64,000 bases of DNA from Mycoavidus sp. HKI. Lineage in GTDB: Bacteria; Pseudomonadota; Gammaproteobacteria; Burkholderiales; Burkholderiaceae. Shown here piece by piece: positions 1 to 64,000 of the stretch. Both the position numbers and the translations under genes were made by a program. The notes under the pieces were generated by a model that saw only the letters and a list, made by a program, of their open reading frames with translations, was not told where the DNA came from and did not search any database. The DNA is taken from contig NZ_CP076444.2 in assembly GCF_020023735.2 (NCBI RefSeq), forward strand, positions 1,689,501 through 1,753,500, written 5' to 3'. Position 1 is the first letter of the stretch; every line of letters begins with the position of its first letter.

Positions 1-519
1 AAACAGATTAAAGATCCGATTATTTTAATAGGTTATTCATTTGGCGGTATGTTATCGCTGGAGATAGCATATCAAGCAGAAATGCAAGACACTAACAACA
101 TACGAGGCGTTTTGCTGCTAGATACTTGGATTGTTTCAAATCTAAAAAATGATGGTGTGCGAGAACAGATCAAGCAAGGTGTATTTGAACTTTATAAAGA
201 GATTGAGCAAGAATTCCTGAAGCAGGAGCAGGTGAGTACAGACATATTGAAGCGCCTTGCACCTCGCTATAAGCAGTTACAAGAACTTGGCTTTGCCTTT
301 AAGCCCAAGCCTTTGTCTAGAACCCCTGTGGTTTTATTCAAAGCTAGCGAATCAAAGAAGCTGTTTTCTGGCATGCACGATGAAAATAATTATTTATCCA
401 CGGTTGTACCCAAAACCTTATTAACCAAATACAGCGTACCCGGCGAGCATATGACATTGCTGGAGAATGAAGAAAGCATAGCCGCTATTGTGCGACTTAT
501 AGAAACATTAGAGATTTGA
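1..519 (+). CDS. Thioesterase domain, 3' end of a gene that begins outside the window
   Basis: The open frame runs in from the window edge and stops with TGA. The nucleophile motif GYSFGG is encoded at about 31-48 (Ser codon 37-39), so the true protein starts upstream and the first ATG at 49 lies after the active site. Asp in LLLDTW and His in PGEHM complete an alpha/beta-hydrolase triad. This pattern is typical of type I thioesterase domains that release peptides or polyketides from assembly lines, and of stand-alone type II thioesterases. I infer that another NRPS or PKS gene lies to the left and is read in the opposite direction to the giant NRPS of this window. The fragment is too short to tell a C-terminal domain from a free enzyme. 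Confidence 0.75.
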   Translation, partial: KQIKDPIILIGYSFGGMLSLEIAYQAEMQDTNNIRGVLLLDTWIVSNLKNDGVREQIKQGVFELYKEIEQEFLKQEQVSTDILKRLAPRYKQLQELGFAFKPKPLSRTPVVLFKASESKKLFSGMHDENNYLSTVVPKTLLTKYSVPGEHMTLLENEESIAAIVRLIETLEI

Positions 520-529
520 AGCTGACTGC

Positions 530-617
530 TTTTCGCGGACACTTTTAAACTACCGAAAAGGAGTTCGTAATGCGTCAATCCAAAGCGCCGTATCCAGCGG
601 CATTTCGTCAACAAATC
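530..617 (+). mobile_element. IS3-family left-end remnant with the first codons of orfA
   Basis: A good Shine-Dalgarno (aaaggag) precedes an ATG at 570. The first residues, MRQSKAPYPAAFRQQI, resemble the start of IS3-family OrfA proteins. After about 16 codons the frame passes without a stop into an unrelated IS5-type transposase segment. I read this as the beginning of an IS3-like element cut by insertion or recombination with an IS5-like element. The short length keeps confidence moderate. Confidence 0.5.
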
Positions 618-1117
618 AAGGATAAAGACAAACTCTATGCTCTGCATGCCCCGGAAGTGGAATGCAGAGCCAAGGGCAAGGCACGTAAGCCCTACGAATT
701 CGGTGTAAAAGTGTCGATCACGACGACTCACCAGGAAGGGCTAGTGGTTGGTGCGCGCTCGATGCCAGGCAATCCTTACGACAGTCATACGCTGGCCGAA
801 GCGCTAGAACAGGCAGCGATCCTGAGTGATGTGACTCCAGAGGTTGCCATCGTTGATCGCGGTTACAAAGGGATCGCAATCGAGGGTGTAAAATCTATCA
901 CTCTGGCATACGTCGGGGTATTACCCGTACGCTAAGCGCGATAATCAAGCGACGCAGTGCCATTGAGCCCACTATTGGTCATATGAAAGCGGATGGGAAA
1001 CTTGATCGAAATTGGCTCAAAGGGGCGTTAGGTCATGTTATACACGCCTTAGATCAAATAGTACGCAAAACGATTTATTCAGGACCGACTTTTAAAATTC
1101 GGAAATTTTATTTTTAA
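618..1117 (+). pseudogene. IS5-family transposase, C-terminal part, frameshifted
   Basis: The reading frame gives typical IS5-group transposase blocks: KDKDKLYALHAPEVEC, YEFGVKVS, GNPYDSHTL and VDRGYKG. The protein then runs to an early stop at 935. One base missing in the A-run near 889-892 explains this. In the next frame the conserved remainder follows (KIYHSGIRRGITRT, RRSAIEPTIGHMK, NWLKGALGH) up to TAA at about 1117. The N-terminal third is absent here, but a matching N-terminal piece lies on the minus strand at 3872-4042, beyond the WD40 gene. The element is certainly dead. Rearranged halves of one or two IS5 copies therefore bracket the WD40 gene. Confidence 0.75.
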
Positions 1118-1130
1118 TGAAACAAGATTT

Positions 1131-3746
1131 ATGTTTAGCCCAATTTCAAGTTCGATCAATGCGCATTATCCGGCAGCACAAAAATCCACCGAATCTGGTT
1201 TTCTCTCGCTTCCGCTGGAGGTTCGAGAACAAATAGAAAACCATCTGGTTTTTTCGAACCGGCAGAATTTGTTTAAAGCCTTAACGACAGTGACTCGTGA
1301 TGGTGAACTGATAGATTCCCCCGCACTGAAATTACACTTAATCAAAGAGAGGATTCAAACTGAATATCAACGCTCTTTAATCCGCCCAGACGAAGAATTA
1401 AAACAATTTGCATTAGTTCAATTGCAAAAGCTTTCTGACTCAGCGCAACTCGATAAGGTAGTAGAGAAATTTAGACTTTTTGAGCTGGTATGCGTTGTTA
1501 ACAACCCAAAAATATTTGCGCTTTTACGAGACAGCGTTCAGCAAGATGTCCAGCTAAAAGAAAAGTTATTGCACTGGGTAGAGCGATCTAAAGCAGAAGA
1601 GGTGCAGGCGATAGCGGCTAATGCACTGACGTTGCTGGTTAAAGCAGGCGTGCAATTCAATCATAAAGACCTCAAAGGAATCCGCGTGCCTGGCGCAGAT
1701 TTAAGTTATGGGGTATTCGATTCAGCCCAATTACAGGAATCGGATTTGAGCGGAGTCAATTTTAGTGGAAGCTGGCTGCGTCAGGCGAATTTAAGCGCAG
1801 CCAAAATGGCAGGGGTACGGTTTGGCGAATGGCCTTATCTCCAAGAAAAGAGTTCAGTCAATTCCTGCGTGTATTCGCCGGATGGGAAGGCATGTGCAGT
1901 AGGCCTCGGAGACGGCACGATCAGCATCTACGACACTTCGAGCTGGGAGAAAATTTGCACCTTACACGGGCATACCGGCGACGTTAAGAGCGTGACGTAT
2001 TCGCCTAGAGGTCATCAGATTGCCTCTGCCAGTGCCGACCGGACGGTGCGTCTGTGGGACACGCAAAGCTGGCAGCTCAGTCATACCTTAGCGGGACATA
2101 CCGGTTGTGTTAATAGCGTGGCGTATTCGCCCAGCGGTGATCAGATTGCCGCGGGCAGTCATGACAAGACGGTGCGTCTGTGGGACGCGCACAGTGGAGA
2201 GGCCGGCCATATCTTAGAAGGGCATACCGAGCGTGTTAGTGGCGTGGCGTATTCGCCCAATGGAAATCAAATCGCCTCCTCGGGTAGCGTGGACAAGACG
2301 GTGCGTCTATGGGACGCGCACAGTGGGCAGCTCAGCTATACCTTAGGACATACCGGTTGGACTTCGAGCGTGGCGTATTCGCCCGACGGTGATCAGATTG
2401 CCTCGAGCGCTTCGGATAAGACGATACGTCTGTGGAACGCGCACAGCGGAGAGGCTGATCAGACCATACAAGAACATATCTCTTCTGCTATGAGCGTAGC
2501 GTATTCGCCGAGTGGTAAACAGATTGTTTCGGGCGGTTATGGCAACACGGTGCGGTTGTGGGACGCGCACAGCGGGGAGGCCGGTCGCACCTTACAAGGG
2601 CATACCAGCGTGGTTCGTAGCGTGGCGTATTCGCCGAGCGGTGAGCAGATTGCTTCGGGCGGTGCTGACAAAACGGTGCGGCTGTGGGACGCGTTTAGCT
2701 GGGAGGCTGCCCACACCATACAAGGGCATATCGACGCTGTTAGTAGCGTGGTGTATTCGCCAAGCGGTGATCAGATCGCTTCTGCTAGTCGCGACAAGAC
2801 GGTGCGTCTGTGGGACGTGCACAGCGGCAAGGCTGGCCACACCTTACAAGGGCATACCGATACGGTTAGTAGCGTGGTGTATTCGCCCAGTGGCCAGCAG
2901 ATTGCCTCGGGCAGTTTTGACCAAACGGTGTGTCTGTGGGACGCGCACAGCGGGCAGTTCAGTCACACCTTAGTGGGACATTTCGGTTGGGTTTCGAGCG
3001 TAGCGTATTCGCCGAGTGGTGATCAGATTGCTTCGGGCAGTTGGGACAAGACGGTGCGTCTGTGGGACGTGCACAGCGGGAAGCTCCGCCACACGTTACA
3101 AGGGCATATCGACGCTGTTAGTAGCGTGGTGTATTCGCCGAGCGGTGATCAGATCGTTTCTGCTAGTCGCGACAAGACGGTATGTCTGTGGGACGCCCAC
3201 AGCGGGGAGGCTGGCCACATCTTAAAAGGACATACCGACTCGGTTATGAGCGTGGTGTATGCGCCAAGCGGTGATCAGATTGCCTCGGGCAGTTTGGACA
3301 AGACGGTGCGGCTTTGGGGTACGCACAGCGGTGAGGCTGGCCATATCTTAAAAGGGCATACCGATGGGGTTAGAAGCGTGATGTATTCACCGAGCGGTCT
3401 GCAGATCGCCTCGAGTGGCTGGGACGAGACGGTACGGCTGTGGGACGCGAGCTCGGGTCAGTGTTTAGCGGTGGTGCGAGGTTTTCAAGGAAGCATTAAT
3501 AGCTTTGCCTGGAAAGAGATATTAAATAGCACCTATTTGGTTACCGGCTCTGACGATAAATCGGTTCGTGTCTGGCAGGTCATCGAAAACGAGGGGCGCT
3601 ATCAAGTACGACTCTCTTGGAGTTCTACGCATGATAGACTGGTTTTGGCAGACACCACTGTTCAAGATGCGCAAGGCTTAAGTCAGTTGAATAAGAAACT
3701 GTTACAGCAGCGCGGAGCCGTGGGTGTACCGGGGCACTTCGCTTAG
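1131..3746 (+). CDS. F-box-like / pentapeptide / 14-WD40-repeat protein, candidate effector
   Basis: The 871-residue protein has three parts. Residues about 22-60 contain LSLPLEVREQI followed by a helical stretch, resembling an F-box (inference from pattern). A helical region of about 120 residues follows. At about 183-235 there are pentapeptide-like repeats of the A(D/N)LS type (ADLSYGVFDSAQLQESDLSG and after). From about 243 to 830 there are 14 WD40 units of about 42 residues, each with GH...YSPSGDQIASGS.DKTVRLWD, which would suit two seven-bladed propellers. No signal peptide or membrane segment is visible. Known F-box/WD40 proteins are substrate adaptors of eukaryotic SCF ubiquitin ligases, so a role inside a fungal host is plausible but unproven. 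There is no strong ribosome binding site before the ATG. IS remnants flank the gene on both sides. Confidence 0.8.
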   Translation: MFSPISSSINAHYPAAQKSTESGFLSLPLEVREQIENHLVFSNRQNLFKALTTVTRDGELIDSPALKLHLIKERIQTEYQRSLIRPDEELKQFALVQLQKLSDSAQLDKVVEKFRLFELVCVVNNPKIFALLRDSVQQDVQLKEKLLHWVERSKAEEVQAIAANALTLLVKAGVQFNHKDLKGIRVPGADLSYGVFDSAQLQESDLSGVNFSGSWLRQANLSAAKMAGVRFGEWPYLQEKSSVNSCVYSPDGKACAVGLGDGTISIYDTSSWEKICTLHGHTGDVKSVTYSPRGHQIASASADRTVRLWDTQSWQLSHTLAGHTGCVNSVAYSPSGDQIAAGSHDKTVRLWDAHSGEAGHILEGHTERVSGVAYSPNGNQIASSGSVDKTVRLWDAHSGQLSYTLGHTGWTSSVAYSPDGDQIASSASDKTIRLWNAHSGEADQTIQEHISSAMSVAYSPSGKQIVSGGYGNTVRLWDAHSGEAGRTLQGHTSVVRSVAYSPSGEQIASGGADKTVRLWDAFSWEAAHTIQGHIDAVSSVVYSPSGDQIASASRDKTVRLWDVHSGKAGHTLQGHTDTVSSVVYSPSGQQIASGSFDQTVCLWDAHSGQFSHTLVGHFGWVSSVAYSPSGDQIASGSWDKTVRLWDVHSGKLRHTLQGHIDAVSSVVYSPSGDQIVSASRDKTVCLWDAHSGEAGHILKGHTDSVMSVVYAPSGDQIASGSLDKTVRLWGTHSGEAGHILKGHTDGVRSVMYSPSGLQIASSGWDETVRLWDASSGQCLAVVRGFQGSINSFAWKEILNSTYLVTGSDDKSVRVWQVIENEGRYQVRLSWSSTHDRLVLADTTVQDAQGLSQLNKKLLQQRGAVGVPGHFA
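1858..3573 (+). repeat. Tandem ~126-bp WD40-coding repeats (14 units)
   Basis: The DNA repeats with a period of about 126 bases and is so uniform that other frames stay open too. The units ending SRDKTVRLWDVH and SRDKTVCLWDAH are almost the same and lie about 378 bases (three units) apart, near 2728-2830 and 3105-3210. This points to recent duplication of a three-unit block inside the array. Confidence 0.85.
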
Positions 3747-3871
3747 GTAAGCTCAGTCAACGTTAAGCGATCCACTATCCCCACCTGCCCCAATGCATAG
3801 CGAATGGCTTTGCCGATCAGCGATTTGGGCAAGACTTCCGCTTCATTTTTAACGAGCCATAGATAGAAGGC
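3747..3871 (-). mobile_element. IS66-family transposase C-terminal remnant
   Basis: On the minus strand the residues AFYLWLVKNEAEVLPKSLIG and IRYALGQ match the C-terminal part of IS66 TnpC proteins (pattern EVLPKS.IG.AIRYAL). The fragment is fused in frame to an IS5 N-terminal remnant and has no start of its own. It lies directly after the WD40 stop codon. It is not functional. Confidence 0.55.
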
Positions 3872-4042
3872 GTCCAATACCGGACGTCCTCTACCGGAGG
3901 TAAAGCTTACGCTCATTGAAGCATGTAGACGGTCCCAGTTGATCAAACCTGCTAACCGCACGAGTGGATGCTACATATTGATCAACTCACTCAGAAGTTG
4001 GCGGAATAAACCGCATTCCCTTATAGGTGCCTTCGGACCCAT
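3872..4042 (-). pseudogene. IS5-family transposase N-terminal remnant with an internal stop
   Basis: Read from an ATG at 4042, the minus strand gives MGPKAPIRECGLF, RQLLSELINM, a TAG stop, then HPLVRLAGLINWDRLHAS and SVSFTSGRGRP. This is the usual start of IS5-group transposases (HPLV.LA..IDW..L). The frame then joins IS66 sequence. It is the counterpart of the C-terminal IS5 piece at 618-1117. The element ends about 30 bases from the NRPS stop codon. Confidence 0.65.
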
Positions 4043-4070
4043 TTGTGCCTCGTTTAATTTTCAGGATTAT

Positions 4071-7000
4071 TCAGGACCAACTCATTAATTCCTCCAGCTT
4101 GCGCGCCAGAATGCGACCGATTTCCGCGGTCGGTTCTGGCTGATTCATGTCTCCGTGTTTGCAGGGAATATCATAGACTGCGATACTCCCAAGCACATAT
4201 GGATTCCACGCGTCGGTGGAGACGAGCGTATGGGATTCATCCTCCGCTATGGTTGCACGAAAGAAGAGCGCATTCCCGCTATAAGTGGATGGGGAAAATA
4301 TCCTCCGAATACGCCTATGGTTTTGCATAACCTTAAAGGCGTTTTCCCATCGCCGCTCATCCATGGCCGAAAACATTTCATCCCCATAGCGAGAAGCAGC
4401 CTGAGCATCTATCGCATCTCGGTCGAGCTCCCGTTTATCGCTCAAGCGGCCAGGGTCCGGATCGCTATCCAACAAAGCCAGCAGCGCCACGCTTTCGCCC
4501 TGCTGTTCGAGTTGAGTGGCCATGCTGTGCGCCACATAGCCACCGAAGGACCATCCTAGCAAATGGTAAGGCCCATTAGGCTGGATACGGCGAATGTGCT
4601 CGATGTAGTCCGACGCCATCGCGTCGATTGTTTCCGCCAGTGGCGCGGTGCCATCGAACCCACGGTCTTGCAAACCATAGACGGGTTGATCGGCGCCTAA
4701 GTGCCTTGACAGACCGATATAACTCCAGCTCAAGCCGCCGCCGGGATGAATACAGAAAAGCGGTGGGCGAGTGCCCTTTGGTTGGAGAGGAAGCAGGACG
4801 GCAAAGGCATTTTCTTGTATGCCGTCCGGCATGAGCAAGCGCTGCGCCAACTCAGCGACGCTCGGCGCCTCGAACAAGGTCCGGATCGTGATGTCGATGT
4901 TCAGGCTCGCATAGATACGACTAATGAGCCGCATCGCAAGCAGTGAATGCCCGCCCAGGTCAAAGAAGTTGTCATGGCTATGCACCTTCTCCAATCCGAA
5001 GATCTCCGCCCACAATTCAGCCAGCGCCTTTTCCATCGGTGTTTGGGATGACGTCGAATCCCATGCTGACAATGCCTTGTGGTCAAGCTTGCCGTTGCGC
5101 ATCAGCGGTAAGTTGTCTAGCAATGTCACGGCGGCTGGGACCATCGGCGCGGGTAATTGTGTTGCCACATACTGGCGCAGATCCATCGGCTCGATGCGTG
5201 CGCCATCTTCTGCATCAGGCTGATGAAGGACCGCATAGCCAATCAGTTGTTTGTGGCCCACGCTATCCTTGCGGGCGATGACCGCGGCCTGCGCCACGGC
5301 CGAATGGCGTTGCAGAGCGGCTTCCACTTCGCCAGGCTCAATGCGCCAACCATCGATTGTGACCTGCCGATCGGTGCGACCGATGAAGTCCAGCGTCCCT
5401 TCCGGCCGCCAACGCACAAGATCGCCCGTGCGGTACATACGCGCGCCCACCGGACCGAACGGATGAGCCACAAAGCGCTCGGCCGTCCATCCCGGGCGGT
5501 GGACATAGCCTCGGGTCACGCCGTCGCCCGAGAGATACAACTCACCGGGCACTCCGATGGGAACAGGCCTCAGCCCCGCGTCTAGAACGTAAGCCTGGAC
5601 GTTGTCCAGCGGGGTGCTGATCGGTTTAGCGGCTGGTTTTGAGTTTGCTGTTTGCATTGCATAACAGGTCACGAAGGCGGTGGTCTCCGTCGACCCATTA
5701 CCATGGATGAGATCCATCTCGGGACACGCGCCGAGCACCTGCTGCACGGCATCGGCGCAGAGGGCTTCGCCTGCCACCAACACTTGGCGCACCCTCCCGA
5801 GACAGCTCGGATCGCCTTCGGTCATCCGATGAAACAGTTCTGCGGTAAGCCAAAGCGCGCTGACCTGGTGGCGCTGGATTACGTCTTGTAAGGCCGATAC
5901 GTCAAGCGCCTCCGGAGGGGCAATCATCACCTGCCCACCGGTGAGCAGCGGCTGCCACAGCTCATACATTGACGCATCGGAGGCCGGCGGCGAATGCAAC
6001 AGTACGCACTCCCGTGTTCCCGCCAGGGGCCCGTGCAACGCTAAATTGAGCACATTGCGATGGGTGATGCCAACCCCCTTGGGCTGTCCGGTGGAGCCAG
6101 AGGCATACATCAGACAGGCCAACTGCTCAGGGGCGCAGGCCGTAGCCGGATTATGGCTCGGCTCGCGGGCCAACAAGGAGTCGGCATCGACGACAATGAT
6201 CCGGGCATTATGCATTTTGCCGCGTGTTTGCAAGGTACAGTCTGTCAGCAAGAGCCGCGCGCGCGTCTCCCACAGTACGGCTTGTAAGCGGCTGTCCGGA
6301 TCTGTGTCATTAAGCGGCACATAAGCGCCGCCGGCCTTGATCACGGCCAGGGTGGCCACGATCCGCTCGGGCGTGCGCGGCATGAGGATCGCAACCGGCG
6401 TCTCCGGTACGATACCTTGTCGAATCAGGCAATGCGCGAGTCGGTTGGCTTGCGCATTAAGTTCAGCATAGCTGAACGATTGATCCTCAAAGACCAGAGC
6501 GATGGCGTCGGGTGCTTGGGTCACTTGCGCTTCGAATAACGCGGACAATGTTGTCTCGGGTAGCGGACGCGCAGTAGTGTTCCAGTCGACCAATAACTGC
6601 TGCCGTTCTGTGGCATCGAGCCATTCGATGCGTCCGACGGGCTGGGCGGGATCTTGCGCCATGGCCTCGAAGAGGCGAATCAGGCACTGCGTCAGCCGCT
6701 CAACCGTCTCACGATCGAACAGGTCGGGGCGATAACCCAATTGGAATGACAACTGTGCGCCCGGGACGGCGGTCAGACTGAGCGGATAATGCGTCGCGAC
6801 GCTGCCGCTGATGCCCATGATCCGTAGTTTACCCGCCACCTGCCGTGCACTGTGATCGACCGGGTAGTTTTCAAACACGACCAGCGTGTCGAACAGCTGA
6901 CCGAGTCCAGTCACACGCTCGATATCGGCTAGATCGAGGTGCTGATGTTCAAGTAGGCAAATTTGCTGATCTTGGAGGCGCGCCAACACATCGGCGATAG

Positions 7001-10000
7001 GCTGCGCCGGGCTGCATTGGAAGCGTAACGGCGGGGTGTGAATCAACAGCCCCACCATGTGCTCGATACCCGGCAATTCGGGCGGACGCCCGGCCACGGT
7101 CACACCGAAGACCACATCGCCGCGCCCCGTTAGATGGCTCAGTAAGAGGCCCCAAGCGCCTTGCACCAAGATATTCAGGGTGAGGCGCTGCTTGCGAGCC
7201 TGCTGGTTTAGCGCGCGGGTAAGCGTTTCGGATAGCGTCCAAGCCAAGGTTTCTTGGGGCGTCGACGTGGTCAGCCGTGCGGATGCGAGACGGGTCGGTT
7301 CTTGAAGCCCTGCGAGCACCTCGCGCCAAGCGCGCTCAGCGGCCGCGTGATCGCTCGCCTTGAGCCAAGCCAGGTAGTCCCGGTATGGCGTCACGCGCGG
7401 CAGCGCGCGCCCATCACCGCCATTGGCATATAAGGCGAACAACTCTCGGATCAGCACCGGCATCGACCAGCCGTCTAGCAAGATATGATGACATATAAAA
7501 ACCAATCGAGATTGGTTCGACGTCAGACGGACTAAGCTGAAACGCAACAACGGTGGCTGGGTAGGATTGAAGCGGCGTGAGCAGTCTTCCTGTAAAAAGC
7601 GCTGATAGGCTACTTCACGCGTGGCATTATCCAGTCCGCTGAGGTCGATCTCCTGCCAAGGCAGCGGGACGGTGCGTGGGATCACCTGGACTGGCTCGTT
7701 CAGCCCTTGGTGCACAAAGCTGGCGCGCAGATTGGCGTGGCGTTGCAGCAGCGCCTGTATCGCAGCTCGCAGGGCTTGACTGTCCAGCGTGCCCTCCAGA
7801 TTAAAAATCACCGGCATCGCATAGGCAGCTGATCCCTGGTCAGCCTGGAGGGCATAAAAGAGTTGGCCCTTTTGCAGCGGAGAGAGCGGCAAAATTTCCT
7901 CGAGTTCGGGTTGCCTCGCTTCCAATTGCTCGATTTGGTCCTGGCTAAGGCTCACAAGCGGCACGTCCGAGGGCGTCAAGCCGCCCGCATAGGGCTGCTC
8001 AGCATAGGCGACCAAGGCTTCCAAGACCTGGAACCAGGTCTGTGCCAGATCTTGCATCTGCTCGACGGTAAAAAGCGCGCCTGCCCAAGACCAGTTGGCA
8101 ATGAGCTCGGGCCCGTCGGGGCGATCCAGAGTGAGTACGTTCAATGAAATCGCGTGGGACAGCGGCATGGCCGGATCGTTGCCCCCACCCAACGTGCTGC
8201 TCTCAGGCGCCGGTCCCCAATCTTGCGCTTCGGGAGCGGCAAAGCGGCTCAGATAATTAAAGCTGATCTGTGGCGTCGGCAAATGCTTGAGGATCAGCGC
8301 GGTCTCGGCGTTCAAATGTCGCAATAGGCCATAGCCTAAGCCATGGTCCGGCAACGCGCGGAGTTGCTCCTTGGCGCGCTTCACCAACCGGCCCAGCGTG
8401 GGGCCGCCCTCCAAGGCCGCATCGAGATTTAATTTACCCAATTCGAACCGTATCGGGAAGAGACTCGTGAACCAGCCCACCGTACGCGACAGATCCAGGC
8501 TCGCGTCAAGAGGCTCGCGGCCATGCCCTTCCAGATCGATCAGGACATCGGGGTGATGATGCCCTTGGCGCTGCCGCCAGCAGGCCACCGCCAGCGCGAA
8601 CGCGCTCAGCAGCACATCATTGACACGCCCGTGAAAGCGCGCCGGCACTGCGCCGAGTAACGGCGCGGTAAGCGTGGCTGGTAACGTCAAGCTCAGATGC
8701 TGCGCCGTCGCCATGGTGTCATGCGCGGGATCCAGTGGGCGCGCGGACAAAAGCGCATCGGCGCCATCCAGCATTCGCTCCCAAAATGGCAATTCGGCAT
8801 ACCGGGTTTCGCTCAGCGCCTCATGCGAGAGCCATTGCGCCCAACGGCGCAAGGAGGTGCCGGTGGGCTCGAGCGCGATAGGCTGTCCGGCCTGCGCGGC
8901 TTGCCAGGCACTGGCCAGATCGGACAATAGGATGCGCCAGGATACCCCATCGACTGCCAGGTGATGAATCGTCAGCAGCAATCGGCCAGGCGCGTCGCCC
9001 GCCTCGAACCAGACCGCTTGCAGCATCACGCCGGCTTGTGGGTCGAGCCGGGTCTCAGCAGTTTGCGCTTCCTGACTGATCCGTGCCTGGCGGACGGACT
9101 CACCCAACGCCGCGATCTCGACGCGGCGCAGGCAGGCGCTAGCGGATACCGCTCCGGCAGGCGGAATCTGCAGCCCCCAGCCGGCGTCTTGTGCGGACAA
9201 TGGCAATAGCTGTAAGCGCAGCGCGTCGTGGTGATCGAGCAGCGCTTGCAAGGCGGTGCTCAGGTGATCGGCCTGAAGCGCGGCCGGCACTTGCAGTAGC
9301 ATCGTTTGATTAAAGCGGCCGATGGGCCCGTTACGCTCAAGGAACCAACGAATGATCGGCGTGAGCGGCACCTCGCCGGTAGCGATATCGGCCACGGCAG
9401 GCCGTGTATCGTCCAACGGTTTGGCCACGATGGCGAGCGCGGCAACGCTTTGATGCTGGAAAACCTCGCGCGGGGTGATCGCCCATCCTGCCTTGCGAGC
9501 GCGGCTAACTAATTGGATCGAGAGAACGCTATCACCGCCCAGATCAAAGAAGCTGTCATCGACGCCCACGCGCGGCACGCCCAACACATCGGTAAACAAC
9601 TCGGCAAGTGTCCGCTCCTGCGGCGTGCGCGGGGAGCGATAGCAGTGGTCTGAGATAAACTCGGGTGTGGGCAGTGCTCGGCGGTCGAGCTTGCCGTTGG
9701 GGGTTAACGGGAACGCATCCAGGCGCATGAACGCAGCCGGTACCATATACTCGGGCAAACGAGTGGCCACATGCGCACGCAGCGTGCTCGCCAGCGACTC
9801 GTCCGGTTTGGCCACGACATAGGCAATGAGGCGCTTGTCGCTGGCCTCGCCCAGCGCAAGCACCGCAGCGTCGCGTACCTGAGGGTGTCCAGCAAGACAC
9901 GCTTCGATTTCGCCCAGCTCGATGCGAAAGCCCCTCAGCTTGACCTGATGGTCGTTACGGCCGATGAACTCCAAATTGCCATCGGGCCAATAACGCGCCA

Positions 10001-13000
10001 GATCGCCAGTCTTGTACATCCGTGCGCCATCCTTGTCCGAGAACGGATCGCGCACAAAGCGCTCGGCGGTAAGCTCGGGCCGGTTCAGGTAGCCGCGCGC
10101 GACGCCTGCGCCACCGATATACAGCTCGCCGACCGCGCCCAGCGGCACCGGCTGGCCGTAGGTATCCAGCAGATAAAGCCGCGTGTTCGCAATCGGCTGG
10201 CCAATCGGGATGATCTGACCGCTAAAATCCCGTGAACTACGCCATGCTGTCGCACAAACGCTCGCCTCCGTTGGGCCATACGCATTGAATACGATGTGTT
10301 GCTCGCTTAAGATTCGAATCAATGTCGCACTGGGTGCTTCGCCAGCCAGAATCAGCGTCAGGGGTATGCTAAGGTTGAACAGCCCTTCACCATTTTGAAG
10401 CAGTGCAGGCGGTAAGGTCGCGTGCGTAATCGCATGACTGGTCAAATAATTGCACAGTGCATGCTGATCACGACGGGCCGTGTCGGGCGGCAAAAACAAG
10501 GCCGCACCGCTGCTGAAGGTCATCACGATTTCAGAGACGCTCGCATCAAAACTGAACGAGGCAAACTGCAACACTCGGCTATCTGCACGAACCTCAAAAC
10601 ACGCGATCTGCGCCTGGGCAAGATTGACTACGTTGTGATGCTGGACCATCACGCCTTTGGGCGTGCCGGTCGAGCCGGACGTATAGATCACATACGCCAA
10701 ATGGCGGGCCGTGAGGCCCGGCACCGACGGATTCGTGTCCGCCCGATCCAGCAGCGTGTTCGGATCAAGCACGGTGCGCCCGGCGAGCGCTGCATCACCG
10801 AGCGCGGCGCGGCCCGCCGCATCGGCCAACACGATATCGGGCGCGGCATCGGCTAGAATATGCGTGAGCCGCTCGCCCGGATACGCCGGGTCCAGCGGCA
10901 CATAGGCGCCGCCCGCCTTCAGAGTCGCCAGTAGCCCCACCACCATCGCAGGACTCCGCTCCACACAGATCGCCACGCGCGCATCGGGCTGCACTCCCAA
11001 CTCGATCAGCCGATGCGCCAGGCGATTGGCTTGTGCATTCAACTGTGCGTAGCTAAGCGTCTGATCCTCGTACACCAGCGCTGTCGCCTCGGGCGTGCGC
11101 GCCACCTGCGCTTCGAACAGCTGGTGGATGCATTGGTGCGCAGGATAATCCTGTTGCGTCGCGTTCCATGTCTGCAGCAGTAAGGTCCGCTCGGCCGACG
11201 CGAGCAGTTCAACGCAAGCCACCGGTTGCTGCACGTCGGCCGCCATCGCTTGCAGCATCGCCTGCAGATATCCTACGTGCCGTTCGATTGTCGCGCGCTC
11301 GAACAACGCCGTCGCATAGCTCAGACTGCCGACGATCTCCTCGCCCGCCTCATACAGGTTCAGATCAAGATCGAACTTGACCACGTCATATTCCAGCGCA
11401 AGCGGCAGCGCACTAAGACCGGGCAGGTTCCACGCTTCGGTCTCGTTGTTCTGCCACGCGAACATCACCTGAAACAACGGCGTATGCGCGAGATGGCGCG
11501 GCGGCTGCACGATTTCCACCACCTGCTCGAACGGCAGATCTTGATGCGCTTGCGCGTCCAATGTCGTGCGTCGCACCCGCTCGAGCAGGTGCGCCAAACG
11601 CGGCTCGCCTGACAGATCCAGGCGCAACGCCAGCGTGTTCACAAAGAAGCCGATCAACGGTTCGATCGCGGTGTGCCCCCGGTTCGCGCTTGGCGTGCCG
11701 ATCACCAGATCGGGTTGGCCCGACAAGCGCGAGAGCATCGCGCTCCACGCCGCGAGTACCGTCATGAACAGTGTCGCGCCGTGCGTGTGGCTCAAACGCT
11801 TGAGCGCGCGCGTCGTGGATGCATCGATATAAATGGGCACCCGCGCGCCAGCAAACGATTGCTGCGCCGGGCGGGGATGGTCCGTGGGCAACTCGAGCAG
11901 CACTGGCGCGTCGGCCAGCGTCGTGCGCCAGTAGTCGCTTTGGGCCTCAAGCCGCTCGCCCGAGAGCCACTGCCGCTGCCAGGCCGCATAATCCGGATAT
12001 TGGATCGCCAGCGGTGGCAGCGGATCGGCTTGGCCGTCACAGGCCGCGCGGTACAGCGCACCAAATTCGCGCACGAGCACCCCGGTCGACCAGCCATCCG
12101 AGACGATATGGTGCTGCGTGAGCAGCAATACGTGCGCATCGTCGGCCAGCTGGATCACGCTCGCGCGGACCAGCGGGCCATGCGTCAGATCGAACGGCGC
12201 GTGCGCTTCCTCGGCACAGAACGGCGCCAGTTGCGCATCGGCATCGCTCACTTTACGCCAATCGTGCCAATTCAGCGGCATGCCCACCTCGGCGGGCAGC
12301 AGCCGTACCTGCGGCTGGCCGTCCACGCTCAAAAAGACCGAGCGCAGCGCTTCGTGACGGGCCCATAGCGCATCCAGCGCCTGCTGCCACGCGCGCCGGT
12401 TCAAGGACCCCCGCACGCGCAGCGCGAACGGGATGTGATACGTGGCGCTCACGCCATCGAGCTGCGCGAGGAACCACAGCCGTTGCTGCGCGAACGACAG
12501 CGGCAGCGCCCCTTCGCGGGAGAGAGGTGAGATCGCGGGCAGCGCGGCGCTGTCTGGCGTGCTCTGCACGTTGAGCGCGGCGGCGAACCCGGCCAGCGTG
12601 GGCGCGGCGAATAGCGCCGCGAGCGGCAAGTCGGCACCGAGCGCAGCCACCCGGTTCATCAGTCGCACGGCGAGCAGCGAATGCCCGCCGAGCGCGAAAA
12701 AGCTGTCGTGCCGGCTGACCTGCTCGACGCCCAGTAGTTCAGACCAGATTGCCGCGAGCGCGGTCTCGAGCTCGCCTTGCGGCGCCTCGTATGCTTGATG
12801 CGCGAACGCATCGGCGTCTGGCGCCGGTAGCGCACGCCGGTCCAGCTTGCCGTTCGGCGTCAACGGCAACGCGTCGAGCTGCACGAACGCGGCCGGCACC
12901 ATATACTCGGGCAAGGTTGCGGCGACATGTGCGCGCAGCGTGCTGGCCAGCGCATCATCCGGCTCAGCCACCACATAGGCGACCAGGCGCTTGTCGCTGC

Positions 13001-16000
13001 CGTCGCCCACCACCAGCACGACCGCGTCGCGCACTTGCGGGTGCTGCGCCAGACACGCCTCAATCTCGCCCAACTCGATACGAAAGCCCCTCAGCTTGAC
13101 CTGATGGTCGTTACGGCCGATGAACTCCAAATTGCCATCGGGCTGATAACGCGCCAGGTCGCCCGTCTTGTATATCCGTGCGTCATCCTTGTCCGAGAAC
13201 GGATCGCGCACAAAGCGCTCGGCCGTCAACTCGGGCCGGTTCAGGTAGCCGCGCGCGACGCCTGCGCCACCGATGTACAGCTCGCCGACCGCGCCCAGCG
13301 GCACCGGCTGACCGCAGGCATCCAGTAAATAAATTCGTGTGTTCGCAATCGGCCGGCCGATCGGCACAGTGTCTTCTGCGTAATCCGATGGGCAACTCCA
13401 GGCCGTCACGTCAATCGCGACTTCCGTCGGACCATACAGGTTATACAGCCGCGCACCCGGTAATAGCGTTTGGCAAAGCCGGACACTCGCACCGGATAGC
13501 GCTTCACCACTGCAGATCAACCGTTGCACAGACGTACAGTGCTGAATCCCTTTATGGTGCAAAAACGTGCCGAGCATGGACGGCACGAAATGAACAGTGG
13601 TAATGCGCTGCCGGATTACCAACGCCATTAAGGCCGCGGTATCTCGGTGCACATCCGGTGCGGCCACAACCAGGGTGGCACCATTGAGCAAAGTCCAGAA
13701 AAACTCCCAGACAGACACGTCAAAACCAAAGGACGTTTTCTGTAGCACGCGGTCGGCCGTCGTCAAGCCATAGGCTTGTTGCATCCAGACCAGACGATTG
13801 ATCAGCGCCCGATGCTCACTTTGCACACCCTTCGGGGTACCGGTGGAGCCGGACGTGTAGATTACATACGCGAGATGGCGGGCCGTGAGACCCGGCACTG
13901 ACGGATTCGTGTTCGCCCGCTCCGGCAGCGTGTTCGGATCGAGCACGGTGTGCTCGGTGAGCGCCGCATCACCGAGCGCGGCACGGCCCGCCGCATCGGC
14001 CAGCACAATGTCGGGCGCGGCATCGGCCAGTACCTGCGCGAGCCGCTCGCCCGAATACGCCGGGTCCAGCGGCACATAGGCGCCGCCCGCCTTTAAGATC
14101 GCCAGTAGCCCCACCACCATCGCGGGACTACGCTCCACACAGATCGCCACGCGCGCATCCGGCTGTACCCCCAACTCGATCAGCCGATGCGCGAGGCAAT
14201 TGGCCTGTGCATTCAACTGTGCGTAGCTGAGCGTTTGATCCTCATACACCAGCGCCGTCGCCTCGGGCGTACGTGCCACCTGCGCTTCGAACAGCTGATG
14301 GATGCATTGGTGCGCAGGATAATCCTGTTGCGTTGCATTCCATGTCTGCAGCAGTAAGGTCCGCTCCGCGTTGGGCAACACCTCCAACTGCCGCACCGGC
14401 CGCTCGGGTGTCGCCTCGAGCGCCTCGGCCAGGCTTGCCAGCGCCTGCTGCATATAACCACACACCCGATCGGGATCCAGCGGCTCCACCACCTGCGCCG
14501 TCAGCCCCAGCGCCTGCCCGAAGTCCTCCACCGACAGCAGCAACGGATAATTGGTGCGTTCCTCTGCACTCAGTAGCTCGACGCCTGCTAGCCCGCCGCG
14601 CTCGCCCGAGGGCACATTGTGCCGGTAATTGAGCAGCGCACTAAACAGCGACGCGCCCGCCGGCACCCCGCTGCAGCGTTGCGCCAGCGCCAACGACGCA
14701 TGCTCATGTTCGAGTAGCGCCGCCAGCCGCGCATGCGTGTCGCGCGCGCTGTGCTCAACGCTGCCGTCGAGCTCCACGCGCAGCGGCAGCGTATTGATAA
14801 ACAGCCCCATCGCGCTGTCGGCGCCGTCACCCGCCTGCATCCGCCCGAACAGCACTGTGCCAAACACCACCCGCGGTTGACCGCTCGCGCACGCGAGCAC
14901 CTGCGCCCACGCCAGATGACACAGGCTGGCCAAGCTCACACCCAGGCGTCTGGCCTGCGCACGGAGCCGATCGTTCAATGCCGGCGGCAACATCCGCTGC
15001 GCGTCGTGCACGTGCGCACCGTCGCGATGCACCTGCGCAAGACCAAACGGCAACGTGGGTTCGTCCACGTCCGCGAGCCACTCGGTGAAAAAACGCGCAT
15101 GCTCGGCTTGACTCACGCCCAGGCGCGCTTGCGCGACCAGATGACGGAACGGCTGCGCTGCCGGCAGTGTCTCGCCCCGGCCTTCGATAAACGCCTGCAC
15201 CTCAGTGTGCAGGACTTCCAGCGTTGAGTGATCGCCAATCAGATGGTGCAGCAGCTGGACGAGCAGCCAACGGCCATCGGCATCTTGCGCAAACGCAAAG
15301 CGCAGCAGCGGCGCCTGGGTCAAATTCAGACGAAAGTGGCGGGGATCGAAGCGCCGCGCCAATTGTTCGGCGATCGGCCCGTCGGCGGCTTCCAGCACGA
15401 GCTCGGTCACCGACAGCAGCGCGTGACGCCAGACCACCTGCGCGGGTGTCGACACCCCTTGCCACACAAATGCGGTGCGCAGAATGTCGTGCCGGTTGAC
15501 GACCTGCTGGATGGCGCCCAGATACTGATCGAGCCGCGCCCGGCTATCAAAGGCCAGTTGGCCGATCAGCAAATACGGATCGCCTTCGCTTGCCAGCAGA
15601 TGGTGAAACAGGATGCCGTCCTGCAACGGCGAGAGCGCATAGATATCCTGGAGATTCGCGATGCCACCCGGCACCAGCCCGACAATCCGGTCGATATCGG
15701 CCTGCGTCAGGTCAATCAGTGGCAACATCGATGGTGTGAGCGCGGTGCTCTCGGGCGTGATGACGCTGGGCGGCACCGTCACGTCGCGAGTCTGGCCCAG
15801 CGCTTGAGCCAGCGCGCTGAGCGTCGGGGTGTCAAACAGCGCACGCACGGACAAGCCGAGCCCCAGACGCCGCAAACGCTCGATGAGCCGCACCGCGAGC
15901 AGCGAATGGCCGCCGAGTGCGAAGAAGCTGTCGTGCCGGCTAACCTGCTCGACGCCAAGCAGCTCGGACCAGATCGCTGCGAGCGCGGTCTCGCACTCGC

Positions 16001-19000
16001 CTTGCGGCGCCTCGTATGCCTGATGCGCGAACGCATCGGCGTCCGGCGCTGGCAGCGCGCGCCGGTCCAGCTTGCCGTTCGGCGTCAACGGCCACGCGTC
16101 GAGTTGCACGAACGCGGCCGGCACCATATACTCGGGCAGGCCGGCTGCAACGTGCGCGCACAGCGTGCTCGCGAGTAGTTCATCGGGCTCGGCCACGACA
16201 TAGGCAATGAGCCGCTTGTCGCTGGCCTCACCCAGTGCGAGCACAACGGCTTCGCGCACGGCCGGATGCGTGACGAGGCGCGCCTCAATCTCACCAGGCT
16301 CGATGCGAAAGCCCCTTAGCTTGATCTGATGGTCATTCCGGCCGGCGAACTCCAAATTGCCATCAGGCCGATAACGCGCCAGATCGCCCGTCTTGTACAT
16401 CCGTGCGTCGTCCTTGTCCGAGAATGGATCGCGCACAAAGCGCTCGGCGGTGAGCTCGGGCCGGTTCAGGTAGCCACGCGCAACGCCTGCGCCACCGATG
16501 TACAGCTCGCCGACCGCACCCAATGGCACCGGCTGACCGTAGGCATCCAGCAAATAAACTTGTGTGTTGGCGATCGGTCGGCCGATCGGGATAATCTCAC
16601 CACTAAAATGCCGTGAGCTACGCCATGCTGTCGCACAAACGCTCACCTCTGTTGGACCATAGGCATTGAATACGGTATGTTGTTCGCTTAAGGTTCGAAT
16701 CAATGCCGTATTGGGCGCTTCGCCTCCCAGAATCAACGTCAGGGGCGTATCCAGAGTGAGCAAGCCTGTGCCATTTTGCAGCAATGCAGGCGGTAGGCTC
16801 GCGTGCGTAATTGCATTATTTGCCAAATACTCCCACAGTCCATGCTCATCCTGACGGGCTGTCTCGGGCGGCAGATATAAAGCCGCGCCGCTAGCCAAGG
16901 CCATAAAAATATCGGCGGAGCTTACATCGAAACTGAAAGAGACAAACTGCAAGACACGGCTAGCTGCGTGCACGCCGAAGCAACCGATTTGCGCTCGAGT
17001 CAGGTTCACAATACCGCGATGCTCAACCATCACGCCCTTGGGCGTGCCGGTAGAACCGGACGTATAGATCACATACGCGAGATGACGGACCGTGAGGCCC
17101 GGCACCGACGGATTCGTGTCTGCCCGATCCGGCAGCGCATTGGGATCCAGCACGGTGTGCCCGGCGAGCGCCGCATCACCTAGCGCGGCGCGGCCCGCCG
17201 CATCGGCCAGCACGATATCGGGCGCGGCATCGGCCAGAATATGCGCGAGCCGCTCGCCCGGATACGCCGGGTCCAGCGGCACATAGGCGCCGCCCGCCTT
17301 CAGAATCGCCAGTAGCCCCACCACCATCGCGGGACTACGCTCCACACAGATCGCCACTCGCGCATCGGGCTGCACCCCCAACTCGATCAGCCGATGCGCG
17401 AGGCGATTGGCCTGTGCATTCAACTGTGCGTAGCTGAGCGTTTGATCCTCATACACCAGCGCTGTCGCCTCAGGCGTGCGCGCCACCTGCGCTTCGAACA
17501 GCTGGTGCATGCATTGGTGCGTAGGATAATCCTGTTGCGTTGCGTTCCATGTCTGCAGCAGTAAGGTCCGCTCCGCGTTGGGCAACACCTCCAACTGCCG
17601 CACCGGCTGCTCGGGTGTTACCTCGAGCGCCTCGGCCAAGCTTGCCAGCGCCTGCTGCATATAACCACACACCCGATCGGGATCCAGCGACTCCACCACC
17701 TGCGCCGTCAGCCCCAGCGCCTGCCCGAAGTCCTCCACCGACAGCGTCAACGGATAATTGGTGCGTTCTTCGGCGTTGAGCAACTCGACGCCCGGTACCA
17801 GTAGTCTGTCACGCTCGCCTGAGCGCATTGCATTGTGCCGGTAATTGAGCAGTGCACTGAACAGCGGCGCGCCCGCCGGCACCCCGCTGCAGCGTTGCGC
17901 CAGCGCCAACGACGCATGCTCATGCTCGAGCAGCGCCGCCAGCCGCGCATGCGTGTCGCGCGCGCTGTGCTCAACGCTGCCGTCGAGCTCCACGCGCAGC
18001 GGCAGCGTATTGATAAACAGCCCCATCGCGCTGTCGGCGCCGTCACCCCCCTGCATCCGCCCGAACAGCACTGTGCCGAACACCACCCGCGGCTGACCGC
18101 TCGCGCACGCGAGCACCTGCGCCCATGCCAGATGACACAGGCTGGCCAGGCTCACGCCCAGGCGTCTGGCCTGCGCGCGCAGCCGATCGTTCAATGCCGG
18201 CGGCGACATCCGCTGCGCTTCGTGCACGTGCGCACCGTCGCGATGCACCTGCGCAAGACCAAACGGCAACGTGGGTTCGTCCACGTCCGCGAGCCACTCG
18301 GTGAAAAAACGCGCATGCTCGGCTTGACTCACGCCCAGGCGCGCTTGCGCGACCAGATGACGAAACGGCTGCGCTGCCGGCAGCGTCTCGCCCCGGCCTT
18401 CGATAAACGCCTGCACCTCGGTGTGCAGGACTTCCAGCGTCGAGCGATCGCCAATTAGATGGTGCAGCAGCTGGACGAGCAGCCAACGGCCATCGGCATC
18501 TTGCGCAAACGCAAAGCGCAGCAGCGGCGCCTGGGTCAAATCCAGGCGAAAGTGGCGGGGATCGAAGCGCCGCGCCAATTGTTCGGCGATCGGCCCGTCG
18601 GCGGCCTCCAGCACGAGCTCGGTCACCGACAGTTGCGCGTGACGCCAGACCACCTGCGCGGGTGTCGACACCCCTTCCCACACAAATGCGGTGCGCAGAA
18701 TATCGTGCCGGTTGACGACCTGCTGGATGGCACCCAGATACTGATCGAGCCGCGCCCGGCTATCAAAGGCCAGTTGGCCGATCAGCAAATACGGATCGCC
18801 TTCGCTTGCCAGCAGATGGTGAAACAGGATGCCATCCTGCAATGGCGAGAGCGCATAGATATCTTGGAGATTCGCGATGCCACCCGGCACCTGCCCGACA
18901 ATCCGGTCGATGTCGGCCTGCGTCAGGTCAATCAGTGGCAACATCGATGGCGTCAGCGCGGTGGTCTCGGGCGTAATGACGTTGGGCGGCACCGTCACGT

Positions 19001-22000
19001 CGCGAAACTGGCCCAGCGCTTGGGCCAACGCGCTGAGCGTCGGGGTGTCAAACAGCGCACGCACGGACAACCCTAGCCCCAGACGCCGCAAACGCTCGAT
19101 GAGCCGTACGGCGAGCAGCGAATGGCCACCGAGTGCGAAAAAGCTGTCGTGCCGGCTAACCTGCTCGACGCCGAGCAGCTCGGACCAGATCGCCGCGAGC
19201 GCGGTCTCGCACTCGCCTTGCGGCGCCTCGTACGCTTGCTGCGCGAACGCATCGGCGTCCGGCGCCGGCAGCGCGCGCCGGTCCAGCTTGCCGTTCGGCG
19301 TCAACGGCCACGCGTCGAGCCGCACAAATGCGGCCGGCACCATGTACTCGGGCAGTGCTGCGGCCACATGCGCGCGCAGCGTGCTGGCCAGCGCGTCATC
19401 GGCGGGCGCCACCACATAGGCCACCAGACGTTTGTCGCCGTCGTCGCCCAGCGCAAACACGGCCGCGTCGCGCACCTGCGGGTGCTGCGCCAGACACGCT
19501 TCGATTTCGCCCAGTTCGATGCGAAAACCCCGGAGCTTGACCTGATGGTCGTTGCGGCCCAAGTACTCGAGATTGCCGTCCGCCAGCCAACGGCCTAGGT
19601 CACCCGTCTTGTACATTCGTTCCTGACTGTCGCCTTGAAACGGGTTAACCACGAAGCGTTCCGCCGTCAGTGCGGGATGGTTCAGATAGCCTCGAGCCAC
19701 ACCTGCACCGCCGATATGGATTTCTCCGACCACGCCTACTGGCACTGGCTGGCCGTGGCGGTCGAGAATGTAGATTTGGGTGTTCGCGATGGGCCGCCCA
19801 ATGACTGCCTGTGGCGGTACTTGGTCCACACAGCCGTATTCATAGAACGTGACGTCGCCATTAACTTCCGACGATCCATAAAAATTTAGCAACCGAATGC
19901 TCGGCCATGTGGTGACAACCTGCCGTGCCAACTCGGGCGCTAGCCGCTCGCCACTGCATACGAGTATTCGTAGCATGTCGAGCTGATCCTTTTCCCCTTC
20001 CAAAAAAGCTTTGAGCAACGATGGCACGACGACCAAATGGGACACGCCAGTCTGCCTTAAACGTCGCGCGAATAAGGACGCGTCTTTAACCGTAGCATTG
20101 TCGAACGCAACCAACATGCCGCCAGCGAGCAACGCCCCAAGTACCTCGGTGACCGAGTCTACGAAGCCAATACTCGTCTTCAATGCAGTGACCGGCGCCT
20201 CTTTCACCACATTCAGGACAAACCACAGCAGGCGGTTAGTCAGTCCCCCGATGGTCGCGCTTACCCCCTTAGGCGTGCCGGTCGAGCCGGACGTATAGAT
20301 CACATACGCCAAATGGCGGGCCGTGAGGCCCGGCACCGACGGATTCGTGTCCGCCCGCTCCGGTAACGCATTCGGATCGAGCACCGTGCGCCCGGCGAGC
20401 GCCACGTCGCCAAGCGCAGCACGGCCCGCCGCATCGGCCAGCACGATATCGGGCGCGGCATCGGCCAGAATATGCGTGAGCCGCTCGCCCGGATACGCCG
20501 GGTCCAACGGCACATAGGCGCCGCCCGCCTTCAGAGTCGCCAGTAGCCCCACCACCATCGCGGGACTACGCTCCACACAGACCGCCACTCGCGCATCGGG
20601 CTGCGCTCCCAACTCGATCAGCCGATGCGCCAGGCGATTGGCCTGTGCATTCAACTGTGCGTAGCTAAGCGTCTGATCCTCGTACACCAGCGCTGTCGCC
20701 TCGGGCGTGCGCGCCACCTGCGCTTCGAACAGCTGGTGGATGCATTGGTGCGCAGGATAATCCTGTTGCGTCGCGTTCCATGTCTGCAGCAGTAAGGTCC
20801 GCTCGGCCGGCGCGAGCAGTTCGACGCAAGCCACCGGTTGCTGCGCGTCGGCCGCCATCGCTTGCAGCATCGCCTGCAGATATCCCACGTGCCGTTCGAT
20901 CGTCGCGCGCTCGAACAACGCCGTCGCATAGCTCAGACTGCCAACGATCTCCTCGCCCGCCTCATACAAGTTCAGATCAAGATCGAACTTGACCACGTCA
21001 TATTCCAGCGCAAGCGGCAGCGCACTAAGACCGGGCAGGTCCCACGCTTCGGTCTCGTTGTTCTGCCACGCGAACATCACCTGAAACAGCGGTGTATGCG
21101 CGAGCTGGCGCGGCGGCTGCACGATTTCCACCACCTGCTCGAACGGCAGATCTTGATGCGCTTGCGCGTCCAATGTCGTGCGTCGCACCCGCTCGAGCAG
21201 GTGCGCCAGACGCGGCTCGCCTGACAGATCCAGGCGCAACGCCAGCGTGTTCACAAAGAAGCCGATCAACGGTTCGATCGCGGTGTGCCCCCGGTTCGCG
21301 CTTGGCGTGCCGATCACCAGATCGGGTTGGCCCGACAAGCGCGAGAGCACCGCGCTCCACGCCGCGAGTACCGTCATGAACAGTGTCGCGCCGTGCGTGT
21401 GGCTCAAACGCTTGAGCGCGCGCGTCGTGGACGCATCGATATAAATGGGCACCCGCGCGCCAGCAAACGATTGCTGCGCCGGGCGGGGATGGTCCGTGGG
21501 CAACTCGAGCAGCACTGGCGCGTCGGCCAGCGTCGTGCGCCAGTAGTCGCTTTGGGCCTCAAGCCGCTCGCCCGAGAGCCACTGCCGTTGCCAGGCCGCA
21601 TAATCCGGATATTGGATCGCCAGCGGTGGCAGCGGATCGGCTTGGCCGTCACAGGCCGCGCGGTACAGCGCACCAAATTCGCGCACGAGCACCCCGGTCG
21701 ACCAGCCATCCGAGACGATATGGTGCTGCGTGAGCAGCAGTACGTGCGCATCGTCGGCCAGCTGGATCACGCTTGCGCGGACCAGCGGGCCATGCGTCAG
21801 ATCGAACGGCGCGTGCGCTTCCTCGGCACAGAACAGTGCCAGTTGCGCATCGGCATCACTCACTTTACGCCAATCGTGCCAGTTCAGCGGCATGCCCACC
21901 TCGGCGGGCAGCAGCCGTACCTGCGGCTGGCCGTCCACGCTCAAAAAGACCGAGCGCAGCGCTTCGTGACGGGCCCATAGCGCATCCAGCGCCTGCTGCC

Positions 22001-25000
22001 ACGCGAGCCGGTTCAAGGGCCCCCGCACGCGCAGCGCGAACGGGATGTGATACGTGGCGCTCACGCCGTCGAACTGCGCGAGGAACCACAGCCGTTGCTG
22101 CGCGAACGACAGCGGCAGCGCCCCCTCGCGGGAGAGGGGTGAGATCGCGGGCAGCGCGGCGCTGTCTGGCGTGCGCTGCGCGTTGAGCGCGGCGGCGAAC
22201 CCGGCCAGCGTGGGCGCGGCGAATAGCGCCGCGAGTGGCAAGTCGGCGCCGAGCGCGGCCACCCGGTTCATCAGTCGCACGGCGAGCAGCGAATGCCCGC
22301 CGAGCGCGAAGAAGCTGTCATGCCTGCTGACCTGCTCGACGCCCAGTAGTTCAGACCAGATTGCCGCGAGCGCGGTCTCGAGCTCGCCTTGCGGCGCCTC
22401 GTATGCTTGATGCGCGAACGCATCGGCGTCTGGCGCCGGTAGCGCACGCCGGTCCAGCTTGCCGTTCGGCGTCAACGGCAACGCGTCGAGCTGCACGAAC
22501 GCGGCCGGCACCATATACTCGGGCAAGGTTGCGGCGACATGTGCGCGCAGCGTGCTGGCCAGCGCATCATCCGGCTCAGCCACCACATAGGCGACCAGGC
22601 GCTTGTCGCCGCCGTCGCCCACCGCCAGCACCACCGCGTCGCGCACTTGCGGGTGCTGCGCCAGACACGCCTCGATCTCACCCAGCTCGATACGAAAGCC
22701 CCTCAGCTTGACCTGATGGTCGTTACGGCCGATGAACTCCAAATTGCCATCGGGCTGATAACGCGCCAGATCGCCCGTCTTGTACATCCGTGCGTCATCC
22801 TTGTCCGAGAACGGATCGCGCACAAAGCGCTCGGCGGTCAACTCGGGCCGGTTCAGATAGCCGCGCGCGACGCCCGCGCCACCGACGTATAGTTCGCCCA
22901 CCGCGCCCAATGGCACCGGCTGTCCGTATGCATCGAGCAAATAAACCTTCAAATCCGGAATCCGCACGCCCATCGGACTGCCAACTTGAGTGCTGTCCTG
23001 GGATCGAAGCGGCCGGTAGGTCACATGCACAGTCGTTTCTGTAATTCCATACATGTTTACCAATTGCGGAGTCTGCTCTGCGCGTGTCGCATACCACGTT
23101 TGCAAGATGGAAGGCTCCAACGCTTCTCCACCAAAAATCACATAGCGTAATTGATCCCGTAATGTGTTTTGCGCTTGGCTGGCGATAAATGTCTTGAACG
23201 CACTCGGGGTCTGATTCAATACGGTGACACCCTGTTCACAGACCAACCGGTGGAAGTCTTGTGGTGAACGAGCAATCTGATGGGGAACGATGATGAGCTT
23301 GCCACCATGACGCAATGCTCCCCAGATCTCCCAAACAGAGAAATCGAAAGCAAAGGAGTGAAACAGGCACCAGATATCATGCTGGTCAAAGTGATACCAA
23401 GATTGGGTCGCGTCAAACAGACGGACAACCTGTGCATGCTCGACCATCACGCCCTTGGGCGTGCCGGTCGAGCCAGATGTATAGATCACATACGCGAGAT
23501 GACGGGCCGTCAGGCCCGGCACCGACGGATTCGTGTCCAGCCGATCCGGCAGCACAGTCGGGTCGAGTACGGTACGGGACACGAGCGCCACGTCACCGAG
23601 CGCGGCGCGGCCCGCCGCATCGGCCAGCACAATCTCGGGCGCGGCATCGGCCAGAATATGCGCGAGCCGCTCGCCCGAATACGCCGGGTCCAGCGGCACA
23701 TAGGCGCCGCCCGCCTTCAGGATCGCCAGTAGCCCCACCACCATCGCCGGACTCCGCTCCACACAGATCGCCACGCGCGCATCGGGCTGTACCCCCGACT
23801 CGATCAGCCGATGCGCCAGGCGATTAGCCTGTGCATTCAACTGTGCGTAGCTGAGCGTTTGATCCTCATACACCAACGCCGTCGCCTCAGGCGCGCGCGC
23901 GACCTGCGCTTCGAACAACTGGTGGATGCATTGGTGCGCAGGATAATCCTGTTGCGTCGCATTCCATGTCTGCAGCAGTAAGGTCCGCTCCGCGTTGGGC
24001 AATACCTCCAACTGCCGCACCGGCCGCTCGGGTGTCGCCTCGAGCGCCTCGGCCAGGCTTGCCAGCGCCTGCTGCATATAACCACACACCCGAGCGGGAT
24101 CCAGCGACTCCACCACCTGCGCCGTCAGCCCCAGCGCCTGCCCGAAGTCCTCCACCGACAGCAGCAACGGATAATTGGTGCGTTCCTCTGCACTCAGTAG
24201 CTCGACGCCTGCTAGCCCGCCGCGCTCGCCCGAGGGAACATTGTGCCGGTAATTGAGCAGCGCACTGAACAGCGGCGCGCCCGTCGGCACCCCGCTGCAG
24301 CGTTGCGCCAGCGCCAACGACGCATGCTCATGTTCGAGTAGCGCCGCCAGCCGCGCATGCGTGTCGCGCGCGCTGTGCTCAACGCTGCCGTCGAGCTCCA
24401 CGCGCAGCGGCAGCGTATTGATAAACAGCCCCATCGCGCTGTCGGCGCCGTCACCCGCCTGCATCCGCCCGAACAGCACCGTGCCGAACACCACCCGCGG
24501 CTGACCGCTCGCGCACGCGAGCACCTGCGCCCACGCCAGATGACACAGGCTGGCCAGGCTCACACCCAGGCGTCTGGCCTGCGCGCGCAGCCGATCGTTC
24601 AATGCCGGCGGCAACATCCGCTGCGCTTCGTGCACGTGCGCGCCGTCGCGATGCACCTGCGTAAGACCGAACGGCAACGTGGGTTCGTCCACGTCCGCGA
24701 GCCACTCGGTGAAAAAACGCACATGCTCGGCTTGACTCACGCCCAGGCGCGCTTGCGCGACCAGATGACGGAACGGCTGCGCTGCCGGCAGTGTCTCGCC
24801 CCGGCCTTCGATGAACGCCTGCACCTCGGTGTGCAGGACTTCCAGCGCCGAATGATCGCTCACCAGATGGTGCAGCAGTTGGACGAGCAGCCAGCGGCCA
24901 TCAGCGTCTTGCGCAATCACAAAGCGCAGCAGCGGCGCCTGGGTCAAATCCAGACGAAAGTGGCGGGGATCGAAGCGCCGCGCCAATTGTTCAGCGATCG

Positions 25001-28000
25001 GCCCATCGGCAGCCTCCAGCACAAGCTCGGTCACCGACAGCAGCGCATGACGCCAGACCACCTGCGCGGGTGTCGACACCCCTTGCCACACAAATGCGGT
25101 GCGCAGAATGTCGTGCCGGTTGATAACCTGCTGGACGGCGCCCAGATACTGATCGAGCCGCGCCCGGCTATCAAAGGCCAGTTGGCCGATCAGCAAATAC
25201 GGATCGCCTTCGCTTGCCAGCAGATGGTGAAACAGGATGCCGTCCTGCAACGGCGAGAGCGCATAGATATCTTGGAGATTCGCGATGCCACCCGGCACCT
25301 GCCCGACAATCCGGTCGATGTCGGCCTGCGTCAGGTCAATCAGTGGCAACATCGATGGCGTCAGCGCGGTGGTCTCGGGCGTAATGACGTTGGGCGGCAC
25401 CGTCACGTCGCGAAACTGGCCCAGCGCTTGGGCCAACGCGCTGAGCGTCGGGGTGTCAAACAGCGCACGCACGGACAACCCTAGCCCCAGACGCCGCAAA
25501 CGCTCGATGAGCCGTACGGCGAGCAGCGAATGGCCACCGAGTGCGAAAAAGCTGTCGTGCCGGCTAACCTGCTCGACGCCGAGCAGCTCGGACCAGATCG
25601 CCGCGAGCGCGGTCTCGCACTCGCCTTGCGGCGCCTCGTACGCTTGCTGCGCGAACGCATCGGCGTCCGGCGCCGGCAGCGCGCGCCGGTCCAGCTTGCC
25701 GCTCGGCGTCAACGGCCACGCGTCGAGCCGCACGAACGCGGCCGGCACCATATACTCGGGCAGGCCGGCTGCAACGTGCGCGCGCAGCGTGCTCGCGAGT
25801 AGTTCATCGGGCTCGGCCACGACATAGGCAATGAGCCGCTTGTCGCTGGCCTCACCCAGTGCGAGCACAACGGCTTCGCGCACGGCCGGATGCGTGACGA
25901 GGCGCGCCTCAATCTCACCAGGCTCGATCCGAAAGCCACGGAGCTTGACCTGATGGTCGTTGCGGCCGAGGTACTCGAGATTGCCGTCGAGCCGGTAGCG
26001 GGCCAGATCTCCCGTCTTGTACATCCGCGCATCCTCGCAGTCGCAGAACGGATCGGGAACGAACCGCTCGACGGTCAGTTCCGGGCGATTCAGATAGCCA
26101 CGCGCGACACCGGCCCCGCCAATGTACAGTTCACCCACCGCGCCCAATGGCACCGGCTGTCCGTGTGCGTCTAGCAGGTAAATCCGTGTGTTTGCGATTG
26201 GCCGGCCAATGGTGGGTAGCATTTGGGTCGGTTTCAGCTCAGCAAGCGTCGCATCCACCGTGCATTCGGTCAGACCGTAAACATTATAGACCGTCAAGTG
26301 TGGCGCATTGGCCAGTCCCTGCCAAGTAGGGGCAGCAATTGATTCGCCCCCAACGAGCAAGGTCAATGCGCGTGGGTGCTTGAGCAAATCCGCTGACAGC
26401 AACATCTCAAGCTGGAGCGGTGTGCAATCCAACACGTCGACGTTTGTAGCCGCGAGCCATTGGAGTAAAGCGGCACCATCGGCTCGTATAGGTTGCGGAA
26501 TCGGCATGAGCGTGCACCCATTCAGCAGACTGAGCACGCTTTGCAACGATGCGTCAAATACAATACTGGCGTTCAAGCCCACCCTAGCATGCATTGGACA
26601 GCGAGCGAATACAGCATGCTGCAATGCGCTGTATAGATTAGCCAACGACTGGTGCTCGACCATCACGCCCTTCGGCATGCCGGTGGAGCCAGATGTATAG
26701 ATCACATACGCGAGATGACGGGCCGTCAGGCCCGGCACCGACGGATTCGTGTCCAGCCGATCCGGCAGCACAGTCGGGTCGAGTACGGTACGGGACGCGA
26801 GCGCCACGTCACCGAGCGCGGCGCGGCCCGCCGCATCGGCCAGCACAATCTCGGGCGCGGCATCGGCCAAAATATGCGTGAGCCGCTCGCCCGGATATGC
26901 CGGGTCCAACGGCACATAGGCGCCGCCCGCCTTCAAGATCGCCAGTAGCCCCACCACCATCGCGGGACTACGCTCCACGCAGATCGCCACTCGCGCATCG
27001 GGCTGTACCCCCAACTCGATCAGCCGATGCGCCAGGCGATTGGCCTGTGCATTCAACTGTACATAGCTGAGTGTTTGATCCTCATGCACCAGCGCCGTCG
27101 CCTCGGGCGTGCGCGCCACCTGCGCTTCGAACAGCTGATGGATGCATTGGTGCGCAGGATAATCCTGCTGTGTCGTGTTCCACTCGACCAGCAGTCGATG
27201 CCGCTCCTCGGCATCCAGCAGCTCGACGCCGCCGATGGGCTGCGTAGCGTCGGCCGCAAGCGCTTCCAGAAACTGGACAAACCGGCGCTGATACGCAACC
27301 AGCTCCTCCATGGAGTAGCATGCGGGATTCGCATTAAAGTCAATCCGTACTTGACTGCAGTCCGGCAGCGGATACACCCCCAGCATCAGATCTTCGACCG
27401 GCCCATTAAGCAGATTATGGTTCGTTGACGCATGTTCGCCAAAAGACAGACCGTAGTCAAACGGCATCACGTTAACCCCAGTGCTGAACAGCAGTTGGCC
27501 TGGGGCCAGTCCAAGTTTGCGCCGCAGCGCTTCGCTCGGGTAGCGTTGATACCGGAAGCCGCGTCGGATCTCCTGCGCGGCCTGCTGCATCAAAGACGAC
27601 AGGGTCATTTCCGGGTGCACCGTGAACCGAAGTGGCACAGCGTTCGCGAGGGTACCAGGAATGTGCCGGTCAGCGCCCAGGCGGGCGGTTACCGGAAAGC
27701 CCAATACCACGTCCTGTGCGCCGGTCATGCGATACAGATACGCGGCCAGCACGGCGGTCAGCAACTGGGCCAGCCGGCCTGCATCCGACGCGTAGTCCCC
27801 CACTGTTTGGGCCGCTAGATAAGTCGTCTGACGCAGCCGATGCTGTAATGCGGGCGCGCTGCGGCTTGCCAGTGTGGCTGGCTCGGGCCAAGCCGTGCAG
27901 CGCTTAAGCCAATATGCTTCGTCCCGTGCCCGTTGGGCAGATTTTTGGTAGCGCGCATCGCTTTCCAACAGCTGCTGTACCGAACCAAAAGCACACGGCG

Positions 28001-28508
28001 GCGGCTCAATCCCCGCACACATCGCGCTATACACTTGCGCGACGCGTTGCGCGATAAGTGCGCCGCCATATCCATCCACCATGATATGGTGACTGCGCTG
28101 ATACGAAATAAATTGCTCGGGCGCGACTTTCAACAGTGCGTACTGAAAAAGCGGCCCGCGTAATATATCCACGGGTCGCTCATAATCGGCGCGCATCCAG
28201 GCTTCAGTGGCCGCCGGGGGGTTGGTTTGTGCGCTGAAATCAAGCAACGGCACGGATGCTTCCGGTGAGCCGATAGACTGCCGTAGACCTTCATCACTTT
28301 CGCCAAATTGCAAGCGCAGGCTGTCCGCCTCACCGATCACCTGCCGCACTGCCGCTTCATATAGAGCAGGCTCAACGGCACCTTCGATCACCGTGTATTG
28401 CGCAATGTTGTAGACAGGGCTGTCCGGATGCAGTTGCTGGGCAAGCCAGATCTCGGTTTGCGCGGCCGATAACGGATAAGTAATAAAAGACGTAACACAA
28501 GCAGACAT
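4071..28508 (-). CDS. Seven-module non-ribosomal peptide synthetase
   Basis: A single 8147-residue protein (numbered from the ATG at 28514) with 23 domains. M1: EntF-like C (HHIMVDG at 142), A, PCP (Ser996). M2: C 1080-1515, A, PCP (Ser2075). M3: C (HHIVSDG 2264), A, PCP (Ser3132). M4: C, A, PCP (Ser4204). M5: C, A, PCP (Ser5279). M6: C (HH 5468), A, PCP of LGGDS type (Ser6329), E (HHLAVDG 6517). M7: C (HHILLDG 7009), A, PCP (Ser7857), thioesterase (Ser7989, Asp8016, His8120). C2, C4 and C5 carry HHLLASEGD, the mark of dual condensation/epimerization domains. Hand-read pocket codes: A1 DAQDLGVVD (Gln), A2 DFWNIGMVH (Thr), A3 VDTVVSFGD (beta-Ala-like), A4 DVASIGAVC (aromatic?), A5 DVWHISLID (Ser), A6 DASTIAAVC (Tyr), A7 DAYWLAGAF (aliphatic?). 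No MbtH, PPTase or exporter gene is in the window. Of three consecutive ATGs, the third (28508) is best spaced from GGAGG. Confidence 0.95.
11160..13330 (-). repeat. NRPS internal duplication, copy spanning end of module 5 to start of A6
   Basis: This stretch (C-terminal part of A5, PCP5, C6 and the first part of A6) is nearly identical in DNA to 20772-22942 (A2 end, PCP2, C3, start of A3). The offset is a constant 9612 bases: the HHIVSDG codons lie at 12113 and 21725, exactly 9612 apart. Only scattered substitutions separate the copies, so the duplication or a later gene conversion is recent. Confidence 0.85.
20772..22942 (-). repeat. NRPS internal duplication, copy spanning end of module 2 to start of A3
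   Basis: Partner of 11160-13330 at a fixed offset of 9612 bases. Similar long near-identical blocks cover the three dual C/E domains (about 14460-15990, 17670-19200 and 24080-25610, spaced about 3216 and 6408 bases). The gene is therefore a mosaic of a few repeated building blocks. Confidence 0.85.
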
Positions 28509-28521
28509 CATCATCCTCCAA
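28509..28521 (-). promoter_or_regulatory. Ribosome binding site of the NRPS gene
   Basis: On the minus strand ttggagg is followed at once by atgatgatg. The first ATG touches the GGAGG, so the third (6-base spacing) is the likely start. An AT-rich ctattatct lies some 15 bases further upstream and could be a -10 box, but I see no matching -35. Confidence 0.6.
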
Positions 28522-29160
28522 TCCAGATTCTAGATAATAGAGCTTAAGACCGTCATCCCCTACCTTTCCCGAGTCCGTATCACTACTCCATGCGGGCAAT
28601 GACAATATATCCCGCCTGTGTCGTCTAGGTTTGGGGGACACGTTTCGTCACCGCCCCACATCGTCTTGCCCCAAGGGTCGTGCCGCTAGTTCGCGTAACC
28701 GCTTTAATGCGCGATCAACAGATCAACCGATCAAAGACCGCATCCCATGTGCTCATGAGTGTCATCTCAATCGCAGACATGGGCAGACCCATTGTGCACG
28801 GCCAATAAGCCAGGGCGTGAAAAGAACTCTGCAAGCCGACAGCACCGGCCCGCGGGCTAAAAAAGACGGAAAAAGGGAAACGGATAATGTTCACCCGAGA
28901 CGCTGGGTTTCATTTTTCTAGTGCTCCGTTCGTGATTTGCATGAAGCGTTGGTGTGCGAAGCTTTTATATCGTGCTTACCAACGCCACACGGTCCATTGT
29001 AAAAGTGAGTCGCGCGACTGTCAATTTTTGACGGCGAGGTCCGGGGCGATTGCGCTAGTGTGCTACAGCAACACAAATCATAAGTGAGAATCGGACGACA
29101 TGAGGAGTGTGTAAGCTTTATAAAAGATGAAGAGCGGGTCTTGCAAATCTATTTAGAAAA
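28522..29160. other. Intergenic region between the NRPS start and a WD40 remnant
   Basis: About 640 bases with no coding frame I can support; open frames here lack protein-like composition. It must hold the NRPS promoter on the minus strand. I see no clear operator or terminator. Confidence 0.5.
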
Positions 29161-29164
29161 GTAT

Positions 29165-29425
29165 TAGGAATTTCATAGCAGTTCGCCTCCGGCAACCATG
29201 AGTCTCGCCTGGAAAGCGGCTGCCAGTGGCAACTATTTGGTGACAGGTTGTAGGGATGGGCCCGTTCTCCAGTGGAGGCGAAAAAAAGACGGGGAATATA
29301 AAGCGGCTCTGTGCTGGAGTTCAACGCATGACGTTCCGATAGTACCCGAGTCATATGCAAAAACCTTGCTTTTTTATCGTCTTTCGCATACAAAAGGGGA
29401 GTTGGTGCTTTTGACAGCGAATTAG
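29165..29425 (+). pseudogene. Decayed C-terminal end of a second WD40-family gene
   Basis: From the ATG at 29198 the frame reads SLAWKAA, NYLVTG, GPVLQWRRKKDGEYKAALCW and SSTHD. These match, in order, the end of the WD40 protein at 1131-3746 (SFAWKEI, TYLVTG, SVRVWQVIENEGRY, LSWSSTHD). Just upstream another frame shows FASGN, as expected for the preceding blade, so the copy is frameshifted. No intact 5' part exists. It has the same strand as the intact copy but lies on the other side of the NRPS. The NRPS may have inserted into, or been bracketed by, a WD40 gene family. Confidence 0.65.
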
Positions 29426-29570
29426 ATAGATCGCTTCCTTCTTCAGGGAGAGGGCCATTATCTGGCCATCGATAGATTGATTCAGGCTGAGATTTCCTAC
29501 AGTTTTTTTCAAAAGCGCCCTAATCTGTACTAATCGCACCGTTGGCGACTCGATTTCGCTATTTTTCAAC

Positions 29571-31115
29571 ATGCCAACTTCTCTTGATACAGTCGATATT
29601 TCTAATTTAGCTGACACATTCAAGCAATCTTTGCCAGATAGCTTTCTATCACTTGGCCCTGATTTTTATACAAAGGTGCCAGCGACGCCTGTTCCTAATC
29701 CTTATCTCGTTGGCTTTTCAGCAGATGCAGCAGCGCTATTGGGCTTCGAAGCTCGCATTGCGCATGACCCCGCTTTTGTTGCCTGGTTCGCCGGCAACGC
29801 TCTGTCTGGGACATCTAAAAAAATGCCTTTCGCAACTGTGTATGCAGGCCATCAATTCGGTATCTGGGCGGGCCAACTTGGCGATGGCCGTGCGCTGAAC
29901 CTTGGTGAAATTGAGCATGGTCAAAGCCATTATGAAGTTCAATTAAAAGGAACGGGACCTACGCCCTATTCCAGAATGGGCGATGGGCGCGCAGTGCTAC
30001 GCTCTTCTATCCGTGAATTTTTATGTTCCGAGGCAATGCATTATCTTGGTGTGCCTACTACACGTGCATTGTGTGTCATCGGTTCAGATTTACCCGTGCG
30101 TCGTGAATGCGTTGAAACAGCCGCCATTACCACCCGCATTGCCCCAAGCTTTGTGCGCTTTGGCCATTTTGAGCATTTTTATGCACTTAACCGCCCTGAT
30201 CTGATTGCACTGCTCGCCAAACATATCATTACGCGTCATTATCCTGATTGCGACAACACCGATACGCCTTATCTCGCCTTGCTTAAAGCAGTCACGTGGC
30301 GCACGGCAGATCTGATTGCGCACTGGCAGGCAATTGGCTTTTGCCATGGCGTGATGAACACCGATAATATGTCGATACTGGGTTTAACCATTGATTATGG
30401 CCCTTATGGTTTTATCGATAGCTTCAACTTTGACCATATCTGTAATCATTCAGATACAACAGGGCGCTATGCTTATCAAAAGCAGCCAGAAATCGCCTAT
30501 TGGAACCTATTTTGCCTGGCACAAGCGTTGCTACCCATCATCAGCATAGAAATTCAGAGTGCCAGCGGCAAGCAAGATGCTCTCGAGGAAATAAGAGCTG
30601 TTCTTGGCGAGTTCAAGCCTCGCTTCATGCAGTCATTGCAAGCAAGGATGTGCGCCAAATTAGGCTTAGCGCGCCGGCATGATGGCGACGCTGGATTAAT
30701 CGATCAGCTGCTTAAAATAATGCATGAGAACCGCGCAGACTTTACGTTGACCTTTCGCCGGCTTGCCCAAATTTGTCAACACGATACACGCGATGATGCA
30801 AGCGTAAGCTCTCTTTTTACTACTGATTGCGCAGCTTTTCATGCCTGGTTACAAACCTACCGTGCGCGCCTAGCATATGAAGGCCGCGATGATAGCCAAC
30901 GTGCTAGCGCGATGAACTGCGTGAACCCTCAATATATTTTGCGTAATCATTTAGTCGAGCAGGCAATCGAGCTTGCTCAAGAAAAAGACTTCTCTGAAGT
31001 TGAGCGATTATTGAATGTGCTGCGTCGCCCCTTCAATGCCTTGCCAGAGTATGAGGCGTATGCACAGCTGCCTCCTGCTTGGGCAAGCTCGCTCCAAGTG
31101 AGTTGTTCGTCCTAA
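29571..31115 (+). CDS. selO: Protein adenylyltransferase SelO (YdiU/UPF0061)
   Basis: SelO is a pseudokinase-fold enzyme that moves AMP from ATP to Ser, Thr or Tyr of proteins and has been linked to redox stress responses. The 514 residues match the family length. Visible marks are [16 protein letters not shown], the loop [28 protein letters not shown] and [11 protein letters not shown] (metal-binding Asn and Asp), and the C-terminal end VSCSS, where the usual selenocysteine position is Cys or Ser. The upstream 145 bases hold no other gene, so it seems to be a single transcription unit. It lies just left of the proposed island boundary and is probably core genome. Confidence 0.93.
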
Positions 31116-31263
31116 AGCGTCAAGAGGAGCAAAGTCTGAAAGTTACCCACAATTTGCACTAGCTGCCCCTTGTCAAACCTGGGCATTATTTGCAACAAAA
31201 ACCCCGTCAACCCTTTTAAATACTTGTATTTTTTGTTAAGGCTTGATGACGTTGCACTATAAC

Positions 31264-31283
31264 TGGCGGAGAGAGGGGGATTC
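31264..31283. repeat. Distal attachment-site repeat (tRNA-Ser 3' end)
   Basis: TGGCGGAGAGAGGGGGATTC is identical to 44961-44980. Further weak likeness follows (ctttccagg), so it could also be a decayed second tRNA-Ser. It cannot fold as a tRNA. Confidence 0.65.
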
Positions 31284-31704
31284 ACACATAACGTATTTAT
31301 AAGGCTTTCCAGGGTTTATTAATTAAGATACCTACATTACAAAATGTACTGCGTTTGCTTCAATTATTAGTAGGAATATCTCTATCTTACTAGGATTCGA
31401 ATCTGCCTCGCAACCACAAAATAATATCGGCATAAAGCTGTCGTTTGAAATCCTCAATCGACCATCCATAGATGAGAAAAACTTAGCCTTTACGAAATCA
31501 TCTCAATGAGGCGAACAGGGTAATGTAGAACCCGCATCGAGGTACAAGGCGAGCCAGAATCTGGCCGCTATCCAAAGCGGAGCCACCATTCATAAATCCT
31601 AAAGGTAAAACCTTATGCCATGCGGCATATTGTGTAGTCAGACCTACAGCACATATTCTTCCATCCTTGAAAAAAGTAAAAATAATTTTCACAAGGAGAA
31701 TGTA
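31284..31704. other. Intergenic stretch at the island edge
   Basis: No gene I can support. On the minus strand around 31390-31470 a frame reads YGWSIEDFKRQLYADIILWL, which looks protein-like, but it has neither start nor length and I do not recognise it. It may be a coding relic. Confidence 0.4.
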
Positions 31705-31992
31705 ATGAACGCATTAACCACAGAAGAAATAGAAAACTTAGAACGATTCCGGCACGGCTTGTCTATTGAACTAGAGCAGGCTGCGGATATGATTAGGCAC
31801 GGCCAAACGTTACCGCTTAATAAGCTTTTGCACGCTTCAATTAAAAATATAAAAAATATTCTTGCAGAAGCAAAAAAAGATGGTGTACAAATAACCTCTG
31901 AAGCGTGGATGATTATCTGCGCAGATGAAACCAAACGTGTATTTAAAAACAGATTATCCAATTATACCCATACGCTTTTTGAAGTAATTTAA
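31705..31992 (+). CDS. Small hypothetical protein, 95 residues
   Basis: The start at 31705 is chosen because aaggag lies 7 bases upstream; the longer frame from 31615 has no such site. The protein is hydrophilic and mostly helical by composition, with no signal peptide, membrane segment or Cys. It starts NALTTEEIENLERF and contains a Lys-rich helix around residues 45-60. I do not recognise a family. It stands alone at the left end of the island, on the opposite strand to the following lipoprotein gene. Confidence 0.6.
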   Translation: MNALTTEEIENLERFRHGLSIELEQAADMIRHGQTLPLNKLLHASIKNIKNILAEAKKDGVQITSEAWMIICADETKRVFKNRLSNYTHTLFEVI

Positions 31993-32152
31993 AAATAAGA
32001 TTTCAGTAGGATCACTTCGATATTTATTTATTGCGCCATCTGAAGTGACCATCAAGTTTTTACACATACCAGCCAAAATATTTGATGATCACTTCAAACT
32101 AATAGTTTTTTATTAAAAATTTAATTTAATATATTTTTTAATTTCCTATAAT

Positions 32153-32560
32153 TTATTCTATATTCCCAGTTATTTCCTCTTTCAATTCTTCCGTCTTTTT
32201 TGAAATGTCATTTAAAATATAACTCTTATTTTCCACACTTGGATAAGAATGGATTACGTTTATTAAACGCTCCATCAGCAATAAGGTTCTACTTGCGATC
32301 CTCCCAGTTGGTTCTAGCATAATTTTTTCTAAGTTACGTGCGATCTCTCCTAAGTCTACTGCTCTATCATGCACAGCACGGCCATAATCTTCTACTTTCA
32401 CTTTGCTTAATTCGTCTGCAAGCTCCGCTAAGGACTTTTTCGCATTTTTATTTTTTCCAGGCATGAGCGCCTGTTCTCCGTGGCTAGGATTATCACCACC
32501 ACAGCCTATAAAAGGAAAAATACATAATAGTATGGAAAGAAAAATAGATCGCATCGTCAT
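32153..32560 (-). CDS. Small lipoprotein of unknown function
   Basis: The 135 residues begin with a short charged tip and a hydrophobic run (IFLSILLCIFPFIG) ending at a lipobox-like FIGC. This predicts cleavage before Cys and a lipid anchor. The mature part is hydrophilic and rich in Glu and Lys, with helical segments (SLAELADELSKVKVEDYGRA and after). It lies 13 bases after the symporter stop on the same strand, so the two may be co-transcribed. No known domain is evident. The base composition is AT-rich, like the rest of the island edge. Confidence 0.6.
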   Translation of the reverse strand: MTMRSIFLSILLCIFPFIGCGGDNPSHGEQALMPGKNKNAKKSLAELADELSKVKVEDYGRAVHDRAVDLGEIARNLEKIMLEPTGRIASRTLLLMERLINVIHSYPSVENKSYILNDISKKTEELKEEITGNIE

Positions 32561-32573
32561 TTAAATAAAAATC

Positions 32574-33956
32574 TTACGAAATTATGCCTAGTAAAATAAT
32601 TGCTGCAGTAATAGTCAGCGCCCCCCGTAGGCGAGTGGCTATTTGCGCAAACGGCATCAGTTCTAGTCGGTGTGCAGAAGTCAGAATCGCAATAATATCG
32701 CCAACGCCTCCCATGCCACTGTGGCAAGTATTAATAAGCGCACTTTCAATTGGATATAAACCGATCCATTTCCCTACGAAAAAACCGACTGTAGTAAGCG
32801 TAACGACTGTTACTAAGATTGTAACGATGTTGGCTAAGTTGAAAGCTGCCATTAAATCAGCCCAAGAAGTGGTAGTTACCCCAATGGCAAATAGCAAGGG
32901 ATACGTCATCGCTTTAGAGAAGAAACTATAAACAGTGCGAGCACCATTTTCTAATTTGGGTGAGATCGCATAAATAAGTTTGACTAGCACAACAAGAAAT
33001 AGCATGGCGACGGGCGCGGGTAAGCCAATCAGTTTATGGGCGACGATGCCTACGATATAGAAAGCGATCGCAACCATCCCCGCGGCTGCGATGTGCTCAA
33101 CCTTGGCCGATGAGGTATTGATAGGCTCTGCTGGCATACCATCTTCAGCGTCGTATAAACGCCCTTGCCCGTTATATCGCGCATAACGCTTACCCAATTG
33201 ATTAAGCAGGCTTGCGCAGATAATCGCCACCAAGTTTCCCAGCACGATAGCCGGTACGACTTGAGCGAATATCTGTTCTTGTGGAATAGTCAAAATCTCG
33301 CCATAAGCAAGGGTGAGAGGGATAGCGCCTTCACCAATGCCGCCCGCCATAATGGGGATAACGATATAAAAAAATGTGTAGTGTGCACTTAGCCCAAAGG
33401 CCATACCGGTCAGTGTTCCAACTATTGCCGCAATGGCAGAACCTACACCAAGGGGGATAAAAATCTTAACGATGCCAGTGATAAGGGCTTGGCGGTCCAT
33501 GCTAAGAATACTGCCAACGATCACACAGGCAGTAAATAAATAGACAAACTTGGTTGTGTGCCAGAAATCGCTAATTGATCCGACTAATTCAGCCGGTAAA
33601 AATTTGTAATGAACTAGATAGGCGGGAAGGAAGATGCTCACGATAACAGGCCCGCCTATTTGCCTTAACCCTGAAATACGCGCTCCTATTTCGGCACAGG
33701 TAAAGCCACATGCGGCAAGTAGCGCGACCATGATTGAAATATCGCCGGAGACTTTTCCAAAGGCTAAAAGGATGCCCAAACAAATAAGAATAACACTATA
33801 AACCGGCAATGGAATAATGCCGATGCGCAGACTCATTATTTTCTGCCATTGAAGGCAACCAAACGGGAAGCGAAACATACCAGTTTTATGTCCCTGTAGA
33901 AAATATCGCCACCTTTTATTTGTCAAAACACTACTCTCAGCAGAAGAAATGCTCAT
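32574..33956 (-). CDS. 2-hydroxycarboxylate/Na+ symporter (CitS family)
   Basis: This 460-residue inner-membrane protein has about eleven hydrophobic segments and the two signature loops of the 2HCT family: MAGGIGEGAIPL in the middle and SGMGGVGD near the end, followed by LMPFAQIATR. Family members import citrate, malate or lactate with Na+ or H+. The hydrophilic N-terminal 40 residues are longer than usual, and the Met of MSLRIG (residue 41) is an alternative start. The gene is divergent from a LysR regulator 561 bases away, a layout often seen for substrate-induced transporters. Exact substrate is not readable from sequence. Confidence 0.88.
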   Translation of the reverse strand: MSISSAESSVLTNKRWRYFLQGHKTGMFRFPFGCLQWQKIMSLRIGIIPLPVYSVILICLGILLAFGKVSGDISIMVALLAACGFTCAEIGARISGLRQIGGPVIVSIFLPAYLVHYKFLPAELVGSISDFWHTTKFVYLFTACVIVGSILSMDRQALITGIVKIFIPLGVGSAIAAIVGTLTGMAFGLSAHYTFFYIVIPIMAGGIGEGAIPLTLAYGEILTIPQEQIFAQVVPAIVLGNLVAIICASLLNQLGKRYARYNGQGRLYDAEDGMPAEPINTSSAKVEHIAAAGMVAIAFYIVGIVAHKLIGLPAPVAMLFLVVLVKLIYAISPKLENGARTVYSFFSKAMTYPLLFAIGVTTTSWADLMAAFNLANIVTILVTVVTLTTVGFFVGKWIGLYPIESALINTCHSGMGGVGDIIAILTSAHRLELMPFAQIATRLRGALTITAAIILLGIIS

Positions 33957-34517
33957 TTTTTACGTCTCCTAGATTAGATCTATTCATCGCACACGTGCTA
34001 CCGAAGACGCGCCCAAAAATTTTTAATCTTCCTAAAAAAGCAAAGACATTTTTCTATGGCGTTGTGTAGTCGAAGCACGAGCTATTGAGATCATGTTGTG
34101 TCGGAAACATTTTTATCTCCGAAAATGATTCCGATGCTAGTGTGATCGGTATAGAATATATAAAAAATAACAAGCGTAATTTTTATTGCTGCTGATCTAA
34201 TGAGCAATTAAATGCGTTTTTAAAGTTGTGTGCTCCTAGATTAATTGAGATTTTCATTATTCTTAAAATACTTAAATCAATTTAATACGCAAAGTTTAAT
34301 TTTCAATTAATCAATAGAGAAAAATTTGTTTCTTTTATACAACTGTATATTTAACCAGTTATTGGATTTTTTCTCTTCAGATTACACTGTCTAAAATTTA
34401 TTAAGCAGCATTAAAAAACAAACAAGCAGCATTAGATTTTCGTTGCCAGCTCTATAATTCATTTGATGTTAAGCGAGTTACTTTTCAATGCGAGGTATTC
34501 TGTAAGGGGGAGAGGCA
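33957..34517. other. Divergent regulatory region between the symporter and lysR
   Basis: 561 bases, strongly AT-rich in the right half, with no coding frame. LysR regulators normally bind T-N11-A sites in such regions, but I cannot single out one palindrome with confidence. The promoters of both genes must be here. Confidence 0.5.
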
Positions 34518-35468
34518 GTGATCATCAATCCAAAGGGGCTGTCTTACTTTCAAGCGGTTTATTCCCATAAAAAAATTCGCAAAGCCGCAGAGTATTTAGA
34601 TTCGTACTCATCCGTGGTTACGCGGCAGATTCAGTTGTTAGAGGAAGAAATAGAATGCCAATTATTCGTGCGCCATCCTGGTGTCCGTGAAGTTATACCG
34701 ACTCGAGGAGCGGAGGTGCTACTTGAATATTGCCGCCGAAGCCGTGAATTGCAGGAATTTTTAGAGAAAGAATTACAGGATGTGCGCAGCATGCGAGGAG
34801 GAAGTATTAACCTTGCTATACCCTCTACTTTTGTAGGCGCGCTTATGGGTGTATTAGAAGATTTTCGTTGTCAGTATCCGAATATCAATCTCCATATCGA
34901 AGAAATATTTGAATCCCCCAAAATAGTTCATCAAATCCTCGAAGATAGTTCCCATATAGGAATAGCCCACATCTGCCCCGAGGTTCCCGATATACAACGT
35001 CATGCGCATGTGTCTTTACCTTTACGCATGTTAGTTAGTAAAAATCATCCGTTAGCCGATAGGCATAAAGTGACTTTTTCAGAAGCGATGGGCTACCCGT
35101 TTACGCTGCCAGCCTCGGGGATGTTATTGCGGACAGTTGAATCGGTCGCACGTTCTGAAAAAATTATGCTCCCTTCCCCGGCGCTTGTGAGTAACTCAAC
35201 GATAGCCCGCAAGAAATTTGTCTATACCAACCCAGGTACCGTATTTATGTCGACTTTCTCGGCACGCGAGGAAATTCAAGGAGGGGATTTAATTGCATTA
35301 GAAATAGACCATCCCGTTTTCAATTCTATCGATCTGTCTTTAATTACTAGACGCGGTAAGCCACTTTTTCCAGCTATGGAACACTTACTTAAATTGCTCC
35401 GCATAGGATTATCTGTTTTCAGGGAAACACCAGAAATTTATTCTGTTCCATCAACATCAGGGACGTAA
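34518..35468 (+). CDS. LysR-family transcriptional regulator
   Basis: The 316-residue protein starts with GTG preceded by a purine-rich site (gggggagaggca). Residues 1-62 form the winged helix: LSYFQAVYSHKKIRKAAEYL, VVTRQIQLLEEEI, then LFVR and PTRGAEVLL. The remainder is a substrate-binding domain with IAIPST-like and LVSKNHPLADR patterns. The stop codon is followed immediately by the ATG of the solute-binding protein, so the two form one operon. It probably controls the divergent symporter, or the binding protein, in response to a small carboxylate (inference from position). Confidence 0.88.
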   Translation: MIINPKGLSYFQAVYSHKKIRKAAEYLDSYSSVVTRQIQLLEEEIECQLFVRHPGVREVIPTRGAEVLLEYCRRSRELQEFLEKELQDVRSMRGGSINLAIPSTFVGALMGVLEDFRCQYPNINLHIEEIFESPKIVHQILEDSSHIGIAHICPEVPDIQRHAHVSLPLRMLVSKNHPLADRHKVTFSEAMGYPFTLPASGMLLRTVESVARSEKIMLPSPALVSNSTIARKKFVYTNPGTVFMSTFSAREEIQGGDLIALEIDHPVFNSIDLSLITRRGKPLFPAMEHLLKLLRIGLSVFRETPEIYSVPSTSGT

Positions 35469-36597
35469 ATGGACGATCAAAATAAGCCTAACAATAACCG
35501 CCGCAACATGATTAAGGCAGTAGCGGCTGCGGGGATAACAGCAGCTTCCATTCCATTCATTATGACTTCTCGAAAAATTAATCAGAAACTCACCTCTCCA
35601 AAAAATCAGGAAATTGTTATCCGCACCTCGGGCGGGAAGAGTCACATCGCTTATACCAAAATACTTTTTGAACCTTTTACACAAGAAACCGGTATTAAAG
35701 TAACGGGCATTCCGTCAAATGTGGAACCTATCGCGGAAATTAAAACGATGGTCAAGACGGGGACATATCATTGGAACATGGCGTGTTTAGGTAGTAGAGC
35801 AGTGCCAATCCTTAGCCAGTTAGGCTACCTGGAACCGCATAAACTCGAGGATGATAATGTTGTAAAAACCATTATGCCGCAGGCTTTATCAACATGCGGT
35901 GTTGGGATGAACGTTTACTCTACAGTGCTTGCGTATCGGACGGATGTTTTTAAAGGACGCTCTATGCCGAGAACGTGGGGGGATTTTTGGAATGTGGAGA
36001 AATTTCCTGGCCTGCGCGGTCTACGTCAAATCCCGTTCGATACTATTGAAGAAGCGTTGATGGCTGATGGTGTGGCTCCGAGCGAAGTATATTCTTGCGT
36101 TGATGCAATTAACCGTGCATTTCGTAGCCTAGATAGAATCAAGTCACATGTCCCTATCTGGTGGCAAAATGCCCCGCAGGCTGAACATCTATTAAAAGCA
36201 GGGGAAGTACATTTGATCCCCGCTTTTTCCACTTCTGTCATATCCGCTATGGAAGCAGGCGCACCCGTTACATTCTCCTGGGATCAACACATTTACGCAT
36301 ATGACAATTGGACTATTTTAAAGGAAACGCCTAACGTTGATGCTTGCCGTCAATTTATCCAATTTGCTACGGCCCCAGAAAGGCAGGCGCGCCTTATCCC
36401 CTACGGGATTGCACCTACTCAACCTGCCGCGTTAGAACCAAGTATTTTGAAAAAAAAACAATATCGATCCCCAGCATGTAAAGCTACTTGCAACATATCC
36501 CGACAATTTAAAAAAAGGCTTGCTTAACGATGGTTTGTACTGGATGGATAAGCATAGCTCGGCCATCGAACGCTTTACTCAGTGGATGCTAGATTAA
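35469..36597 (+). pseudogene. ABC transporter substrate-binding protein, frameshifted near the C-terminus
   Basis: A family 1 extracellular solute-binding protein. It starts with NNRRNMIKAVAAAG, a twin-arginine-like signal, then a periplasmic domain with EIVIRTSGG, LAYRTDVFKGRSMPRTWGDF and PEARQARLIPYGIAPTQP-like blocks. Such proteins bind polyamines, iron or phosphonates. The as-read frame stops at 36527 after a run of nine A (36450-36458). Removing one A restores a natural end (LKKNNIDPQHV, LLATYPDN, GLLNDGLYWMDKHSSAIERF, TQWMLD) stopping at 36597. This is either true decay, slippage, or a sequence error. It is translated right after lysR with no spacer. No permease or ATPase genes are nearby, so it would be an orphan. 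Confidence 0.8.
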
Positions 36598-36728
36598 TTC
36601 AACGCTTAACCTATTTGGGCTGTATTCATGGCCTCTGATGTTCCGCCGCGAGCATTGCTCGTATTTGGTTAAATGACTGACACAGAACAACATTCAAACT
36701 GGTTTACCAGTTCTGAATGGGGGTATTA

Positions 36729-39700
36729 ATGATGTTGAAAGTAGTTAACGCGATATCGGCTCAACAGGTTCCCACCGCCTCCACTTCATCCAATGAGCAG
36801 AGGCACACCACAACGGATGCTCATACGGCGACGCATCCCCCCACTCTCGATATTGCCCCGCCCAATTCAGCAGGCATCTCGTATAACTCGTATCAAGAGT
36901 TCGATGTTACCTCCTCAAGCATAGTCCTAAATAATGGCCCTGCAGTGCGGATGATCTTAAATAAGACCATAGGGTACAGGCCATCCAAACTCGAGGGCAT
37001 CGTAAAAATCGCAGGACAACGAGCCCAATTGGCCTTTTCCAATGCTAATGGCATTCATTTATGGGGATGCAATTTCCTCAATACCAGTCGCATTATATTT
37101 GCGGCGGGTGAGCCTATGGTAGGCAGCGACGGTAACCTTGATGCATTTCTCGTGAGCAAAAAAGGGCAAATTACTATCAACAGTGTCGCAAAGCTTAAGC
37201 AGTTTGATCAAATTGATCTCATCGCCTATTCCATCAAAATAGACGGAGAATTGCAGGCGAATACCATTAACATTAGCACTGGCAAGCATCAAGTTAATTA
37301 TACGAAGTTAGGCGTCCCGGTGATTGCCACTCAACCAGCAGCGAGCATCCAGACTGGGCAAAATCTGTCCAAATTAAACCAGGTCAGCGCGGGGTGGCTG
37401 AAATTCACAAAGAATGCCAAATTACACGCGCGTGAACACCTAAGAATTAAAGCGGCTCTCTTATACAACTCGAGTCATCAGATTCAATCAGGCGGTGATT
37501 TCACACTTGAAGTTGATCGCTTAGACAATACCGGAACACTCCGTGCTCAGCGCGATATTTCGCTGGAGGCGAAAACCCTGACGAATCAAGCAAACGCCTT
37601 GATCGACGGGCGCATTCTGACGCTGAATACCCAAGAGCAGCTCAAAAACCAAGGGGTGATTCAAGGCAGCACGGTAGCCATCAGTGCGCAGAGCTTAATC
37701 AATGATGGTCTAGAAGATACAGAGGAACATCAAGCTGGGGCGATCATGGCACGCCGTCAGCTTACGATTGGAGCTCAGACTCTACACAATCAAGAACGTG
37801 GCTTAGTGCATAGCGATGGCGAATTGACGATAGGTGGTGCCCTCAATGCCCAGGGTAAAGCAAAAGGTTCAGCACAGAGCCTAACCAATGCTAAGTCTTC
37901 TACGATTGAGTCTAGAGAGAAGCTTTTGATTCACGCAAAACTTTTGGACAATCCAAATGGGCAAATCACAGCGAGTTCGGACCTTGTTCTGAGGAGTAAC
38001 GAACTTAACAATATGTGGGGCCATATAGAAGTTAGCGAGGGTCAAAGCGTATTGAATCTGCAGGCAGACACGATTGACAATACGTCCGGTCGACTGCTTC
38101 ATAATGGCACAGGACAGATTGAAATTGTGGCTCGCGCCTCGATGGTGAACGGCAATTCCCGAGGAATAAAAGGGCTGGGTTTGATCAGTGGCAAAGGCTC
38201 TGTTACCGTCACCGCTCCTCAAATATCAAATGATGAGGGTGGGACATTTTTTTCGGACCAATCGCTCAAAATAAAAGCGGCCATCGTTCTGGACAACCAA
38301 GGCGCATTGCACGGTAGGGAGCACGTCTGGATCGAGGCTGGAGGGATAAGCAACGGTATAAGTCAATGGCTTGAAGATCTTGAAGAGTCTGAAATAGCTG
38401 AAGGGCCTAAAAAGGCTCTATTGAGCGCATTGGCTAAATTAAGTCATGACCTATTCAGGTCGATACAAGAGTCTCTTCAGGCGAATCCGTTTAAAACCCC
38501 CGAGTATTTGATTACTGGCAATACGATTTCAATAAGCGTGCAGGATGGCTTGATCAATAAGAATGCCGTGATCTTCGCACAAAACAGCCTCGAGATCGGC
38601 GCTAAACAAGTTAAAAATCTCAAACATGGTGTGTTTTATAGCGGCGGTACCCTGACCATCGGCGGTGAACTTGATGCTCAGCTCAAAGTACGGGGTATTA
38701 GTGAGCATATCCTCAATCATGGATCGACGATTGATGCGGTAGGCGATCTCTCGATCCATGCAGAAGAGCTGGTCAATGAAAATTCACACTTTACGACTCA
38801 AGAACAAACCATCGCCGAATCTCCGGCTATCCAAGATGTTCAGCCGGTCGATACCGACTACCGCCATAATAGGTCTGAACTTGAATGGGAGCACGGCAGC
38901 GGAGACTCTTTCATTGTTCGCAGCACAGGTTTTAGATTTCATGCTTTTACCATCTACAACTATATCCAGAGGGTAACAAGGACTGTGGTTGCCCACAGCG
39001 AGCCCGGTAAAATTCAAGCCGGGGGTGCGATTCGATTGTCAGGGCAGGTGATCAACGATAAAAGCCAGATTGTAGTGGGGGGAACACTGAGCGATTTTGA
39101 TGGCGCGCCAGCACAGATCGACAACCGTGATGCGATGGGCCAGCAGGTCACCGCCGATATCGGTACCGCGGAATGGTCAGACAGAGAATGGCGAGGCGGG
39201 TTTAAACGGTATTTTCAGCGCCATTGGTTTGGCCAAACCCCCTACCATATGAGCAAGGTAGAGCAGATCAATTTGAATGTAGCAAGCTATCAACAACAGA
39301 CCGCGGTTACCCACCAAGAGCCCTCTACGGCATTGACGCTCAACACCTCTGCGCTAACGAGTATGAGCCCACTCTTAAATAGCGGCTTGCAGCAGTTTCA
39401 GCGGGATCCAAATCAACCCTATCTGATTCAAACCGATTCCCGTTTTACGCGCAATAGCGATACCGTTTCTAGCAATTTCTTGCTGAATTTACTCAATCTT
39501 GACCCCCAACGCGTACCCAAGCGCTTAGGGGATGGCTTTTATGAACAGCAACTGATTCGTGACCAGATTATCGGTTTGACGGGTCACTACTATCTATCCG
39601 GCTATCGAAACCCGATTACTGAATTCAAAGCTTTAATGCATAGAGGTGCAGACTGGGCCAAGCAACATAATCTGACGCTCGGCATAGAGCCCACGCCGCA

Positions 39701-42700
39701 GCAAATTGCCGCCTTAACCGCAAGTCCAGTCTGGATGGTGAATCAAAGCATCAAATTGCCCGATGGCTCAGAGCACACGGTCATGATGCCCAAACTCTAT
39801 CTGGCTAAAAACGACGCCAACCCGGTCCCTCTGAGCGGCTCGCTGATTTCAGCCAACGCCATTGAACTACACAGCGACCGCCCATTTAAAAATGCCGGTA
39901 CGATGATCAGCCGCGGTAAGGTGAATCTCAATGCGCGCAACATTGATAACCAGCGCGGCGCAATCGTCAGTTTGGACACCCTATCGATGCAGGCTAACAA
40001 TGACATCGATAGCCGTGCTGGCCAGTTAATTGCCGTCAAAAAAATCATCCTAAAAGCCGGCCATGATATCCATCTCCAGAGCCAAACCCAAACGACTCAT
40101 GCCGCCAGTGGTAGCCAGACGGCACTAGAGGGCATCACTCAGGTCCAAGCCGAGCAGTTAGAAGCGTATGCCGAATCGGACATTCATCTGGCAGCAACTC
40201 AAATCAAGGTGGATGAAAATGCTAGTTTAGAAGCCAAAGGTGATCTAACGTTAGGCACGGCCACGGTAGGCGCTCAGCACCAACTGAAATGGGATACGCG
40301 TAATTGGTTAAGCGTAAGCAAAAATACCGAAGTCGGCTCTCTCATTCAAACCGGTGGAGCACTTGAACTTAAAGCAGGCCGGGATATCCGTGCGGCTGGC
40401 GCTTATGTGAATGCTGGCAAAGGGCTTTCTGTCAAAGCGGATCGAGATATTAACGTGGCAGCAGCCCATGAAGAACTCGATTTTGCCGAATCTCACTATT
40501 CTGAATCCAGTGATTTATTCTCTTCCTCGAGTGAATTAACGCAAAGCAAACTGTATAGAAAACAAGCATTGGGCAGTACCCTCTCGGGCGAAACCGTCAA
40601 GATGGAGGCTGGGCATGATCTTAGTGTGACGGGCTCAAATATCATTGGCATGCGCGCTGTGGGTTTGTACGCTGACAATGACATCAACCTAAACGCTGCG
40701 CAGCAGATTGAGAAAGCCAGCCATTATTCAGTCAAAGAGCGCTCTGGCTTATTGGACAGCGGCAGTTTGGGTTTTACCATTGGCGAGCGCCAACAAAAAG
40801 ATGAATTTGAAGGCGAAAGCACTCCGCATATAGGCACCGTTATTGGCAGTGTCTCAGGTTACATCCAAGCCATCGCGGGCCGCGAATATCACCAAAGCGG
40901 CAGCCAACTGGTAGCGCCTGAGGGTAATATCGAGGGGAAAGCACTCAAAGGCACCGTCGTTCCGGTCTATGAACAAGGCCGACGCTGGCAGCATAACGAA
41001 TGGCATCAATCCGGCTTGACCGTCTCAGTCAGCGCACCAGTGATTGCTGCTGCGCAAACAGGCCAGCAAATGCTTCAAGCCAGCACGCAAGTGAGTGATC
41101 CACGCATGCACGTTTTAGCCGCTGGCGCTGGCGCGCTCGCGGCTAAAAATGCTTACGATGCAATCAAAGCCGATCCAAAAGCTGCTGGCGGCGTTACCGT
41201 CAGCGCTATGATAGGTGAAAGTCATCAGGAGTTTCAGCAAACCCAGTTGAGCACCACAGCGTTGGGTAGTGCGATCAAAGCTGGCGGCACTGTGCGCTTG
41301 GATATGAAGGGTTTAGGTGACGCGTCAACCCTCGCTGTCATCGGCTCTCAGATTGAAGCCAAGCACGATGTCGAGCTCAATATAGAAGGTCCACTGAGCG
41401 TTGAGGCAGCGACTAATACCTTTAGTCAGCACAGTACGCGCCATAACCAGAGTAGCGCAGTAGGAGTGGCAGCCACATTCGGTACCCATAGCTCAGTGGG
41501 GGCATCCGCCACACTCAGTCTTGGGCGTGGCCACACAGATGGCATTGAAGTCAGCCATACACCTGCTCAGATCAAAGCGGGTCGCACACTGATGTTAAAC
41601 GCGCAAAGCGATGTCCACTTAAAAGGCGCTCAACTCTCTGGCCAGCAAGTCGAAGCCAAAATCGATGGGGATCTTGAGGTTGAAAGCGTGCAGAACACAA
41701 ACAGCTATAACAGCCACTATCACAGTATCAGTGGCAGTGCCACGGTAGGACCCACTTCTGCGGTCAGCATTAACTTCTCGCAACAAAAGATAGACAGTAC
41801 TTATCGGAGCGTAGCGGAGCAAACAGGCATACAAGCCGGTGACGGAGGTTTTCAAATTAAGGTTGAAGGCGATACGAAGCTGGTTGGCGGGGTGATCGCA
41901 AGTACAGATCAAGCGATCGCAGAAGGTAAGAATCAATTTGTCACGGCGACGCTGGTTGCCAATGATATAGCCAATCAGGCTAAGTACGATGCGCACAGCC
42001 TAAGCTTAGGCATAGGGTATAGCTCAGGTGGAAAAAACGTTGGCTCGAGCCAGTCTGGCGAAGCCATCACGCCTGCGCATAGCGGCAATCAGCTGGCGAG
42101 TCGGAAAGGGATCAGCCCCTCGATACCCATTGCAATGAGTGCTTCAGGCACCGCATCGTCTACGACAAAGAGCACCCTCAGTGGCGCTCAGATCGTGATT
42201 ACGGATGAGACTCGACACAAGGCATTAACAGGACAAAGTTCAGAGGACACCCTCGCCAGCCTAAACCGTGATCCAGCGCTCAACCATTCGGCGCTCGCGC
42301 CCATTTTTAATCAAGCTGAGATTGAAGCGGGCTTTGAGATCGTGCAGGCCTTGGGCCGGGAAGTGAATACGTTCATTCAACATAGAGCCAAAGATGCGGA
42401 TCGTAAAATTCAGCAAGCTAAAAATAAAGAGACGCTCGCCAATGAAAACGCGTTGATCCCTGAGGAGCGGCGGCAGCAGTTAAAGGAAGACGCAGCTGAG
42501 TTGCGTGTGCAAGCGAAAGCGTTAAATAATAAGTGGGGTCCAGGTGGCCTCAACCGGCGGGTATTGACTGCGTTAACAGCGGCAGCCTCTGGCAATGTAA
42601 CGGGTACAACCGCACAGTTCGTGCAAAGCGGCGTGGTGAACTTAATCCAGCAGCAAGGCACAAGCTATATCGGTCAGTTGGTGCAAGCTAAGGCTCTAGA

Positions 42701-43892
42701 AGAAGGCAGTCCAGCGCATGCGACACTACATGCCTTAGTGGCAGCTGGCGGAGCAGTCGCGAGCAATCAAAGCATAAGTGCTAGCGCAATAGGAGGAGCC
42801 ACGTCCAGTTTATTGACGAACTTATTCAAAACAGATTCTGATGCAACGCAACAAGAGCAAGAAGCGAAACGCAATCTATTGGCGGGTTTAGTCACGGGTA
42901 TTGCTGCAGCCGTTGGCCAGGATCCATCCTCAGCGCTAACAAGCGCAAGTATAGCGATAGAAAACAACTGGCTGGCGAGCGAACAAAGGATCCAGAAGCA
43001 AAAGGAAGTGGATGCATGTGGCCAAGATACGATGTGTCGCCAGCAAAAAGAAGAAGCGTGGACAAATATATCTGAGACTCAAAATATAGAGACTCTGTTA
43101 GGTGTAGGGGCGGGTTTAACTGAAGCAGGTATGCACCTTGCTGAGGGCTTATTTGAGTTAATACAGGATCCAATCGCAGGATTGAAAGCGGTGAAAACCC
43201 TGATAACTGATAAAGAGCTATTGCAGCAATTGGGTGAAGTAGTCGTTAAAGGAATAAAAGAAAAGATTGCTCGAATAGAAAAGGCGGGAGAAGTAGGGGG
43301 AAGTACACTCACTCTACAAGCAGGCCAGGATATGGGGAATTTGCTTTTTGAAGCCGGTTCGACAATTATGGGTGCAGTGGGTGTAGTAAAAGTAGCTGGG
43401 GTGTTGGGCAAGGCTGGTTTTCATGTGGGTAAGAAAACACTAGGAGATTTTTCTAGTCCCTCGAAGTTTGAACACTTGGCGAAAGCGGGTGGCGCTTCTG
43501 TCGCTGATGGTAAGTTGCTGACGACGGTTAGCCAGCCAGCAAATGTTTCAAAAATAGAGGAAAAGTTACAGTATTTTTTTGGAAAAGCAACGGGAATAGA
43601 ACACAACATTGAGCGCTCTCGAGATATGCTGCGCCAACTTGAAAGAATTGGGCTATCTGATACCCCTGCTGCTCGGCAATACCTATCTAAGTCTATTTTA
43701 GAGGCTTACGGTAACCCTCGAAGTTTTGTTCGCACCCTAGAAAATGGTCATGTGTTACGCGAGTCGCTGTTAATGGGGCCGAATGGTGCTGCGACGCTGG
43801 AAACAATTTGGGTAGGTAATCTTTTGTCTACAGGAAAAATAATTAAGTCTAAGGGTGGCCGGTACCACCACAAAATCACTCCAGGAAAATAA
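36729..43892 (+). CDS. CdiA-like filamentous haemagglutinin exoprotein with a C-terminal toxin region
   Basis: About 2387 residues. The N-terminal 30-200 form a TPS secretion domain with the hallmark NANGIHLWGCNFLNTSR. A long middle of FHA repeats follows (DNTGTLRAQRDISL, GALNAQGKAKG and many L.A...I...G units), then a haemagglutinin repeat region to about 1700. Near 2077 IENNWL is a variant of the VENN pre-toxin motif, followed by a Cys pair (DACGQDTMC). The last ~310 residues should be the delivered toxin; its end (EAYGNPRSFV, NGHVLRESLLMGPNGAATL) does not match a toxin activity I know. Export would need a TpsB/CdiB pore, which is not in the window. The signal peptide is weak and short. I prefer the ATG at 36729, six bases after gggggt, to that at 36717. 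Confidence 0.88.
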   Translation: MMLKVVNAISAQQVPTASTSSNEQRHTTTDAHTATHPPTLDIAPPNSAGISYNSYQEFDVTSSSIVLNNGPAVRMILNKTIGYRPSKLEGIVKIAGQRAQLAFSNANGIHLWGCNFLNTSRIIFAAGEPMVGSDGNLDAFLVSKKGQITINSVAKLKQFDQIDLIAYSIKIDGELQANTINISTGKHQVNYTKLGVPVIATQPAASIQTGQNLSKLNQVSAGWLKFTKNAKLHAREHLRIKAALLYNSSHQIQSGGDFTLEVDRLDNTGTLRAQRDISLEAKTLTNQANALIDGRILTLNTQEQLKNQGVIQGSTVAISAQSLINDGLEDTEEHQAGAIMARRQLTIGAQTLHNQERGLVHSDGELTIGGALNAQGKAKGSAQSLTNAKSSTIESREKLLIHAKLLDNPNGQITASSDLVLRSNELNNMWGHIEVSEGQSVLNLQADTIDNTSGRLLHNGTGQIEIVARASMVNGNSRGIKGLGLISGKGSVTVTAPQISNDEGGTFFSDQSLKIKAAIVLDNQGALHGREHVWIEAGGISNGISQWLEDLEESEIAEGPKKALLSALAKLSHDLFRSIQESLQANPFKTPEYLITGNTISISVQDGLINKNAVIFAQNSLEIGAKQVKNLKHGVFYSGGTLTIGGELDAQLKVRGISEHILNHGSTIDAVGDLSIHAEELVNENSHFTTQEQTIAESPAIQDVQPVDTDYRHNRSELEWEHGSGDSFIVRSTGFRFHAFTIYNYIQRVTRTVVAHSEPGKIQAGGAIRLSGQVINDKSQIVVGGTLSDFDGAPAQIDNRDAMGQQVTADIGTAEWSDREWRGGFKRYFQRHWFGQTPYHMSKVEQINLNVASYQQQTAVTHQEPSTALTLNTSALTSMSPLLNSGLQQFQRDPNQPYLIQTDSRFTRNSDTVSSNFLLNLLNLDPQRVPKRLGDGFYEQQLIRDQIIGLTGHYYLSGYRNPITEFKALMHRGADWAKQHNLTLGIEPTPQQIAALTASPVWMVNQSIKLPDGSEHTVMMPKLYLAKNDANPVPLSGSLISANAIELHSDRPFKNAGTMISRGKVNLNARNIDNQRGAIVSLDTLSMQANNDIDSRAGQLIAVKKIILKAGHDIHLQSQTQTTHAASGSQTALEGITQVQAEQLEAYAESDIHLAATQIKVDENASLEAKGDLTLGTATVGAQHQLKWDTRNWLSVSKNTEVGSLIQTGGALELKAGRDIRAAGAYVNAGKGLSVKADRDINVAAAHEELDFAESHYSESSDLFSSSSELTQSKLYRKQALGSTLSGETVKMEAGHDLSVTGSNIIGMRAVGLYADNDINLNAAQQIEKASHYSVKERSGLLDSGSLGFTIGERQQKDEFEGESTPHIGTVIGSVSGYIQAIAGREYHQSGSQLVAPEGNIEGKALKGTVVPVYEQGRRWQHNEWHQSGLTVSVSAPVIAAAQTGQQMLQASTQVSDPRMHVLAAGAGALAAKNAYDAIKADPKAAGGVTVSAMIGESHQEFQQTQLSTTALGSAIKAGGTVRLDMKGLGDASTLAVIGSQIEAKHDVELNIEGPLSVEAATNTFSQHSTRHNQSSAVGVAATFGTHSSVGASATLSLGRGHTDGIEVSHTPAQIKAGRTLMLNAQSDVHLKGAQLSGQQVEAKIDGDLEVESVQNTNSYNSHYHSISGSATVGPTSAVSINFSQQKIDSTYRSVAEQTGIQAGDGGFQIKVEGDTKLVGGVIASTDQAIAEGKNQFVTATLVANDIANQAKYDAHSLSLGIGYSSGGKNVGSSQSGEAITPAHSGNQLASRKGISPSIPIAMSASGTASSTTKSTLSGAQIVITDETRHKALTGQSSEDTLASLNRDPALNHSALAPIFNQAEIEAGFEIVQALGREVNTFIQHRAKDADRKIQQAKNKETLANENALIPEERRQQLKEDAAELRVQAKALNNKWGPGGLNRRVLTALTAAASGNVTGTTAQFVQSGVVNLIQQQGTSYIGQLVQAKALEEGSPAHATLHALVAAGGAVASNQSISASAIGGATSSLLTNLFKTDSDATQQEQEAKRNLLAGLVTGIAAAVGQDPSSALTSASIAIENNWLASEQRIQKQKEVDACGQDTMCRQQKEEAWTNISETQNIETLLGVGAGLTEAGMHLAEGLFELIQDPIAGLKAVKTLITDKELLQQLGEVVVKGIKEKIARIEKAGEVGGSTLTLQAGQDMGNLLFEAGSTIMGAVGVVKVAGVLGKAGFHVGKKTLGDFSSPSKFEHLAKAGGASVADGKLLTTVSQPANVSKIEEKLQYFFGKATGIEHNIERSRDMLRQLERIGLSDTPAARQYLSKSILEAYGNPRSFVRTLENGHVLRESLLMGPNGAATLETIWVGNLLSTGKIIKSKGGRYHHKITPGK

Positions 43893-44428
43893 TGATGATC
43901 TCTATTGCTGAGTCTTTTGATAATGTCAGTGACCTTGAGTACATACTCAAGGGTAAATATGAAAAATGGCTAATCTTGGGTTCCAATCATCCAGTAATTA
44001 ATGAATGTTATTTGCTTGAATCTGATTCAAATGAACTGAATTTTGGGCTTGGTATAGCAGTTACAGGCACAGGCATAATGCCTAAAATATTGCTTGTTGA
44101 AAATTATCAAACTGTGTATATAGGCTTTGATTCTTACATAGCTGCAGTCTCTACTATTCGACCATCCTCAACAATTGAAAGCCGATTGTCTGAGCTAGAT
44201 TGGATATTTTTTGATATGTTTCTACTGAAAAATGGAAATATCTGCGTTATTCATGAAATAGGTGCTCAAGTTTTTATGAGAGACTTGACTAAGGTATGGA
44301 GTTTTTCCAAAGACATTGTTTCAAATTGGGTTATTAGTGAGGAACAAGGAAGACTCTCACTGACCCAAATGGATACAGAGGAAATTATAAATCTTTCGAT
44401 CTCGACGGGTGCTATTTTGGCAGCTTGA
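43892..44428 (+). CDS. Candidate immunity protein for the CdiA-like toxin
   Basis: The ATG overlaps the stop codon of the exoprotein gene (taATGATG), with AGGA 5-8 bases upstream, so translation is coupled. The 178-residue product is acidic, soluble and AT-rich, without signal peptide or membrane segment. Position directly after the toxin end, size and acidity are what is expected of a CdiI-type immunity protein that blocks the cognate toxin in the cytosol. The sequence itself gives no recognised family, so function is inferred from context. Confidence 0.7.
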   Translation: MMISIAESFDNVSDLEYILKGKYEKWLILGSNHPVINECYLLESDSNELNFGLGIAVTGTGIMPKILLVENYQTVYIGFDSYIAAVSTIRPSSTIESRLSELDWIFFDMFLLKNGNICVIHEIGAQVFMRDLTKVWSFSKDIVSNWVISEEQGRLSLTQMDTEEIINLSISTGAILAA

Positions 44429-44642
44429 TATTAAGCTCTCTACAATAAATTTTTTGGCAAGAGAATCTCCTGAGAGTTTGTATTCATCGTCAATGCTAGA
44501 ATTTTTTTCACGGGAAACTTCTTATAGAGAGCTTAGGCCACCAAAATTATCCAGGCGATTTGCTACGGCCCAATGACCCATCTACTCATCCTGAGCAAGT
44601 AAAGCAACCAGATAGCGATTTAACTGCTAGAGAAGAACATGA
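44429..44642. other. Degenerate stretch between immunity gene and integrase remnant
   Basis: No complete gene. A start-less frame at about 44457-44569 reads SPESLYSSSMLEFFSRETS and RELRPPKLSRRF before a stop. It may be a relic of an orphan toxin or immunity cassette, but nothing supports that further. Confidence 0.35.
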
Positions 44643-44951
44643 ATGCCCTTAATCCAAGCCCGACTTAACTACTGGATACCCTGCCTGAAGCGCTTGGGTA
44701 TCCGCTATCGACGCCCTTACAATATGTGGCATTCTTACGCCACGATGATGCTTATGGCTGGAATGACTCCCGCTTTTTGCGCTCGACAGCTTGGACACAG
44801 TATTGAAATGTTTTTGCACACCTACGCAAAGTGGCTAGACGGTGCACAAAACGACTTAGAAATGGCGCGGTTTGAATCGAGCCTTGGAGAGAATTTGCCC
44901 AAAATTTGTCCCAAAAAAAGCAGCTTAGGCTTCTACGCTACTGAAATATAA
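44643..44951 (+). pseudogene. Tyrosine recombinase (phage/ICE-type integrase), C-terminal remnant
   Basis: Residues 20-80 match the catalytic end of tyrosine integrases: GIRYRRPYN.(R)HSYATMML, FCARQLGHS and FLHTYAKWLDGAQNDLEM. The first conserved Arg of the box (R in NxRHxYAT) is Trp here (codon TGG in place of CGG). The N-terminal two thirds are absent, and there is no proper start. The enzyme cannot be active. It lies 10 bases from the 3' end of tRNA-Ser(GGA), which is the classic place for the integrase of an element inserted into that tRNA. Confidence 0.8.
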
Positions 44952-44960
44952 GGGAATTTT

Positions 44961-44980
44961 TGGCGGAGAGAGGGGGATTC
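44961..44980. repeat. Proximal attachment-site repeat (tRNA-Ser 3' end)
   Basis: The same 20 bases as at 31264-31283, in direct orientation. The repeat covers the encoded CCA, the acceptor 3' strand and most of the T stem. Confidence 0.65.
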
Positions 44981-45051
44981 GAACCCCCGATAGGCTATTA
45001 ACCTATACACGCTTTCCAGGCGGGCGACTTAAACCACTCATCCATCTCTCC
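44961..45051 (-). tRNA. tRNA-Ser(GGA)
   Basis: The minus strand folds as a class II tRNA: acceptor GGAGAGA/TCTCTCC, D arm GATGAGTGGTTTAAG, anticodon loop CTGGAAA with anticodon GGA, a long variable arm (TATAGGTTAATAGCCTATC) and TTCGAAT in the T loop. CCA is encoded. It decodes UCC and UCU. Its last 20 bases are duplicated at 31264-31283. Confidence 0.95.
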
Positions 45052-45236
45052 GGAAGCCGAGTATTATAGCAAAGATAAAGGCCAAAAAGCCGCTACAGAT
45101 TTGTCCGCGATGATATTTATCTATGATAGATCCACAGCAAAATTCAATCGGCAATTATCAGAGGTACAATAACGCTTTCAGCTATGATGTTATTCTTCCT
45201 AGCTCTCATCTATTCGTTTCTTGCTCATTTTTACCC

Positions 45237-45812
45237 ATGTCTGCTAAAGACCACTCGCCTAAGCTTCCCCAGAAGCCATCGCTAAAACCCTTGCCCGCGC
45301 TGATTTTTTTCAGTCGCTGGTTACAGGTCCCGTTGTATCTCGGGCTGATTGTGGCGCAAGGCGTTTACGTGTATCTCTTTTTGGTTGAGGTCTGGCACCT
45401 GCTTAGCCATACGCGCACTCTTAATGAGACCGCCGTTATGCTTGCCGTACTCAGCTTGATCGATGTCGTCATGATCTCAAATTTATTAATTATGGTGATC
45501 ATTGGCGGCTACGAGACTTTTGTGTCTAAGCTCGGGCTTGAAAACCATCCGGATGAACCGGAATGGCTCGATCACGTTAATGCTGGTGTCTTAAAGGTGA
45601 AACTATCGATGGCGTTGATTAGCATTTCGTCAATTCATCTGCTTAAAACTTTTATTGATGCAGGCCAGCGCGACACACATATTGTTATGGCCCAAATCCT
45701 CATCCACCTTTCTTTCTTACTTTCAGCCGGGGTGATGGCTTGGGTGGATAGACTCATGTCACGCCCTCATTCGGATGTATCTCCGTCAAACGGCAGCCAC
45801 CCACTTAAATAA
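45237..45812 (+). CDS. yqhA: UPF0114 family inner-membrane protein (YqhA)
   Basis: The conserved part begins around [20 protein letters not shown] and contains three or four membrane segments, a cytoplasmic loop [10 protein letters not shown], and [26 protein letters not shown], all typical of YqhA. The frame is open from 45123, but residues 1-38 of that version do not look conserved, so I prefer the ATG at 45237 (MSAKDHSPK); no strong ribosome binding site decides it. Function of the family is not known. It lies 12 bases before bfr and may share its transcript. Confidence 0.8.
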
Positions 45813-45824
45813 AGGAGTCTCACT

Positions 45825-46304
45825 ATGCAAGGTGATAAAAAAGTCATCGACTATCTGAATTCTCAGCTCAAAAATGAATTAACCGCAATCAATCAGTATT
45901 TTTTGCATGCCAGAATGTACAAACATTGGGGTTTAGATAAGCTGGGACAGCATGAATATCAAGAGTCGATTGGCGAAATGAAACATGCCGATCTACTCAT
46001 CGAACGTATTTTCATGCTTGATGGACTGCCTAATTTGCAGGATCTGCACAAATTATTAATCGGCGAGGACACGCAAGAAATTTTACAGTGCGATTTGAAA
46101 CTTGAATACATCTCTCAGACAACGTGTAAAGAGGCGATTGTTTACTGCGAATCCGTACGGGATTTTGCGTCGCGTGAGATTTTTGTGACGATCCTGAACG
46201 ATACCGAGGAACATATCGACTGGCTCGAAACTCAACTTGAGCTGATCGGTAAGCTTGGTCTGCAAAACTATCTGCAAATTAGCATCAACCCAGCGGCAGG
46301 TTAA
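45825..46304 (+). CDS. bfr: Bacterioferritin
   Basis: A 159-residue iron-storage protein of the 24-mer haem ferritin family, cytoplasmic. Visible are Glu18, Glu51 and His54 of the di-iron site in [10 protein letters not shown], haem ligand Met52, Glu94 and His130. At the usual Glu127 position (DEEGH in E. coli) this protein has DTEEH, so Thr sits where the ligand is normally found and Glu128 is next to it. The Shine-Dalgarno aaaggag precedes the ATG. A strong terminator follows. Together with bfd downstream this forms an iron storage and release pair. Confidence 0.95.
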
Positions 46305-46310
46305 CTCGTC

Positions 46311-46350
46311 AATCGCAGCGCGCATGGCAAGCGCGCTGCGATTAGCCTCT
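46311..46350 (+). terminator. Rho-independent terminator after bfr
   Basis: Stem AATCGCAGCGCGC / GCGCGCTGCGATT (13 bp, 7-base loop) followed after a few bases by ctttgcttttt. It would end the yqhA-bfr transcript before murI. Confidence 0.75.
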
Positions 46351-46383
46351 TTGCTTTTTGCCCAAAGCAAGACACTCTAACTT

Positions 46384-47232
46384 ATGATGGAATCAGTCTC
46401 TAGCCGTGCCCGTGCACCCATTGGGGTATTTGATTCAGGGGTCGGCGGCTTGTCGGTGTTACGCGCAATTCATGCGGCACTACCAACGGAATCTTTGATT
46501 TATTGTGCCGACTCCTATCATGCCCCTTATGGTGGGCGTGATAGCGCATTCATTGTAGAGCGCACACTTGCCATCAGTGCTTGGCTCATTCAACAAGGGG
46601 TCAAGGCACTCGTCGTCGCCTGTAATACGGCAACGGCACAGGCCAACCACCTACTGCACCAGCAGTTCAGTATTCCAATCATCGGAGTCGAACCCGGCAT
46701 TAAACCTGCCGCACAATATTCGAACTCACGAGTAGCTGGCGTGCTCGCGACGGCGAGTACCTTGCGCAGCGAAAAATTCCAGCGCTTAATCACGGCCTAT
46801 GCGGCTGATTGCCGTTTTATCTGCCAAGCTGGCTCTGGACTGGTTGAGGCGATTGAGCGTGGCGATACAGATTCAACTGAAGTGATGGCTCTACTTAAAG
46901 CCTATCTCATGCCCATGCTCGCCGCTGGCGCCGATACGTTGGTGCTTGGCTCAACCCATTTCCCCTTTCTTGAGACAGCCATCCGGCAGATTGCTGGCGA
47001 CCAGCTCAGGTTGGTCGAAACAGGTGACGCAATTGCCCGGCAACTCGCTCGACGGCTAGCGGCACAGCAGTTGTGCGCACCGGCTGATGCGCCAGCAACG
47101 CTGCGTTTGTGTTCGACTGCGAATGGCGCCCATTTACAGACTCTCGCCAGCCAATTCCTGAAAACTGACCAAATAGCTGAATACGTTATCATTCCTTCGG
47201 GCCCACTCAATGCTGCAAAGGTAGGGCGCTGA
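46384..47232 (+). CDS. murI: Glutamate racemase with the second catalytic Cys replaced by Ser
   Basis: MurI makes D-Glu for peptidoglycan by two-base proton exchange between two Cys residues. The 282 residues show IGVFDSGVGGLSVL, the first catalytic Cys in VVACNTA (residue 80), IIGVEPG and the second site. There the family motif GCTHFP reads GSTHFP: residue 190 is Ser (TCA at 46951-46953). The rest of the protein is well conserved and full length, so this is not general decay. The enzyme may be slow, one-directional or inactive; D-Glu could then come from another route. Two ATGs in tandem start the gene. Confidence 0.92.
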   Translation: MMESVSSRARAPIGVFDSGVGGLSVLRAIHAALPTESLIYCADSYHAPYGGRDSAFIVERTLAISAWLIQQGVKALVVACNTATAQANHLLHQQFSIPIIGVEPGIKPAAQYSNSRVAGVLATASTLRSEKFQRLITAYAADCRFICQAGSGLVEAIERGDTDSTEVMALLKAYLMPMLAAGADTLVLGSTHFPFLETAIRQIAGDQLRLVETGDAIARQLARRLAAQQLCAPADAPATLRLCSTANGAHLQTLASQFLKTDQIAEYVIIPSGPLNAAKVGR

Positions 47233-47388
47233 ACCGCCCTGCTCTCCACTCTTGGGCTATAGAGGGCGGGTGCTAAGCCCTATACATTGCTCTTTTTTAA
47301 CACTATAAAAATCGGCTTTCGATTTAGCTAAAAATCGAGCATTTGTATTTGACCGTGACAGTCACTTGCAAATTATTAAAACCTGAAT

Positions 47389-47407
47389 GATAATGATTAC
47401 TATTACG
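47389..47407 (+). promoter_or_regulatory. Fur box upstream of bfd-tonB-exbBD
   Basis: GATAATGATTACTATTACG matches the 19-bp Fur consensus at about 14 positions, including the first nine. It lies about 50 bases before the bfd start. I expect iron-dependent repression of the downstream genes. Confidence 0.7.
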
Positions 47408-47453
47408 GATGCCTATTGTATCCGTACCCATCTGTTTCTATTGGGGCGATATC

Positions 47454-47666
47454 ATGATCATCTGCGTGTGCAAGTCCGTTTCAGACCGCTCAATCCACTC
47501 CGCCATCCATGCGGGCGCGAATTCCCTAGAAGCATTGCAGTTTGAGTGCGGGGTGGCATTATGTTGCGGTAAATGCGAAAATGCTGTCTTTGATATTTTG
47601 GCCACCCACAATAGTGCAGGTGATACGGCTATACCGATCAGTTTTCATGAACGTGCAGCAGCATAA
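47454..47666 (+). CDS. bfd: Bacterioferritin-associated ferredoxin
   Basis: A 70-residue [2Fe-2S] protein with the Bfd pattern CVC near the N-terminus and CCGKC near residue 40. Bfd reduces ferric iron in bacterioferritin and so releases it. The start at 47454 fits the family (MIICVCKSVSDR); the frame open from 47409 adds residues not seen in homologues. It follows a Fur box and precedes tonB-exbB-exbD, so it should be induced when iron is low. Confidence 0.92.
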   Translation: MIICVCKSVSDRSIHSAIHAGANSLEALQFECGVALCCGKCENAVFDILATHNSAGDTAIPISFHERAAA

Positions 47667-47786
47667 ATTGAGAACATTATGGAACTGTGGATTGGCATGG
47701 CAACCGCGCTCTGTATCTCTTGGCTGATTTTCCATAAATGATACGCTCTGAAAGCGTGAACAGATAATCACTCGTGCAGGATTTGC

Positions 47787-48368
47787 TTGGTCAATTTGCG
47801 TCTCACTGCCGCCCTCTTCTGTGTTGTACTCGCCCTCCATATGGGGGTATTTCTCTTCTTCCTAAACACAGCTGGCCCGACACCCTCTCAATTAGTATTA
47901 GCGAGCACAATGGTAGTCGAATTACTCAGCCCCACGCCTATGCCAGTCATGCGGCTTGCCAAAGCCGCTGCAGCAACACGCGCAACCGCCAAACCAACGC
48001 AACCACCTGTCACGCCTAGTGCCAGCCCCCCGGTTGCTGAAACACGCTCGCCAGCCGCTTTGACTACGCGCACAACCGACCAAGGCGCGCCCCAAAGCAT
48101 CTCTCAGCCTAACTGCTTGATTAACCCGCCAGCGTATCCCCCTCTATCTAGGCAACGCGAAGAAACCGGCACTGTATTAATTAGCATTATTATTGATACT
48201 CGTGGCAAAATTGAAAACGCCGTCATCAAGCAAAGCAGCCGCTTTAAACGCCTTGACCAGGCTGCCCGTGAGGCGGCCCTAGGTAGTTTATGCCGCCCCT
48301 GGCTCGAAAACGGCCAGCCGATACGTACAACGAGCGATATCCCCTTTATCTTTAAGTTCGAGGGTTAG
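47787..48368 (+). CDS. tonB: Energy transducer TonB
   Basis: The 193-residue protein has one N-terminal membrane anchor (residues about 7-28), a Pro/Ala/Thr-rich periplasmic spacer, and a TonB C-terminal domain with PAYPPLSR, GTVLISIIID, GKIENAVIKQSS and AAREAALGS. It carries proton-motive force from ExbBD to outer-membrane receptors. The most likely start is TTG at 47787, 5 bases after agga; no ATG lies near. Followed by exbB and exbD in the same direction. Confidence 0.88.
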   Translation: MVNLRLTAALFCVVLALHMGVFLFFLNTAGPTPSQLVLASTMVVELLSPTPMPVMRLAKAAAATRATAKPTQPPVTPSASPPVAETRSPAALTTRTTDQGAPQSISQPNCLINPPAYPPLSRQREETGTVLISIIIDTRGKIENAVIKQSSRFKRLDQAAREAALGSLCRPWLENGQPIRTTSDIPFIFKFEG

Positions 48369-48426
48369 TCTCTCAATATCTTGCTTGTCCCAAGTTGGGC
48401 AAGCATCCAATCCTAAAAGGAATCCG

Positions 48427-49149
48427 ATGGAACACTATGGTTTAGCCCACATATGGAATCAGGGCGATCTGGTCACACAAGCGCTCATCTTAACGCTGGT
48501 TCTCATGTCCGCACTTTCGTGGACTGTGATCATTGCCAAAATCTGGCAACTCATTTGTTTGCGGCAGCTGACAAAAAATGCGGAGCAGACATTCTGGCAT
48601 GCAGATAATATTGAGCACGGCGTCAAAAAACTAGGTAAACGAGCCGGCAATCCATTTCTTGCACTAGTGCTAGCAGGCCAAGAAGCTGCCAGCCACCATC
48701 AACAAAACCAGCCCTCCCTCCATCATCGTATGGATATTAGCGATTGGATCACGCGCTGCTTAAAAAACACTCTAGACGAAAGCCTGATACGCATGCAAAG
48801 CGGTCTTGCGCTGCTAGCGTCAATTGGTTCAACTGCGCCTTTTGTTGGCCTGTTTGGCACAGTATGGGGTATTTATCATGCGTTATTGGCCATTAGCGAG
48901 AACGGGCAAGCCTCAATCAATCAAGTTGCGGGACCCGTCGGTGAAGCGTTGATCATGACCGCCTTCGGCCTTTTTGTCGCTATTCCAGCAACGCTTGCTT
49001 ACAATGCATTCACGCGCAGCAATAAAAGGATTGTGAGTAAACTCAATCGTTTCTGCCATGGCCTACATGCTTATTTTGTCACTGGCGCGCGTCTGCGCTC
49101 AAATAGACGCAGCGAGTTAAAAGCCGCTACCGCTAAAAGCGTGTCTTAG
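48427..49149 (+). CDS. exbB: ExbB, proton channel subunit of the TonB system
   Basis: MotA/TolQ/ExbB family, 240 residues from the ATG at 48427, which has aaaagga six bases upstream; the open frame from 48385 has no such site. Three membrane segments are visible, with the family blocks GLALLASIGSTAPFVGLFGTVWGI and GPVGEALIMTAFGLFVAIPATLAYN. It forms the inner-membrane motor with ExbD that drives TonB. Confidence 0.93.
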   Translation: MEHYGLAHIWNQGDLVTQALILTLVLMSALSWTVIIAKIWQLICLRQLTKNAEQTFWHADNIEHGVKKLGKRAGNPFLALVLAGQEAASHHQQNQPSLHHRMDISDWITRCLKNTLDESLIRMQSGLALLASIGSTAPFVGLFGTVWGIYHALLAISENGQASINQVAGPVGEALIMTAFGLFVAIPATLAYNAFTRSNKRIVSKLNRFCHGLHAYFVTGARLRSNRRSELKAATAKSVS

Positions 49150-49217
49150 CCCTCTTATTACCCAGCATAAAGTACTTTTTTAGCAAAGCTTTTCAAGCTT
49201 AAACACCATAGACAAGA

Positions 49218-49640
49218 ATGGCCGACAATCCTTTTATCAACGATAACGAAGATACACTGATGAGCGAAATTAACATGACGCCATTGGTTGACGTGATGCT
49301 TGTCTTATTGATTATTTTTCTGGTTACGCTACCGGTGATGCACCATGCTATCAAGCTCGATTTGCCACATGCCAGCAGCCAAACAACAGAGATTAAGCCC
49401 ACGCAGATTAAATTAACGTTACAAGCGGATGGCACCATGCTTTTGGATCAACAAGCCGTCGATGACGCTACGCTACGGGCACACTTTTTAACCGCCGCAA
49501 AAGTCGAGCCGCAGCCAGAAGTTCATTTGTATGCGGATCGTGCTGTACGCTATGAACATATTGCTCATGTTATGTCAGCCGCGCAGTCAAGTGGTTTGGC
49601 AAAAATTGGCTTTATTACGCAACCGGAAGTGAGCCACTGA
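49218..49640 (+). CDS. exbD: ExbD, biopolymer transport subunit
   Basis: A 140-residue protein with a single N-terminal membrane helix containing the proton-carrying Asp25 in MTPLVDVMLVLLIIFLV, then a periplasmic domain (VHLYADRAVRYEHIAHVM). It completes the bfd-tonB-exbB-exbD group. It is convergent with the fic gene only 13 bases further on; no terminator is obvious between them. Confidence 0.93.
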   Translation: MADNPFINDNEDTLMSEINMTPLVDVMLVLLIIFLVTLPVMHHAIKLDLPHASSQTTEIKPTQIKLTLQADGTMLLDQQAVDDATLRAHFLTAAKVEPQPEVHLYADRAVRYEHIAHVMSAAQSSGLAKIGFITQPEVSH

Positions 49641-49653
49641 TTATATGTGAGTT

Positions 49654-50931
49654 CTAGCCCACATCTCTCCCTTGGGCTGGGCGCACATTCATCTCGGACT
49701 CCTTCGACTCGCGCTCCTCGTCGGCAGCGACCACAGCAGGGCCCCCAGCACTGGGCTCCAAGTCAAGGCCATGCGACCACCCAGGCACATTGATGTAGTA
49801 GCGCACCGCTTTGCCGACGCCGTGGCTCCACAGTTGCCCACCCGCGACCATCTCCGAAAGGTCGCGTGTCGCCGTGGCCTTTGAGACGCCGGTCATCTTC
49901 ATGTACTTGTCGACGTTCAAGCCGCCCAAGAAGCCACCGTCCCCGTCATCGAGCAGGCGCTGCAGCAGCTTGCGCTGCCGCTCATGAAGTCCACCGCCCT
50001 CGTGCTTCTCCCAAAAACGCCTCTTCTCGATTGCCTGGTCAATAGTGTGGCTCGCGGCATGACAGGCGGCCGTACATTGGCGCGCAAACCATTGCACCCA
50101 CGCCGTGACATCGATGTCGCCACGCTGAGCTTGGTTAAGGGTATCGTAGTACGCCGAGCGCGAGGTTAGTAGCTGGCGCGAAAGGCTATAGAGGCGCACC
50201 GTTTGTCGCAAATGCTGCGCCATGGCCATGTCAGCGATGGCCCTCCCAATGCGGCCGTTACCGTCCTCAAACGGGTGGATGCTCTCGAACCACAGGTGCG
50301 CGATGGCGGCACGGGCGAAGCCTTCGATCTTCTTGCTGCCCGCCGGCACCGCCCAGGCCTGCGAAGGTGATGTCTCAGCAAACCACGTGAGGAAGCGCTG
50401 CATTTGCGCCGGCACGTCCTTGGATGGCGGCGCCTCGTAATGCACCACTTCACGGCCGAGCGGACCGCTCACGATCTGCATCGGGTCGTCATGATCGCGA
50501 TAGCGACCGACGACGATGCGGTGAATGCCGGACGTGCCACCAGGAAACAGTGCCGATTGCCACCGGCACAAGCGATCCTCATCGAGAGGCATGTCAAACT
50601 CTGCCGTGGCATCGCTAATAACCTCAACAAGGCCATCAACATGGCGGTTGGAGGGTCCCGACGTTGAGAGCCCGAGTCGCCGCATCACGGATGACCGGAC
50701 CACATTGAGCGACAAACGCTCTCCTTCTATGGCAGCGGTGGCCAGCACCTCATCCGATAGAGCATCCAGTGCAACTTGACTGGTACTTCCAAGGCCGATG
50801 GCCGTAGCCTTGCCTTCGACCACACCGTGTATCCGGTAGGCCTGCGCCAAGTCAGATGCGGTCATCTGCGCGTCGTAGGCGAGATCAGGCCATTCAGCCC
50901 GACGCCAGATCCAGGTGGATTTCGTGTTCAT
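49654..50931 (-). CDS. Fic-domain AMP-transferase with an N-terminal inhibitory helix and C-terminal DNA-binding helix
   Basis: The 425-residue protein has a DUF4172-type N-terminus, an inhibitory motif TAAIEGE ([ST]xxxE[GN]) at about 55-62, and the catalytic loop HPFEDGNGRIGR starting at His219. After the Fic fold a winged-helix region follows (MTGVSKATATRDLSEMVAGGQL). Such proteins move AMP onto target proteins, and the Glu of the inhibitory helix keeps them off. The frame is open from a TTG at 50940, but the ATG at 50931 is the likely start. The gene is clearly more GC-rich than its neighbours, which suggests transfer. Palindromic sites around its start suggest autoregulation by the C-terminal domain. 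Confidence 0.9.
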   Translation of the reverse strand: MNTKSTWIWRRAEWPDLAYDAQMTASDLAQAYRIHGVVEGKATAIGLGSTSQVALDALSDEVLATAAIEGERLSLNVVRSSVMRRLGLSTSGPSNRHVDGLVEVISDATAEFDMPLDEDRLCRWQSALFPGGTSGIHRIVVGRYRDHDDPMQIVSGPLGREVVHYEAPPSKDVPAQMQRFLTWFAETSPSQAWAVPAGSKKIEGFARAAIAHLWFESIHPFEDGNGRIGRAIADMAMAQHLRQTVRLYSLSRQLLTSRSAYYDTLNQAQRGDIDVTAWVQWFARQCTAACHAASHTIDQAIEKRRFWEKHEGGGLHERQRKLLQRLLDDGDGGFLGGLNVDKYMKMTGVSKATATRDLSEMVAGGQLWSHGVGKAVRYYINVPGWSHGLDLEPSAGGPAVVAADEERESKESEMNVRPAQGRDVG

Positions 50932-50991
50932 GAGCCGCAATCTACCATATTCGGCTCATATTGTGAGCCGCTTCCCCGGAATTGCGGCTCA
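50931..50991. promoter_or_regulatory. Nested inverted repeats at the fic promoter
   Basis: An inner palindrome CGGCTCATATTGTGAGCCG (50952-50970) lies between an outer 10-bp inverted pair, TGAGCCGCAA (50931-50940, overlapping the ATG) and TTGCGGCTCA (50982-50991). The four half-sites share the core GGCTCA. This looks like a cooperative operator. The natural candidate to bind it is the helix-turn-helix end of the Fic protein. Confidence 0.7.
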
Positions 50992-51066
50992 CGCAATCAC
51001 CTGCAAACAACGGCATTGCATTCAACTCCAATCAGGAGAGTGTTTCATTGGGGTCCCTTTGATTTC

Positions 51067-51210
51067 GAGAGTGACCCAAACTGGGGGCTGACGTAATCAA
51101 CTGATTTTTTGATTGTCGAGTGTGGTCCGGCTTTTCTGACGGCTGTTGGACGCTTTCAAAGCGCTTGCTTCCGCGGGCTCAGCCGTCAGCCCCCAGTTTG
51201 GGTCACTCTC
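51067..51210. repeat. 144-bp palindromic repeat, left copy (MITE-like)
   Basis: The unit has perfect 27-bp terminal inverted repeats (51067-51093 and 51184-51210) with core CTGGGGGCTGACG. It also holds an inner palindrome-rich part (GGACGCTTTCAAAGCGCTTGC). It codes for nothing. The same unit, inverted and of equal length, lies at 52923-53066 on the other side of the DUF1016 gene. Confidence 0.85.
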
Positions 51211-51751
51211 TCTGGCCAGTTCCTCGCTATTTATCACTAAGGTGGAAACCCTGGCCGATCAATTAGAACAATGGGCAACGGATGAAAGAGGAGGGAGTGA
51301 ATGAACGGGCCACTGGTATAGTACGTGTTGAAGCCGCAGAATATATCGTGTACCTCATATTCTGCGGTTCCAGTTTACAACTCCATTTAAGGCCGGCCCT
51401 TTCAGGGTGTTGCACACAGGAAGGTTTTTGAGCAGCAATTGCAGTTTAATTTATGATGTTTATTATTGAAATTGATTTATTTTTCACCTAATTTAGATGA
51501 GATTTCATTCAAGGCCTCTCAAATTCATACTGCAATTGCTTTAGTCCTCATTCTTTTTTGGATATTTCTCAAACACCCGGAAAGGGCTGCCATTTAAGGC
51601 AATGCTTTACGCGTCTTTACGTTACATATCGACAATCGACGTGAGATTTACCGATAAGCGGCTTAGGGTCAGTTTGATGACGATTAAATTACTTATCTTA
51701 TTAATTGCAAAAAGTAATTTTCTCCATTAATTTAGAAATTTTAAATCGTAT
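51211..51751. other. Non-coding stretch with a gene-tail relic and an 11-bp perfect hairpin
   Basis: A start-less frame at about 51214-51303 (SSSLFITKVETLADQLEQWA, then TDERGGSE and a stop) looks like the end of a lost protein. At 51334-51367 CCGCAGAATAT pairs perfectly with ATATTCTGCGG across a 12-base loop, like a terminator stem without a T-run. The rest is AT-rich and should hold the promoter of the next gene. Confidence 0.5.
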
Positions 51752-52840
51752 ATGCAAGAGAAAAAATTAACTTCGAGTAAAATTAGTTTAGCGCCTTTGG
51801 TTATTGAGCAACTTTATAAGCAAGCTGCAAGTTATATCGATAACGCTCGCCAAACTGTTTATCGTGTCATCGATACACAAATGGTCAGCGCTTACTGGTG
51901 TATTGGCCGTGATATTGTGCAAGCAGAGCAAAATGGGCATGCGCGTGCTGAATATGGGAGCAATTTGTTGTCTGCACTTTCAGAGAAGCTTACAAAGAAA
52001 TATGGCCGTGGATTCAGTATTTCTACTTTACGAGATACCCGCCAATTTTACTTGATTTATTTTGATCACATGCCAATTCACCACGCACTGCGTGGTGAAT
52101 CAGAAAAGCAATTGAATTCTAGGCTGGGGTGGATCCATTACCGTGCGTTGATGAGATTGGATCGGCCTGAAGCACGGCAGTTTTATGAAATTGAAGCCGA
52201 AAAAAATCATTGGTCAGGTCGAGAACTTGAAAGGCAGATTGCGAGCTTATTGTTTGATCGGCTGGCTAGAAGCAAAGATAGAGATGGCATAATGAGACTA
52301 GCCTGTAAAGGTCAAGAAATTACTAAACCAGAAGATACTATAAAAGAGCCTATGGTTCTTGAATTTCTTAATCTACCAGAATCACATCGATTAGTTGAAT
52401 CAGAACTCGAAGAAGCTTTAATAAATAATCTACAGCATTTTTTATTAGAATTAGGTAAAGGTTTTGCATTTGTAGCAAGGCAAAAGCGGCTCTCGCTGGA
52501 TGGCGATCATTTTTATACAGATCTTGTCTTCTATCATGTCATTTTAAAATGTTACGTTATCATTGATCTTAAAATTAGAAAGCTATCACATGCTGATTTA
52601 GGCCAGATGCTGCTATATGTTAATTATTTTGACCGAGAAATAATTGAAAAAGACGATAACCCGACGATCGGACTGATACTCTGTACCGATAAAAGTGACG
52701 CAATGGTTCAATATACGCTTGGTGATAAGACTAAACAAATTTTTGCCAGTAAATACCAATTTCATTTGCCGACGGAAGAAGAGCTAGAAGCAGAGCTCAG
52801 ACGAGAAATAAAAGAGATAAAGCAAAAATTAGATGGGTAG
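51752..52840 (+). CDS. DUF1016 (YhcG) family PD-(D/E)XK nuclease
   Basis: The 362-residue protein has the N-terminal DUF1016 helical domain (ARQTVYRVIDTQMVSAYWCI, GRDIV, YGSNLLSALSEKLTKKYGRG, LRDTRQFYLIY) and a C-terminal nuclease core. In the core Asp257 (FYTDLVFY) and Asp272-X-Lys274 (IIDLK) form the PD-(D/E)XK triad, with QMLLYVNYFDRE after it. YhcG proteins are often found in defence islands and next to restriction systems; their targets are poorly known. The gene stands alone, is AT-rich, and sits exactly between two inverted 144-bp repeats, so the whole may move as a cassette. Confidence 0.9.
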   Translation: MQEKKLTSSKISLAPLVIEQLYKQAASYIDNARQTVYRVIDTQMVSAYWCIGRDIVQAEQNGHARAEYGSNLLSALSEKLTKKYGRGFSISTLRDTRQFYLIYFDHMPIHHALRGESEKQLNSRLGWIHYRALMRLDRPEARQFYEIEAEKNHWSGRELERQIASLLFDRLARSKDRDGIMRLACKGQEITKPEDTIKEPMVLEFLNLPESHRLVESELEEALINNLQHFLLELGKGFAFVARQKRLSLDGDHFYTDLVFYHVILKCYVIIDLKIRKLSHADLGQMLLYVNYFDREIIEKDDNPTIGLILCTDKSDAMVQYTLGDKTKQIFASKYQFHLPTEEELEAELRREIKEIKQKLDG

Positions 52841-52922
52841 CGATTGTTCGAAAACCTTGGATCACAAAAAGAATGTCATCGCGCCTTCCCCAAGGCTGCT
52901 CGTTACTGCAGAAGTGATAGAA

Positions 52923-53066
52923 GAGAGTGATCCAAACTGGGGGCTGACGGCCGAGCCCGTGGAAGCAAGCGCTTTGAAAGCGTCCAACGGCCGTCAGAAA
53001 AGCCGAACCACACTCGACAATCAAAAAATCAGTTGATTACGTCAGCCCCCAGAATGAAACACTCTC
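52923..53066. repeat. 144-bp palindromic repeat, right copy (inverted)
   Basis: Reverse complement of the unit at 51067-51210 with few differences and equal length. The 13-bp terminal core (CTGGGGGCTGACG/CGTCAGCCCCCAG) is perfect; the outer 14 bases of its right end differ. A near-repeat tttgattYcgag follows this copy (about 53067-53078) and precedes the left copy (about 51058-51069), which may be a target duplication. Confidence 0.85.
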
Positions 53067-53109
53067 TTTGATTCCGAGCCGACTCAGAATTCGGATTGCA
53101 AAGTACGCT

Positions 53110-53320
53110 AGTGCGTCGGGAGGCCAGCAAAGTGAGTAAGGGTGGGTAGGACTAACACTTTCGATGTAACGCGTAAAACCTTCTACAAGCGTTTTGTGTT
53201 CGTCACACCTTCTGAGGTACGTGTTTGCCAGCTAAAATCTCCGCTTCGACTTTAGCGGCCCATGCTTGGGCCTGCGCTTTCGTATCAATTTTTAAGGAAA
53301 ACGCAAAGAATATTCGTTTT
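53110..53320 (-). pseudogene. Integrase N-terminal remnant next to tRNA-Leu
   Basis: On the minus strand a frame reads FSLKIDTKAQAQAWAAKVEA, EILAGKHVPQKV, stop. One frame further it continues DEHKTLVEGFTRYIESVSPT. This is the usual N-terminal layout of tRNA-targeting tyrosine integrases (arm-binding domain with KAQAQAWA..VEAEI..G followed by the SAM-like domain). The frameshift and missing catalytic half make it a pseudogene. It begins about 25 bases from the tRNA-Leu 3' end. Confidence 0.6.
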
Positions 53321-53345
53321 TGTTCTTATATGTCAAAAAGCTTGA

Positions 53346-53430
<85 letters not shown>

Positions 53431-53652
53431 CATGCTTAGCTTCCAGCAAGGGCGCTATTATAGCCAATTATTTTGCATTTCGCCTAGCATATTGTGCTTA
53501 CTTTATCACTCAACGGGCCAATATTACGCCCTGATAAAAAGCTTGTTACCGACTAAACGGCAAGAGCATTTCAATTTTATGCCCAAGGGCGGGTTAAAAT
53601 ACGCGGTTTCCGGCAGAATCCGCTTAAGTAGTCTTTTGATCGCCCGTCATCT

Positions 53653-54393
53653 ATGTCAAATAAAAAAACTTCGTGCTTTGAACTACGCAATAGCTCCTTT
53701 GATACGCTACTTTTTACTGTTAAAACAGCTGATCTTGAGGTTTTACACCAAGCATTAAAACGCCGCTTCGAAGTCGCGCCAGAGTTTTTTGCGAATGATA
53801 TTGTGGTGATCGATGTACGCCCTCTGCATACTGGCGAAACGATAGACATTGATGCTCTGGCTGCGATGTTGCGTAAAGTACGCATGTATCCCGTTGGCAT
53901 TGCGGCTCATGAGGCACAACGTACCTGGGCGCAACGCAGTGGTCTGCCGTTCGTTGAAGTAGGCGTTGAGCGGATTGCGCCACAACCCGCGGCGCCTGTC
54001 ACCAGCCCTGTAGCACCACCGCCAATACCCAAGATAGAGGCGCACATTGAAGACTATAAATCAGCACTGGTCATCGACAAACCGCTCCGCTCCGGCCAGC
54101 AAGTCTATGCAAAAGGGGATTTGATTGTGCTTGGTGTCGTGAGCTATGGTGCTGAAGTCATTGCCGAGGGTCATATTCATATTTATGCCCCGCTGCGTGG
54201 ACGAGCGCTCGCTGGCGCACAGGGTAATCTCAATGCGCGTATTTTTTGTACCTGCCTTGAGCCTGAGTTACTTTCAATTGCGGGTATTTATCGTACAACC
54301 GAAACACCCCTACCGGCGCATGTGCAAGGCAAACCTGTGCAAGTCAGCCTCTTAAATGAAAAATTAGTGATCGAACCCCTCAAATTAACTTAA
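53653..54393 (+). CDS. minC: Septum site-determining protein MinC
   Basis: MinC blocks FtsZ assembly away from midcell. The 246 residues have the N-terminal FtsZ-binding domain (to about 105), a Pro-rich linker ([16 protein letters not shown]), and the C-terminal beta-helix that binds MinD ([40 protein letters not shown]). First gene of minCDE. No clear Shine-Dalgarno is seen before the ATG. Confidence 0.95.
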
Positions 54394-54478
54394 TAAATTG
54401 ATTTAATCCAGGTAACATAATCATTTTTTAAATTACTTTGATTTTTAAATAAATTGATGTACCCAAGGACTTAGCCAG

Positions 54479-55294
54479 ATGGCGAAAATTATTGTAATTA
54501 CTTCAGGCAAAGGCGGCGTGGGCAAGACAACCACCAGCGCAAGTTTTGCCGCAGGTCTAGCTTTGCACGGTCACAAAACAGCGGTGATTGATTTTGATGT
54601 TGGTTTACGCAACCTTGATTTAATCATGGGCTGTGAGCGACGCGTCGTCTATGATTTAATTAATGTGATTCAAGGCGAAGCTAAACTTAACCAAGCTTTG
54701 ATCAAAGATAAGAAATGCAGTAATCTTTTTATTATGCCTGCGTCGCAAACACGGGACAAAGATGCATTGACCCTAGAAGGGGTTGGCAAAGTCATCCAAG
54801 AGCTGGTGGATATGGGCTTTACCTATATCGTTTGCGATTCACCTGCCGGGATTGAGTCAGGCGCGCTGATGGCGATGTATTATGCAGATGAGGCGGTGAT
54901 TGTGACTAACCCAGAAGTCTCATCGGTGCGGGATTCAGATCGTATTCTTGGTATTTTAGCTTCAAAAACGAAACGCGCAATTGAAGGCCAAGAGCCGATT
55001 AAAGAACATCTGTTAATTACCCGCTACAATCCAAAGCGTGTCAATGAAGGTGAAATGTTATCTATCACAGATATCCAAGAAATCTTACGGATTGAATTGA
55101 TCGGTGTGGTACCCGAGTCAGACGCCGTATTGCATGCGTCAAATCAAGGCCTGCCGGCAATTCACTTAGACACCACCGATGTCGCTGAAGCCTATAAAGA
55201 TGTGATCTCGCGCTTTCTTGGTGAAACCAAACCGATGCGGTTTACTGAGTATCAAAAACCCGGCTTACTACAACGCCTTTTCGGCAATAAATAA
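54479..55294 (+). CDS. minD: Septum site-determining ATPase MinD
   Basis: A 271-residue deviant Walker A ATPase (GKGGVGKTT at residues 10-18) that binds the membrane through a C-terminal amphipathic helix (KPGLLQRLFGNK) and recruits MinC. It carries DFDVGLRNLDLIMGCE, CDSPAGIE and TNPEVSSVRDSDR, all family marks. MinE follows after 9 bases; the three genes form the min operon. Confidence 0.97.
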   Translation: MAKIIVITSGKGGVGKTTTSASFAAGLALHGHKTAVIDFDVGLRNLDLIMGCERRVVYDLINVIQGEAKLNQALIKDKKCSNLFIMPASQTRDKDALTLEGVGKVIQELVDMGFTYIVCDSPAGIESGALMAMYYADEAVIVTNPEVSSVRDSDRILGILASKTKRAIEGQEPIKEHLLITRYNPKRVNEGEMLSITDIQEILRIELIGVVPESDAVLHASNQGLPAIHLDTTDVAEAYKDVISRFLGETKPMRFTEYQKPGLLQRLFGNK

Positions 55295-55303
55295 GGTAAG
55301 GAT

Positions 55304-55555
55304 ATGTCAATACTTTCTTTTTTGCTTGGCGAGAATAAAAAAACTGCAACGCTTGCCAAAGAGCGCCTGCAATTGATTATTGCGCACGAACGCACAAACA
55401 ATACCCCCGCCAATTATCTGCCAGCGCTACAGCGTGAACTGCTTGCGGTGATTTCAAAGTATGTGAAAATCGCTCACGAGGACATCAAAGTTAAGCTTGA
55501 ACAACAAGATAATCTAGAGGTCCTGGAAGTCAAAATCGAAATCCCGCAAACCTAA
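55304..55555 (+). CDS. minE: Topological specificity factor MinE
   Basis: An 83-residue protein. It has an N-terminal membrane and MinD-contacting segment ([29 protein letters not shown]) and a C-terminal dimer domain ([22 protein letters not shown]). It stimulates MinD and drives Min oscillation. The gene is preceded by aaggta and is convergent with pitA. Confidence 0.95.
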
Positions 55556-55559
55556 GACA

Positions 55560-55591
55560 CCAGCATTTCCTTGGATTAAAGGAAGTGCTGG
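55560..55591. terminator. Bidirectional hairpin between minE and pitA
   Basis: CCAGCATTTCCTT pairs with AAGGAAGTGCTGG (one G-T pair) over a 6-base loop. It starts 5 bases after the minE stop and overlaps the last codons of pitA. No T-run follows, so efficiency is uncertain. Confidence 0.5.
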
Positions 55592-56586
55592 CCCAGCCAC
55601 CAAGCTAGCGCCGCCATGGTGGCGGAAGCTGGAATGGTCAAGATCCAAGCCCAAACAATATTGCCAGCAACCCCCCAACGCACAGCAGCCAGCTTCTGTG
55701 TCGCGCCAACGCCAACGATAGCACCGGTAATGGTATGCGTGGTTGACACAGGAATGCCTAGCCAAGAAGCTAAAAAGAGCGACACCGCTCCGCCAAATTC
55801 AGCGCAAAAGCCGCCAACTGGTTTTAATTTGGTAATTTTTTGCCCCATTGTCCGCACGATCCGCCAGCCGCCAAACAGCGTACCCAGGCCAATCGCCAAA
55901 TAGCAGGCGGCAATCACCCATATTGGGGGGGCATCGATAGTCGCTGAAGTATAGCCCGTTGCCAGCAAGAGCATCCAGATAATGCCGATGGTCTTTTGCG
56001 CATCATTACCACCATGCCCAAGGCTATATAGGCCCGCCGAGATTAATTGATAACGCCGGAAACGCCGATCAACCTTGCTAGGTGTCGTGCGCAAGTAAAG
56101 CCAAGAAACCCCCAGCATCAACAGCGACCCTAAAAAGAAGCCGAGCAGCGGTGAAATAAAAATAAAAGCGATGGTTTTACATAAACCGTCGATATTTAAC
56201 GAGCCAGGACCCGCTTTAGCTAACGCTGAGCCGACCAACCCGCCAATCAGGGCATGCGATGAGCTGGACGGAATACCATAATACCAAGTGATAATATTCC
56301 AGCCGATGGCACCTATTAGCGCACCAAAGACAACATAATGGTCAATAATCGATGGATCGATCGTGCCACGGCCGACCGTTGACGCCACCTTTAGATGAAA
56401 AATAAAATACGCAATGACATTAAATGAAGCGGCAAATATAACTGCATGATGCGGCTTAAGGACGCCCGTAGAAACGACGGTGGCAATCGAATTGGCCGCG
56501 TCGTGAAAGCCATTCATGAAGTCGAAGATTAATGCAATCGCCACTAAAAAGATGACGGCCCATAATCCCAAGTGAATCGATGACAT
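55576..56586 (-). CDS. pitA: Low-affinity inorganic phosphate transporter, PiT family
   Basis: A 336-residue inner-membrane protein with about ten membrane segments and both PiT signatures: FDFMNGFHDAANSIATVVST near the N-terminus and LGHGGNDAQKTIGII in the second half. It imports metal-phosphate with protons. It follows a DUF47 gene (26 bases) on the same strand, the usual partner pair. Confidence 0.93.
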   Translation of the reverse strand: MSSIHLGLWAVIFLVAIALIFDFMNGFHDAANSIATVVSTGVLKPHHAVIFAASFNVIAYFIFHLKVASTVGRGTIDPSIIDHYVVFGALIGAIGWNIITWYYGIPSSSSHALIGGLVGSALAKAGPGSLNIDGLCKTIAFIFISPLLGFFLGSLLMLGVSWLYLRTTPSKVDRRFRRYQLISAGLYSLGHGGNDAQKTIGIIWMLLLATGYTSATIDAPPIWVIAACYLAIGLGTLFGGWRIVRTMGQKITKLKPVGGFCAEFGGAVSLFLASWLGIPVSTTHTITGAIVGVGATQKLAAVRWGVAGNIVWAWILTIPASATMAALAWWLGQHFL

Positions 56587-56611
56587 TAAGGTTTCCTGAA
56601 ATAAGCCGGTG

Positions 56612-57238
56612 CTAAGCGTTTTCTAGCACGATGCCTTCGATAATGTTGGCAACATCTTCACATTTATCGGTGACTTCCTCTAGCAACTCGAGAATCGCTT
56701 TGTGCTTGATCAACGACTTAACGTCGTCTTCTTCTCGAAATAGCTTAGAAATGGCTGAGCGCAATAAGCCGTCAGCCTCAGTTTCTAAGCGGTCAATGGT
56801 GGTGCAAATGGTTAAAATTGCGCTCGCGCTTTTCATGTCTTTGAGTAAAGCAACCGCTTGCGCCACTTGTTCGCAACCGCTTGCGCAAATCTGGGCCAGC
56901 TGGCCTGCCTCAGGCGTCAGAGACTGTACATCGTAGAGCCAGACTGCCGTCGCGACATCCTCCATTAAATCAAGGATGTCATCCATGGTCGTGATGAGTT
57001 TGTGGATTTCATCACGGTCAAATGGCGTAATGAAGGTCTTATGCAATAGGTCAATGGTTTCGTGCGTCAGTTTATCGGCCTGATTTTCTTTGAGCTGCAC
57101 ATTTTTTTTGTGAATTTCAGCTTCATCCAGCTTACTCACCAAAAGCACTAGATCATGGCTGGCGTCTACCAGGCATTTTGCATGCGCATTAAAAATTTCA
57201 AAGAACTTACCCTCTTTGGGCATAAAGCGACTGAACAT
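56612..57238 (-). CDS. DUF47 family PhoU-like accessory protein of the phosphate transporter
   Basis: The 208-residue protein is helical and cytosolic, with family marks FFEIFNAHAKCLVDA, ADKLTHETIDLLHKTFITPFDR, IHKLITTMDDILDLMEDVA and RLETEADGLLRSAISKLF. DUF47 proteins regulate or assist the neighbouring Pit transporter. It is the first gene of the pair; the region upstream to dnaB (about 150 bases) contains no gene. Confidence 0.9.
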   Translation of the reverse strand: MFSRFMPKEGKFFEIFNAHAKCLVDASHDLVLLVSKLDEAEIHKKNVQLKENQADKLTHETIDLLHKTFITPFDRDEIHKLITTMDDILDLMEDVATAVWLYDVQSLTPEAGQLAQICASGCEQVAQAVALLKDMKSASAILTICTTIDRLETEADGLLRSAISKLFREEDDVKSLIKHKAILELLEEVTDKCEDVANIIEGIVLENA

Positions 57239-57392
57239 GTCAATCCTTGAACAATGGTCTATTGGCTATTGATGCGAGAGCCATGCAAATATACAGCGGC
57301 TCTAACTTATAAAGTGCGCTATTGTACCTGTGCCAGCCGATTTATCGTGCATAGCAACAAATTATTTAGCTAACGGTATGGGGACGATGTGA

Positions 57393-58775
57393 TTAGTCGT
57401 TATACATTTGCTGGCCCGCGAAGTTGTCGAATTTTGTATATTGACCCAGAAAGGTCAGCCTTACCACACCGATTGGCCCATTACGCTGCTTACCGATAAT
57501 AATTTCGGCCGTGCCTTTATCTTGGCTATCAGGGTTATAAACTTCATCACGGTAGATAAAGAAAATAACATCGGCATCTTGTTCAATTGCGCCGGATTCA
57601 CGCAGATCAGACATCACCGGGCGCTTATTGGGCCGCTGTTCAAGTCCGCGGTTAAGCTGCGAGAGGGCGATGACCGGCACATTAAGTTCTTTGGCCAAGC
57701 TCTTCAGCGAGCGTGAAATTTCGGAAATTTCAGTGGCGCGATTCTCACCGGAAGAAGCCGATGACATCAACTGTAAATAATCGATAATAATTAAACCTAG
57801 CTGTCCGCATTGACGTGACAGACGCCGCGCACGAGCGCGTAATTCAAGCGGATTCAGTGCGCTTTGCTCATCAACAAAAATCTGCGCATCACTCATTTTT
57901 TGCATCGCATGAGTCAGTTTCGGCCAGTCTTCATCCGACAGCTTGCCGGTGCGTAGCCGATGCGCATCAAGCCGCCCAACTGAGCCCAACATCCGCATCG
58001 CCAGTTGCGTGCCAGGCATTTCCATTGAAAATACGGCAATCGGCAAGCCATATTCAACCGCAACATATTCGCCGATATTCATGGCCAACGAGGTCTTACC
58101 CATGGACGGGCGCCCCGCAATGATGACTAGCTCGCCCCCATGTAAGCCAGAAGTCATTCGATCAAGGTCAACAAAACCGGTGGGTGTACCCGTAACATCG
58201 GTTGAATTTTCTTGATGGTATAGCGTATCGATACGCTCAACCACTTGCGACAGCAAAGGTTTAATTTCAATAAACCCTTGCACGCCACGCGCGCCTTCTT
58301 CGGCAATCGCAAATACTTTTGATTCAGCCTCGTCGAGCAGCTGGCGCACCTCTTTGCCTTGCGGATTAAAGGCATCACCTGAAATCTCATCAGCCACGGT
58401 CACCAGTTTACGCAGCACCGCGCGATCCCGCACGATTTCTGCGTAGCGACGGATATTAGCAGCGCTAGGCGTATTTTGGGCCAGAGCATTCAAATAGGCC
58501 AGCCCGCCTACTTCTTCCGCCTTACCGGATGAAGTCAGTGACTCAAACACCGTAATCACATCGGCTGGACGCACCGCCGTAATCAATTTAACGATATGCT
58601 GGAAAATCAGCCGGTGGTCATAGCGATAAAAATTGCTTTCTTGTAAAAAGTCGGCAATTCTGTCCCATGCGCTATTGTCGAGCAAAAGCCCGCCCAATAC
58701 CGATTGTTCGGCCTCGATTGAATGAGGTGGGACTTTGAGAGCAGTGAGCTGCGGATCTGTATTAACGATATTCAT
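57393..58775 (-). CDS. dnaB: Replicative DNA helicase DnaB
   Basis: The hexameric helicase of the replication fork. The 460 residues have the N-terminal DnaG-binding domain (PPHSIEAEQSVLGGLLLDN), linker helix, and RecA-like motor with Walker A GRPSMGKTS, Walker B IIIDYLQLM, and the arginine-finger end (LRESGAIEQDADVI, NGPIGVVRLTFLGQYTKF). Full length. It follows the rpsF-rplI group on the same strand but behind a terminator. Confidence 0.97.
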   Translation of the reverse strand: MNIVNTDPQLTALKVPPHSIEAEQSVLGGLLLDNSAWDRIADFLQESNFYRYDHRLIFQHIVKLITAVRPADVITVFESLTSSGKAEEVGGLAYLNALAQNTPSAANIRRYAEIVRDRAVLRKLVTVADEISGDAFNPQGKEVRQLLDEAESKVFAIAEEGARGVQGFIEIKPLLSQVVERIDTLYHQENSTDVTGTPTGFVDLDRMTSGLHGGELVIIAGRPSMGKTSLAMNIGEYVAVEYGLPIAVFSMEMPGTQLAMRMLGSVGRLDAHRLRTGKLSDEDWPKLTHAMQKMSDAQIFVDEQSALNPLELRARARRLSRQCGQLGLIIIDYLQLMSSASSGENRATEISEISRSLKSLAKELNVPVIALSQLNRGLEQRPNKRPVMSDLRESGAIEQDADVIFFIYRDEVYNPDSQDKGTAEIIIGKQRNGPIGVVRLTFLGQYTKFDNFAGQQMYND

Positions 58776-58851
58776 GGCGCTTGAGATGAGCGTCTATTAT
58801 AAGTAATTCAGACCATCCCACCTAATTTTTAAATACTTTTTTTATAATGTA

Positions 58852-58892
58852 AAAAAAACGGAAGCCAGTTGACCCAGCTTCCGTTTTTTTAT
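58852..58892. terminator. Rho-independent terminator between rplI and dnaB
   Basis: A-run, stem ACGGAAGC (58859-58866), 11-base loop, GCTTCCGT (58878-58885), T-run. It works in both directions by symmetry. It should end the rpsF-priB-rpsR-rplI transcript and separate it from dnaB. Confidence 0.9.
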
Positions 58893-58923
58893 CTTAGCGC
58901 CACTGCGCGGATTGGCTTACCGT

Positions 58924-59394
58924 TTAAACGTGCTCGCCAAGGACCGATACAGTAACCGTCACTAGAACATCCGTATGGAGTGAAACCTGCACCGTATGAT
59001 CCCCGACCGTTTTGAGCGGTCCTTCGGGCAAGCGTAGCTGAACTTTTTCAATGTCAAAGCCCTGCGCTTTCAGTACATTAGCGATATCGTTGTTAGTGAC
59101 AGAGCCAAACAAACGCCCATCCACGCCCGACTTTTGCGAGATTTGCACGGTCGAACCGGCAAGCTTTTCGCCTATCTGTTGCGCCGCCAGCAATTTTTCC
59201 GCAGCCGCTTTTTCAAGCTCAGCACGGCGTGTTTCAAACTCTTGTATGGCCTCGTCTGTCGCGCGGCGTGCTTTTTTTTGCGGCAGCAAAAAATTACGCG
59301 CATATCCTTTAGCGACTTTAACGATGTCTCCAAGATTGCCAAGCTTGTTGACTTTTTCCAATAAAATGACTTGCATTTTCATTTTGGCTTGCAT
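58924..59394 (-). CDS. rplI: 50S ribosomal protein L9
   Basis: Family start [17 protein letters not shown] is preceded here by six more residues (MQAKMK). The aaggag site is 7 bases before the first ATG, so the longer start is probably used. The N-terminal rRNA-binding domain ([18 protein letters not shown]), the long connecting helix and the C-terminal domain ([13 protein letters not shown]) are complete. Last gene of the rpsF operon. Confidence 0.95.
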
Positions 59395-59422
59395 GTGTAA
59401 GCTCCTTATATACTTTGCTAGA

Positions 59423-59698
59423 TCAGGCGTTATGCAAATCAGTGTAAGGCAGCAACGCTAGAAAGCGTGCGCGCTTAATCGCCTGATCAAGTTGGCGCTG
59501 ATAACGGGCTTGAGTGCCGGTCAAGCGAGCAGGCGTGATTTTGCCGTTTTCGCCAATAAAGTCCTTGAGTACTTCAAGATCTTTGTAATCGATTTTTTCC
59601 ACTCCTGCCACCGTAAAGCGGCAGAACTTCTTACGCTTAAAAAGCGGGTTCTGTTGTGGACGGCGCTCAAATTTCTTCTTGCCAGTGAAACGTGCCAT
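59423..59698 (-). CDS. rpsR: 30S ribosomal protein S18
   Basis: 91 residues with [33 protein letters not shown] and [20 protein letters not shown], the family core. It binds next to S6 on 16S rRNA. Located two bases after priB in the operon. Confidence 0.96.
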
Positions 59699-59699
59699 G

Positions 59700-59999
59700 T
59701 TAAATCCTTTGAATATCCTGCAATTCTGTAATATGAAATATCAATGTGCGAGCCTGACGGCGGCGCAGCGCCAAAAAGCCTGTGAAACGGAAGACTTGTC
59801 CCAGTGCGCAAGCGGCAATCGCACCGCTTACTTCACCTGCGCCAACGGCTGATATTGTTAAATCAACCTGGCGTGGCGTCCCCGCTTCACTCACTTGCGA
59901 ACAATGCTGTAAAAGGCAATTCACCATCGGCACACCGGCCGGGGTATAGCGTACTGCCTCACGCTCAATCACAGATGCCTCAAGCACCAGCTGGTTCAC
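59700..59999 (-). CDS. priB: Primosomal replication protein N, PriB
   Basis: A 99-residue single OB-fold protein that binds ssDNA and PriA at restarted forks. It starts with GTG (minus strand GTGAACCAGCTGGTG). Family marks are [19 protein letters not shown] and [17 protein letters not shown]. PriB between rpsF and rpsR is typical of beta- and gamma-proteobacteria. Confidence 0.93.
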
Positions 60000-60038
60000 T
60001 ACTGAGTCCCTGCCTTACCGCACAGCCTCAACTGATAT

Positions 60039-60431
60039 TTACGCTTCTTGTGCAACTTCTGCGGACGGTGCCGGTGCGGAAGAATGAGCTGTCTTCTTAG
60101 CCTCTTCGCGTTGCACTTCTTTCATCATTGGCGAAGGGGCCGTTTCAGCTTTCTTCGTTTTGATGGTCAAATGGCGCAGCACAGCATCGTTAAATTTAAA
60201 TGCATGTTCCAGTTCAGCCAAGGTTTCGCCATCACATTCGATATTCATGCAAATGTAATGCGCTTTAGCGAGCTTGTTGATCATGTAAGCCAATTGACGC
60301 CGCCCCCAATCTTCAAGACGGTGGATCTGGCCGCCGCGAGCGGTAATCGTAGCCTTGTAGCGCTCGATCATAGCGGGGACTTGCTCGCTTTGATCAGGAT
60401 GTACAATAAAAATAATTTCGTAATGTCGCAT
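60039..60431 (-). CDS. rpsF: 30S ribosomal protein S6
   Basis: First gene of the operon. The family start [19 protein letters not shown] is the second ATG (60431), spaced about 7 bases from ggaag; the ATG at 60437 is too close to it. [27 protein letters not shown] is the S18- and rRNA-binding core. The C-terminal tail is rich in Ala, Glu and Lys, as in Burkholderiaceae. Confidence 0.95.
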
Positions 60432-60580
60432 AGACATGCTTCCTTGTGGTTAATAGCCGCCCAGATAGAAAACCGGTGCGGCAAGGTAAAACCGAGCATT
60501 CTAGCCGGAAATCGCTCGTTGAGCAAATTTCCCTATTCAGGCCAGGCGCTAACAGCGCTCGCCCAAACTTGAGCTAAAAT

Positions 60581-62173
60581 TTAATGAATTCCCTGGCTGT
60601 TTAAATACTCTTCGTAGCTACCGTGATAATCATGAATTGTCCCATCGCTACGCACTTCAATAATCCGGGTGGCTAGACCGCTGACAAACTCACGGTCATG
60701 CGAGACAAACACCAGCGTGCCGGCAAACCGCTCAAGTGCAATTTGGAGCGATTCAATCGATTCCATATCCATATGATTGGTTGGCTCGTCCATCAAGAGC
60801 ACATTGTGTTTGCCAAGCATCAGGCTGCCCCAAATCAAGCGGCCCTTTTCTCCTCCGGAGAGCACGGTGACCGATTTTTTGACATCATCCCCAGAAAAAA
60901 GCAAACGGCCCAGCGTACTACGGATCACTTGATCGTCATCCCCTTCTTGCCCATAGCGCGACAGCCAGTCGGTGAGCGTCACCGGCGTCGGAAAGGCCGC
61001 CGATGCATCTTGCGGCATATAGCCTATATTCGCATGTTCAGCCCATTTAATGGTGCCCGCATCCAACTCTAAATCACCTAGCAAGGCGCGCAGCAAAGTC
61101 GTCTTACCGGCACCGTTTTCACCAATGATGGCAATTTTTTCGCCGGCTTGTACCGTAATATTAAAGCGCTCAAAAATCGTGCGCTCGTAAACTTTTCTCA
61201 TCCCTTCGCCCGTTACCGCAAGGTTATGCAGTTTCTTATCGAACTCAAAACGAATAAACGGATTTTGCCGGGATGATGGCTTAATATCTTCGACCTTAAT
61301 TTTCTCGATCTGCTTCATACGGCTGGTGGCTTGCCGTGCTTTCGATTTGTTCGCTGCAAAACGGCGCACAAAATCTTGCAACTCACCCACTCGCTCTTTC
61401 GCTTTTGCATTGGCCGCCAACTGCCGCTCACGGGCTTGCGTGGAAGCGAGCATATAGTCATCATAAGTGCCAGGATAGACTTTGAGCATGCCATAATCCA
61501 TATCAGCCAGATGAGTGCAAACGGCATTTAAGAAATGGCGGTCATGCGAGATAATAACCATGGTTGAATTACGTTGATTCAAGGTATCTTCAAGCCAGCG
61601 AATCGTATTAATGTCAAGGTTGTTGGTCGGCTCATCAAGCAGCAAGACATCTGGATTTGAGAACAGTGCTTGCGCCAGTAGTACGCGCAGCTTCCAGCCT
61701 GGCGCCACAGCGCTCATCGGGCCTTCATGCTGGTCTACTGGAATGCCTACGCCAAGCAGCAGCTCACCGGCGCGCGCGCTGGCGGTGTAGCCATCATATT
61801 CGGCAAACTTAGCTTCCAGTTCAGCCGCGCGCATGTAATCATCATCGCTCGCCTCGGGATTAGCGTAAATCTCATCGCGCTCGGTCAAAGCTTGCCACAT
61901 TTGCACATGACCCATCATCACGACATCGAGTACCCGCATCGACTCATAGCCAAACTGATCTTGCTTAAGTTTACCGAGCCGGGTGTTGGCGTCTAAGATA
62001 ACATTGCCAGCTGAAGGCTCAAGATCGCCACCTAAGATTTTCATGAAGGTGGATTTGCCGCAACCGTTGGCGCCAATCAAACCATAACGATTGCCTTCGC
62101 CGAATTTAACGGAAATGTTTTCAAATAGGGGCTTCGCCCCGAACTGCATGGTGATATTAGCGGTCGACAGCAC
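60581..62173 (-). CDS. ybiT: ABC-F family ATPase, YbiT type
   Basis: A 530-residue soluble protein with two ABC domains and the ABC-F linker, no membrane segments. First Walker [10 protein letters not shown], degenerate signature [15 protein letters not shown] and [20 protein letters not shown]; second Walker [10 protein letters not shown], signature [12 protein letters not shown] and [16 protein letters not shown]. The wording matches E. coli YbiT closely, more than Uup or YheS. ABC-F proteins act on the ribosome E site. It stands alone between rpsF and pgsA. Confidence 0.92.
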
Positions 62174-62238
62174 TGTACATGCCTTTTGTTAAAGAAAGTG
62201 CCTATTCTAACAGCCAACAGATATACGGAAAACCGCTT

Positions 62239-62853
62239 TCACAATAGATTGCCGACGCGCTGGCCGATTTGCGGCCAGGCTCGTTTCATGTAATAAAACA
62301 TCGACCATAAGGTCAGCGCCGAAGCCAAATAGATCAACCACATACCCCAACTCTGAGTATCGATAACAATTTGATAGGCTGGCTCAGACCCCCACCCTAT
62401 ATTGAGCGGGCCATAAAACAATAGCATTGGAATCGCGATCATTTGGCACGCCGTTTTAACTTTGCCAAGCGAATTCACCGCAATGTGCTTTGATGCGCCG
62501 ATCTGCGCCATCCATTCGCGCAGCGCGGAAATCGTAATTTCACGGCCAACAATCACCAGCGCAATCGCCGCGTTAAGCCGTGATAGCTGGACTAATACCA
62601 ACAACGCAGCAGTCACCATCAACTTATCTGCAACCGGATCGAGAAACGCGCCAAAGGCAGAGGTTTGATTTAGTTTGCGAGCCAAAAAGCCGTCAAACCA
62701 GTCTGTAAGCGCCGCCAACACAAAAATCGTCGCCGCCACCAAATCTTTATCTCTAGGCGCCAGCATATGATCCGGTAAATAGAAAACCCCGACAATCAAC
62801 GGAATGAGCACAATACGCAGCCAAGTTAGGCAAAGCGGTACATTAAATAGCAT
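62239..62853 (-). CDS. pgsA: CDP-diacylglycerol-glycerol-3-phosphate 3-phosphatidyltransferase
   Basis: The 204-residue inner-membrane enzyme makes phosphatidylglycerol phosphate. It has the CDP-alcohol phosphotransferase motif DGFLARKLNQTSAFGAFLDP with ADK after it (Asp pairs DxxDG...AR...G...G...D...D) and about five membrane helices. It follows uvrC on the same strand, the usual order in Burkholderiaceae. About 145 bases separate them and I see no tRNA genes there. Confidence 0.95.
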   Translation of the reverse strand: MLFNVPLCLTWLRIVLIPLIVGVFYLPDHMLAPRDKDLVAATIFVLAALTDWFDGFLARKLNQTSAFGAFLDPVADKLMVTAALLVLVQLSRLNAAIALVIVGREITISALREWMAQIGASKHIAVNSLGKVKTACQMIAIPMLLFYGPLNIGWGSEPAYQIVIDTQSWGMWLIYLASALTLWSMFYYMKRAWPQIGQRVGNLL

Positions 62854-62997
62854 AAGACGCCTGCGGCAATGAAGAATAAAGTGGGATTGTGCCGGCTTGT
62901 AGCGCGCGGGACAAGTGTAATTGTATCGAGATACAGTTATGAGCAGGATCTAATATCTGGCTAACCTCCAAATACCCATTACTTTAATCGCGGCATT

Positions 62998-64000
62998 TCA
63001 ATGCAACTGCCGGTAAATCTGCTCCGCCAGCGCGCGCGAAAGCCCCTCAACACTCGCCAACTCATCAATACTTGCATCACTCACTCCACGCATACTACCA
63101 AAGCGCGCGAGCAAGCGCTGACGGCGTTTCGCACCCACCCCTTCAAGCGTTTCAAGCTGCGAGCTTTGGCGCGTCTTCGCGCGTTTAGCGCGCATACCCG
63201 TGATCGCAAAACGGTGTGCTTCATCACGAATCTGCGCAATCAACATCAACGCAGCACTGTCTTTACCCAAGGCAACAGGAGAACGGCCATCAGCAAAAAC
63301 CAGTGTTTCAAGCCCAACCTTGCGCCCTTCTCCTTTCGCCACGCCCACTAAAATCCCAATATCGAGCCCAAGTTCAACTAACACTTGGCGCGCCACTTCG
63401 ATTTGCCCTTTACCGCCATCAACTAATATCAGATCGGGCAAGATACTGACCGGTGCTGATTGGGCGACCTCGTCATGGCTTGCAGTTGCATCTTGGGCCG
63501 CCGCCAATTCGTCACGCGCCCGGGCCGCTTGTGTCATGCGTTTCTCATAGCGGCGCGTCAATACTTGACGCATCGCCGCATAGTCGTCACCCGGCGTAAT
63601 ATCGGTAATGTTATAGCGTCGATATTGGGCAGACTGCATCTTATGCTGACAATAAACCACGCAAGAAGCCTGTGTCGCTTCGCCCATGGTATGGCTAATA
63701 TCAAAGCATTCGATACGGAGTGCCGCTAAGTCTTCGCATTCGGGTAAAAGCGTTTGCGCGAGGGCGCGCGTACGCGCTTGTTGCGAACCTTGTTCTGCTA
63801 AAAGCTGGGCCAGCGCCAAGCGAGCATTGTGTTCCGCCATTGACAGCCAGATCCGCTTTTGGCTACGAGGTTGATAGACCACGCTCACCCGGTAACCGGC
63901 CTGTTGCGCAAAGAGGTCTATCAACTGACGGCTGACGTTCCCACCTCCGACGATTAAAGTAGGCGGCATTGTATGGTTTAAATAATACTGCCCAATAAAC
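62998..64000 (-). CDS. uvrC: UvrABC excinuclease subunit C, 3' part
   Basis: The frame continues to the right edge of the window ([10 protein letters not shown] before the internal Met at 63969), so the start lies outside. The fragment covers the RNase H-like endonuclease domain that makes the 5' incision. Its catalytic residues are in [23 protein letters not shown] and [10 protein letters not shown]. The C-terminal helix-hairpin-helix pair ([33 protein letters not shown]) is also present. A variable Ala-rich insert lies between the first two catalytic blocks. Confidence 0.95.

What the first reader, a model, noticed from the sequence alone, without database searches (positions are those of the whole stretch)
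4071..28508. Predicted heptapeptide: acyl?-D-Gln-Thr-betaAla-D-aromatic-Ser-D-Tyr-aliphatic
Pocket codes for Gln, Thr, Ser and Tyr match well-known specificity codes; A3 fits the beta-alanine code VDxVISxGD closely. An EntF-like first C domain suggests that an acyl or aryl group from elsewhere starts the chain. The thioesterase could close a lactone on Thr2 or Ser5. I know of no named product with this sequence.
Basis: partly seen in the sequence, partly recalled or inferred. Interest (0 to 1): 0.8.

Follow-up and report, generated by a model that had tools for sequence, protein, structure and literature searches.

The report
Symbiosin-type lipopeptide synthetase, dead last module
A giant enzyme in a bacterium that lives inside fungi most likely builds symbiosin, an already described fatty six-residue ring peptide, rather than a new seven-residue one, because its seventh building unit has decayed.

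Summary
The window holds one 8147-aa NRPS gene (28514..4071, minus strand): Cs-A-T, five C-A-T modules (the last with E), then C-A-T-TE. The codes for Gln, Thr, bAla, an aromatic (probably Trp), Ser and Tyr are confirmed; two dual-type C domains and one E domain fit the D pattern. (1) The order is not unknown: it matches pleosporacin (acyl-D-Gln-Ser-bAla-D-Trp-Ser-D-Tyr lactone), whose scaffold symbiosin of endofungal bacteria is reported to share. (2) The peptide is probably a hexapeptide: A7 breaks 6 of 47 near-invariant positions (A1-A6 none; 4 of 1304 background domains as many), and an orthologue in another genus has a differently broken A7 but unchanged Gln, bAla and Tyr codes. E, C7, T7 and TE look intact. 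The first C domain is RzmA-Cs-like, so the starter is a fatty acyl. The gene also seems to have moved between genera (NRPS dS 0.28-0.41; three housekeeping genes saturated). The symbiosin paper was not held, so identity with its cluster, and the organism (Ca. Mycoavidus necroximicus), are inferred. Mainly a known system with a useful twist.

The parts
4071..28514 (-). single-chain NRPS, 8147 aa: Cs-A1-T1 / C2-A2-T2 / C3-A3-T3 / C4-A4-T4 / C5-A5-T5 / C6-A6-T6-E / C7-A7(decayed)-T7-TE
27189..28481 (-). C1, starter condensation (Cs) domain; 661.4 bits to RzmA-Cs (PDB 7c1k) vs 158.9 to EntF; Gly at the site that I align with the acyl-length gate
25593..27083 (-). A1, code DAQDLGVVD: Gln (Glu possible)
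   Evidence: code
23976..25274 (-). C2, dual-type C/E (HHLVSDH): would make residue 1 D
   Evidence: class by recall
22356..23870 (-). A2, code DFWNIGMVH: Thr
20790..22127 (-). C3, canonical C (HHIVSDG)
19185..20684 (-). A3, code VDTVVSFGD: beta-alanine (recalled code); same code in 8 other proteins of the coded set, among them a Ralstonia pseudosolanacearum NRPS
17559..18866 (-). C4, dual-type C with altered motif HHLIGDR; its donor would be achiral beta-alanine
15969..17453 (-). A4, code DVASIGAVC: aromatic, probably Trp (by resemblance)
14352..15650 (-). C5, dual-type C/E (HHLIGDH): would make residue 4 D
   Evidence: class by recall
12744..14246 (-). A5, code DVWHISLID: Ser
11178..12515 (-). 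C6, canonical C (HHIVSDG)
9594..11072 (-). A6, code DASTIAAVC: Tyr
9432..9635 (-). T6, LGGDSV type expected before an E domain (recalled)
7986..9377 (-). E domain (HHLAVDG): makes residue 6 D; intact by the near-invariant test
6591..7901 (-). C7, HHILLDG, intact by the near-invariant test
5040..6488 (-). A7, decayed adenylation domain (T130A, F174S, Y269N, G295S, K382T, P472S in model columns)
4839..5054 (-). T7, LGGHSL present; one of 7 near-invariant columns changed
4095..4754 (-). TE, GWSFG, intact by the near-invariant test

Best explanation
The gene is the symbiosin-type synthetase of a Mycoavidus endosymbiont of Mortierella-group fungi (very probably Ca. Mycoavidus necroximicus). The RzmA-like Cs domain loads a medium or long fatty acyl onto Gln. 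Modules 1-6 build acyl-D-Gln-Thr-bAla-D-aromatic(Trp)-Ser-D-Tyr, with D centres set by dual-type C2 (Gln), dual-type C5 (Trp) and the E domain (Tyr). Module 7 adds nothing, because its A domain can no longer adenylate. The hexapeptidyl chain passes from T6 to T7 (or straight to the TE), and the TE closes a lactone from Thr2-OH to the D-Tyr6 carbonyl. Shown by sequence: domain order, codes, starter-C relationship, decay of A7, an orthologue with a differently decayed A7. Inferred: the substrates themselves, the dual function of C2 and C5, the bypass of module 7, the ring-closing hydroxyl, the product's identity with symbiosin and the organism's name.
For: Codes and order. Same order (Ser for Thr at 2), stereochemistry and ring in pleosporacin, with symbiosin named as sharing the scaffold and made by endofungal bacteria (PMC12177691, section 5 read whole). 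None of the 11 other frames of this genome whose A domains were coded has this order. Genome traits fit Ca. M. necroximicus: 2.25 Mb; 46-47 C domains against 0 and 1 in two congeners; ketosynthase arrays at three places; an 8.4-kb PKS/NRPS piece with two long matches (7.6 kb, 70% DNA identity) in 1 of 6 relatives, short matches only in four others and none in one. The review (passages) reports a necroxime cluster and 12% of the genome in biosynthetic clusters for that organism. Cs: 661.4 bits to RzmA-Cs. A7 decay: 6 of 47 columns vs 0 in each of A1-A6; 4 of 1304 background domains reach 6; orthologue A7 5 of 47, plus D235 to G. E, C7 and TE intact, T7 nearly so. Module skipping in a natural NRPS has been reported (myxochromide S, as told in PMC5984369, passages).
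Against: The symbiosin paper (10.1039/D2SC04167G) is not held, so symbiosin's exact residues, its cluster and any comment on a seventh module were not seen. The organism name comes from traits, not from a record, and another Mycoavidus (strain SF9855) also encodes large NRPSs (P0133, P0236), so NRPS wealth alone does not identify it. A4 = Trp rests on resemblance only. A7 keeps the A10 lysine and the Asp of the code in this copy, so inactivity here is a strong inference, not a measurement. C7 and T7 surviving while A7 decays could mean that T7 is loaded in trans. A2, A4 and A5 of the orthologue were not seen.
Confidence: 0.8

Rival explanations
1. Module 7 is used: the product is a heptapeptide lactone with a Val-like seventh residue, because A7 still works poorly or T7 is charged in trans by another A domain such as those of the 2980-aa NRPS at G000:C1:1093699-1102638.
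For: C7 and TE pass the near-invariant test, T7 nearly. A7 keeps a Val-like code (DAYWLAGAF) and the A10 lysine. The 2980-aa NRPS has relatives of A7 (60 and 57% identity) with 0 violations.
Against: 6 violations in A7 (4 of 1304 background reach it) and a differently broken A7 in the orthologue, including loss of Asp235 and of the Gly-Ser of the A3 core. The known scaffold with the same first six residues ends at D-Tyr6.
Confidence: 0.1
2. The gene makes a close but unnamed hexapeptide congener (another residue at position 4 or another acyl chain) and the published symbiosin cluster is a different gene or strain.
For: The published cluster was not seen; A4 could be read as another aromatic; two symbiont strains were reported to make symbiosin (recalled abstract of the symbiosin paper).
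Against: None of the 11 other coded frames of this genome has the order, and the traits of the genome fit the reported producer.
Confidence: 0.1
3. C7 closes the ring itself, as the terminal CT domain of the fungal PleA does at the same place in its line, and A7-T7-TE is a leftover tail.
For: C7 sits directly after T6-E, where fungal PleA carries its CT domain. A7 is decayed. TE has the highest dN/dS of the 14 pieces compared (0.42).
Against: TE has 0 of 21 near-invariant violations in both copies. C7 scores as an ordinary C domain (310.9 bits to PF00668). The low dS of the tail inflates its dN/dS. The pleosporacin paper says that the symbiosin NRPS uses another strategy of terminal cyclisation than PleA.
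Confidence: 0.05

Closest known systems
Symbiosin synthetase of Ca. Mycoavidus necroximicus (Buettner et al., Chem Sci, 10.1039/D2SC04167G; paper not seen, known through passages of PMC12177691 and PMC12306442)
   Same: Endofungal origin, cyclic lipodepsipeptide scaffold, bacterial NRPS whose loading and cyclisation differ from the fungal enzyme
   Different: No difference known to me; the deposited locus could not be compared. Whether the decayed seventh module has been described is not known to me.
PleA, pleosporacin synthetase of a Pleosporales fungus (PMC12177691)
   Same: Same residue order and D/L pattern over six residues, except Ser instead of Thr at position 2
   Different: Fungal, hexamodular, 8396 aa, T0 plus acyl-AMP ligase for the start, CT domain for ring closure; here Cs start, TE end and an extra decayed module
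RzmA / HolA lipopeptide synthetases of Mycetohabitans/Paraburkholderia rhizoxinica (PMC7804268)
   Same: Cs domain highly similar to RzmA-Cs (661.4 bits over 423 residues)
   Different: Gly at the site that I align with the length gate, as in its long-chain variants; different peptide
Ralstonia pseudosolanacearum NRPS (P0179, ralsolamycin/ralstonin type by recall)
   Same: A domain with the identical code VDTVVSFGD
   Different: Different residue order

Membership tests
pleosporacin-type cyclic lipodepsipeptide synthetase (scaffold reported to be shared by symbiosin) | module order Gln-Ser/Thr-bAla-Trp-Ser-Tyr | tested here: met
   codes by alignment; Trp at position 4 only by resemblance of the code
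pleosporacin-type cyclic lipodepsipeptide synthetase (scaffold reported to be shared by symbiosin) | D configuration at residues 1, 4 and 6 | tested here: met
   HHxxxDH-type C2 and C5 and an E domain after module 6; reading the HHxxxDH class as dual C/E rests on recall
pleosporacin-type cyclic lipodepsipeptide synthetase (scaffold reported to be shared by symbiosin) | fatty-acyl start | tested here: met
   RzmA-Cs homology
pleosporacin-type cyclic lipodepsipeptide synthetase (scaffold reported to be shared by symbiosin) | six incorporating modules | tested here: inconclusive
   seven modules, A7 decayed in two orthologous genes; inactivity not measured
published symbiosin (sym) cluster | sequence identity with the deposited locus | not testable with these tools
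published symbiosin (sym) cluster | endofungal Mycoavidus host with necroxime cluster | tested here: inconclusive
   ketosynthase arrays present and one piece shared with one relative; no comparison with a named necroxime record
   by sequence only: 6 of 47 near-invariant columns changed; A1-A6 0 each; 4 of 1304 background domains with 6 or more
EntF-like aryl starter module | first C domain closest to EntF | tested here: not met
   158.9 bits to EntF, 661.4 to RzmA-Cs

The most novel reading that the evidence does not exclude
A lipopeptide synthetase keeps an intact C-T-TE tail around a dead A domain. The terminal module serves as a pass-through relay (or its C domain helps close the ring) instead of adding a residue. 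The gene has moved between two genera of endofungal bacteria with the dead module in place, each copy further broken in its own way, so the relay rather than the residue is what selection keeps.
Probability: 0.35. Interest if true: 0.55.

Novelty: already known. Interest (0 to 1): 0.38.

Why it matters
It moves an apparent orphan heptapeptide to a described surfactant that strengthens an anti-nematode toxin in a fungus-bacterium symbiosis, and it shows why counting modules would give the wrong peptide. The two differently broken copies of A7 are a natural test of how an NRPS chain crosses a dead module. The low divergence of the gene between two endofungal genera, against saturated housekeeping genes, points to transfer of a host-protecting pathway between symbionts of different fungi.

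Tried and rejected
EntF-like aryl starter: rejected, RzmA-Cs fits far better. Another NRPS of the genome as the symbiosin enzyme: not supported by the codes of 43 A domains in 12 frames, the window's included. The pattern missed at least one A domain of the 5404-aa protein, which the profile search lists, and several AMP-binding matches (for instance at 64625, 447162, 1115544 and 1687635) were not coded. dN/dS as proof of decay in A7 (0.32, above A1, A3 and A6 at 0.125-0.160): not used, because dS is also low in the whole E-TE tail. First run of the near-invariant test was faulty, because gap symbols were misread and only 12 background domains were kept; redone. In one search the cut of 95% let changes common to the whole lineage through, so A1-A6 showed 3-4 there; at 98% they show 0. 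A tie between the altered motif of C4 (HHLIGDR) and its achiral donor: not supported as a rule, since the orthologue keeps DH there and another NRPS of the genome has HHLIDDN after a Thr module (the script did not read the motif in four of the 23 domains of this class). Protein search with the tail: nothing above 51% identity among the 120 listed of 587 scored. Search with A3: 120 listed of 625 scored, up to 72% identity; by the narrow patterns used, none of the 256 coded proteins other than the window's has the Gln-Thr/Ser-bAla order. Literature searches for the code strings, a bAla code and the Ralstonia product gave only the Gln/Glu and Thr codes.
Full report
What is there. The frame 28514..4071 (minus) codes for 8147 aa. 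Pfam, at E up to 1e-5, finds Condensation, AMP-binding (with its C-terminal part), PP-binding and a terminal Thioesterase (with an overlapping Abhydrolase_1 match). Motif and domain positions give seven C, one E, seven A, seven T and one TE: Cs-A-T, five C-A-T modules of which the last is followed by E, and C-A-T-TE. G+C is 0.59-0.65 in the 4-kb windows that lie in the gene and 0.41-0.51 in the others.

Where it lies. The window is part of a single-contig genome of 2,254,889 bases with 47 Condensation matches (46 in the repeat within). Two other genomes of the same genus in the sample have 0 and 1, but a further strain, Mycoavidus sp. SF9855, encodes NRPSs of 6645 and 5418 aa (P0133, P0236). 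The SelO gene beside the NRPS has its nearest listed relatives in Burkholderiaceae (60-64% identity in the 80 loci kept of 460; records of this genome or near ones may be left out). Arrays of ketosynthase domains lie at three other places; the 13 NRPS-type frames examined add up to 158,937 bases, 7.0% of the genome. A review (passages seen, PMC12306442) states that Ca. [quoted passage not shown] The size of its genome as about 2.2 Mb is recalled. I infer that the window comes from this organism or a near relative; no record name was seen.

Codes. Aligning the A domains found by pattern (43 in 12 frames of this genome) and reading the recalled GrsA positions gives, for the window: DAQDLGVVD, DFWNIGMVH, VDTVVSFGD, DVASIGAVC, DVWHISLID, DASTIAAVC, DAYWLAGAF, repeated with a profile alignment. 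A survey of codes (PMC12283262, passages) lists DAQDLGVVDK for Glu/Gln and DFWNIGMVHK for Thr. Ser and Tyr are one conservative step from codes that I recall. The A3 code recurs without change in eight other proteins of the set (one of this genome, one fragment of the orthologue, six database hits), one of them a Ralstonia pseudosolanacearum NRPS; that it stands for bAla, and that the Ralstonia product holds bAla, is recalled. A4 as Trp is by resemblance.

Product class. Pleosporacin is myristoyl-D-Gln1-L-Ser2-bAla3-D-Trp4-L-Ser5-D-Tyr6 with a lactone from Ser2 to Tyr6. The paper says that symbiosin, colisporifungin, verruculin, ophiotine and aselacin A share the macrocyclic scaffold and differ mainly in the acyl group, and that symbiosin comes from endofungal bacteria whose candidate cluster could not be validated (PMC12177691, section 5 read in full). 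Symbiosin's own residues I did not see. The related aselacins C and D hold Gly, Thr, D-Trp, D-Gln and Ser or Ala, with a contact from Thr to Gly (PMC8537450, passages), so the residues of this group do vary. The window's order is that of pleosporacin with Thr for Ser at position 2. Among the 256 proteins coded (240 database hits plus frames of this and related genomes), only the window's has Gln-Thr/Ser-bAla by the patterns used.

Start. C1 matches the RzmA starter domain (PDB 7c1k) at 661.4 bits over 423 residues, and EntF at 158.9 bits. The entry codes belong to RzmA-Cs (PMC7804268, passages). In that paper, shortening residue 148 from Arg to Gly lengthens the acyl chain from C2 to C8 or C10 (section 7 read). 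By alignment with the 7c1k chain, the window has Gly at what I take to be this site ([10 protein letters not shown]); the orthologue also has Gly. A medium or longer fatty acyl is therefore expected.

Stereochemistry. C2, C4 and C5 form one class with 23 members in the frames of this genome, mostly with HHxxxDH, which I take to be dual C/E domains. For C2 the nearest solved structures are PvdL and other C domains at low scores (132 bits at best), so this class rests on recall. C2 and C5 would set D-Gln1 and D-residue 4; C4 receives achiral bAla. The E domain after T6 sets D-Tyr6 and looks intact (1 of 48 near-invariant columns changed; 133 of 257 background domains have at least one).

The seventh module. 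With 1304 A domains from 240 database proteins as background, 47 columns are at least 98% conserved. A1-A6 of the window break 0 each; A7 breaks 6 (T130A, F174S, Y269N, G295S, K382T, P472S), a number reached by 4 of 1304. Of 42 A domains of this genome that passed the gap filter, the 41 others break 0 to 3. The background comes from two searches with parts of this protein and is not an independent sample. In the run with 587 domains, four of the six residues of A7 occur in none of the 587 at their columns and two in one each. Still present in A7: the A10 lysine and the Asp of the code. The other domains of the tail were tested in the same way: C7 1 of 28 columns (105 of 332 background domains have at least one), T7 1 of 7 (25 of 475), TE 0 of 21 (background 53 domains).

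Orthologue. In 299 genomes of the family (an even draw from a larger group), the stretch that holds A7 has its best match outside this genome at 85% identity (G097, contig 19), then 63% (G087). G097 carries residues 1-1267 at 90.8%, 2396-3403 at 89.2% and 5600-8143 at 88.2% identity on three contigs; the parts between, with A2, A4 and A5, were not found and not pursued. At the code positions A1, A3 and A6 are unchanged. A7 of G097 has lost the Asp of the code and has changes in the A3 core and A8, 5 of 47 columns. A less related tail in G087 (66% identity) also has changes in the A3 core, including its Lys (3 of 47). The shared changes T130A and K382T suggest that decay began before the first two copies parted.

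Transfer. Between the window genome and G097, dnaB, minD and part of uvrC have 84.3, 84.5 and 73.1% protein identity and 58-66% third-position differences (dS could not be computed, taken as saturated), whereas the three NRPS pieces have 88-91% identity, dS 0.28-0.41 and 17-25% third-position differences. Three genes are a small sample, but this is hard to explain without horizontal transfer. G097 belongs to another genus, which by its mix of 3.3-3.8 Mb and 1.1-1.2 Mb members I take to be Mycetohabitans in its GTDB sense (inference). An 8.4-kb PKS/NRPS piece from the array at 13-65 kb, possibly of the necroxime cluster, has two long matches (70% DNA identity, 7.6 kb together) in G097; of the five other genomes tested, four have short matches only and one has none. 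That array is more diverged than the NRPS.

Mechanism. Fatty acyl-CoA, Cs, D-Gln, Thr, bAla, D-Trp, Ser, D-Tyr; then bypass of module 7 and TE lactonisation on Thr2. Module skipping has been reported for module 4 of the myxochromide S line and proposed for an engineered plipastatin line with a deleted A domain (PMC5984369, passages). The bypass and the ring position are inferred. Expected [M+H]+ for the hexapeptide: 863.430, 891.461, 919.492, 947.524 and 975.555 for C8, C10, C12, C14 and C16.

Assessment. The finding's reading of six pockets is good. Its seventh residue and its claim of an unknown product are not. The system is in print as symbiosin as far as I can judge. The decayed terminal module and the transfer are not mentioned in the parts I saw of the two papers that I opened of the nine holding the word 'symbiosin'; the primary paper is not held, so I cannot say that they are new.

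Noticed in passing
G000:C1:1681136-1690019 (L116:2237-11120), its end reaching window 519: Beside the NRPS, on the plus strand: a cytochrome P450, a 1191-aa protein with FkbH and condensation domains, an IS4-family transposase, then a 795-aa protein with an AMP-binding domain lacking its first part and a thioesterase; it looks like an FkbH-NRPS split by the insertion element. Described only, not joined.
   Followed up: partly
G000:C1:2044858-2080740 (L094-L096): An open frame of 11961 aa with eleven A domains (codes beginning Ser-Ser-Thr and ending in the bAla code) and a TE motif, very large for so small a genome.
   Followed up: partly
window 17559-18866: C4 has HHLIGDR where its class mostly has HHxxxDH; the orthologue keeps DH. 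Its donor would be achiral bAla, so loss of the epimerising function would cost nothing.
   Followed up: partly
window 1131-3746: 871-aa WD40-repeat protein (13 WD40 stretches) convergent with the NRPS, of eukaryotic style.
   Followed up: no
window 36717-43892: 2391-aa two-partner-secretion haemagglutinin-like protein followed by a 178-aa frame without Pfam match.
   Followed up: no
G000 against G001 and G002 (same genus): 46-47 condensation domains in this genome against 0 and 1 in two congeners of 1.9 and 2.8 Mb, while Mycoavidus sp. SF9855 encodes large NRPSs: NRPS content varies strongly within the genus.
   Followed up: partly
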